Source of the DNA: Pseudomonadota bacterium
GTDB taxonomy: Bacteria > Pseudomonadota > Gammaproteobacteria > Burkholderiales > Chitinibacteraceae
Length of the DNA stretch: 34,592 nucleotides
Direction of reading: 5' to 3'
Assembly: GCA_026399755.1 (NCBI GenBank)
Contig: JAPLQI010000120.1
Coordinates: forward strand, 1-34,592
Below, in pieces: positions 1 to 34,592 of the stretch (within the stretch, counting starts at the first letter, position 1; each line of letters starts with the position of its first letter). The notes beneath the pieces were generated by a model that was not told the origin of the DNA, searched no databases, and saw only the letters and a program-made list of their open reading frames with translations. Made by a program: the position numbers and the translations under genes.

Positions 1-54
1 GGATTGGCTTGCACCCGCCCTAAGAACAACATGTCACTTCAGTGAATAGGGGGC

Positions 55-543
55 TTACTTTAAATTCAGCACTTGCCCTGATTTAAGTTTGATCTGTTTT
101 TGCCCGTTTGCTGTAGCCAGATTGACCGTGATGGCTTTAAACCCTGCAAAATTTTTCCAAAGAGGCAGGGCGATATGACTAGGGGGAGTCGCGCATTCAA
201 AGTGATATTCGGCATCGATATCGCTGTGGCCCTTCTTGCTGAAATCAGGCATTTTTATCTTTGGAGCGGTGGCTTTACATTGTGCTGCTGCATCAATCGT
301 GAACAGATTGTCGGCATTTTGTAATTGCTCGCTGACTGTTTTTAGCTTGGCTTTTTCAGCGTCATTTTTGGGGGTGTGCTCAAAGCCAAGTAGATTGTCA
401 GCTGGGCTTTCTAGGGTGATTACTAGTTTTTTGCCTTCGATAGCCACGTCCATTTCTGCCACGCCATGCACATGTGCGCCGTGTGCTGAGGCGAAGCCGC
501 TGAAAGATAAAGTTAGCAATGCGCTGAGAAGTACTTTATTCAT
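55..543 (-). CDS. DUF2796 family periplasmic protein (ZrgA-like)
   Basis: This 162-residue protein has a Sec signal peptide (residues 1-20, ending FASA) followed at once by a His-rich stretch, HGAHVHGVAEMDV, which is typical of DUF2796 proteins. Two cysteines occur in the mature part. The family includes the zinc-binding ZrgA of Vibrio, so a periplasmic zinc-binding role is plausible, but that is inference from family membership. An AGGA ribosome site lies 8 nt before the ATG. It follows the DUF3299 gene by 15 nt on the same strand, so the two are probably one transcript that may continue past the left edge of the window (an ABC transporter would be the expected partner, but it is not visible). 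No Zur operator was recognised upstream. Confidence 0.85.
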   Translation of the reverse strand: MNKVLLSALLTLSFSGFASAHGAHVHGVAEMDVAIEGKKLVITLESPADNLLGFEHTPKNDAEKAKLKTVSEQLQNADNLFTIDAAAQCKATAPKIKMPDFSKKGHSDIDAEYHFECATPPSHIALPLWKNFAGFKAITVNLATANGQKQIKLKSGQVLNLK

Positions 544-558
544 AGGGATGTCCTTGGT

Positions 559-1212
559 TTATTTAGGGGCTTGATATTCACGTACTTCGGTTGCTGTCAT
601 GGCGTAGCCCACATCTACTTTGCTGCTGCCGTCAGACCATGCCACATCCGATTTGGATGATTTAACTAAAAGCTTGCCGCTCACTGTAACGGGCGCAAAT
701 AAATTGCCTGCCGGGTAGCCCTTAGGGTATTGGATGACCACCATTTGATTTGGGGGCGGGGCAGGTACGTGGATGCAAGCACCAATCACGGGGACAAGAA
801 TAAACTCGGTGACTTTTTTATTATTTTGTTTGAGTGGCAGCAAATAGCCATCAAGCTTGACGGTTTGGTTGTTAAGCCCGATCTGTGCCTCTGTGGTGCG
901 CTTTTTTTCGTAAGCTTCAATCTTTTCGATCAGAGGCTCAAGGTCGTGAAAGTCTTCCTTGAGCAATGCGCCGGTGTCCAAGCTGAGGTCAGATGGTTTA
1001 AGCTTGCCAGCAGCCACAATGGCTTTTTGCTGACGCTGCTGAAAGGCGCGTGTTAAGCGTGTTTTTTGCTCTTGGCTTAAACTGCCCACCGCTGCGCGCA
1101 AGCTGGTGGAATCGGGTTGAAGATCGCTCCATTTGATAGGGCGGGCTTCGGCGGCAAGCAGCGAATGGCTGATGAAAGTAGTCAGTAAAATAGCGAGTAA
1201 GCGATGGGTCAC
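559..1212 (-). CDS. DUF3299 domain periplasmic protein
   Basis: A 217-residue protein starting at a GTG. I chose this start because AAAGG lies 6 nt upstream and because it begins directly with a signal peptide (THRLLAILLTTFISHSLLAA); a longer reading frame to 1281 would bury the signal. The DUF3299 signature is visible as a Cys-Ile-His-Val-Pro-Ala-Pro-Pro-Pro-Asn-Gln block in the C-terminal half, after a helical N-terminal region rich in Lys and Glu. The biochemical role of DUF3299 is not established to my knowledge. It often travels with DUF2796 genes and metal ABC transporters, and here it lies 15 nt upstream of one, which supports a shared metal-related envelope function. Confidence 0.8.
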   Translation of the reverse strand: MTHRLLAILLTTFISHSLLAAEARPIKWSDLQPDSTSLRAAVGSLSQEQKTRLTRAFQQRQQKAIVAAGKLKPSDLSLDTGALLKEDFHDLEPLIEKIEAYEKKRTTEAQIGLNNQTVKLDGYLLPLKQNNKKVTEFILVPVIGACIHVPAPPPNQMVVIQYPKGYPAGNLFAPVTVSGKLLVKSSKSDVAWSDGSSKVDVGYAMTATEVREYQAPK

Positions 1213-1413
1213 GTCAGGCCTTTTAGTGTAGAGATTTGCCGCTATTGTAACTGTGTTGCATTTGGAAGTGTTGCTTGTCATGAATATTTCATCATCACCG
1301 TGGCAAAAATGCCTCCTTGATCAATGCCGCGCCAAAATTTCAACCCTCGACGTCACGGTTAGCACAGCAGTTTGCAGAGAAAATGGTCTGAAATAAATAT
1401 ACGAAGGATAAGA

Positions 1414-1890
1414 ATGAAAAAATTCAAAGTGGTTTTTGTCTGCACGGGCAATATTTGCAGAAGCCCAAGTGCCGATGGTGTGATGCGTCAGATGCTGGCT
1501 GATGCGGGTTTAGAGCATGCCGTTGAAGTGGATTCGGCAGGCACACAGAGTTACCACATTGGTGAAGCGCCGGATAAACGCTCGCAAAGTCATGCAAAAA
1601 AGCGCGGCTATGATTTATCTTTTTTACGCGCCAGAGTGGTAAAACAAAGTGATTTTTCAGAGTTTGATTTGATTTTGGCGATGGATAATGGGCATTTAAA
1701 GGCTCTGCAGTCGCTTTGCCCGCCAGAATACATGCCTCGCGTGAAATTATTTTTATCTGTTTTGCCAGAAGGAGCTGAAACAGAAGTATCAGATCCTTAC
1801 TATGGCGGTGCTGCTGGGTTTGAGCGTGTTTTGGATCAGTGCGAAGCGGGCTGCACAGCACTGCTGAATCACATCAAAACGGTCATTTAG
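1414..1890 (+). CDS. Low-molecular-weight protein tyrosine phosphatase
   Basis: A 158-residue cytoplasmic phosphatase of the LMW-PTP/arsenate-reductase fold. The catalytic P-loop CTGNICRS is at residues 10-17 (nucleophile Cys10, phosphate-binding Arg16), and the general-acid loop DPYYGG lies near the C-terminus; the two neighbouring tyrosines are the usual target sites in this family. Length matches the family (about 155). The start is the ATG preceded by AAGGA with 5-6 nt spacing. No tyrosine kinase or polysaccharide genes are near, so the substrate is unknown and it could be a housekeeping copy. No clear promoter was identified in the gap to the divergent DUF3299 gene. Confidence 0.93.
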   Translation: MKKFKVVFVCTGNICRSPSADGVMRQMLADAGLEHAVEVDSAGTQSYHIGEAPDKRSQSHAKKRGYDLSFLRARVVKQSDFSEFDLILAMDNGHLKALQSLCPPEYMPRVKLFLSVLPEGAETEVSDPYYGGAAGFERVLDQCEAGCTALLNHIKTVI

Positions 1891-1969
1891 GGGGTGTAAA
1901 TAGTATCGCGTAGTGGTGGTTTTTGTAATCTAGGATTGCAGCATGCATGGCTGGTGGTTAAAATCCGCG

Positions 1970-2120
1970 CTTTGGTCTTCGGGGGAGTAGTCGCCTGCAT
2001 TGGCTTTTTTGAGGCTTTTGCGGGGAATACGTCAACATACTTGAATCAATAGATTCATGGCGTATTCGGTTGGAGCGGTGTTCTGTAATCAGGATGCAGG
2101 CCAACTTGACAAGACCTGAG
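1970..2120 (+). promoter_or_regulatory. yybP-ykoY manganese riboswitch
   Basis: The leader of the UPF0016 gene carries both hallmark loops of the yybP-ykoY aptamer: GGGGGAGTAG (1981-1990) and CGTCAACATACTTG (2030-2043). Supporting stems are visible: P1 GGTCTT (1974-1979) with AAGACC (2111-2116), P2 GCCTGCA (1993-1999) with TGCAGGC (2095-2101), and a P3 arm AATACG/CGTATT with an inner TGAATC/GATTCA hairpin (about 2025-2068). This class binds Mn2+ and commonly controls Mn exporters such as MntP and UPF0016 proteins, which fits the downstream gene. Confidence 0.92.
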
Positions 2121-2136
2121 GTTCGTTCAGCATTTC

Positions 2137-2180
2137 CCGGGGTGGGCAATGCTGCGCGACCTCTATCCTGCCCGCCCCGG
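2137..2180 (+). promoter_or_regulatory. Expression-platform hairpin of the Mn riboswitch
   Basis: CCGGGGTGGGCA (2137-2148) pairs with TGCCCGCCCCGG (2169-2180) in 12 bp including one G-U pair. The hairpin ends 12 nt before the ATG at 2193 and covers the only purine-rich stretch (CCGGAA) that could act as a ribosome site. No T-run follows, so translational control by sequestration is more likely than termination. This is an inference from structure. Confidence 0.6.
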
Positions 2181-2192
2181 AAACACTATTCA

Positions 2193-2762
2193 ATGATCAA
2201 TACATTCCTCATTTCTACTGGCGTCGTCGCCATCGCCGAGATCGGTGATAAAACGCAATTACTTGCGTTAATTCTGGCCGCACGTTTTCGCCGTCCTATC
2301 CCGATTATCTTGGGTATCTTTGTTGCGACTGTACTGAATCACTTTGCCGCTGGCTGGATTGGTCAGCAAGTCGCAGGCATGATTTCCCCCTTTGTTTTGC
2401 GCTGGATTATTGGTTTGGGCTTTTTAGCCATTGCCGTTTGGGCCTTGGTGCCCGATGAAATGGGCGAAGAAGAAGCACAAATCAAGCCTTATGGCGCCTT
2501 TTTAGCAACGGCTGTGGCCTTCTTCTTGGCCGAAATTGGCGATAAAACACAGGTTGTCACTGTGGCGTTAGCGCTGAAATATCAGCCTTTATGGGCGGTG
2601 GTCGCAGGTACAACGGTGGGCATGATGATTGCCGATGTGCCTGCCGTATTTGTTGGGAAATGGATCGCTTCTCGCATGCATATCTTGCGCTATGTTCGCT
2701 TTGTTGCCGCTGCTGTTTTTGCTTTGCTAGGTGTATTGGCTTTATTAGGTGTGGGTAGTTAA
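2193..2762 (+). CDS. UPF0016/GDT1 family manganese exporter
   Basis: A 189-residue integral membrane protein with two homologous halves. Each half carries the family motif E-I-G-D-K-T-Q (residues 16-22 and 114-120) in its first helix, and about six hydrophobic segments are visible. The UPF0016/TMEM165/GDT1 family exports Mn2+ (or Ca2+); bacterial members such as MneA and Mnx are Mn exporters or transporters. A Mn riboswitch in the 5' leader independently supports manganese as the substrate. The ATG at 2193 is preferred over upstream in-frame starts because those would translate the riboswitch. A stem-loop with a T-rich tail follows the stop, so the gene is probably monocistronic. Confidence 0.9.
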   Translation: MINTFLISTGVVAIAEIGDKTQLLALILAARFRRPIPIILGIFVATVLNHFAAGWIGQQVAGMISPFVLRWIIGLGFLAIAVWALVPDEMGEEEAQIKPYGAFLATAVAFFLAEIGDKTQVVTVALALKYQPLWAVVAGTTVGMMIADVPAVFVGKWIASRMHILRYVRFVAAAVFALLGVLALLGVGS

Positions 2763-2776
2763 TTCTTTATCTGTGT

Positions 2777-2840
2777 AAGTCGGAGTGTGGTTTGTTTTCT
2801 ATTTAGATTGCATCAAGACACTCCGGCTTGTTTGTTTTTA
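2777..2840 (+). terminator. Rho-independent terminator or attenuator
   Basis: AAGTCGGAGTGT (2777-2788) pairs with ACACTCCGGCTT (2818-2829), 12 bp with one G-U pair and a 29-nt loop, followed by a T-rich tract (2831-2840). It closes the Mn exporter transcript. It is only 21 nt before the purine permease start, so it could also act as an attenuator for that gene. Confidence 0.6.
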
Positions 2841-2860
2841 TTCAACGGGGAAATGGGCTC

Positions 2861-4153
2861 ATGCTCGAAGCATTGTTCAAATTAAAAGAACACGGTACTA
2901 ACGTTAAAACCGAAGTGATCGCGGGTTTTACAACGTTTTTAACCATGGCCTATATTATTTTTGTTAATCCAGCTATTTTGGCGCAAACCGGTATGGACTT
3001 TAATGCCGTATTTGTGGCGACCTGTTTGGCTGCGGCATTTGGTACGGCCGTCATGGCACTTTTGGCTAATTACCCGATTGCGCTAGCCCCAGGCATGGGC
3101 TTGAACGCTTACTTTACCTTTGCTGTGGTTAAAGGTATGGGCGTGCCTTGGCAAACTGCGTTGGGTGCGGTGTTTATTTCTGGCGTGGTTTTTGTGCTGG
3201 TTTCCTCGTTTAAATTACGTGAAGTGCTGGTGAATGCGATTCCGCATTCATTAAAGCTGGCTATTTCTGCTGGTGTGGGCTTGTTTCTGGCCATTATTGG
3301 CTTGAAAAGTGCAGGGCTGATTACTGCATCCCCAGTAACGATGGTGCAATTGGGTGATCTCCATGCACCAAGCACATTATTGGCCGTCTTGGGCTTCTTT
3401 TTAATTGTGGCGCTTGAATACCGCAAAGTAAAAGGCGCAATTATTATTGGCGTATTGGGTGTGACGCTGTTATCGATTTTATTCGGTTTAACCGAATTCA
3501 AAGGCGTGTTTTCTCCGCCACCATCGATTGCACCGACCTTTATGCAAATGGATATTAAAGGCGCTTTGAATGCGGGGCTGTTGGGCGTAGTCTTTATTTT
3601 CTTCTTTGTGGATTTATTTGATACCACAGGTACTTTAGTTGGCGTTTCCCATCGCTCAGGTTTACTGGATAAAGATGGCAAATTGCCGCGCTTAAAGAAA
3701 GCGCTGTTCGCTGATTCTTCTGCCATTATGGTAGGGGCGGCCTTGGGTACTTCCAGCGTGACAGCCTATGTTGAATCTGCTGCGGGTGTTGCAGCGGGTG
3801 GTCGTACAGGTCTGACGAGTTTGGTGGTGGCAATCCTGTTTTTGGCCGCGCTGTTTGTTGCGCCATTGGCAGGCACTGTGCCCGCTTATGCCACAGCCCC
3901 CGCGCTTTGCTATGTAGCGGTTTTGATGGCGCGTGGCTTGGCCGAGATCGATTGGGATGATATTACCGAAGCCGCACCTGCCGTGATTACTGCCGTTGGT
4001 ATGCCATTTACCTATTCGATTGCAGACGGTATTGCCTTTGGTTTTATCAGCTATGCCGCAATTAAAGTATTGGCTGGGCGCTATAAAGATTTAAGCCCTG
4101 CTGTATTGATTATCACCGCGCTGTGGCTGGTTAAATTTGCTGCATTTGGTTAA
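2861..4153 (+). CDS. NCS2-type purine permease (AzgA/GhxP-like)
   Basis: A 430-residue transporter with about 12-14 hydrophobic segments, matching AzgA-type NCS2 permeases (adenine/guanine/hypoxanthine:H+ symporters). Recognisable family blocks are VNPAILAQTGMD near residue 45, ALAPGMGLNAYF near residue 80, and DLFDTTGTLVGV in the middle. The ATG at 2861 gives an N-terminus (LEALFKLKEHGTNVKTEV) that fits the family; the GGGG upstream is a loosely spaced ribosome site. It lies 12 nt upstream of apt and near a second phosphoribosyltransferase, so its cargo is most likely a purine base brought in for salvage. Which base cannot be decided from sequence alone. Confidence 0.9.
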   Translation: MLEALFKLKEHGTNVKTEVIAGFTTFLTMAYIIFVNPAILAQTGMDFNAVFVATCLAAAFGTAVMALLANYPIALAPGMGLNAYFTFAVVKGMGVPWQTALGAVFISGVVFVLVSSFKLREVLVNAIPHSLKLAISAGVGLFLAIIGLKSAGLITASPVTMVQLGDLHAPSTLLAVLGFFLIVALEYRKVKGAIIIGVLGVTLLSILFGLTEFKGVFSPPPSIAPTFMQMDIKGALNAGLLGVVFIFFFVDLFDTTGTLVGVSHRSGLLDKDGKLPRLKKALFADSSAIMVGAALGTSSVTAYVESAAGVAAGGRTGLTSLVVAILFLAALFVAPLAGTVPAYATAPALCYVAVLMARGLAEIDWDDITEAAPAVITAVGMPFTYSIADGIAFGFISYAAIKVLAGRYKDLSPAVLIITALWLVKFAAFG

Positions 4154-4165
4154 GGAAGAGATTTG

Positions 4166-4726
4166 ATGAGCTTATTGCAGGCAGAACCGCCCTACGCAGA
4201 TTATATCCGCGATCGCATCCGCACCGTGCCAGACTGGCCGCAGGCGGGTGTGCAGTTCCGTGATATCACGCCCTTATTGCAAGATAAAAAAACCTTCCGC
4301 GTACTGGTTGATATTTTTGTCCATCGCTATATGGATATGGATTTAGACATGGTGGCTGGCGTGGATGCGCGTGGTTTTATTCTGGGCGCAGTGGTGGCTT
4401 ATGAATTAAACCTCGGCTTTGTGCCAGTGCGCAAAAAAGGAAAATTGCCCTTTTTAACGGTGGCAGAAGAATACGAGCTGGAATATGGTTCGGCCACGGT
4501 TGAGATTCATACCGATGCCTGCAAGAAAGGTGATCGTGTATTGCTAATTGATGATCTGGTGGCAACTGGTGGCACGATGGTGGCTGCGGCTAAGCTGTTA
4601 AATCGCCTTGGTGCAACTATTGTAGAGGCCGCTGCTATTGTTGATTTGCCTGAGTTGGGTGGATCAAAAATTGTACGTGAGCAGGGTATTTCTCTGTTTA
4701 CGGTGTGCGATTACGCCGGGCATTAA
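4166..4726 (+). CDS. apt: Adenine phosphoribosyltransferase
   Basis: A 186-residue type I phosphoribosyltransferase converting adenine and PRPP to AMP. The PRPP loop [12 protein letters not shown] is at residues 126-137, and the APT-specific segments [18 protein letters not shown] (residues 21-38) and [10 protein letters not shown] (residues 65-74) are present. The ATG at 4166 follows AGGAAGAG with good spacing. It starts 12 nt after the purine permease stop and is almost certainly co-transcribed with it. A hairpin with a T-run follows. Confidence 0.95.
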
Positions 4727-4737
4727 AGATGTGTAGT

Positions 4738-4775
4738 GGAGGCCGCTGCCAGCGTAGTGGCCCCCTCGTTTTTAT
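4738..4775 (+). terminator. Probable rho-independent terminator after apt
   Basis: A GC-rich imperfect stem (GAGGCCGCT with AGTGGCCCCCTC, with a bulge and one mismatch) is followed by CGTTTTTA. It lies 12 nt after the apt stop. Pairing is imperfect, so confidence is moderate. Confidence 0.5.
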
Positions 4776-4805
4776 TTGAATGACTTGAAGAAAAGGTACG
4801 CTATC

Positions 4806-5360
4806 GTGACCCTAGAACTCCCTGAAGCCCAAACCATTATTGATAACTCGGATTGCCTGCATAGCGAGGCAGAGGTAATGGCTGCGCTAGATCGCATGGC
4901 TGTGGCGATGACGGCTGACTTGCAATATGCCAACCCCATTGTTTACACCGTCATGAATGGTGGCTTGATTGTGTCAGGGCACTTATTGCCACGCTTACGC
5001 TTCCCCCTAGAAGTGTCCTATATGCATGCCACGCGTTATCGTAAAGAAACCAGCGGTGGGATGTTAGATTGGAAAGTGAAGCCGCAAGAAAGCATGAAAG
5101 GTCGCGTGGTGGTGATCGTGGACGATATCCTTGATGAAGGCCATACACTGGCGGCCATCTTAGAATACTGCCGCGAGCAAGGCGCAAAAGAAGTGCGCGT
5201 TGCGGTACTGATCGATAAAAAACATGACCGCAAGGCGGTGGGTGTAACGGCAGATTACGTAGGTATGGAAGTAGAAGATCGCTTCTTATTTGGCTGTGGT
5301 ATGGACTACCAAGGCTACTGGCGCAATACCCTAGCTATTTACGCTGTGCACGGCATGTAA
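4806..5360 (+). CDS. Hypoxanthine-guanine phosphoribosyltransferase
   Basis: A type I phosphoribosyltransferase with the PRPP loop VIVDDILDEGHT (about residues 103-114) and a second block TVMNGGLIVSGHL (about residues 48-60) typical of hypoxanthine/guanine-type enzymes, which return these bases to IMP and GMP. There is no in-frame ATG near the start. The GTG at 4806 is preferred: AAAAGG lies about 10 nt upstream and the product (184 residues, VTLELPEAQ...) fits the family; a TTG at 4776 would add 10 residues but would overlap the preceding terminator. It stands with apt and the permease as a purine-salvage group but probably has its own promoter. A strong terminator follows. Confidence 0.88.
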   Translation: MTLELPEAQTIIDNSDCLHSEAEVMAALDRMAVAMTADLQYANPIVYTVMNGGLIVSGHLLPRLRFPLEVSYMHATRYRKETSGGMLDWKVKPQESMKGRVVVIVDDILDEGHTLAAILEYCREQGAKEVRVAVLIDKKHDRKAVGVTADYVGMEVEDRFLFGCGMDYQGYWRNTLAIYAVHGM

Positions 5361-5389
5361 ACCAGCTGTAGCAAGATACATTGCCCCTG

Positions 5390-5426
5390 AAAGCCCTTAT
5401 TTACTATGTGTAAATAAGGGCTTTTG
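5390..5426 (+). terminator. Strong rho-independent terminator
   Basis: A perfect 15-bp stem, AAAGCCCTTATTTAC (5390-5404) with GTAAATAAGGGCTTT (5410-5424), has a 5-nt loop and ends in TTTT. The symmetric A/T flanks could let it work on both strands, but the facing genes on both sides are plus-strand, so it most likely ends the phosphoribosyltransferase transcript. Confidence 0.85.
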
Positions 5427-5502
5427 CATGGCTGACATTTTGATCGCTTAATAAAAGCCTGCTTTGATCTACTCTTACTGTATTCAGAAAGAGGGGAGCA
5501 AC

Positions 5503-7179
5503 ATGGCTGATGCGGCTGAAACAATTGTTCGTCACTTTAGGCAAATTTTAATTTGGCCTTTGCAGTTGATGCCCTTGCCCCAGCCTGCGGGCGCTGGAGC
5601 GGTGATGGGGCGGCATTGGGAGCTAATGAAGGAGTTGGTTGCAGAGGATTCACCTTGGCAAATGCGGCCTTCCGTCTTTGATATGGATCCGATGGCTTTT
5701 CAAGAACGGCATTACCGCGAGTTTGTGACTTTTCTGCCCTATGTGCAGCGCTTTTTATACGGAGAAGGTGCGGCAGAATCCGGTGGGACGGATGGCTATG
5801 GTGGCTCGCCACTACATACGTTTCGCCGTCACGACATCAGCGCCGTGCGTATGCATTACAAAGACGGCTCACGGCAGGATTTTAAAGTGGCTCATATCGA
5901 TCTGTATTTTTTCTACGATATCGATATCGTGATATTAGCCTTTGAAATCCTTGCCGATAATGTGCCACTTAGCCGTGTACAAGACACCTTGTTTCGCTTT
6001 GGCCGGGCTTTTCCTTCGCAGTGGGATGAAGATGAAACCGCCGCCAGTTGCTTGCAGCAGGTGAAATGGCTGGATGCCAAGGGCGGCGTGATTGCCGCTT
6101 CCGATTACGATGATAAATCCAAGTTTTTATCGCATGTGGGCGAGTTTCGAGCCGCGCCCATGGCCCAGCATTGGGATGCTTTGCTGCGCCCCTTAGTCTT
6201 GCACCATTCCACCGAATTGGGTGAGCTGCGCTATCGGCAAATTGAATACCACCGCATGCCCTTGATGGCTTATCTCGCGTTTGACGATCCCTTTGATTTA
6301 AGTGATGAGGATTTCTACCGCCTCGGCATGGTGACACGACCCTCGCAAGGCGGGGATCTGCCTTATACCGCTAAAGTATTTCAAGATTTTGAAACGAATT
6401 GTTGTTATGACCGCTTCTGGGTGCCAGAGCGCCGCCATGATTCATCGTCCACTCGCATGATGTGTGATGGCCATGCTTTTGTGTTGGTCGGCAAGCATGG
6501 GCACACTTTTTTTAGTGACCCGTTTACGGGGGCCTTAGGGCAATTTAGGCATCAATATTTTTTACTGATGCTGATTGCGCATTTTCATAAGGCGGCCTTG
6601 TTGATTTTTTCTGATCGCTTGGCGGTGGCCATGTCCCGCTTACAAATAGGGGATGTCAGCTCGGCGAGACGTTTTAAACGCGGGATTCGGGTCTTGCAGG
6701 AAGTTTTTTTACGTTTTACTCAGCGCTATTGGTTTAGCGAGATTTCGAATCAGGTGGTGGCCGATCAGATGTTTCATATCGCGCGCCGACACCTGGGGAC
6801 GGAGGCTTTGTTTGCCGAAGTTAGGGAGTCTATACACAGCATGAGTCAGTATCTTGAAAACGATGATTTGCGTCGTCAGGCTGATACGGTGGTGCGTCTC
6901 ACCGTGGTGACGATTCTGGGCTTGGTGGGGACCACGGTGACTGGGTTTTTGGGTATGAATTTATTTGATCTTTCTGCCGCGCCGTTATGGCTGCGGCTTG
7001 TTTATTTCTTTGCCACTTTTATTCCAATTTCAGCCTTAACAATGTACTCGCTGATGAAGTCAAGAATGCTTTCGGAATTTTTAGACTTTATGTCAGATGA
7101 TCGCATGGGTTTATCTGACAAATTTAATATAATTAAAGTGAGCTGGCGTAAAAAAAGACAAGCTAGAAATAAGCTATGA
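5503..7179 (+). CDS. Divergent CorA-like (2-TM-GxN) membrane protein
   Basis: A 558-residue protein made of a large hydrophilic N-terminal region (about 460 residues, no motif I can name) and a C-terminal pair of membrane helices (about residues 463-488 and 497-519). The end of the first helix reads GFLGMNLF, with GMN at residues 484-486, the selectivity signature of CorA-type Mg2+/divalent cation channels. The tail is strongly basic (KKRQARNKL). CorA is normally about 316 residues, so the cytoplasmic part is greatly enlarged. Start chosen at the ATG with AGGGGAG 4 nt upstream. It stands alone after a terminator. Ion transport is inferred from the GMN-TM arrangement only; a regulatory role of the large domain is possible. 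Confidence 0.75.
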   Translation: MADAAETIVRHFRQILIWPLQLMPLPQPAGAGAVMGRHWELMKELVAEDSPWQMRPSVFDMDPMAFQERHYREFVTFLPYVQRFLYGEGAAESGGTDGYGGSPLHTFRRHDISAVRMHYKDGSRQDFKVAHIDLYFFYDIDIVILAFEILADNVPLSRVQDTLFRFGRAFPSQWDEDETAASCLQQVKWLDAKGGVIAASDYDDKSKFLSHVGEFRAAPMAQHWDALLRPLVLHHSTELGELRYRQIEYHRMPLMAYLAFDDPFDLSDEDFYRLGMVTRPSQGGDLPYTAKVFQDFETNCCYDRFWVPERRHDSSSTRMMCDGHAFVLVGKHGHTFFSDPFTGALGQFRHQYFLLMLIAHFHKAALLIFSDRLAVAMSRLQIGDVSSARRFKRGIRVLQEVFLRFTQRYWFSEISNQVVADQMFHIARRHLGTEALFAEVRESIHSMSQYLENDDLRRQADTVVRLTVVTILGLVGTTVTGFLGMNLFDLSAAPLWLRLVYFFATFIPISALTMYSLMKSRMLSEFLDFMSDDRMGLSDKFNIIKVSWRKKRQARNKL

Positions 7180-7211
7180 AAGGGTATCATGATTAATCAC
7201 GAATTCCTCAA

Positions 7212-7239
7212 TTGGAAAAGTGCTCGTCCGTGTTAGAAT
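7212..7239 (+). promoter_or_regulatory. Candidate sigma-70 promoter for glyA
   Basis: TTGGAA (7212-7217) and TAGAAT (7234-7239) are separated by 16 nt and lie 47 nt before the glyA ATG. The match to -35/-10 consensus is good for a leader of this length. Identified by eye only. Confidence 0.45.
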
Positions 7240-7285
7240 CCTGCGCATTCCCTATTCTCAACTGACTTACGGAAGCGCCAACTCT

Positions 7286-8533
7286 ATGTTCTCCAAGTCC
7301 GCCACTATCGCCCAATACGATCCCGATCTAGCTGCTGCCATTGCAGGTGAAGTTGTTCGCCAACACGAACATATCGAACTGATCGCGTCAGAAAACTATA
7401 CCAGCCCAGCGGTAATGGAAGCTCAAGGCTCGCAACTGACTAATAAATACGCCGAAGGTTATCCGGGTAAGCGTTTTTATGGCGGCTGTGAATTTGTTGA
7501 TACGGTTGAGCAGTTGGCCATTGATCGCGTAAAAGCATTGTTTGGCGCAGAGTACGCCAATGTGCAGCCGCATTCTGGCTCGCAAGCCAACCAAGCTGTG
7601 TATTTCTCCATCCTGAAGCCGGGCGATACCGTAATGGGTATGAACCTAGGTCACGGTGGTCACCTTACACACGGCTCGCCAGCAAACCTATCCGGTAAGC
7701 TCTTCAATATCGTAGCTTACGGTTTGAACGAAAACGAAGAAATCGATTACGACGATATGGAACGCGTCGCTATTGAAACCAAGCCTAAGCTCTTGATCGG
7801 TGGAGCTTCTGCCTACGCCCTGCGCTTTGACTGGGCGCGTATGCGTGAAATCGCCGACAAGGTTGGCGCTTACTTCATGGTAGATATGGCGCATTACGCG
7901 GGTCTGATCGCGGCAGGCGTTTATCCAAACCCAGTGCCACACGCTCACTTTGTAACATCGACTACACATAAAACATTGCGCGGCCCGCGTGGTGGTTTGA
8001 TTTTGGCTAAAGCTGAATTCGAAAAGTCGATCAATTCGAATGTGTTCCCAACGCTGCAAGGCGGCCCTTTGATGCACGTTATCGCGGCTAAAGCCGTGGC
8101 ATTTAAAGAAGCGGCAACACCAGAATTCAAAGCATACCAAGAGCAAGTGCTGAAAAACGCACAAGCCATGGCAGCAACCTTGATCGAGCGTGGCTTGCGC
8201 GTGATCTCTGGTCGTTCCGAATCGCATATGTTCTTAGTTGATCTGCGCTCTAAAGGCCTGACCGGCAAAGTGGCTGATGCTGTACTGGGCCAAGCGCATA
8301 TCACCGTTAACAAAAATGCCATTCCAAACGACCCAGAAAGCCCGTTTGTGACCTCTGGTATCCGCATCGGCTCCCCAGCCATCACCACCCGTGGTTTCAA
8401 AGAAGCAGAAGCCGTGATCGTGGCTAATTTGATTGCAGACGTGCTGGATAATCCGCATGACGAAGCAAACATTGCCGCCGTTGCAGTAAAAGTAAAAGAA
8501 TTGACAGCGCGCTTCCCAGTTTACGGCGCTTAA
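7286..8533 (+). CDS. glyA: Serine hydroxymethyltransferase
   Basis: A 415-residue PLP enzyme interconverting serine and glycine with tetrahydrofolate, the main source of one-carbon units. The PLP lysine is Lys229 in [15 protein letters not shown], and HSGSQAN (about residues 96-102) and DMAHYAGL (about residues 200-207) are clear. The E. coli enzyme is 417 residues. The start at 7286 ([14 protein letters not shown]) is preferred over an in-frame start at 7220, which would extend into the promoter region. No glycine riboswitch was seen in the short leader. The nrdR gene follows after a hairpin repeat of 100 bp. Confidence 0.97.
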
Positions 8534-8548
8534 TTTGTCGATGAAATA

Positions 8549-8657
8549 AAAGTTCTGTAGGCACAGAGCACTCAAAGAACACGGAGCACACAGAGAAAAA
8601 CATCGTTTTCTTCATGTGCTTTGCGTTCTCCCCGCTCTTAGTGTCTACAGATCTTTT
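8549..8657 (+). repeat. Inverted-repeat element, CACAGAG family (variant 1)
   Basis: Left arm 8549-8601 (AAGTTCTGTAGGCACAGAG ... CACACAGAGAAAAAC) is mirrored by right arm 8605-8657 (GTTTTCTTCATGTG ... GTGTCTACAGATCTTTT). The arms are imperfect reverse complements and could fold into a hairpin of about 50 bp with a tiny loop. A single arm of the same type occurs at 12225-12277. It fills the gap between glyA and nrdR. Confidence 0.75.
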
Positions 8658-8704
8658 TAAGGTTAACGCTTTTTAGAATTTTTCTTGTTCTTTGCGGGGT
8701 TGTG

Positions 8705-9157
8705 ATGAAGTGCCCCTTCTGTGGTTCCCCTGATACGCTAGTCGCTGACTCGCGTATATCTGATGAAGGCGATTTGGTTCGCCGCCGCCGCCGTTGCCCT
8801 TTGTGCGATAAACGCTTTACTACTTTTGAAACCGCTGAAGTGCGCTTGCCGCAGGTGGTGAAACAAAATGGTCAGCGTGCTGAATTCGATAGAGAAAAAA
8901 TTCGCACCAGCTTTGAGCGCGCCCTGCATAAACGGCCCGTGCCCACTCCTTTGGTCGACGAAGCGATTCTGCGCATTATCCAAAAAGCCTTGTCTTTAGG
9001 TGACAGAGAAATCATGAGTCGCCAGATTGGCGAAATGGTGATGTCTGAACTCGCCAAACTCGACAAAGTCGCCTACATCCGCTTTGCCTCCGTATACCGC
9101 TCCTTCCAAGACGTCGACGATTTCCGCGATGTGATTCGGGAAGTGAGCAAGGAATAA
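8705..9157 (+). CDS. nrdR: Transcriptional repressor NrdR
   Basis: A 150-residue repressor of ribonucleotide reductase genes. The N-terminal zinc ribbon [11 protein letters not shown] ... [12 protein letters not shown] (Cys3, Cys6 and the CxxC near residues 31-34) binds DNA operators, and the following ATP-cone ([15 protein letters not shown] onward) senses ATP/dATP. ATG at 8705 gives the canonical MKCPFC start; a GTG one codon earlier is not preferred. In many proteobacteria nrdR directly precedes ribD, as here. Another inverted-repeat element separates it from ribD. Confidence 0.97.
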
Positions 9158-9180
9158 CGTTTTTTCACTTTGCCGAAATA

Positions 9181-9303
9181 AACCCACATCTTGAACCACG
9201 GAGGTCACAGAGAACACGGAGTTTCACGGAGAAAACCTTGCTAATGTTTTTCTCCGTGACCCTCCGTGTTCTCCTTTTTCTCCGTGGTTCAAGATTTGGG
9301 TTT
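9181..9303 (+). repeat. Long hairpin repeat, CACGGAG family (variant 2)
   Basis: Left arm 9181-9236 (AACCCACATCTTGAACCACG ... ACGGAGAAAAC) and right arm 9246-9303 (GTTTTTCTCCGTGACC ... GGTTCAAGATTTGGGTTT) are near-perfect reverse complements around a 9-nt loop. Related arms occur at 14609-14657, 16378-16425 and 16747-16802. The element ends 4 nt before one possible ribD start, so it could influence ribD expression. Confidence 0.85.
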
Positions 9304-9328
9304 TGTTATGCCTGTGCTTAGGAAGCCA

Positions 9329-10456
9329 ATGAACTCGATCGATCATCAGTATATGCAGCTGGCTTTGCGTCAAGCGGCTTTGGGGCAGAATAGTGCTACG
9401 CCTAATCCTTGCGTGGGCTGTGTGTTGGTGAAAGATGGGCACGTGGTGGGCGCTGGGTTTAGTCAGCCTGCGGGTGGTGGTGTGGTGCAAGGTGCCCCTG
9501 GCGCGCATGCCGAGGTGATGGCCTTAAGTATTGCGGGTGATTTGGCTCGTGGCGCGACGGCTTATGTGACGCTAGAGCCTTGCAGCCATCATGGCCGCAC
9601 ACCGCCTTGCGCCGATGCTTTGGTGAAAGCAGGCGTTGTGCGCGTCGTCGCCGCGCTGACAGATCCTAATCCTTTGGTTGCAGGCCAAGGCTTAGCGCGT
9701 TTGGCTGCGGCAGGGGTTGCAGTGAGTTCGGGCGTGCTGCATGCAGCAGCATTAGAGCATCACAAAGGCTTTATTAGCCGTATGCTGAGATCCCGCCCTT
9801 GGCTGACGGTGAAAATGGGCGCAAGTTTAGATGGCCGTACCGCTCTCGCCAATGGGCAATCGCAGTGGATTACCGGTTCGGCGGCAAGGTCTGATGTGCA
9901 AAAAATCCGTGCCCGATCTTGCGCCATGCTGACCGGTATTGGCACAGTGCTGGCGGATGACCCGCAACTAACCGTGCGTGAGTTTTTGGTAGATAGACAG
10001 CCGCTGCGTGTAGTCGTTGATAGCCAGCTTAGGACTCCTGTTAACGCGAAGTTATTTAATCAGTCGGGCGTATTGATTGTTGGAGCTCAGGATGACGAGC
10101 TAAAGCGCCGAGCTTTAGAAGCCGCAGGGGCCGAAGTCTTGATTTTGGCCGATGCACTTGGCCGAGTTGATTTGACTGCCTTACTGATAGAATTAGGCCA
10201 CCGAGGCTGCAATCAAGTCACGGTTGAGGCGGGCGGCGTTTTAGTTGGGGCGCTGTTTCAAGCGGGTTTGGTGGATGAAATGCTGCTTTATCAAGCGCCC
10301 GTGATCATTGGCGACACAGCCAAAGGCATCGCCACGCTTGATTTATCCGATCTAAAACACAAGCTACAAGCTAAGGTATTAGAGCGTCGCCTATTTGGAG
10401 ACGATTTGCGTCTTACACTGCGCTTTACTGATGCTGGAGAATTTTATGCTGAATGA
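9329..10456 (+). CDS. ribD: Bifunctional riboflavin deaminase/reductase RibD
   Basis: A 375-residue bifunctional enzyme for the second and third steps of riboflavin synthesis. The deaminase domain (about 1-145) has zinc ligands in HAE (60-62) and PCSHHGRTPPC (Cys85, Cys94); the NADPH-dependent reductase domain (about 150-375) shows VKMGASLDGRTAL and the VEAGGVLVGALF block. The ATG at 9329 has AGGA 5 nt upstream; an ATG at 9308 is also possible. The loop before HAE is longer than usual (PAGGGVVQGAPGAHAE), about eight extra residues, and lacks the usual His-x-x-Ala-Gly-x-Pro form. It overlaps the next small gene by 11 nt and heads the left half of a split rib operon. Confidence 0.95.
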   Translation: MNSIDHQYMQLALRQAALGQNSATPNPCVGCVLVKDGHVVGAGFSQPAGGGVVQGAPGAHAEVMALSIAGDLARGATAYVTLEPCSHHGRTPPCADALVKAGVVRVVAALTDPNPLVAGQGLARLAAAGVAVSSGVLHAAALEHHKGFISRMLRSRPWLTVKMGASLDGRTALANGQSQWITGSAARSDVQKIRARSCAMLTGIGTVLADDPQLTVREFLVDRQPLRVVVDSQLRTPVNAKLFNQSGVLIVGAQDDELKRRALEAAGAEVLILADALGRVDLTALLIELGHRGCNQVTVEAGGVLVGALFQAGLVDEMLLYQAPVIIGDTAKGIATLDLSDLKHKLQAKVLERRLFGDDLRLTLRFTDAGEFYAE

Positions 10457-10619
10457 AATCGTGCAAGAAGCCATACCTATTTGCCCAGATTGTAAACGGC
10501 CTCTCGATGTGATCGCGGCCTGCGGCTCGGTTAGCTATTTTTGTGACCACTGTAATTTATTGAAGTCTTCGAAGCGTGTGCGCGAAGCAAATCCAGAACT
10601 CTTTAAGGAAGCTGAATAA
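10446..10619 (+). CDS. Small zinc-ribbon protein
   Basis: A 57-residue protein with two CxxC knuckles, ICPDCKRPL and YFCDHCNLL, spaced about 20 residues apart, a typical zinc ribbon resembling the YfgJ type. The ATG lies inside the end of ribD (11-nt overlap) with GGAGA 6 nt upstream, and the stop abuts the ribE start, so translation is coupled on both sides. The function is unknown; the position between ribD and ribE suggests co-expression with riboflavin synthesis, but no direct role is known to me. Confidence 0.8.
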   Translation: MLNEIVQEAIPICPDCKRPLDVIAACGSVSYFCDHCNLLKSSKRVREANPELFKEAE

Positions 10620-11327
10620 ATGTTTACGGGGATTGTGCAAGGCGTTGCTCAGATTGAAGCGATTGATGACAGGGAAGGCATCCGTTCATTTCGCATCGCT
10701 TTTCCGGCAGGCTTTTGCAAAGATATTCAAATTGGTGCCAGCGTGGCGATTGATGGTGTTTGCCTGACGGTTACCGAGATTTTTGCTGAGGATAAAGCCA
10801 GCTTTGATGTGATGCTGCAAAGCCTGCGTATCACATCTTTGGGGCAATTACAGCTTGGAAGCCAAGTCAACGCCGAGCGCGCAGCCAAAGACGGTGCTGA
10901 AATCGGCGGACATCCGTTATCAGGCCATGTGGATTTTACAGCGACGCTCTTAGATATCCGTAAAGATCAGGAAAACTGCTGCTTTAGAATTGGCGTACCC
11001 AAAGCGGGGATGAAATATATCTTCGCGAAAGGCTATATCGCCCTGGATGGCGCTAGCCTGACGGTATCTGAAACCAATAAAACAGATTGCTGGTTTGAAG
11101 TATGGCTGATCCCAGAAACCCGCCGCATGACGATTTTTGAAGGGAAGCGCGTGGGCAGCGTATTCAACGTAGAAATCGAGCGCGCCACACAAGTGGTCGT
11201 CGATACCGTGCGCGATGCCTTAGAAGAGAAACTAGGGGCGCTGATGCCTGCACTAGAAGCCCTGCTTGCCCAGCAGGGGGTGGATGTTTACGCGCTGGCT
11301 GAGCCTGCGGCTTTGAAAAAACCTTAA
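10620..11327 (+). CDS. ribE: Riboflavin synthase (alpha subunit)
   Basis: A 235-residue protein of two lumazine-binding repeats that dismutates two 6,7-dimethyl-8-ribityllumazine molecules into riboflavin. It starts with the conserved MFTGIVQG; repeat one has GASVAIDGVCLTVTE and IGGHPLSGHVD, and repeat two has GYIALDGASLTVSE and LIPETRRMT. The C-terminus VEIERATQVVVDTV matches the E. coli-type enzyme, with a slightly longer tail. The ATG immediately follows the zinc-ribbon stop. It is the last gene of the left rib segment; the expected partners ribBA and ribH are 19 kb downstream, beyond the pigment cluster. Confidence 0.95.
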   Translation: MFTGIVQGVAQIEAIDDREGIRSFRIAFPAGFCKDIQIGASVAIDGVCLTVTEIFAEDKASFDVMLQSLRITSLGQLQLGSQVNAERAAKDGAEIGGHPLSGHVDFTATLLDIRKDQENCCFRIGVPKAGMKYIFAKGYIALDGASLTVSETNKTDCWFEVWLIPETRRMTIFEGKRVGSVFNVEIERATQVVVDTVRDALEEKLGALMPALEALLAQQGVDVYALAEPAALKKP

Positions 11328-11330
11328 ACG

Positions 11331-11370
11331 GGTAGGTGCAGATCTTTTAAGTGTGAATTCCTACCTTTTT
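11331..11370 (+). terminator. Possible terminator after ribE
   Basis: GGTAGG (11331-11336) pairs with CCTACC (11360-11365), followed directly by TTTTT and CCCC. The loop is long (23 nt) with a weak inner CTT/AAG pairing, so this is only a moderate candidate. It lies right after the ribE stop. Confidence 0.45.
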
Positions 11371-11645
11371 CCCCATGCGGCGCACTACGAATGTTTATGG
11401 GATTAAGGCCTTCTTATCTTAATCCAAGGTGTCGTCGCCACTTGCCAAATAATCCCTCGGGCAAACTTTGGTCTTTTTGGGCAGAACTATTCTTCATTTC
11501 GCTTATGATAGCAATGCAGGCGATTTACCCGTAATGCTTTTGAAGGGCGCACTCAAAGCGAAGCGTAGTGCGCCATTTTCTAGCAATATGCGTGGGCACC
11601 ATGATGCCGTGCCCCGCATATTTTCAGTATTAATTTAATCTGGAA
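11371..11645. other. Intergenic region with two hairpins, no gene
   Basis: No coding frame is convincing here. Two stem-loops are visible: GGCGCACT (11546-11553) with AGTGCGCC (11567-11574), followed by ATTTTCT; and AATATGCG-T-GGGCAC (11585-11599) with GTGCCCCGCATATT (11609-11622), a 14-bp stem with one bulged T. They lie between convergent ribE and the small secreted-protein gene and may serve as terminators in one or both directions, though T-runs are short. Confidence 0.5.
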
Positions 11646-12080
11646 TTACTCAGCCACTTTGGCATAGCTGCCTTTTAATGCCACGCCAATGACAAATCCA
11701 CCCGCATGGCATTCGACGGTGGTGTCACTTTTCGTTTCATTTTTCCGATAATAGCTAACCAAATCGACCACGGCATTTGCGCCATTCTTTTTAGCGGAGT
11801 TTTGAAATGCGATTAAGGCAGAAAGTGCGGCCCATTTGCAGCCAAATTCATCACTTTTACCTACAGCATTGGTTTTTTGATTTGAAATATCTTCAGATAA
11901 TTTCTCGGTAATTGCCGGTGTTTTTTGCCCAGCTAAATAAAAATTAACTGAACCATCCAATTTACCCTGCGCCTCTGGCATGGCCAGTACATCGGCTAAA
12001 GGGATTTGCAATACGGTATCGCGGGCAAAGGCAGAAGTGGATAAGAAACCGGCGACTAATAAAGAGGCAAATTTTTTCAT
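11646..12080 (-). CDS. Small secreted protein of unknown function
   Basis: A 144-residue protein with a clear signal peptide (MKKFASLLVAGFLSTSAFA, cleavage after AFA). The mature part includes VNFYLAGQ, a Cys in the DEFGCKWAAL segment, GANAVVDLVSYYRKNE and TTVECHAGGFVIGVALKG; the two cysteines could form a disulfide. I recall similar proteins being labelled 'excinuclease ATPase subunit' in databases, which is clearly a misannotation for a small periplasmic protein. The GANAVV-x-V motif resembles YbjQ/heavy-metal-binding-like folds, a weak hint only. AAGGA precedes the ATG. It lies downstream of apeR on the same strand but 200 bp away, so it may not belong to the pigment operon. Confidence 0.8.
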   Translation of the reverse strand: MKKFASLLVAGFLSTSAFARDTVLQIPLADVLAMPEAQGKLDGSVNFYLAGQKTPAITEKLSEDISNQKTNAVGKSDEFGCKWAALSALIAFQNSAKKNGANAVVDLVSYYRKNETKSDTTVECHAGGFVIGVALKGSYAKVAE

Positions 12081-12224
12081 TTATATTCCTTGGTGTGCGT
12101 GGTTAATATATTGAAATAATGGCGTTTATGCTTATTTGAAACGAGTACTGCGGGAATCCTGTATTTGTGCTGGATCCCTGATAAAAACATTCGGGGATAA
12201 CGATTTATTCCGCTTTGCTTAAAG

Positions 12225-12277
12225 GTTTTCTCCGGGGTCTCTGTGCGCTCATTGATCTCTGTGTCTACAGAAGTTTT
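12225..12277 (-). repeat. Single arm of the CACAGAG repeat (variant 1)
   Basis: Read on the minus strand, AAACTTCTGTAGACACAGAG ... GGAGAAAAC matches the left arm of the element at 8549-8657. No partner arm is adjacent, so it is a half element. It lies 4 nt beyond the apeR stop codon, in the 200-bp gap before the small secreted protein gene. Confidence 0.65.
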
Positions 12278-12281
12278 AGTT

Positions 12282-13517
12282 TTATATCTTTGAACCCCAG
12301 CGCTTAAAAATCAGCGATGTATTAATCCCGCCAAAAGCAAAGTTATTGCTCATGACGATATCGCATTCAATGGCTCGACCTGTGCCGGTGATGTAATCCA
12401 ATGGGGCGCAGCGCGGGTCGGGTTCGGTTAGGTTGATGGTGGGAGCAAACCAGCCGCTATTCATCATTTCAATGCTGATCCATGCTTCCAGCGCACCACA
12501 GGCTCCTAGCGTGTGGCCCATATAGCTTTTCAGTGAGCTAATCGGCGTGTGTGCGCCAAACACATCAAAAGAGGCTTTCGATTCGGCAATATCGCCATGA
12601 TCGGTGGCGGTGCCGTGGGCATTGATATAGCCGATGTCACTAGGCTGCAGTTGTGCGTCTTCAAGGCTCAGGCGAATGGCTTGGGCCATGGTGGCGGAGT
12701 TAGGATGAGTCACATGCGTGCCATCGCTATTGCTGCCAAAGCCGACGATTTCTGCATAGATACGCGCGCCGCGCGCCAGTGCGTGTTCCAGCTCTTCCAA
12801 TACCAGTGTGCCTGCGCCTTCGCCGATCACAAGGCCATCACGTTTTGTGTCAAAAGGACGGGGCGTGGCTTCGGGGGTGGCATTTTGCACGCTGGTGGCA
12901 AACAGGGTGTCGAAAACCGCCGCTTCGGTGGCATCCAGCTCTTCAGCACCACCGGCGAGCATGGCAATCTGTTTACCAAATTTGATGGTTTCATAGGCAT
13001 AGCCTATGCCCTGACTGCTGGAGGTGCAGGCGCTGGAGGTGGTGATAATCCGGCCGGTAATGCCAAAAAACACGCCGATATTTACCGCAGCCGTGTGTGA
13101 CATCATTTTGATATAGGTGGTGGCGTTAATGCCTTCGGTGGATTTTTCCGCCAGCATGCGGCCAAAGTCACCAATCGCCTTGGGCGTGCCCGCGGACGAG
13201 CCATAGGAGATGCCCATCTGGCCGCTTTTTACCAAGGGATCATTCAATAGGCCTGCGTCGATCAGCGCCAATTCGCTGGCGCGAGTCGCCATCAACGCCA
13301 CGCGGCCCATGCTGCGGGTGCTCTTGCGGTTGTAATGCGCGGGCAGCTCAAAGGGCGCGGCAGGTGCACCTAGCTGGGTATTTAGCCCTTCAAAAACCTG
13401 CCATTCAGGCATCACCTGAATGGCATTTTTGCCTGCTTTAAGTGCCGCTTCTACGGTCTTCCAGTCGTGGCCTAGCGGGCTGATGCCCCCGATGCCGGTA
13501 ATGACAACGCGTTTCAT
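12282..13517 (-). CDS. apeR: Aryl polyene 3-ketoacyl-ACP synthase ApeR-like
   Basis: A 411-residue FabF-type condensing enzyme with an intact catalytic set: Cys164 in SSACTSSSQG, first His in NAHGTATDHGD, second His in SYMGHTLGACG. It is the last gene of the transcript and starts with an ATGA overlap on the ketoreductase stop. In the aryl polyene system of Xenorhabdus and E. coli two active ketosynthases, ApeO and ApeR, are used; position after ApeO, ApeP and ApeQ in the same order identifies this as ApeR. Its exact step (starter elongation or late extension) cannot be told from sequence. Confidence 0.88.
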   Translation of the reverse strand: MKRVVITGIGGISPLGHDWKTVEAALKAGKNAIQVMPEWQVFEGLNTQLGAPAAPFELPAHYNRKSTRSMGRVALMATRASELALIDAGLLNDPLVKSGQMGISYGSSAGTPKAIGDFGRMLAEKSTEGINATTYIKMMSHTAAVNIGVFFGITGRIITTSSACTSSSQGIGYAYETIKFGKQIAMLAGGAEELDATEAAVFDTLFATSVQNATPEATPRPFDTKRDGLVIGEGAGTLVLEELEHALARGARIYAEIVGFGSNSDGTHVTHPNSATMAQAIRLSLEDAQLQPSDIGYINAHGTATDHGDIAESKASFDVFGAHTPISSLKSYMGHTLGACGALEAWISIEMMNSGWFAPTINLTEPDPRCAPLDYITGTGRAIECDIVMSNNFAFGGINTSLIFKRWGSKI

Positions 13518-14245
13518 CCTATTAAGCCTCCATTGACTGAAATCACCTGACGCGTGATGTAGGCGGCATCTTCCGACATTAAAAAGCTGACGGCTGCGGC
13601 GACTTCTTCGGGTTTTCCCATGCGCTTGGCGGGGATGGTTTTCAGCGCTTCTTCTAATACGCGCTCGTCCACCATTTCGGTGTCGATTAAGCCGGGGGCT
13701 ACGCAGTTAACGGTAATGGCACGGCTGGCTAATTCCACCGCCAGCGCCTTGGTCGCGCCAATAATCCCTGCCTTGGCCGCGCTGTAATTCACTTGGCCTC
13801 GGTTGCCGATCAGGCCAGAAACAGAAGATAAAGTGACAATGCGGCCGGGTTTTCGCTGCCGCACCATGGGCATGGTGAGCGGATGAAGTACATTGTAAAA
13901 GCTGTCTAAATTGGTATGAATGACCGCATCCCAGTCTTCTGGGGGCATGGCGGGGAAGGCATTGTCCAGTGCAATGCCCGCATTGCAGACTACGCCGTAG
14001 TAGCAGCCATGCGCTTCGATATCGGCGAGCAACACTTCTGAGGTTTGGGCGCGATTGGCAACATCAAATTGCAGAATGCGGCTGCTTTGGCCTAGCGCGG
14101 TGATCTCGGCGGCAATGGTCACGGCGGCATCCATGCGGCTTTTGCAATGCAGTACGATATCAAAGCCATCGCTGGCCAGCCGCTTGGCAATGGCGCGGCC
14201 TATGCCTCGGCTAGAGCCTGTGACTAAAATTGTTTTGTTACTCAT
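13514..14245 (-). CDS. apeQ: Aryl polyene 3-ketoacyl-ACP reductase ApeQ (FabG-like)
   Basis: A 243-residue short-chain dehydrogenase that reduces the 3-keto group in each polyene extension round. The NADPH-binding Gly motif TGSSRGIGR is at residues 9-17, NAG at 88-90, the catalytic Ser in LSSVSG (139-144), and Tyr154/Lys158 in NYSAAK. The C-terminus VISVNGGLIG is FabG-like. It is followed by apeR with ATGA overlap. Upstream, a 440-bp gap containing a dispersed repeat separates it from apeP, which is unusual in this otherwise tightly packed cluster and might mean an internal promoter. Confidence 0.92.
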   Translation of the reverse strand: MSNKTILVTGSSRGIGRAIAKRLASDGFDIVLHCKSRMDAAVTIAAEITALGQSSRILQFDVANRAQTSEVLLADIEAHGCYYGVVCNAGIALDNAFPAMPPEDWDAVIHTNLDSFYNVLHPLTMPMVRQRKPGRIVTLSSVSGLIGNRGQVNYSAAKAGIIGATKALAVELASRAITVNCVAPGLIDTEMVDERVLEEALKTIPAKRMGKPEEVAAAVSFLMSEDAAYITRQVISVNGGLIG

Positions 14246-14300
14246 TGCTTGCTTCTCATTGTTTATTTTAATTTTTAACTGATGTTACGCAGTTATTATG

Positions 14301-14545
14301 TTTTTAGTGCCTTCGGCACGTCTATTTTGGAGCGGTAGCCACCGCTGGGCCTTCCTTTCTTGCTTCGCCAAGAAACGAACCAAAGCGACAACAGCAAAAC
14401 ACGAAGGCCCCTTCGCTGCGGACAATCGAGGCGGCGGCGGGCGGGATTGGGCTGGATCCTCCTTCCCTTGCCGAAACCCCGCCCCGCTTGTTCCTCGCTA
14501 CGGCGTGTTTCAAGGGGATTTTAAAGCCCCGTGCAGGGAGTCGCG
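14301..14545 (+). repeat. Dispersed repeat copy A (about 240 bp)
   Basis: This stretch is clearly homologous to 18730-18972 in the same orientation. Shared blocks include TTTTTAGTGCCTTCGGCACG with a GTGCC-TTC-GGCAC hairpin, CCTTCCTTTCTTG, CTGCGGACAATCGAG, CCTTGCCGAAACCCCGCCCC, and CGGCGTGTTTCAAGGGG. Short open frames inside it are not genes. It begins 55 nt upstream of the apeQ start. Confidence 0.85.
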
Positions 14546-14608
14546 ATATGAGTCTATTTTACTGAGGTTGGGATAGCTCCAAATCCAATAAACTGCTCAG
14601 TTAAAATG

Positions 14609-14657
14609 GTTTTCTTCGTAAAACTCCGAGTTCTCCGTGGTTTAAGATTTGGGGTTT
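14609..14657 (+). repeat. Single arm of the CACGGAG repeat (variant 2)
   Basis: GTTTTCTTCGTAAAACTCCG ... CTCCGTGGTTTAAGATTTGGGGTTT matches the right arm of the element at 9181-9303. No left arm is recognisable in the preceding 60 bp, so this is a half or decayed element. It lies immediately downstream of apeP. Confidence 0.7.
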
Positions 14658-14684
14658 GGTGCTTTGCTAAGCCCTTGTTTCGCT

Positions 14685-15146
14685 TTATCCCCCCGCGTGC
14701 TCTGCTAAAAATGCACTGACATCCAGTGGCTCAAAAACCGTGAGTGCGGCTTGAGCGACTTCTTGTTGGTCTATCAAAATATGGCAATCAAATTGTCCTA
14801 AGCCATTGTCGGCCTGAAAGGATCGGCTAATTCGGATGCACAGCACTTGGCCTAGCTCAAATTCGCTGACGCTACAGCTATAGCGACGGCTGCCGAGCAA
14901 AAAGCCTATTTTAGGCGTTTGCCCAGCTAATCTGGCTTGCCAGCCCGCCCATGCGGCTACGGTTTGCGCCATATATTCAATTCCTACCCATGCGCCCACA
15001 CCGGTGCCGGTAAAAAACAGATTGTCTGCTGAGATGGTGACTTCGCATTCAAAATGCGTGTCGTTACCCGCGATGGCGCGATCAAGTAAAAGCATCTTGC
15101 CAGCGTGCGGGATGATGTCGCCAATGGCGTATTCAATGGGCTTCAT
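14685..15146 (-). CDS. apeP: Aryl polyene dehydratase ApeP
   Basis: A 153-residue hot-dog-fold 3-hydroxyacyl-ACP dehydratase. IPHAGKMLLLDRA (about residues 12-24) and GVGAWVGIEYMAQTVAAW (about residues 48-65) match the ApeP/FabZ-like family; the His of PHAGKM and the Glu of GIEYMAQ are likely catalytic. The ATG at 15146 is preferred over a TTG at 15158 because GGAA lies 6 nt upstream. It overlaps apeO by 14 nt. In the Xenorhabdus system ApeP acts with ApeI as a heteromeric dehydratase; here the ApeI-like partner is the C-terminal part of the ligase protein at 26031-27731. Confidence 0.88.
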   Translation of the reverse strand: MKPIEYAIGDIIPHAGKMLLLDRAIAGNDTHFECEVTISADNLFFTGTGVGAWVGIEYMAQTVAAWAGWQARLAGQTPKIGFLLGSRRYSCSVSEFELGQVLCIRISRSFQADNGLGQFDCHILIDQQEVAQAALTVFEPLDVSAFLAEHAGG

Positions 15147-16317
15147 AACACTTTCCAAAAATCAGTACTGCATTACTGCCGCCAAATGCAAAGGAGTTAC
15201 TTAAAGCATATTGCAGTGGTGTATCTGTGCATTGACCAGGCGTTACCAGTGCCAGAGGGGTGATCGCAGGATCTGCCTCGCCATCCCACCAGTGAGGGGG
15301 GAGTTGCCCTGTGGGATTGTTGTTGAGGGTGAGCCAGCAGATCGCCGCTTCAATGGTGCCCGCTGCACCCAGCGTGTGGCCGGTTAAAGGCTTGGTCGAG
15401 CTGCACGGCGTTTGGCTACCAAATAGCTGATGGATAGCAAGGCTTTCCATCGCATCATTTTGCAGCGTTGCCGTGCCGTGCAGATTGATGTAATCGATAT
15501 CGGATGCTTGTAAATCTGCTCGCTGAAGGGCGGCCCGCATGGCGGTGCGTGCGCCTTTGCCATCGGGGGCGGGCGCTGAAATATGATGCGCATCCGAGCT
15601 TTCTCCCCAGCCCAATAGCGCGATGGGCCCGGGTTCTTTACTCATTAAAAACAAGGCCGCGCCTTCGCCAATATTAATGCCATTGCGATGAATGCTCATA
15701 GGCTGGCAGCGTTCCGCGCTGACGGATTCCAGCGACGAAAATCCCGCAACGGTAAAATCACAGAGCGAATCTACGCCACCACAAATCACGGCATCACACA
15801 TCCCAGCATTCAGCAGCCTTGCCGCACTGGCCATTGCTTTGGCGCTGGAAGAGCAGGCGGTGGAAATAACCATGCTCGGGCCAGCGAGGCCCAAAAGAGT
15901 GCTGAGTGCAGTGGCGGGTGAGCCTAGCTCTTGCTGTGCAATATGAAAATGGGCGGGCAGCTGGCCTGTGGCCTGATGCTCGGCAAGCGCAGCCTGTGCC
16001 TCGCCTATGCCCGAGGTGCTGGTGCCTAAAACCACGCCTATCCTCGTAGCTCCAAAGCGGGCAATGGCCGCATCCACAGCAGGGCGAATTTGCGCCAAGG
16101 CGGTGAGTAGCAGCGCGTTATTTCGGCTGTGCAGCTTGGTCGGCAGCGCATCTTGGACCGAAAGCTCGCTGATGACCGCCCCCAGGTGCAGCGTTTTACC
16201 AAGACAAACATAAGGCGCAACACCGCTAGGCGCATCGGCAAACAAGGCCCGGCGCACATCATCGACGCCACTACCCAGCGCACAAACAATACCCAGCTGA
16301 TTTAAATAAATACTCAT
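15133..16317 (-). CDS. apeO: Aryl polyene 3-ketoacyl-ACP synthase ApeO-like
   Basis: A 394-residue condensing enzyme with Cys155 in ISTACSSSAK, a first His in NLHGTATLQND and a second His in KPLTGHTLGAAG, so it is catalytically complete. ApeO pairs with the chain-length factor ApeC in characterised systems; the partner here is encoded at 29620-30336. It overlaps apeP at its 3' end. At its 5' end it is cut off from the DUF3261 gene by a 524-bp repeat-filled gap, and no strong ribosome site is visible before the ATG. Confidence 0.88.
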   Translation of the reverse strand: MSIYLNQLGIVCALGSGVDDVRRALFADAPSGVAPYVCLGKTLHLGAVISELSVQDALPTKLHSRNNALLLTALAQIRPAVDAAIARFGATRIGVVLGTSTSGIGEAQAALAEHQATGQLPAHFHIAQQELGSPATALSTLLGLAGPSMVISTACSSSAKAMASAARLLNAGMCDAVICGGVDSLCDFTVAGFSSLESVSAERCQPMSIHRNGINIGEGAALFLMSKEPGPIALLGWGESSDAHHISAPAPDGKGARTAMRAALQRADLQASDIDYINLHGTATLQNDAMESLAIHQLFGSQTPCSSTKPLTGHTLGAAGTIEAAICWLTLNNNPTGQLPPHWWDGEADPAITPLALVTPGQCTDTPLQYALSNSFAFGGSNAVLIFGKCYEAH

Positions 16318-16377
16318 GGTGTAAGACTATAAAGTAACAAAATGCTTATTCCTGTTAAAAACCTTAGACAACAGCCG

Positions 16378-16802
16378 AACCCAAATCTTGAACCACAGAG
16401 AACACGGAGTTCCACAGAGAAAACCTATTTATCCCGTCTCGATCAAAAGCACTGGCAATGTAGGATGGGCAAGTTCTATGCACACTATGCGCATCAAGTT
16501 AAGACAAATACATAGCAAAAAAGCTGTTTTTATAGGGTGTGCAAGTTGTTTTTCTTGCGCACCGCTTTTCGGTGCGCAACGACTGCGTCGTTGTACACCC
16601 TATAAAAACCGATTTATTCCGTGACAAGGGTTTAATTTGATGAGTGTAAGGCCACGTATTCTTGTTTGCTGTGTGATGTGCTAACCCTAGGCGGAGAAAG
16701 CGAGATCAGTACGAGTAAACCCCGATAAATTGCGATTAATATTTTAGTTTTCTCCGTGTAACTCTGTGTTCTCTGTGCCCTCCGTGGTTCAAGAATTGGG
16801 TT
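16378..16802 (+). repeat. CACAGAG-family inverted repeat with 320-bp interior
   Basis: Left arm 16378-16425 (AACCCAAATCTTGAACCACA ... ACAGAGAAAAC) and right arm 16747-16802 (GTTTTCTCCGTGTAAC ... GGTTCAAGAATTGGGTT) are reverse complements in outline and match the arms of the compact hairpin at 9181-9303. Here the arms are separated by about 320 bp instead of 9 nt, suggesting that another element was inserted in the loop or that this is a longer form of the same element. Confidence 0.75.
16526..16609. repeat. Cloverleaf-like palindromic element
   Basis: A perfect 15-bp terminal inverted repeat, GTTTTTATAGGGTGT (16526-16540) and ACACCCTATAAAAAC (16595-16609), encloses three consecutive hairpins: GCAAG/CTTGC (16541-16558), TTGCGCACCG/CGGTGCGCAA around CTTTT (16555-16579), and AACGAC-TGC-GTCGTT (16578-16592). 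It is not a tRNA (no conserved loops). The design resembles REP/BIME-type mobile palindromes. Confidence 0.8.
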
Positions 16803-16841
16803 CTTTAGTAAATCAGTGTCGTGTATACAGATCCTCGGGTT

Positions 16842-17399
16842 TTAAGGTGTTTCTTTTGAATCAATTACTAGCCGGTAGTGCTCTAGGGTGTTTTCTAATT
16901 CAGCCTGCCCTGCCCAGCGGGGTGTGGCGTGGTAGCGGATGGTGATGGCTGTTTGCTGGCCTAGTGTCAGTGTTCTGATACTGCCTTCTTCGCTTAGCTT
17001 CCAGCCAGCAGGCAAGGCTGCTTGGATTGCTGCTGTTGGCCAGTAAACCAGTTGCACATCACGCAGCACGCGCTGCTCGTCTACTTCTTTGGGTAGCAGG
17101 GCATGACGGCTGCTTGTGAGCGATTGCCCATCCCAGCTTACTGTTAAAATACGCTGCCCCAAGGCAAAGCCTGCTAACTGAACTTGATCTGGGCTGATTT
17201 CCAGTAAGGCATCTAGGTTTTTAGCGGGCGGGCTGATGCCGTCCTGGCTTACTGCTGGCAAGGGCGTTACAGTCAGCCTTTGGCTCAGGCTGAGTGGCAC
17301 CGCGCCGGAAAATGCGGCCGGGGCAAGGCGCAGCGCGGGCACGCTGATGGCAGGTGCTACGTTTGCACAGGCGCTCAGCAGGGCGAGCATTAAAACCAT
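16842..17399 (-). CDS. DUF3261 lipoprotein (ApeN-like)
   Basis: A 185-residue lipoprotein. Starting at the ATG at 17399 gives a short signal MVLMLALLSAC with the lipidated Cys at residue 11; this ATG overlaps the stop of the upstream halogenase-like gene as TAATG. A GTG at 17411 would add four residues. The mature part is mostly beta-strand-like, consistent with DUF3261 proteins seen in aryl polyene clusters. It is presumed to sit in the outer or inner membrane and to help the LolA-like and MMPL proteins move the pigment lipid; the precise role is not established. Confidence 0.8.
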   Translation of the reverse strand: MVLMLALLSACANVAPAISVPALRLAPAAFSGAVPLSLSQRLTVTPLPAVSQDGISPPAKNLDALLEISPDQVQLAGFALGQRILTVSWDGQSLTSSRHALLPKEVDEQRVLRDVQLVYWPTAAIQAALPAGWKLSEEGSIRTLTLGQQTAITIRYHATPRWAGQAELENTLEHYRLVIDSKETP

Positions 17400-18622
17400 T
17401 AAGCCGCGCACAATTGCTCCAGTGTTTTTAAGCGCTTAGGTTGCGCCACATAGGGGTTGTTTAAATCCCAAGCATAGCCCGCCAAAATAGCTGAAATCAT
17501 CCGGCGCACGTCCGCAGATTGGTCTTGATGAAAAATCACATCCTGAAAGCCACCTTCATACCAGCTGCTCACAAATGCCCTAAAAGCATCCACGCCTGCT
17601 TTCAGTGGATCGGCATAATCTGACTGCCAATTGACCGTTTCACCTGCAAATTCCCGCTCAATCTCCGCTGCGGCAAGGGCTGCGGATTTTACCGCAATGG
17701 TGACACCGCTAGAAAACACAGGATCAAGAAATTCACCCGCATTACCCAGCAAGGCAAAACCTTTGCCGTGTAAGCTGCTGACATTGGCGGAATAGCCAAT
17801 CAGCTGGCGAGCAGGTGTATCCCAAACGGCGTTTTTAAGCACGGTAGAAAGGGTCGGTACTTCGGCAATGATGGCTTGTAAACGCTCGGTTTCGCTGCCC
17901 TGATATTTTTCTAAGAATTCTGGCTTTGCGACCACGCCTTGCGAGCAGCGACCATTGGAAAAAGGAATCGTCCAGAACCACACATCGTGGTGATCTGGGT
18001 GCACGCTAACCAGAATCTTGTTGCGATCAAAACCGCTATCAGAAATATGGTCTTCAATATGGGTAAAGTAAGCGCCACGCACAGGGAAATCAGATGGCGT
18101 TTCCAGCTTAAGCAGGCGAGGCAGAATTCGGCCAAAGCCGCTGGCGTCCAGCAAAAAGCGTGCGCTGATTTGATAGGTTTCTGTGGCCGATTGCACGGTA
18201 ATTAAGGGCTGATCACCTTCTAGGTCAACCGCAATTACTTGTTCTTGATAGCGAATCACCGCGCCTGCTTTTGCCGCGGCCTTGGCCAGTACATGGTCAA
18301 AATTGCCACGCTGCACTTGGTAAGTCGTGCCCCAGCCAGCAGAAAACTTATCTCTGAAATCAAAAGCGGTGCTTTGCTCGCCCCGCACAAAAGCTGCGCC
18401 GTTTTTATACTGAAAGCCAGCCTCAATCACATCTTGCAAAAAACCAGCCGCTTCGATGTATTCCATGCTTTGCGGCAAGAGGCTTTCACCTATCGAAAAA
18501 CGCGGGAAGACTTCTTTCTCAATAATAAGCACCTGACGGCCTTGCTTACGCAGTAAGCCTGCAGCCACCGAGCCGGAAGGGCCAGCGCCGATAATGAGTA
18601 TTTCTGTGTGTTCTATACGCAT
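17399..18622 (-). CDS. FAD-dependent halogenase-like oxidoreductase
   Basis: A 407-residue flavoprotein. The Rossmann motif GAGPSG is at residues 12-17, FPRFSIGESLLP (39-50) is the second FAD block, Lys73 in QYKNGAAF occupies the place of the catalytic halogenase lysine, WFWTIP (215-220) matches the WxWxIP signature of flavin-dependent halogenases, and LLGNAGEFLDPVFSSGV is the third FAD block. These features favour a phenolic or pyrrole-type halogenase using FADH2 and halide over a geranylgeranyl-reductase-like enzyme, though members of this superfamily can be inactive halogenase relatives. In xanthomonadin and flexirubin the aryl head is halogenated; a similar step is inferred here. No flavin reductase gene lies nearby. 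Confidence 0.8.
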   Translation of the reverse strand: MRIEHTEILIIGAGPSGSVAAGLLRKQGRQVLIIEKEVFPRFSIGESLLPQSMEYIEAAGFLQDVIEAGFQYKNGAAFVRGEQSTAFDFRDKFSAGWGTTYQVQRGNFDHVLAKAAAKAGAVIRYQEQVIAVDLEGDQPLITVQSATETYQISARFLLDASGFGRILPRLLKLETPSDFPVRGAYFTHIEDHISDSGFDRNKILVSVHPDHHDVWFWTIPFSNGRCSQGVVAKPEFLEKYQGSETERLQAIIAEVPTLSTVLKNAVWDTPARQLIGYSANVSSLHGKGFALLGNAGEFLDPVFSSGVTIAVKSAALAAAEIEREFAGETVNWQSDYADPLKAGVDAFRAFVSSWYEGGFQDVIFHQDQSADVRRMISAILAGYAWDLNNPYVAQPKRLKTLEQLCAA

Positions 18623-18655
18623 TTTATTTCTCTTTTGTATTTTGTTTTGTAGGGC

Positions 18656-18700
18656 GGGTGAAACCCGCGAGCGATGCTTGAAAATACGTGGGTTTCACCC
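18656..18700. repeat. REP-like inverted repeat
   Basis: GGGTGAAACCC (18656-18666) and GGGTTTCACCC (18690-18700) form a perfect 11-bp inverted repeat with a 23-nt spacer. It lies 34 nt upstream of the halogenase-like gene start and next to repeat copy B. The 'gtagggcgggtgaaaccc' form is familiar as an intergenic repeat in related bacteria, as I recall. Confidence 0.7.
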
Positions 18701-18729
18701 CATACGCGCCAAGCAAAGTCAAAAAGATC

Positions 18730-18972
18730 TTTTTAGTGCCTTCGGCACGTTGATTTAGGAGCGGGCGTCCCGCTGGACCTTCCTTTCTTGTGTGGCAAAG
18801 AAACGAAGCCAAAGAAGGCCACCCCACGAAACACGAAGGCCCCTACGCTGCGGACAATCGAGTCGGCGGCAGGCGGGATCAGCTCGTTCCTCGCTCCCTT
18901 GCCGAAACCCCGCCCCGCTTGTTCCTCGCTCCGGCGTGTTTCAAGGGGGAATTTAAGCCCCATGTTGAGAGC
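18730..18972 (+). repeat. Dispersed repeat copy B (about 240 bp)
   Basis: This is the second copy of the repeat at 14301-14545, same orientation, with long identical blocks (TTTTTAGTGCCTTCGGCACG at the left edge; CCTTGCCGAAACCCCGCCCC and TTGTTCCTCGCT towards the right). It has a small internal insertion relative to copy A (CAGCTCGTTCCTCGCTCC region). It fills most of the gap between the 89-residue membrane protein gene and the halogenase-like gene. Confidence 0.85.
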
Positions 18973-19078
18973 GTAGTCATTCTTTTTTTTCTTTGTTTGC
19001 TACTACAAAAAATAAATTGCTTAGCACGTATGGTCCTACGATGATGCGTATAGAGCACGTTGTAGAACCACTTGTTAA

Positions 19079-19348
19079 TTAATGAATAAACTGCCCCGCT
19101 CTTAAAATGCCGATCAGGCCAACAATAATCCAAAACCCATTCAATAGCGTGTAAGCGGAATCGCGTTTTAGCGCCGAGCACCAAGCTAGCATAATGGCGT
19201 CGACGGTGTTTAGGCTCCAGACAAACATAAACGGGCTGGCTGGGCCTAGCCAGCTGACGAGGCTAAAACTAAAAATACGCATCAGCACGCCGACCATTTC
19301 GATAATGCGCAGGTGTTTGAAAATAAATTGATTAATAGTAGGGATCAT
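19079..19348 (-). CDS. Small integral membrane protein, unknown
   Basis: An 89-residue hydrophobic protein. The start at 19348 overlaps the MMPL exporter stop as ATGA, so translation is likely coupled. Two or three membrane helices are visible: around residues 20-36, 38-59 (FMFVWSLNTVDAIMLAWCSA) and 68-84 (LLNGFWIIVGLIGIL), with an N-terminal amphipathic stretch. The TLLNGFWIIVGLIGIL end resembles CBU_0592-like small membrane proteins, a weak impression only. An in-frame extension to 19687 runs antisense-free inside the exporter gene in another frame and has no membrane character, so it is not part of the protein. I do not know an Ape homologue; a subunit or helper of the exporter is inferred from coupling. 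Confidence 0.7.
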   Translation of the reverse strand: MIPTINQFIFKHLRIIEMVGVLMRIFSFSLVSWLGPASPFMFVWSLNTVDAIMLAWCSALKRDSAYTLLNGFWIIVGLIGILRAGQFIH

Positions 19349-21720
19349 TTCTTTGACGCAGTAAATGGCATAAATGCCGGGGTGAGAAACCAAGAAAGCC
19401 CGATGCCCAGCAGCATGGTCAGGCCAAAAGCGTGCAGGGCGGGGGTGGCGGATAGAGCCAGTAATCCAAAGGCGAGCAGGGTGGATGCGGCCGCCAGCGT
19501 GACCGACAAAAATGGCCTTGTTGCATGGCGATCGGGGTTTTCCAGCAGGAAAATCCCATAATCCACGCCCATGCCTAAAATCAGCAGTAGCGCCAGAATG
19601 TTGAATAATTGTAGGGGCTGGCCGAGTAGCGCAAGGATGGCTAAGGCTAAGCCGCTGGCGAGCAAAGTGGGTAAAAGTGCCCGCCATGCTTGCTTACCAA
19701 AGCGGTAGCTGAGCGCAGCAAAAACCAGCAGATAGCTGAGTGCTATCACCCACGCCATCAGCACACGATAGCGACCCATTACGGTGGAAACTTCAGCGAC
19801 TTTATCTACCCAGCGCACGCCTGCCACGCTAGGGGCAATGGCCGCCAGCTCTGCAAGCTGCTCAGGTTTGTTGACGCCACGCAGCAGCATCACGCTGGCG
19901 TAGCCGTTTTCAAATTTCCCCAACCACTGATGGCGTAAAGGCTCTGAAACGGGAGCCGCCAGCCAGTTTGCAATCAAGAGTGGCGCTGCTGTTTTGAACG
20001 ATGGCGTCAGTGATTCACCCAGCGTGGTGCTGGCCTTAGCTAGCACACCTTGCTCGCCAAATACCACGCGCTCTACCAGTGTTTGGTTTGCTGCTTGCTG
20101 TGCCAGCGAGGGCACCCAATCGCTGATCGCCTGATAGCCGTTGATGCTGCCTTTGGCAATGAGGGGTGCAAGCTTGGCTTTGAGTGCTTCTTCCTGCTGC
20201 AAGACGGCTTCGATGCTGGACCCGCGAATTAAATAAAATTGCGCCGGACTGGGTAAATCAAGCAATTTGCTGACTTTGATTTGCTGGGCGATCAGTTCTG
20301 GCGGTGAGCTTTGTAAGAGCCGCACATCGTCATTGCTTTTGATCGATAAGCCGCCCATTAGTAAAACTGCGGCCACGATGATGGCAAACACCAGCGTTAA
20401 ACGATTGCGCCCTAAGCTAGGCCAGAGTGCGCGGCGTGTGCCTATCCACAGCGACAAGCGGGTGTGTTTCATTTCCCCTTTATCAAATAGCGGAAACCAC
20501 CACATCACGGTCACAAAAGCGGCCAAGAGGCCAGTGGCCGAGAAAACCGCGATTTGTCGTAAGCCGGGGAAAGGGGTGAGCGCCAGCAGCAAATAGCCGA
20601 TGGCGGTGGTGAGCATCGCCAGCCACATCACTGGTGCTTGCGTTTTAAGCATGTCCCAGCGCTCTGCTGCAGGGCGGCCTTGGCGGCTACTGAAATAATT
20701 ACTGCCGTAGTTTTCGGCCACGCCGACTAAGCTGGCCCCAAACACAAGGGTGATTAAATGCAGGCGGCCAAATAATAGCGTGCAGACCGAAATCGCAGTG
20801 AGCAGACCAATGGCAATCGAAAGGGTGACCAAAATACGCGGCCGGATGGCGCTAAAGGCAAACACGGTAAGCAGCACAATACCAATCATCGAGCCTATGC
20901 CTATGGTGTGGACTTCGCGCTCGGCTTGGCTGGCTGCCGCTGCTGCGTGCAAGGGAACACCTACGCTTAAAACTTCTATTTTGGGCTGGGTTTTGAGTGC
21001 AGCGGCTTTGGCCGCATCCAGCACTGGTATCAGCGCTTGCTGCGCCTTAATCGAAAACGCTGAACCGCTTTGCTCTAAGGTCAGCAAAATATAATGGGCT
21101 TCCCTTGATGCTGACGAAGACGTCATTAGCGATAAACGTCCGTCTTTGATGCGCACCTTGCTTTCTGCCGCACGCTCACCCAACCATGCACCGAGTAAAT
21201 TAAGCGGATCATCCTGCCATTCACCAAGGCGGGGCATGCCGATGCCGGGTTGATACAACGCGGCAACGGCGCGCTGGGCAAGCTCATCGCTGCTGGTTTT
21301 TTCTAGCTGCTGGCGTTGAGAGGGGCTAAGCAGCTGATTGCGGTGAGGGATAAAAAAGCTGAGCCATGCACTTTCATCGCCCATTTTATAATGCAGGCTG
21401 AGCGGTAGTTTACTGCTCTCCAAAGATGCGGCGTAAGCATCGGCGGCAGCCAGCGCGCTTTCCCAATCCTGCCCGCCTATCAGGACGACTACCCGTTTGG
21501 AGGCTGAATCGCTGAGTTGCCGCGTGGCATTTTGCACTGTCGGGTCGCGCTCATCCTGCGGCAGCATGGCGAGGATGTCGGTATCTAGCTGCAAATGGCC
21601 GGACCACAGATAAATATTGTGGCCGATAAAGGCGAGCACGATTACTAGCCAGATTTTGGCCAGTAGCCGGATAGATGCCTGATTACTCAAAGCGAGCACG
21701 CTCATCAACGCTGATGGCAT
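19345..21720 (-). CDS. apeM: MMPL/RND-family lipid exporter (ApeM-like)
   Basis: A 791-residue inner-membrane transporter with the MMPL layout: one N-terminal helix (residues 20-40), a large periplasmic domain, a block of about five helices (about 265-420), a second periplasmic domain, and a second block of helices (about 630-785). The last block has GMGVDYGIFLLENPD, typical of MMPL/hydrophobe exporters, and LVGVAENYGSNYFSSR sits in the equivalent place of the first block. It is thought to lift the aryl polyene lipid from the inner membrane towards ApeL (LolA-like). Starts at 21720 or 21705 are both possible; neither has a strong ribosome site, and both overlap the ApeL gene. Confidence 0.87.
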   Translation of the reverse strand: MPSALMSVLALSNQASIRLLAKIWLVIVLAFIGHNIYLWSGHLQLDTDILAMLPQDERDPTVQNATRQLSDSASKRVVVLIGGQDWESALAAADAYAASLESSKLPLSLHYKMGDESAWLSFFIPHRNQLLSPSQRQQLEKTSSDELAQRAVAALYQPGIGMPRLGEWQDDPLNLLGAWLGERAAESKVRIKDGRLSLMTSSSASREAHYILLTLEQSGSAFSIKAQQALIPVLDAAKAAALKTQPKIEVLSVGVPLHAAAAASQAEREVHTIGIGSMIGIVLLTVFAFSAIRPRILVTLSIAIGLLTAISVCTLLFGRLHLITLVFGASLVGVAENYGSNYFSSRQGRPAAERWDMLKTQAPVMWLAMLTTAIGYLLLALTPFPGLRQIAVFSATGLLAAFVTVMWWFPLFDKGEMKHTRLSLWIGTRRALWPSLGRNRLTLVFAIIVAAVLLMGGLSIKSNDDVRLLQSSPPELIAQQIKVSKLLDLPSPAQFYLIRGSSIEAVLQQEEALKAKLAPLIAKGSINGYQAISDWVPSLAQQAANQTLVERVVFGEQGVLAKASTTLGESLTPSFKTAAPLLIANWLAAPVSEPLRHQWLGKFENGYASVMLLRGVNKPEQLAELAAIAPSVAGVRWVDKVAEVSTVMGRYRVLMAWVIALSYLLVFAALSYRFGKQAWRALLPTLLASGLALAILALLGQPLQLFNILALLLILGMGVDYGIFLLENPDRHATRPFLSVTLAAASTLLAFGLLALSATPALHAFGLTMLLGIGLSWFLTPAFMPFTASKK

Positions 21721-22294
21721 CGGTGTTTTGTGCCGTAAAACGAATCAAGGTTTGATCGTTATTGGCTTCATCCAGCAAAATACGGCGTACAAATTGATCA
21801 CCTGATAGCTCAATCTTGCGCATGATTTTTCCCAAAGCAGCCTGCTTGGGGGTAAGCGTCAGCTGCCACGATTTGCCGTTGATGCTGCCTTCAATCTTAA
21901 ATAGCTCGCTCAAGCTGCTGACATCGCCATTCATCAAAGAAAACAGCAGGCCATTAATCATTCGCACTGATGGCTCTTTGCTGGCGCTCAGGCGAAACGC
22001 CACTGCACCCTCTTGCTTGGCCACAATCTCGTCACGGCTGAGCTTAAGCACGCTGGCAAAAGGTGTTTTGGTGCGCCAAAGCACCCCCATATCGCGCGCC
22101 GCCAGAAAATCGCCACGCGAAATCAAAGGCTTTTTAAAGCCGCTCACCTGCTTGTTTTGCTCGAAATCGCCACGCAAAATCTCGGGCTGAGCAAGGCGCT
22201 CTTTCACGCTGGCGGCTAAATCAGCGGCATGGCTGCTGAGGGCGAGTAGGCTAAATAGAGCGGCCAAGAAAAACGGTTTGATGTTGATTCTCAC
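21683..22294 (-). CDS. apeL: LolA-like outer-membrane carrier protein (ApeL-like)
   Basis: A 203-residue periplasmic protein. The GTG at 22294 is chosen because it overlaps the thioesterase stop as GTGA, has an excellent GGAGGAG 5 nt upstream, and starts directly with a signal peptide (RINIKPFFLAALFSLLALSS, cleaved near HAA). The mature part has LRGDFEQNKQVSGFKKPLIS, the strand pattern of LolA, which ferries lipoproteins to the outer membrane. ApeL homologues are fixed members of aryl polyene clusters and presumably carry the pigment lipid across the periplasm. Confidence 0.85.
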   Translation of the reverse strand: MRINIKPFFLAALFSLLALSSHAADLAASVKERLAQPEILRGDFEQNKQVSGFKKPLISRGDFLAARDMGVLWRTKTPFASVLKLSRDEIVAKQEGAVAFRLSASKEPSVRMINGLLFSLMNGDVSSLSELFKIEGSINGKSWQLTLTPKQAALGKIMRKIELSGDQFVRRILLDEANNDQTLIRFTAQNTDAISVDERARFE

Positions 22295-22737
22295 TGAGGC
22301 TCCTCCACTCCCAGCCGCTCCCATAGGATGGCAGGGCACACATATTGCATTTCGCCGCTGCTCATATCGACAGCCACCTGTATGGTATGCGCCTGATTGA
22401 TTTTCTGGCCGCTGACGGCATCTTTAATCAGGTAGTTGATTTTTAAACGGCTTTCCCATTCAACGATTTCCGCGCGCACGAGCAGCTGCTGGCCAAAGCG
22501 GGCTGGTTTCACGTATTTCAGCCGCATATCCACAATCGGCCATGCATAGCCCGATTCTTTCATTTGCGGATAATCGTAATTAAATTGGCTGAGTAGGGCG
22601 CAGCGGGCAATTTCCAAATATTTGGGGTAATGGCCGTGCCAGACGATATCCATAGGGTCCAAATCATGAAAAGCCGGGCTAAGTGCAATCTCAATACTGA
22701 GGCGAGAATGGGCCGGATGATTTTGATTAATCGGCAT
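22291..22737 (-). CDS. apeK: 4HBT-type thioesterase (ApeK-like)
   Basis: A 148-residue hot-dog thioesterase. The catalytic region HDLDPMDIVWHGHYPKYLEIAR (residues 24-45) is the classic 4-hydroxybenzoyl-CoA thioesterase signature, with Asp30 the probable catalytic acid. The ATG at 22737 overlaps the lyase stop by 11 nt and has TGGGG upstream; an alternative GTG at 22758 adds seven residues. It probably releases the polyene acyl chain from an ACP, or removes stalled chains. Confidence 0.87.
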   Translation of the reverse strand: MPINQNHPAHSRLSIEIALSPAFHDLDPMDIVWHGHYPKYLEIARCALLSQFNYDYPQMKESGYAWPIVDMRLKYVKPARFGQQLLVRAEIVEWESRLKINYLIKDAVSGQKINQAHTIQVAVDMSSGEMQYVCPAILWERLGVEEPQ

Positions 22738-24271
22738 AGAGGCCCCAAGCTTCTGCACGAATATCCAAAATCAAGGCTTGCAGCTCTTTATCTAAAGCAC
22801 GGTCTTCTACCAAGAGCGGGATGCGGTCTTCTAAATCGGCCTGCATGGCGGCAATCGCAGCAGGGAGTTGCAAATTTGGGTCGATACGGTTGCGCAGGGT
22901 AATTCCCTGACGGGCAGCAATCAGCATGGCCGCGACCACTTGCTCGGTTAGCTCTAGCACGCGTAAGGCATCGCGCGCTGCAATCGTGCCCATGCTGACT
23001 TTATCCTGATTGTGGCATTCGGTAGAACGGCTAAATACTGAGGCAGGCATGGTTTGCTTGAGTGCTTCGGCTGTCCATGCCGACACGCTAATTTGTAGCG
23101 CTTTTAAACCATGATTAATCGCCGCGCGCGGGCCGGTACAGCCAGATAGATTGGATGGCAGGCCATGATTGAAGCGGGTATCAACAAGAAGCGCCAGCTG
23201 GCGATCGAGCAAATCGGCCAGATTAGCAACGGTGTTTTTTAGGCTGTCCATGGCAAAAGCGATATGGCCGCCATAGAAATGGCCGCCGTGTAAAACGCGC
23301 TCATTGTCGGCGTCGATAATCGGATTATCGTTGGCGCTGTTTAGTTCGTTTTCGATCAGCGTTCTGAAAAACGGCAGCGCGTCTTCGAGCACGCCTATTA
23401 CATGCGGGGCGCAGCGTAGTGAGTATCTGTCTTGTAAGCGCTCGTCATTGCGGCTGGGCTGCGGGCTGGCTAAATCGTTACGAATACGGGCCGCCACGGC
23501 CTGCTGACCTGCGTGCGGTTTAACGGCAAATAGTGTTTCATCAAAATGGTGGCTATTGCCTGCGCTGGCAACGACATTCATGGCCGTGAGTCTGGCAGCG
23601 AGCTTACATAGATAATCGGCACGCTGCCAAGCTAGGCAGGCTAATGCCGTCATTACCGCCGTGCCATTCATCATGGCAAGGCCTTCTTTGGGGCGCAGGC
23701 GCAGCGGCTGGATTTTTAACTCGGCAAATACATCGCTAGCATTGCGGCGCTCGCCGCGATACATCACTTCCCGCTCGCCACACAGCACGGCAGCCACATA
23801 AGACAGGGGCGTTAAATCGCCGCTTGCCCCAACCGAGCCTTCGGCCGGAATCAGCGGCAGGATATCGTGTTTGAGCAGTATTTCTAGCTGATCAAGCAGC
23901 GCAATGCTCACGCCTGACATGCCTTGCGATAAAGATGCTAGTCGAGTCGCGATCACCGCGCGGCTTTCTTCTGGCGTTAAAAAGCGCCCAGCACCGCAGC
24001 CGTGATAGGTGTAAAGATGGTGCGGCAGCTCGGCGATCAGCTCAGGTGGAATAACGACGGTGCAAGAATCGCCATAACCGGTGGTGACGCCATAAATGAC
24101 ACCGTCTTCACGCAATAGGCGGTCTAAAAAATCAGCGCCTTTTTGAATGTGTTGACGAAATTCTGGCGCGGCGGATAGCTGGGCTGATGATTTTTGCTGG
24201 GAAATCGCGACAATGTCTTCGATGCATAATCGTGTGCCATCAAAGGTGATGGCAGGCTTAGTGTTTGTCAT
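22727..24271 (-). CDS. MIO-type aromatic amino acid ammonia-lyase
   Basis: A 514-residue HAL/PAL/TAL family lyase. The MIO prosthetic group arises from Ala149-Ser150-Gly151 in GSVGASGDLTPLSYVA; the catalytic Tyr60 lies in IYGVTTGYGD; RYSLRCAPHVIG and NSANDNPIID are also conserved. The residues at the substrate-selectivity position (HAL Ser-His, R. sphaeroides TAL His-Leu) are Tyr89-His90, so neither histidine, phenylalanine nor tyrosine can be assigned with certainty. Within a pigment cluster, deamination of tyrosine or phenylalanine to a cinnamic starter acid is far more likely than histidine breakdown, and no hut genes are present. The ATG at 24271 is preferred over a TTG at 24292. It overlaps the acyltransferase upstream and the thioesterase downstream. 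Confidence 0.9.
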   Translation of the reverse strand: MTNTKPAITFDGTRLCIEDIVAISQQKSSAQLSAAPEFRQHIQKGADFLDRLLREDGVIYGVTTGYGDSCTVVIPPELIAELPHHLYTYHGCGAGRFLTPEESRAVIATRLASLSQGMSGVSIALLDQLEILLKHDILPLIPAEGSVGASGDLTPLSYVAAVLCGEREVMYRGERRNASDVFAELKIQPLRLRPKEGLAMMNGTAVMTALACLAWQRADYLCKLAARLTAMNVVASAGNSHHFDETLFAVKPHAGQQAVAARIRNDLASPQPSRNDERLQDRYSLRCAPHVIGVLEDALPFFRTLIENELNSANDNPIIDADNERVLHGGHFYGGHIAFAMDSLKNTVANLADLLDRQLALLVDTRFNHGLPSNLSGCTGPRAAINHGLKALQISVSAWTAEALKQTMPASVFSRSTECHNQDKVSMGTIAARDALRVLELTEQVVAAMLIAARQGITLRNRIDPNLQLPAAIAAMQADLEDRIPLLVEDRALDKELQALILDIRAEAWGLYAD

Positions 24272-25217
24272 GTGTTTGATCCCAGAAGGCAAAAAAGTTA
24301 AACCAGTCGTAGGGCGAGCGCTTCAATAGCGCGGTGAGGGCTTGTGCATATTGCGCTGCATAGCCCTCCATCGCGTCCTGACGTTGGCCGCGGGGCAAAA
24401 TCACACGACTGGCCAGTGTTTCAAAATGAATGTGATAGCCGCGTCCTTCGTGGATGCAGCCCAGTAAATAGAGTGGGCATTTTAAGAGGCTGGCTAAGAT
24501 GTAAGGGCCAACGGGAAAAGGCGCGCTATGGCCTAAAAAATCAGCTCGGACGGTCTGGCTGGCAAAGACCGGAATACGATCCCCTGCAATCACTACATAT
24601 TCACCTGCGGCTATTTTTTCTGATAGCAACACGGCGGTTGCGGGGCCGACTTCAGAGACTTCGATTAGTTGTAAGTCGTTATCAGGATTGAGCCGCTTTA
24701 ATAACTGATTAAATTGCTTAGCGTGGCGGGTGTGCACCAAAATATTCAGGCGAATTTTACCTGTGTCCTCGGCCATTGCGCGGCAAAGCTCGAGGCAGCC
24801 AAGGTGGGCGGTGATAATAATGCCACCCAAACCCTGTTCTGCGGCGGCATAAAACGCTTCGCGGCCTGCGGTTGTTACGCCGTCAAAACGATAGCGGCCA
24901 GAAACAGCTAAAAGCTTATCCAGCATAGTTTCGGCAAAGAGCGCGAGATGTTTTAAGCTGTCCCGCCATGAAGCGGCATGGCCCAGCGCGCCGGTTGCGG
25001 CTTGGATGCGTTGCAAATATTGCATCGATGCATGGCGTAAGGCAGGGCGGCAAGCCCATTGCGCTGCAATCACCGGATAAAGACAGAGCCGGAACGGCCA
25101 GCGGCCCAGGAGCTTATGCACCCAAAAAAGCAGCCAGATGCCCGCTATAAAGGTGTTTTCTCCGATGTCTGCCCAATGCTGCTGTGGTTTTACTGAGGGT
25201 TGAGAAGGTTGGCTCAC
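24258..25217 (-). CDS. LpxL/HtrB-type acyltransferase (C-terminal ApeJ equivalent)
   Basis: A 319-residue membrane-associated acyltransferase of the lipid A biosynthesis type. The HX4E motif is H138-LGCL-E143 in TAHLGCLELC, and AGDRIPVF follows about 80 residues later. A hydrophobic segment lies at residues 23-38. It starts with a GTG that overlaps the glycosyltransferase stop as GTGA, so the two proteins are made together. In E. coli APE clusters a glycosyltransferase and an acyltransferase are joined in one ApeJ protein, as I recall; here they are separate genes. It probably links the aryl polyene acyl group to a lipid or sugar anchor. Confidence 0.87.
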   Translation of the reverse strand: MSQPSQPSVKPQQHWADIGENTFIAGIWLLFWVHKLLGRWPFRLCLYPVIAAQWACRPALRHASMQYLQRIQAATGALGHAASWRDSLKHLALFAETMLDKLLAVSGRYRFDGVTTAGREAFYAAAEQGLGGIIITAHLGCLELCRAMAEDTGKIRLNILVHTRHAKQFNQLLKRLNPDNDLQLIEVSEVGPATAVLLSEKIAAGEYVVIAGDRIPVFASQTVRADFLGHSAPFPVGPYILASLLKCPLYLLGCIHEGRGYHIHFETLASRVILPRGQRQDAMEGYAAQYAQALTALLKRSPYDWFNFFAFWDQTHDKH

Positions 25218-25951
25218 GAGGAAAATTTTCTCCAGATGAGTAGCGGTGAGCGCAGCAACATTCCTACAAACAGCCGCGCGTGCATACGTGAGATCAGTAC
25301 ATTATCCAGCAGGGCTTTAAAGTGTGAAACGCCGTCGCTTGGGTAGGTCACCTTGGTTGGCTGGTTGATAATCGGCATGCCCCGCCAGTACAGGCGCACC
25401 GCGATATCAATATCAAAATCCATGCGTTTGCCGATATTGCGGCTATTAAACAGGGCTATCGTGGGCACAAGCGGGTAGATGCGAAAGCCGCACATCGAGT
25501 CTTTAATGGCCAGTGAAAGGGTGTTAATCCATACCCAGATATGGGTGGCATAACGACCATAAAGGCGCACTTTGGGTACGCTTTCATTATAAATAGGGCA
25601 GCCGCAAATCAAAGCGCGGGTGTTTTGCATGGCCAGTGAAATAAAAGTGGGAATGTCGGCGGTATTGTGCTGCCCATCAGCGTCGATTTGTAAGGCATGG
25701 CTGTAACCCAGATCAAGCGCGCAGCGCAGGCCCGCCACCATTGCACCACCCTTACCTTGGTTTTTCGTTAGCCGCACAAGGGTGATGTTTTGCCCTAACT
25801 GCCTGTCGAGTTGATCTAATACCGCAGCGCAATCGGCATCGCTGCCATCGTCAACCAAAATGCAGTGCAGATCATGGCTGCGTACGGCATGCACAACCGC
25901 GCCGATGGCCTCGCCATGGTTATAAACAGGAATCACCACGCAGATTTTCAT
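25214..25951 (-). CDS. GT2 family glycosyltransferase (N-terminal ApeJ equivalent)
   Basis: A 245-residue glycosyltransferase with a GT-A fold: CVVIPVYNHG (residues 4-13), VDDGSD (33-38) and the metal-binding QIDADGQHNTADI (DAD at 90-92). KNQGKGGAMVAGL is characteristic of dolichyl-phosphate-mannose-synthase-like enzymes. AGGAG lies 7 nt before the ATG. No polytopic tail is present. It likely builds the sugar part of the lipid anchor; it is the only gene of the main block with a small (79-bp) gap in front of it. Confidence 0.88.
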   Translation of the reverse strand: MKICVVIPVYNHGEAIGAVVHAVRSHDLHCILVDDGSDADCAAVLDQLDRQLGQNITLVRLTKNQGKGGAMVAGLRCALDLGYSHALQIDADGQHNTADIPTFISLAMQNTRALICGCPIYNESVPKVRLYGRYATHIWVWINTLSLAIKDSMCGFRIYPLVPTIALFNSRNIGKRMDFDIDIAVRLYWRGMPIINQPTKVTYPSDGVSHFKALLDNVLISRMHARLFVGMLLRSPLLIWRKFSS

Positions 25952-26030
25952 ACTGCGACTCCTAAGTCGATATGGCCATTGGCGTTTGTATGTTTGCTAA
26001 GCGTGTACTCAGAGATCACAAGGCAAGTCC

Positions 26031-27731
26031 TCATAGGGAGCCGCCCAATACAATGCGCCCGCTGGCATGCGTGCCCACGGCGGATACAAATTTAAATGTC
26101 AGCATGGTCTCTTCGCCTTTATTGAGGGTTTTAAGTTCCAGCTGAATTTGGCTATTGGGAAGAATCACCTGTTGAAATTTCAGCACTTCCATACGCAAAA
26201 ATTGCGCAGGCAGCTCAAAGAGCTCACGCGCTAAGCAGAGAGCCCAATCCACCTGAGCCACGCCGGGCAAAATGGCCGCACTCGTAAAATGCCCGTCAAA
26301 GAAGGGCGAACTGGCATTCACATCAATCGCCAGTAGTGCGGCATCTTTGCTGCGCTCGATCAGGCGCGCTTCGGGGCGGCGTGGATCGAACAAGGCGAGT
26401 AGCGCGGCGTGGGTGGTTTTGCTCTGTGTATTGCTGGGCATAGCCCAGATATAGCGAAAGCGGCGCGGTAAGGCGCTGGCATCGGTCGAATCTGCCAAGG
26501 CATTGCGTAGGGCCTGATTCAGCGCCCGTTTGTCTTTCTCATCCACTAAGCGCCAGCCTGCTTCATTGGGGCAGGCGACTACAGCAAGAGAAAGACGTGA
26601 GCCAGCTAGCACAATCAGGCGTACTTCATTGAGTAGCTGCGTGGCCAGCAGGGCCTGCTCCATGGCGCTAAGTGAAATGCGTTTTTCTTCAATCTTAATA
26701 ATGCGATCGCTACGCCCAAGTAGCTCAAAGCCATCGGGGGTAAGCGCGACGCGATCGCTGCTGGCTTGCCAGTCGTTATCGCTAAGATGGGGGGAACGCA
26801 GATAGAGCATCTCGTCTTCCACCCGGATGGCAATGCCGGGCAGCGTTTTCCATGCGGTTTGATGATCTTGCGAGCGTTGCCGCCAAGCAATGCCGCCGGT
26901 TTCCGAGCTGCCGTAGACTTCAATCGGTGCGCTGCCTAGCAAGGTGCGGCAAGCAGGCAGGGCCTCAACTGGCAAAGGGCCACCCGAAGAAAATACCGCG
27001 AGTAAGGATTGGGCTTGCCAATCGAGTTGCTCCGGCAGGCGCTTTAAATGGGCTGGGCTGGCAATCAGGATGGCGGGGGCGGGCGAGCAGACACTTAGCG
27101 CGGCGGCAATGTCTTCAGGGAAAGCCAGTCTTGCCGTATCAAACACGCGCCCGGCCGATAGTGGCCATAAAATGCGGAACAATAAACCGTAAATATGCTG
27201 ATGCGAGACGGTGGACAGCACGGTGGCATTGGCGCATTGCTTGCCAAAACAGGCTTCGAGCGCAGCCACTTCACTAACAAGCTGCGAAAGCTTTTTAGGG
27301 ATGGCGCATGGCTCGCCGCTGCTGCCTGAGGTATACACCACCAGCATCACCGCATTCAGATCCAGCGTTTGCCAGTCTGCTGCTGTATCCGCTGCCGTGG
27401 CAGAGATGGGCGAGAGCGCGGCTGGGAAATCACCTGCAAAGCCATCTACGGATTCTTGCAATTTTTGTAAAGTAGCGGGCAGGGCGTCGCTGGGCAGGTA
27501 CACACATTTACCCGCGTGCCATCCGCCTAAAAGCGCTGCTGCAAAAGTGCCGCTGTCATTAAAATACAGCGCAAAGCGTGTGCCGTTGTGCTGGCTAAAA
27601 GCTTGCTGCCAGCGGGCGACATCCCTGCTAAAGCGGCCATAATCGATGATTTGCGCTGCGTTTTTTGCTAGGGGGTAGGTAGATGCTCTGCCGATATGCA
27701 GCAGGCGATCAAGTGAAATAAAATCAGTCAT
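26031..27731 (-). CDS. Fused acyl-activating enzyme and dehydratase (ApeH-ApeI)
   Basis: A 566-residue two-domain protein. Residues 1-445 form an ANL-superfamily adenylating enzyme: ATP loop VYTSGSSGEP (132-141), EVYGSSETGG in the middle, and a hinge/C-terminal part with LLGRSDRIIKIEEKRI. Residues 460-566 form a hot-dog 3-hydroxyacyl-ACP dehydratase with SPFFDGHF (His481) and ILPGVAQVDW (488-497). In characterised APE systems ApeH (starter activation) and ApeI (dehydratase) are separate, so this is a natural fusion. It would load an aromatic acid on an ACP and also supply the ApeI partner to ApeP. The ATG overlaps the ApeG stop by 8 nt. Confidence 0.88.
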   Translation of the reverse strand: MTDFISLDRLLHIGRASTYPLAKNAAQIIDYGRFSRDVARWQQAFSQHNGTRFALYFNDSGTFAAALLGGWHAGKCVYLPSDALPATLQKLQESVDGFAGDFPAALSPISATAADTAADWQTLDLNAVMLVVYTSGSSGEPCAIPKKLSQLVSEVAALEACFGKQCANATVLSTVSHQHIYGLLFRILWPLSAGRVFDTARLAFPEDIAAALSVCSPAPAILIASPAHLKRLPEQLDWQAQSLLAVFSSGGPLPVEALPACRTLLGSAPIEVYGSSETGGIAWRQRSQDHQTAWKTLPGIAIRVEDEMLYLRSPHLSDNDWQASSDRVALTPDGFELLGRSDRIIKIEEKRISLSAMEQALLATQLLNEVRLIVLAGSRLSLAVVACPNEAGWRLVDEKDKRALNQALRNALADSTDASALPRRFRYIWAMPSNTQSKTTHAALLALFDPRRPEARLIERSKDAALLAIDVNASSPFFDGHFTSAAILPGVAQVDWALCLARELFELPAQFLRMEVLKFQQVILPNSQIQLELKTLNKGEETMLTFKFVSAVGTHASGRIVLGGSL

Positions 27732-28257
27732 AAACAGCTCTAACTCGTTGCCTGATGATCCATTCCCCCAGAAAGAGCGTGCCCATTAAGAGGTAGCTGA
27801 TCAATCCGTTGTATAAAGCCCAGGCAGCGTCCGACCAAAACGCGGTGATCAAGGCCGCGCAGCCGTTAAAAATAAAAAAACCACACCAAACTTGCGTTAC
27901 CCGGCGCGTATAGCGCACGCCGCTCTCTGGTAGATCGGGTTCACGCAAGCGAGCCAAACGCTCAATGGCGCTGGGCGGATAGGCGAGTGTTAGCGCAAAT
28001 GCCGCGCAGAGCACCCCATTTACTAGAACGGGGTAAAGCTTGAGCGGCAAGAGCTGATTACTCATAAAGCTTGCTACAGCTAGCAAGGCCGCACCCGAGG
28101 CGGCAATCAGCCAGATTTTCTCTTTTGTGAGCAAGGCGCGAGTCAGTGCGATGGCAACCAGCAATAACGCCAGCCATTTGGGCTCGAAATGGCCTAGGCC
28201 AAAGTAAATCAGTACAGGGTAAGCGAGGGTGATGATCCCTAAAATGAGGCCACGCAT
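27724..28257 (-). CDS. apeG: ApeG-like integral membrane protein (COG4648)
   Basis: A 177-residue polytopic membrane protein with about five to six hydrophobic segments (starting GLILGIITLAYPVLIYFG). The central soluble loop YPPSAIERLARL and the RRVTQVWCGFFIFNG segment are hallmarks of COG4648 proteins, which occur in APE and related pathways. The function is unknown; it may anchor or organise the biosynthetic complex at the membrane. The ATG comes 1 nt after the stop of the second ACP gene. Confidence 0.85.
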   Translation of the reverse strand: MRGLILGIITLAYPVLIYFGLGHFEPKWLALLLVAIALTRALLTKEKIWLIAASGAALLAVASFMSNQLLPLKLYPVLVNGVLCAAFALTLAYPPSAIERLARLREPDLPESGVRYTRRVTQVWCGFFIFNGCAALITAFWSDAAWALYNGLISYLLMGTLFLGEWIIRQRVRAVYD

Positions 28258-28258
28258 C

Positions 28259-28516
28259 TTAAACTGCAGATTTTTCTTGCATCAGCTCATAGAGTGCATC
28301 GACAACATCTTGCAAGGTACGCACGGCTTTAAACGCATCGGGATGTAAGCGTTTACCAGCAATGGGCTTAAGTTTGACGATCAGATCAACCGCATCGATG
28401 CTGTCGATATCTAAATCTTCGTAAAGTCGTGCTTCGGGGGTGATTTTGCTGGCTTCGGTATCAAAAGTTTCTTGCAAAATGGCGCTTAGACGATCAAACA
28501 TTTCTTGCTTAGTCAT
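28259..28516 (-). CDS. apeF: Acyl carrier protein (ApeF-like)
   Basis: An 85-residue ACP with the phosphopantetheine site Ser39 in YEDLDIDSIDAVDLIVKL. AAGGA lies 6-7 nt before the ATG. It is the second of two tandem ACP genes; an 81-bp gap separates it from the first. In aryl polyene synthesis one ACP is thought to serve the growing chain and the other may serve the starter or a dedicated step, but which is which cannot be seen here. It is followed immediately by apeG. Confidence 0.92.
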   Translation of the reverse strand: MTKQEMFDRLSAILQETFDTEASKITPEARLYEDLDIDSIDAVDLIVKLKPIAGKRLHPDAFKAVRTLQDVVDALYELMQEKSAV

Positions 28517-28597
28517 GGGTATTCCTTGTTACATACTGGTGTACTTGTTAGTTGCTACGGCTAGCTACAGGCCGCTATTCATTGTTTCGTGTGTTCG

Positions 28598-28858
28598 TTA
28601 GTTGTTACGTGCCGATGAGACAAAGGCTGCTAATGCTTGCACGCTGGTAAAATGCGCGCGGGTTTCGCTTGAATCAGCGGACAAGCTGACGCCATAGGAT
28701 TTCTGCAGTGCTAAGCCTAGCTCTAAGGCATCAATGGAATCTAAGCCAAGGCCATCGACAAATAGTGGTGCGCTAGCATCGATATCTTCCGGGCTCAGGT
28801 CTTCTAGGTTGAGGGCAGAGATAATCAGTTGTTTAATTTCTTGTTCAAGCGCCAGCAT
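28598..28858 (-). CDS. apeE: Acyl carrier protein (ApeE-like)
   Basis: An 86-residue ACP with Ser41 in GLGLDSIDALELG as the phosphopantetheine attachment site. The ATG at 28858 (LALEQEIKQLI) is preferred over an in-frame start at 28918 that would run far into the acyltransferase gene; it overlaps that gene by 14 nt. GGAG lies 10 nt upstream. It holds intermediates of the polyene chain. Confidence 0.92.
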   Translation of the reverse strand: MLALEQEIKQLIISALNLEDLSPEDIDASAPLFVDGLGLDSIDALELGLALQKSYGVSLSADSSETRAHFTSVQALAAFVSSARNN

Positions 28859-29627
28859 GGGCGGTGTTCTCCGGTAAAAAATAGTCATGCAAATATTGAG
28901 TGAGCTGACGAGCGGCAAGGGCTGTTTCGCCTTCTGCCTGCTCTAAGAACGGGGCAACTGCAATATCGTCACCAATCTCCAGCGTGAAAATCATACGGCT
29001 GGCGGGTACTTTCCACCAAGGCAAGCCCTTGGTGAGGCTGAGTGGCTGGCAGCGTATGGTCACTGGGGTGATATCGCACAGGCCGCGTAAGGCAATATTC
29101 GCCGCGCCGCGCTGTAGTTTCATTGATCTGTCTGTGGCGGTGCGTGTGCCTTCAGGGAAGATAATCAAATTATTGCCAGCATGCACCGAAGCGATACAGT
29201 CGTCGATGAGCTGCGAGCCGGAATTATTACAAATATAAGCGGTGCCCTTGATCGGGCCACGGGTAAAGGGGTTTTGGGCTAAGCCTGCTTTAACCACGCA
29301 ATCAGCGTTTCTAACGAGGGAAATTAAAAAGACCACGTCGATCAAGGTGGGGTGATTGGCAAGAATCAACAACCCAGGTCGATGGAGCTTTTCCAGACCA
29401 TGAATGCGATAGCGCAAAATGCCCAGTACACGCATTAATTCAATAAACAGCTTAAAAGCGTAATGAACCGTTAAGCGAGCTAAACGCGTTTTTTGTGTGC
29501 TACGGCGCACGAATAAATGCAAAAGCGGAAAGAAAACCAAACCTAGCGCTAAGCCACCAAGGCCAAAGGCAGAAAAAGCGAGCGCAGTCGCAAAAATCCG
29601 CCAGCTTCTTTCCATTGTCTTAAGCAT
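28845..29627 (-). CDS. apeD: 1-acylglycerol-3-phosphate-type acyltransferase (ApeD-like)
   Basis: A 260-residue PlsC-family acyltransferase. The HX4D motif is N91-HPTLI-D97 (His92, Asp97) and FPEGTR is at 157-162. A hydrophobic segment at residues 11-40 anchors it to the inner membrane. The ATG at 29627 overlaps the ApeC stop by 8 nt; a longer frame to 29729 lies wholly in the upstream gene and is not used. It probably transfers an acyl group in the making of the lipid to which the pigment is attached. Confidence 0.87.
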   Translation of the reverse strand: MLKTMERSWRIFATALAFSAFGLGGLALGLVFFPLLHLFVRRSTQKTRLARLTVHYAFKLFIELMRVLGILRYRIHGLEKLHRPGLLILANHPTLIDVVFLISLVRNADCVVKAGLAQNPFTRGPIKGTAYICNNSGSQLIDDCIASVHAGNNLIIFPEGTRTATDRSMKLQRGAANIALRGLCDITPVTIRCQPLSLTKGLPWWKVPASRMIFTLEIGDDIAVAPFLEQAEGETALAARQLTQYLHDYFLPENTAHAGA

Positions 29628-30336
29628 TTCTCTGCCAGACCCAAGTTCGCGCGCCCACGGTATGCTGATATTCGGGCTGATCGGAAAGTAAAAAACGCTG
29701 TACGGCGATGCTATTGGGTAGATCGTCACCGTGATTTTGATTGCCCGCTTGGCTGCTCAAGCTAAGTCCTTGCTCTGCTTTGACCAGCTGGCAGGCAAAG
29801 GCGTGGGGGAAATCGGGTGTGTCGGCAAAAATATGATGGGGCTTGGGTAGTGGTTCTTCGTAATAAACCAGCAGCACGCTGGCCGCGCCATCAGCCAGAA
29901 GCGCCAAGGCTTCGGTGAATGCGGCCTCTACTGTTTCCTGGCCTGCGGCAATCGCGGTATAGCTGGCAGTCTCTTTGCGGGCAATTGAAAATAAGGCAGA
30001 AATGGCGTTATGCACCGACATGCTAAATGCCGTCGGGGAAACTGTATTAATTTGTGCTAATTGATTGAGTTGTTCTACCGATTGCGCCATATCGCCATAG
30101 CGGGAAGCAAAAATCACAGGGCAATGCGCTACTTCATCACCGGCCAAATAAGCCACTTGTAAGGCCATTTTGCCTAAGCGGCCCACGCGGCGGCGTAGCA
30201 TGGGCGGCATCTCGCTTAATGCGGGGCTTTCATCGCCGCTAGGAATATGGGGCGCAGCCAGATACGCCATCCATGACGATTGCTCATGCAAGCTGGGAGC
30301 CCAAGCGGCCCATTTTGATATTTTAAATTGAATCAT
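29620..30336 (-). CDS. apeC: Ketosynthase-like chain-length factor (ApeC-like)
   Basis: A 238-residue protein equal to the N-terminal half of a ketosynthase (Ketoacyl-synt_2 type). The region equal to the active-site loop reads SYTAIAAGQETVEAAF, with no cysteine where active enzymes have one, and the C-terminal half with the two catalytic histidines is missing. This is normal for ApeC, which forms a heterodimer with ApeO and acts like a chain-length factor, so it should not be read as a truncated pseudogene. It is the first gene of the transcript; the ribosome site is weak. Confidence 0.82.
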   Translation of the reverse strand: MIQFKISKWAAWAPSLHEQSSWMAYLAAPHIPSGDESPALSEMPPMLRRRVGRLGKMALQVAYLAGDEVAHCPVIFASRYGDMAQSVEQLNQLAQINTVSPTAFSMSVHNAISALFSIARKETASYTAIAAGQETVEAAFTEALALLADGAASVLLVYYEEPLPKPHHIFADTPDFPHAFACQLVKAEQGLSLSSQAGNQNHGDDLPNSIAVQRFLLSDQPEYQHTVGARTWVWQRNA

Positions 30337-30681
30337 TGATTATCTGGCTAATTGCTTATCTGAATAATTGAGCGAATGGCGCGTGTTGATTTTTATTCGC
30401 GCCCATCCGTTTTGCCAGCAAATGCTTGGGGTGCGCGAGAATAGCAGAGGCTTCAGGTGAAATAAAGCATGTTGCCCTAGTGGCATATTCGTTTTTTGAT
30501 TTTGATGCTGTTTTTTTAGTTGAGCAGATGGGAAAAGTGGCTTACTTATGGTCTATCTCCCGCTGATCTGGGACAATGGCTGCTTATTGCTTGCTGCAAT
30601 GCATGAATAAGTGAGTCACAAGGTGGCAGGCAAGGCTGAATTTATTTGATTTAAGTGATCTTAAAAAATAAAGGTACTGCT
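30337..30681. promoter_or_regulatory. Divergent intergenic region (APE cluster and ribBA promoters)
   Basis: This 345-bp region separates divergent apeC and ribBA and must hold both promoters. An inverted repeat GGCGCG (30378-30383)/CGCGCC (30398-30403) around an AT-rich loop lies 42-67 nt upstream of apeC and is a possible operator. No FMN riboswitch core sequences were found upstream of ribBA. No gene is visible. Confidence 0.5.
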
Positions 30682-31788
30682 ATGAGCGTCAATATCTCCC
30701 CAGTCCAAGAAATTATCGAAGAATTACGTGCCGGGCGCATGGTGGTGCTGGTTGACGAAGAAGATAGAGAGAACGAGGGCGATCTGGTGTTGGCGGCAGA
30801 TTTTGTGACGCCAGAGGCGATTAACTTTATGGCCAAGAATGGTCGTGGCTTGATTTGCCTGACAATTAATGCCGAGCGCTGCGCTCACTTGGGCCTTGCG
30901 CCCATGGTCCGCGCCAATGGCTCGAGTTTTGGGACTAACTTTACCGCCTCGATTGAAGCGGCCGAGGGCGTCACTACCGGTATTTCCGCGCATGATAGGG
31001 CTTTAACTATTAAAAAAGCCATTGCTTTTGATTCTAAAGCCAGCGATATCGTGCAACCGGGCCATGTCTTTCCGATTATGGCGCAGCCAGGCGGCGTGTT
31101 GGTGCGAGCAGGGCATACCGAAGCGGGCTGTGATCTTGCTGCATTGGCCGGTGTAACGCCTGCCAGCGTGATCTGCGAGATCATGAATGACGACGGTACA
31201 ATGGCCCGTTTGCCTGAACTTTTAGTATTTGCTGAACAGCATCAGCTAAAAATTGGTACTATCGCCGACCTGATTCATTATCGCAGCCGTACCGAGACGT
31301 TGGTGGAGTGCGCGGGGCGTCGAACAATTACGACGTTTGCAGGTGAATTTGAGCTGACGGTTTATCGCGACAAGCTCACGTCTGCCAGCCATTTAGCGCT
31401 GATTAAGGGCAAGCCTAGTAGAGACACCGAAACACTGGTGCGGGTGCATGAGCCTTTGTCGGTGATCGATTGGATGGATTTGGGCCAGACGGGGCATTCG
31501 TGGGATGTGAAATCTTCCCTAGAAGCAATTGCCAAGGCGGGCTGTGGTGTGATGGTGCTCTTGCACCGTGCTGAAGATGGTAATGATTTATTGGCTCGCG
31601 CCTTGCCGGAATTAGGCTTAAATGAAAATAAGAAATGGGATTTGCGCACTTATGGTATTGGTGCACAAATGCTAAAAGACTTAGGTGTGGGTAAAATGCG
31701 CTTATTGTCGCCAGAGCGCCGTATCCCGAGCATGACGGGCTTTGGTTTGGAAATTACTGGCTTTGAACTATCTCAAGGAAAAAAATAA
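30682..31788 (+). CDS. ribBA: 3,4-dihydroxy-2-butanone-4-phosphate synthase with degenerate GTP cyclohydrolase II domain
   Basis: A 368-residue protein. The N-terminal half (about 1-205) is an intact RibB domain: [16 protein letters not shown] (24-39), [17 protein letters not shown], and [17 protein letters not shown] with HTEAGCDLA. The C-terminal half resembles GTP cyclohydrolase II ([17 protein letters not shown] is retained), but the zinc-binding and GTP-binding block with its three cysteines is replaced by [19 protein letters not shown], with no Cys. The cyclohydrolase activity is therefore probably lost, and a separate ribA should exist elsewhere. ATG at 30682 with AAGG 8 nt upstream. 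It overlaps ribH as TAATG. Confidence 0.93.
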
Positions 31789-32261
31789 TGAGCGTCGCTG
31801 CAAATATTCCTTTTATTGCACCTAATCTTGCAGGCAATGGTTTACGGATCGGTATTGTAATGAGCCGTTTTAATACGCCGGTTTGCGAAGGTTTACGCGA
31901 TGCTTGCGTTGCAGAACTTAAAACGCTGGGCGTGGCTGAGCAAGATATGCTGATCACCACCGTGCCGGGCGCTTTGGAAATACCTCTCGTTTTGGCTGCG
32001 ATGGCCGAATCAGATCGTTTTGATGCACTGATTGCTTTGGGCGCAGTGATTCGAGGCGAAACTTATCATTTTGAGCTGGTTGCCAATGAATCAGGCGCCG
32101 GTGTAAGCCGTATTGGACTCGATTACGGTATTGTCGTGGCAAACGCCATATTAACCACTGAAAACGACGAACAAGCAGAAGTCCGTGTGCTCGAAAAAGG
32201 CACAGATGCTGCGCGTGTCGCCGTAGAAACAGCGAATTTATTAAAGGCATTACAAGCATGA
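31788..32261 (+). CDS. ribH: 6,7-dimethyl-8-ribityllumazine synthase
   Basis: A 157-residue lumazine synthase, the penultimate riboflavin enzyme. [45 protein letters not shown] (with the catalytic His) and [10 protein letters not shown] are all present. The ATG shares a base with the ribBA stop (TAATG), and its stop overlaps nusB as ATGA. The product normally forms a hollow shell or pentamer. Confidence 0.97.
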
Positions 32262-32725
32262 CCGAAGAAGTAGCAAAACCAAAATCATCCCGCCGCCGCT
32301 CACGCGAATTTGCTGTGCAAGGTGTTTATCAATGGCTGCTGGCTGGCGACACGTTTAATAATATCGAAGCCTTCTTGCGTGAAAGTAACACCAGTTTCTC
32401 TCGTGCAGACGAAAAACTATTTCGTGCCATCTTGTTCGGCGCAATCAAGGATATGAAATCCTTGCAAGATGCGATTGCACCTCACGTTGATCGTCCTATG
32501 GATGAAGTCAGCATGGTAGAAGCCGCGGTATTGTGTGTGGCGGCTTATGAAATTATTTCCATGCCTGAAACACCGTACCCAGTAATTATCAATGAAGCAA
32601 TTGAGTTGGCAAAAACATTTGGCGGCTTAGATGGGCATAAATTTGTGAATGGCGTGCTGGATAAATTAGCAGCACAAGTGCGCAGCGAAGAAGTCAGTGC
32701 AGGCCGCGCTAAACGTCATGGTTAA
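32258..32725 (+). CDS. nusB: Transcription antitermination factor NusB
   Basis: A 155-residue all-helical RNA-binding protein that works with NusE in rRNA antitermination. The N-terminus [22 protein letters not shown] and C-terminus [31 protein letters not shown] are typical. It overlaps ribH by 4 nt (ATGA), the usual ribH-nusB linkage. A strong terminator follows. Confidence 0.97.
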
Positions 32726-32741
32726 TGAGGTTTAGTTTGAT

Positions 32742-32770
32742 AAAAAGACGGGCCTAGCCCGTCTTTTTTT
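32742..32770 (+). terminator. Rho-independent terminator after nusB
   Basis: GACGGGC (32747-32753), loop CTA, GCCCGTC (32757-32763), then seven T. A-rich flanks extend the pairing by a few bases. It separates ribBA-ribH-nusB from thiL-pgpA. Confidence 0.92.
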
Positions 32771-32833
32771 GCTTACAATTCTGAGAAAAATGCCCGTGTT
32801 GTATCTTAATCTTCTAGTGGATTTGAAAACGCT

Positions 32834-33793
32834 TTGAACGAATTCGATCTGATTGCTCATTATTTCAAGCGCCCCGCCAAAAATGCAGATTTAGGTGTGG
32901 GGGATGATGCTGCCCTCGTGTCGGTTGCTGCGGGTCATCAGTTGGCGATCTCTGCCGATATGTTGGTTGAGGGAAGGCATTTTTTCCCTGATGCCGACCC
33001 CGAGCGCTTGGGGCGCAAAGTGCTGGCGGTTAATTTGTCCGATCTTGCGGCAATGGGCGCAACGCCGAGCTGGTTTACGCTATCGATCGCGCTGCCAAAA
33101 ATTGACGAACCTTGGTTGGCTGCATTTAGCCGAGGCTTGCTGGCGATGGCCGATGAATACGATATCTCGCTGATCGGAGGGGACACCACCCGCGGCCCGC
33201 TGACGATCGCCATTCAAATTGCAGGGAGTCTGCCTCGCGGGCAAGCACTGCTCAGGAGTGGTGCAAGACTTGGGGACGAAATATGGGTGTCTGGCCCCTT
33301 GGGTGAGGCGGCGGCGGCGGTAATGCACCGTAGTGGCCGAGTAAGCTTGGCTGACAATATTGCAGCACGTTGTGACTTGCGTTTGGATCTACCTACACCA
33401 CGTATCGCCTTAGGCCAGCGCTTGCGCGGCATTGCCAGCGCCGCTTTGGATATCTCGGATGGCTTATTGGCTGATCTGCGGCATATTTGTGAGCAGTCAG
33501 CTTGTGGTGCTGAAGTTTGGCTGGATTCCGTGCCCTTTGCTGAAGACCTTGCGGCCTTGCCTGATGCGCTGCGGCAAGAGGCGATACTGGCAGGAGGGGA
33601 TGATTATGAGCTGTGCTTTACGGCTTCACCCGATCAGCATAAGGCGATTATTTCCCGAGGGGTCGAGCTCGATTTAGGGCTTACTTGCGTTGGAAAAATA
33701 ATTCACGGAGATATAGTGCAATTACTTGATGCCAATAAGCAGCCTTTACCCATTACTTTTCATGGATTTGATCACTTTGCCTATGAGTCATAA
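32834..33793 (+). CDS. thiL: Thiamine-monophosphate kinase
   Basis: A 319-residue kinase that makes thiamine diphosphate from thiamine monophosphate. GVGDDAALV (about 22-30), NLSDLAAMGATPSWF (about 68-82), ISLIGGDTTRGP (about 113-124) and SAALDISDGLLADL are characteristic. The start is a TTG: no in-frame ATG or GTG is near, and the TTG gives the conserved N-terminus NEFDLIAHYF. It overlaps pgpA by 11 nt. It follows a terminator, so a promoter must lie in the 63-bp gap or some read-through must occur. Confidence 0.94.
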   Translation: MNEFDLIAHYFKRPAKNADLGVGDDAALVSVAAGHQLAISADMLVEGRHFFPDADPERLGRKVLAVNLSDLAAMGATPSWFTLSIALPKIDEPWLAAFSRGLLAMADEYDISLIGGDTTRGPLTIAIQIAGSLPRGQALLRSGARLGDEIWVSGPLGEAAAAVMHRSGRVSLADNIAARCDLRLDLPTPRIALGQRLRGIASAALDISDGLLADLRHICEQSACGAEVWLDSVPFAEDLAALPDALRQEAILAGGDDYELCFTASPDQHKAIISRGVELDLGLTCVGKIIHGDIVQLLDANKQPLPITFHGFDHFAYES

Positions 33794-34292
33794 ACAAGCC
33801 CCCTTAGTGCGCCCAACATGGCGTTTTTTGCTCGTTCATCCTGCGCATTTTATTGCTTTTGGTTTTGGTAGCGGTTTGGCAAAGAAAGCCCCAGGTACGT
33901 TTGGTACGATCGCAGCCTTGCCGCTCTACGCCATTCTCATGCAATGGCTTTCCCCTTTTGCAATTGCGTGGCTTTGCCTGCCCGTATTTCTGATCGGCTG
34001 CTGGGCGAGTGAAGTGACTGGTAAAACTTTGGGCGTGCACGACTATGGCGGCATCGTGATCGATGAGATTGTGGCGATGTGGTTGGTGTTGCTGTTTGTG
34101 CCTGTTACGGTAGCAGGCTGGGCTCTGGCTTTTGCTCTGTTTCGGATCTTCGATATTCTTAAACCTTGGCCCATTTGTTGGTTTGATCTAAGGGTGCCAG
34201 GAGGGATAGGCGTCATGATCGATGATATTTTGGCTGCGGCTTATTCAATTTTGGCGATATTGGCTATTCAGCATTTTTACCCCTTTGGGTGA
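33783..34292 (+). CDS. pgpA: Phosphatidylglycerophosphatase A
   Basis: A 169-residue inner-membrane phosphatase that makes phosphatidylglycerol. FGFGSGLAKKAPGTFGTIAALPLY (residues about 24-47), ASEVTGKTLGVHDYGGIVIDE (with the HD/DE residues of the active site) and FRIFDILKPWPI are PgpA hallmarks; four hydrophobic segments are visible. The ATG at 33783 overlaps the thiL stop; an ATG at 33762 is possible. It ends convergently against the PEP-CTERM gene, stops being adjacent. Confidence 0.94.
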   Translation: MSHKQAPLVRPTWRFLLVHPAHFIAFGFGSGLAKKAPGTFGTIAALPLYAILMQWLSPFAIAWLCLPVFLIGCWASEVTGKTLGVHDYGGIVIDEIVAMWLVLLFVPVTVAGWALAFALFRIFDILKPWPICWFDLRVPGGIGVMIDDILAAAYSILAILAIQHFYPFG

Positions 34293-34293
34293 T

Positions 34294-34503
34294 TCAAGCG
34301 TTGGTAAAAGTCTTGCGCCGACTAGCAAGTAAAACGATCACTCCCATTCCTAGTAAAGCATAGGTTTCAGGTTCTGGAACGGGTGTGGTAAAGGTGGCGG
34401 TATACATCAAATTTGTCGAAGATAGATTTGCCCATGTTACGGGGGATAAGAGCAATCCTATCAACTTAAGCCGCTTGCCTTTATTCAAGGCATGCGGCAA
34501 CAT
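34294..34503 (-). CDS. Very short PEP-CTERM protein
   Basis: A 69-residue protein made almost only of sorting signals. An N-terminal signal-peptide-like stretch (KRLKLIGLLLSPVTWA, residues about 10-25) is followed by about 17 residues, then the PEP-CTERM tripartite signal: VPEPETYALLG, a hydrophobic helix (LGMGVIVLLA) and the basic end SRRK. PEP-CTERM proteins are cut by exosortase and are usually secreted surface proteins much longer than this. It may be a mini protein or the remnant of a larger gene that has lost its middle. The ATG lacks a strong ribosome site. It is convergent with pgpA with 1 nt between stops. Confidence 0.6.
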   Translation of the reverse strand: MLPHALNKGKRLKLIGLLLSPVTWANLSSTNLMYTATFTTPVPEPETYALLGMGVIVLLASRRKTFTNA

Positions 34504-34592
34504 CTTTAATCAATCGCAACTCACTGATTTATAATTACAATATGATTAAGCGCCTTAACTGACATAATTGGTAATTTATCGACTCTTTTGCA

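Follow-up and report, generated by a model that had tools for sequence, protein, structure and literature searches.

The minus strand of the window (the whole stretch of DNA that was analysed, 34,592 nucleotides) carries at positions 12282-30336 a cluster of 18 genes, which is the gene set for a yellow membrane pigment found in many bacteria. This pigment is probably built from tyrosine, and a halogen is predicted to be put on its ring. Computational protein comparison established that the best match of 16 of the 18 genes was ApeC to ApeR of E. coli CFT073; the other two encode an ammonia-lyase of the MIO type and an FAD protein in which halogenase motifs are present (Table 1). Across related clusters, the gene of this FAD protein and a flexirubin-type methyltransferase gene tended to replace each other, an observation that was new in this analysis and may have been published before.

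Orthologues of the whole aryl polyene (APE) core, namely the ketosynthases, carrier proteins, ketoreductase, dehydratases, ligase and export genes, were present. ApeC to ApeR were all common to the window and the E. coli CFT073 cluster and stood in the same order. In contrast to E. coli, the window gave no match to ApeA or ApeB and contained the additional lyase and FAD protein; ApeJ was split into two genes (glycosyltransferase and acyltransferase), and ApeH and ApeI were fused into one protein. The first-pass annotation had described an ApeC-ApeR-like gene set on one strand with no visible methyltransferase gene, and both statements agreed with these results. When a closer ApeB relative (L010) was used as the query, no match was found in the genome of the window at E<=1e-20; this head-group methyltransferase varies in its presence among ape clusters. 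Two ketosynthase assignments were corrected: 12282-13517 was found to be the ApeR orthologue and 15133-16317 the ApeO orthologue.

Table 1. Genes of the cluster and the small gene downstream of it.
Feature	Position	Strand	Basis
small secreted-looking protein, trails ApeR in many clusters	11646..12080	-	same strand, within 1.8 kb downstream of ApeR in 43/68 clusters (those holding a relative or having at least 1.5 kb of room; 26 more too short)
ketosynthase, ApeR orthologue	12282..13517	-	62% to E. coli ApeR; NCBIfam PRK09116.1 724 bits, cut-off 470
ketoreductase, ApeQ orthologue	13514..14245	-	63% to E. coli ApeQ; Pfam adh_short_C2
dehydratase ApeP	14685..15158 (ORF limits; likely start near 15146)	-	Pfam ApeP-like 79.8 bits, cut-off 27
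ketosynthase, ApeO orthologue	15133..16317	-	48% to E. coli ApeO; NCBIfam PRK09185.1 514 bits, cut-off 407
DUF3261 lipoprotein, ApeN	16842..17411	-	Pfam DUF3261; 33% to ApeN over 86 residues
FAD-dependent halogenase-like protein, proposed ring halogenase	17399..18622	-	Pfam Trp_halogenase above cut-off; PDB 3nix E 1e-108, then halogenases
MMPL/RND-like exporter, ApeM	19345..21720	-	30% to E. coli ApeM over 769 residues
LolA-like carrier, ApeL	21683..22339	-	Pfam LolA_3; 32% to ApeL
thioesterase, ApeK	22291..22758	-	Pfam 4HBT_2; 53% to ApeK
MIO aromatic amino acid ammonia-lyase, proposed tyrosine ammonia-lyase	22727..24292 (likely start near 24271)	-	Pfam Lyase_aromatic 530 bits
LpxL-type acyltransferase, C-terminal half of ApeJ	24258..25217	-	36% to ApeJ residues 239-558
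GT2 glycosyltransferase, N-terminal half of ApeJ	25214..25951	-	57% to ApeJ residues 8-242
fused aryl-acid AMP ligase (ApeH) and dehydratase (ApeI)	26031..27731	-	matches ApeH residues 1-448 and ApeI; Pfam ApeI-like
membrane protein, ApeG	27724..28257	-	44% to ApeG
acyl carrier protein, ApeF	28259..28516	-	53% to ApeF; Pfam PP-binding
acyl carrier protein, ApeE	28598..28918 (ORF limits; likely ATG at 28858)	-	65% to ApeE
PlsC-type acyltransferase, ApeD	28845..29729 (ORF limits; likely start near 29627)	-	42% to ApeD; Pfam Acyltransferase
chain-length-factor-like protein, ApeC	29620..30336	-	Pfam Ketoacyl-synt_2 211 bits; 26% to ApeC

The lyase had been placed in the HAL/PAL/TAL family, in accordance with its Pfam match and with the MIO triad Ala-Ser-Gly, which was found in 95 of 96 aligned lyases. 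Gln429 occupied the position of the HAL glutamate in all 96, whereas HutH of the same genome (L002, 684.9 bits) has this glutamate. The cluster lyase scored 392.5 bits with NCBIfam hutH, under the cut-off of 539; given this score, Gln429 and the separate gene for HutH, its identification as a histidine lyase was rejected. Since the histidine-lyase glutamate is absent from the enzyme, tyrosine (or phenylalanine) is the likely starter.

The FAD protein had been noted as halogenase-like, and it matched Pfam Trp_halogenase with 84.8 bits (cut-off 21). Its gene is intact and encodes GxGxxG, Lys73 and, at residues 215-220, WFWTIP. The motifs GxGxxG, WxWxIP and Fx.Px.Sx.G are named for halogenases in PMC7336383. 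The residues of all three motifs and the catalytic lysine, Lys73, were identical in 73 of 73 aligned proteins (the window, 71 cluster relatives and Xanthomonas bonasiae L095), after removal of the fragments L063 and L069 and omission of nine repeat views of genes already counted. Lys73 aligned with a lysine in the five solved relatives compared, that is, four named halogenases and 3nix.

The comparison of clusters started from 82 loci (80 and two more). Fifteen of them (L006, L027, L031, L033, L035, L038, L042, L050, L052, L062, L063, L065, L069, L075 and L082) were removed, as they were cut by the contig end or had the lyase outside an APE cluster; among these, the FAD gene was seen in L038, L063, L069 and L075 and the methylase in L042. 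In the remaining 67 complete clusters, searched within the fetched loci, 53 had only the FAD gene, 11 only the methylase, one had both and two had neither. In 28 further genomes, searched whole, the respective numbers were 14, 7, 1 and 6 (Fisher p 0.011). The exclusion was not absolute, because 8 of the 95 clusters had neither gene and two had both. In four clusters (L010, L020, L021 and L028), the methylase sat between M and N, in the slot of the FAD gene. The methylase of L010 scored 424 bits with NCBIfam FlxJ, under the cut-off of 560.

Reciprocity was also found when relatedness was taken into account. In the first tree (68 tips), the methylase was opposite in five of seven independent pairs and the same in none, which alone was not significant (p 0.0625). 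After addition of 28 clusters, 13 independent pairs in the 96-tip tree, a quick tree with long branches, differed in the FAD gene. On average, 7.5 of these pairs (range 6-9) showed the opposite difference in the methylase, and no pair showed a parallel one (median p of the sign test 0.008, range 0.004-0.031). Since the second test enlarged the first set, it was not separate from the first. Two control traits, the DUF3261 match and the ApeH-ApeI fusion, did not track the FAD gene, but these controls were weak because the informative pairs numbered only about 2.5 and 1.2, respectively, out of 13. The reciprocal occurrence of the FAD gene and the methyltransferase points to the aryl head as the site of action of the FAD protein.

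Comparison with characterised systems showed several partial precedents. The E. coli aryl polyene is predicted to start from 4-hydroxybenzoate (PMC8253772). The xanthomonadin cluster combines APE logic with a halogenase gene, as here; its pigments are described as bearing 0-2 bromines (PMC3691225), and it takes hydroxybenzoate made by XanB2 (PMC3949708). Pfam scans of the 18 cluster proteins, two of which had no match at all, found no chorismate-using enzyme of the XanB2 type. Close orthology to the xanthomonadin halogenase was rejected, since the nearest X. bonasiae match, L095, was just 32% identical to the FAD protein. L095 lies about 13 kb from an APE-type ketosynthase on the same contig, and a second Trp_halogenase-family match lies closer to that ketosynthase; either of the two may serve xanthomonadin. 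In flexirubin synthesis, coumarate from the tyrosine lyase FlxA serves as the primer of an aryl polyene (PMC3992019), and a similar starter is proposed here; however, the cluster lyase scored only 342 bits with the FlxA model (cut-off 700). The flexirubin ring is methylated, with methyl from methionine taking the place of one ring deuterium (PMC3992019), whereas no ApeB-type methylase was found in the cluster studied; dialkylresorcinol genes (DarA/DarB) were not seen among its genes. The alterochromides, which are known tyrosine-primed brominated aryl polyenes, offer a precedent in logic: deletion of altA and altN showed that the tyrosine lyase AltA and the halogenase AltN work on an aryl polyene (PMC5577590). 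In alt, the polyene is joined to a peptide by NRPS genes; none were found among the cluster genes here, which instead include genes for export and membrane attachment. Halogenase genes in APE clusters were reported in 2013-2014 (PMC3691225, PMC3949708).

APE clusters with the MIO lyase and the FAD gene were found in Stenotrophomonas, Pseudoxanthomonas, Pseudomonas, Pseudoalteromonas and Myxococcota; their gene content was that of the present cluster, and the gene order was mostly conserved. These clusters have diverged (FAD protein 53-95% identical, down to 48%), and some have no DUF3261 match or have separate ApeH and ApeI. Among the fetched loci, complete clusters with the FAD gene represented 21 named genera, the cluster with both genes being left out. 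This lyase type was present in 16 of 369 genomes of the class and 14 of 200 of the order. With these counts and with the FAD gene lacking a methylase partner in 53 of 67 clusters, the reading as a rare hybrid cluster was rejected. Of the hybrid type proposed in the first-pass annotation, an unusual character was not supported, and an aromatic amino acid starter with a halogenated ring was retained as the best, predicted reading because of the invariant halogenase motifs, the replacement of the methylase by the FAD gene and the missing histidine-lyase glutamate. The four Stenotrophomonas genomes L013, L014, L016 and L017 have this cluster type, with one ApeO-type ketosynthase each at E<=1e-60; these genomes hold another, much stronger Trp_halogenase gene elsewhere. 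To judge by its title, the 1985 study of Xanthomonas maltophilia by Jenkins and Starr reported aryl polyenes that were halogenated.

An outer-membrane aryl polyene pigment would be the product of the following pathway, which we infer for this organism and consider fairly probable as a whole. The MIO lyase would convert tyrosine to 4-coumarate, and the fused ligase-dehydratase would load it on the ApeE/F carrier. On this starter, ApeO-ApeC and ApeR, with ApeQ, ApeP and ApeI, would build a conjugated polyene acid by adding malonyl units. The FAD protein would add chlorine or bromine to the phenol ring, presumably with FADH2 from a general flavin reductase, and would thereby fill the role of the FlxJ/ApeB-type C-methylase of sister clusters. 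Product release, acylation and export may be the task of ApeK, D, J, L, M and N.

The choice of tyrosine over phenylalanine was weighed separately. A phenylalanine ammonia-lyase, giving a cinnamate starter and a ring with no hydroxyl before tailoring, is rather unlikely. It would agree with lyase position 96, which is Tyr (72) or Phe (24) in place of the His usual in tyrosine lyases and aligns with Phe of a solved phenylalanine lyase; FlxA is also described as slowly using phenylalanine (PMC3992019). Against it, the best NCBIfam model for the lyase was the tyrosine lyase BagA/FevW (412 bits, under the cut-off of 1000; the histidine-lyase subfamily gave 403, also under its cut-off), and the best for the ligase half was 4-coumarate-CoA ligase TIGR02372 (104 bits, likewise under its cut-off of 335). 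Ring halogenation and FlxJ-type methylation would also favour a phenol. The tyrosine-lyase model was ahead of the histidine-lyase model by only 10 bits.

It is less probable still that the head group is modified by the FAD protein not as a halogenase but as an aromatic hydroxylase or some other flavin oxidoreductase. The top solved relative of the FAD protein, 3nix (E 1e-108), is named only a flavoprotein/dehydrogenase with no assigned reaction, and residue 294 in the clade is Asn (GNA), compared with Asp (GDA) in the four named halogenases examined. Among the best 25 of 43 NCBIfam families, all under the equivalog cut-off, geranylgeranyl reductase was second (116 bits) to CmlS (143 bits, cut-off 900). 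However, the solved halogenases ChlB4 to RadH matched at E 1e-28 to 1e-39 and PltM and the tetracycline halogenase at 1e-13 to 1e-16, whereas p-hydroxybenzoate hydroxylases matched weakly, at about 1e-7. The invariant lysine and motifs also argue against a hydroxylase, and WxWxIP is proposed to block hydroxylation (PMC10696468). Since clusters with no FAD gene keep the same lyase residues, the ring hydroxyl seems independent of this gene. For a halogenase that has lost its activity in this strain, leaving a bare phenol head, Azoarcus offers a precedent: it carries an APE halogenase gene together with one for a methyltransferase, but its pigment arcuflavin is described as halogen-free C41H52O4 (PMC3949708), so a halogenase-like gene need not mean a halogenated pigment. 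Clusters with neither tailoring gene likewise fit a bare phenol. Considering the intact gene and unchanged motifs, this explanation is the least probable of those weighed, and ring halogenation is preferred.

The idea that halogen and methyl are interchangeable ring substituents is held with slightly better than even confidence. A halogenase of the distinct GNA-type clade that includes 3nix and a FlxJ/ApeB C-methylase would have been swapped several times in a near-constant operon, sometimes in the same slot, and selection may favour a blocked position beside the phenol and not a particular group. Testable predictions follow from the swap: the substrates of the two enzymes should be of one kind, and either substituent should alter some shared property, such as phenol acidity or redox behaviour. 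A clade of uncharacterised flavoproteins, among them the solved 3nix, thereby gains a predicted function. The gene of the small secreted-looking protein, which gave no match in Pfam and NCBIfam searches, falls outside the limits first given to the cluster and often accompanies it.

The window lies on contig C94 of a 4.9-Mb genome and spans 34.6 kb; 18 genes were found in the cluster, 16 of which matched ApeC to ApeR of E. coli CFT073 with the order kept. ApeJ was divided into two genes, for a glycosyltransferase and an acyltransferase, and ApeH and ApeI formed one fused protein, as in 84 of the 94 scored clusters, the window included (locus L037, among the 10 clusters scored without the fusion, may be a miscall). 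The two genes outside the ApeC-ApeR set encoded the MIO ammonia-lyase and the halogenase-like FAD protein. Thus, the one-strand set with these two additions, described in the first-pass annotation, was confirmed. That no methyltransferase gene was visible also held: E. coli CFT073 ApeA and ApeB, used as queries, gave no match in the window, and a search of the entire genome at E<=1e-20 turned up no close ApeB relative. The FAD gene was the sole gene found with Pfam Trp_halogenase in this genome, both matches being pieces of it. The aryl polyene (APE) cluster is real and complete and is of a widespread type.

Features of the aryl polyene cluster and its surroundings in the window
Feature	Position	Strand	Location or content
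Cluster	12282-30336	minus	18 genes
MIO ammonia-lyase	22727-24292	minus	between ApeJ genes and ApeK
FAD protein	17399-18622	minus	between ApeM and ApeN
FAD protein residues 293-295	17738-17746	minus	GNA
Secreted-looking protein	11646-12080	minus	144 residues, 3' of ApeR
ribD-ribE	9266-11327		flanking the cluster
ribBA-ribH-nusB-thiL	30655-33793		flanking the cluster
Repeats	14298-14655, 16378-16802, 18727-18971		cluster gaps
Repeats	9180-9303		beside ribD

Scanning a single genome per species yielded at least 587 lyase relatives of any kind, the best 80 of which were kept; the closest named relatives among these were from Iodobacter (95% and 91%). Two loci were added from plasmid-collection records (2 of 10 listed rows, of 856 records), and 67 of the resulting 82 loci held a complete cluster under a nine-gene rule. 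By record titles, clusters with the FAD gene alone occurred in 21 named genera among these 67, including Stenotrophomonas, Pseudoxanthomonas, Massilia, Herbaspirillum, Pseudomonas and Pseudoalteromonas as well as the myxobacteria Archangium, Corallococcus and Myxococcus. This lyase type (E<=1e-130) was carried by 16 of the 369 class genomes and 14 of the 200 order genomes scanned, with the window's own genome counted in both. The pairing of lyase and FAD gene across 21 named genera therefore represents an established cluster type, and the special hybrid type that had been proposed was not borne out. Six loci (L027, L033, L050, L052, L065 and L082) encoded lyase relatives (69-73%) with no APE cluster adjoining within the fetched stretch, three of them with a ligase match nearby; these lyases possibly serve other coumarate-using pathways.

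The most useful result of the analysis was the reciprocal exchange of the FAD gene and the head-group ring methylase (FlxJ/ApeB type). Besides E. coli itself, 13 loci were matched by the E. coli ApeB query, and only one of them (L077) also had the FAD gene. Within the fetched stretches of the 67 complete clusters, the FAD gene alone was found in 53, the methylase alone in 11, both in one and neither in two (Fisher p 7e-10, which ignores shared descent). The single cluster with both was that of Vibrio profundi (L077), where both genes lay beside the cluster on the opposite strand. The methylase occupied the slot of the FAD gene, between ApeM and ApeN, in L010, L020, L021 and L028; it lay between ApeHI and ApeJ in L046, L048, L051, L056, L058 and L061, and beyond ApeR on the opposite strand in L060. 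Rugamonas rivuli (L044) exemplifies the FAD type and Janthinobacterium violaceinigrum (L046) the methylase type. When 28 further genomes were searched whole, 14 had the FAD gene only, 7 the methylase only, one both (with the methylase on a different contig) and 6 neither (Fisher p 0.011, again ignoring shared descent). One of the 14 (G249) carried the FAD gene 58 kb from the lyase, adjoining an ApeO gene, and one of the 7 (G063) carried the methylase on a different contig.

Shared descent was taken into account by a quick maximum-likelihood analysis of four proteins from 96 clusters; because the tree had long branches, some of them meeting, and one row only 33% filled, and was computed with the mixture model off, the number of swaps is approximate. 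For the FAD gene, the tree gave 13 independent pairs of differing clusters; across 200 random pairings, a mean of 7.5 of them (6 to 9) showed the opposite difference in the methylase, 0 showed the same difference and 5.5 showed none (sign test, median p 0.008, range 0.004-0.031; p was 0.0625 on an earlier, smaller tree). Taken from the methylase side, 11 pairs gave 7.9 opposite and 0 same. The control traits, DUF3261 and the ApeH-ApeI fusion, showed no such relation, with few informative pairs.

Neither the FAD gene nor an ApeB-type methylase was found in L072, L073, L114, L117, L121, L123, L125 and L126, whose head group may be bare or altered by another enzyme. Several Pseudomonas loci, L068, L070 and L076 among them, contained about 1 kb extra before the FAD gene, between ApeM and ApeO, and gave no DUF3261 match; the extra DNA perhaps holds additional tailoring or export genes.

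Among solved structures, the flavoprotein 3nix (E 1e-108), which has no assigned reaction, was the best match to the FAD protein, followed by ChlB4, 3e1t, the FADH2-dependent halogenase 5buk, CmlS and PltA, with hydroxylases far lower. Among NCBIfam models, CmlS scored highest (143 bits, cut-off 900) and geranylgeranyl reductase second (116 bits, cut-off 159). The GxGxxG and WxWxIP motifs and the lysine noted at first pass were verified: together with Fx.Px.Sx.G, they were identical in all 73 aligned proteins, comprising the window protein, 71 relatives from same-type clusters and the nearest match in Xanthomonas bonasiae (L095). Lys73 was aligned with a lysine in all five solved relatives compared. 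Residues 293-295 read GNA in 72 of the 73, L095 being the sole exception, and in 3nix, whereas the four named halogenases compared have GDA; by this sequence marker, the clade is distinct from those halogenases. The roles of the lysine and WxWxIP in halogenases are stated in PMC7336383 and PMC10696468. A hydroxylase role for the FAD protein has less in its favour: clusters lacking the FAD gene retain the same lyase residues, and WxWxIP has been proposed to prevent hydroxylation (PMC10696468).

As for the methylase, that of L010 scored 424 bits against the FlxJ family of flexirubin clusters, under the cut-off of 560. In flexirubin, a methionine-derived methyl takes the place of one tyrosine ring deuterium, and in E. 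coli the accepted role of ApeB is methylation of the head group (PMC3992019 and PMC8253772, respectively). Since the FAD gene and the methylase repeatedly replace each other and the FAD protein carries halogenase motifs, it most likely halogenates the same ring on which the methylase acts; this assignment is based on the repeated replacement, in the same slot in four clusters, and not on annotation. Halogen and methyl would then be interchangeable ring substituents in this APE subtype, a view that a slight balance of probability favours.

In NCBIfam, the window lyase reached 412 of the 1000 bits required by BagA/FevW, the tyrosine lyase model, 403 of the 524 required by a histidine lyase subfamily model and 392 of the 539 required by hutH; all scores being under the cut-offs, no curated name was earned. 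A separate HutH in the same genome (L002) scored 685 bits. Gln429 of the lyase, identical in all 96 cluster lyases, as was His97, aligned with the glutamate of the HutH motif NQED, the histidine-specific residue; a glutamine also stands there in a solved phenylalanine lyase and tyrosine aminomutase. Residue 96, the selectivity position, was a tyrosine in 72 of the 96 lyases and a phenylalanine in the other 24, and it aligned with Phe of the solved phenylalanine lyase, so tyrosine versus phenylalanine is not settled by sequence alone. FlxA of flexirubin biosynthesis also departs from the simple residue rule, yet is 1010-fold tyrosine-selective (PMC3992019). Tyrosine is favoured as the predicted substrate.

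It is fairly probable that the cluster makes a tyrosine-primed, ring-halogenated pigment. Confidence in this prediction and in the view of interchangeable substituents was lowered slightly because the control traits were weak and the lead of the tyrosine lyase model was narrow. Of the original proposal, the halogenated ring and the aromatic amino acid starter remained plausible and gained support from the swap, the motifs and Gln429; only the hybrid status fell away. Alterochromides offer a precedent: these aryl polyenes are brominated, and gene deletion has demonstrated their tyrosine lyase, AltA, and their halogenase, AltN (PMC5577590). Arcuflavin from Azoarcus counts against the prediction: it contains no halogen, though a halogenase and a methyltransferase both appear in its gene table (PMC3949708). 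Four Stenotrophomonas genomes with the same cluster type (L013, L014, L016 and L017) each contained a single ApeO-type ketosynthase (E<=1e-60) and a single FAD-protein match (E<=1e-25), both of them located in the cluster. To judge by its title, the study of Jenkins and Starr (1985; cited in PMC3949708) reports halogenated aryl polyenes in yellow strains, the type strain among them, of Xanthomonas maltophilia; this species is now Stenotrophomonas maltophilia. The link is suggestive only, because the same four genomes contain another, stronger Trp_halogenase gene elsewhere. In the X. bonasiae genome (behind L033), contig C74 carried two Trp_halogenase-family matches within about 14 kb of an APE-type ketosynthase, and either may be the one that serves xanthomonadin.

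Of the 68 clusters in which the small secreted-looking protein after ApeR was present or could have fitted, 43 contained it; the protein had no match in Pfam or NCBIfam. The gene at the same place in Pseudoalteromonas (L084) was annotated as excinuclease ABC subunit A, which looks like a wrong name. The rib genes are arranged as if the cluster split a riboflavin operon; among the fetched loci, matches to ribBA, ribH, nusB and thiL beside the cluster were found only in the two from Iodobacter (L003 and L004), most of the loci extending just a few kb beyond it. The repeats were both direct and inverted; their copies were roughly 30-90 bases long and 62-94% identical.
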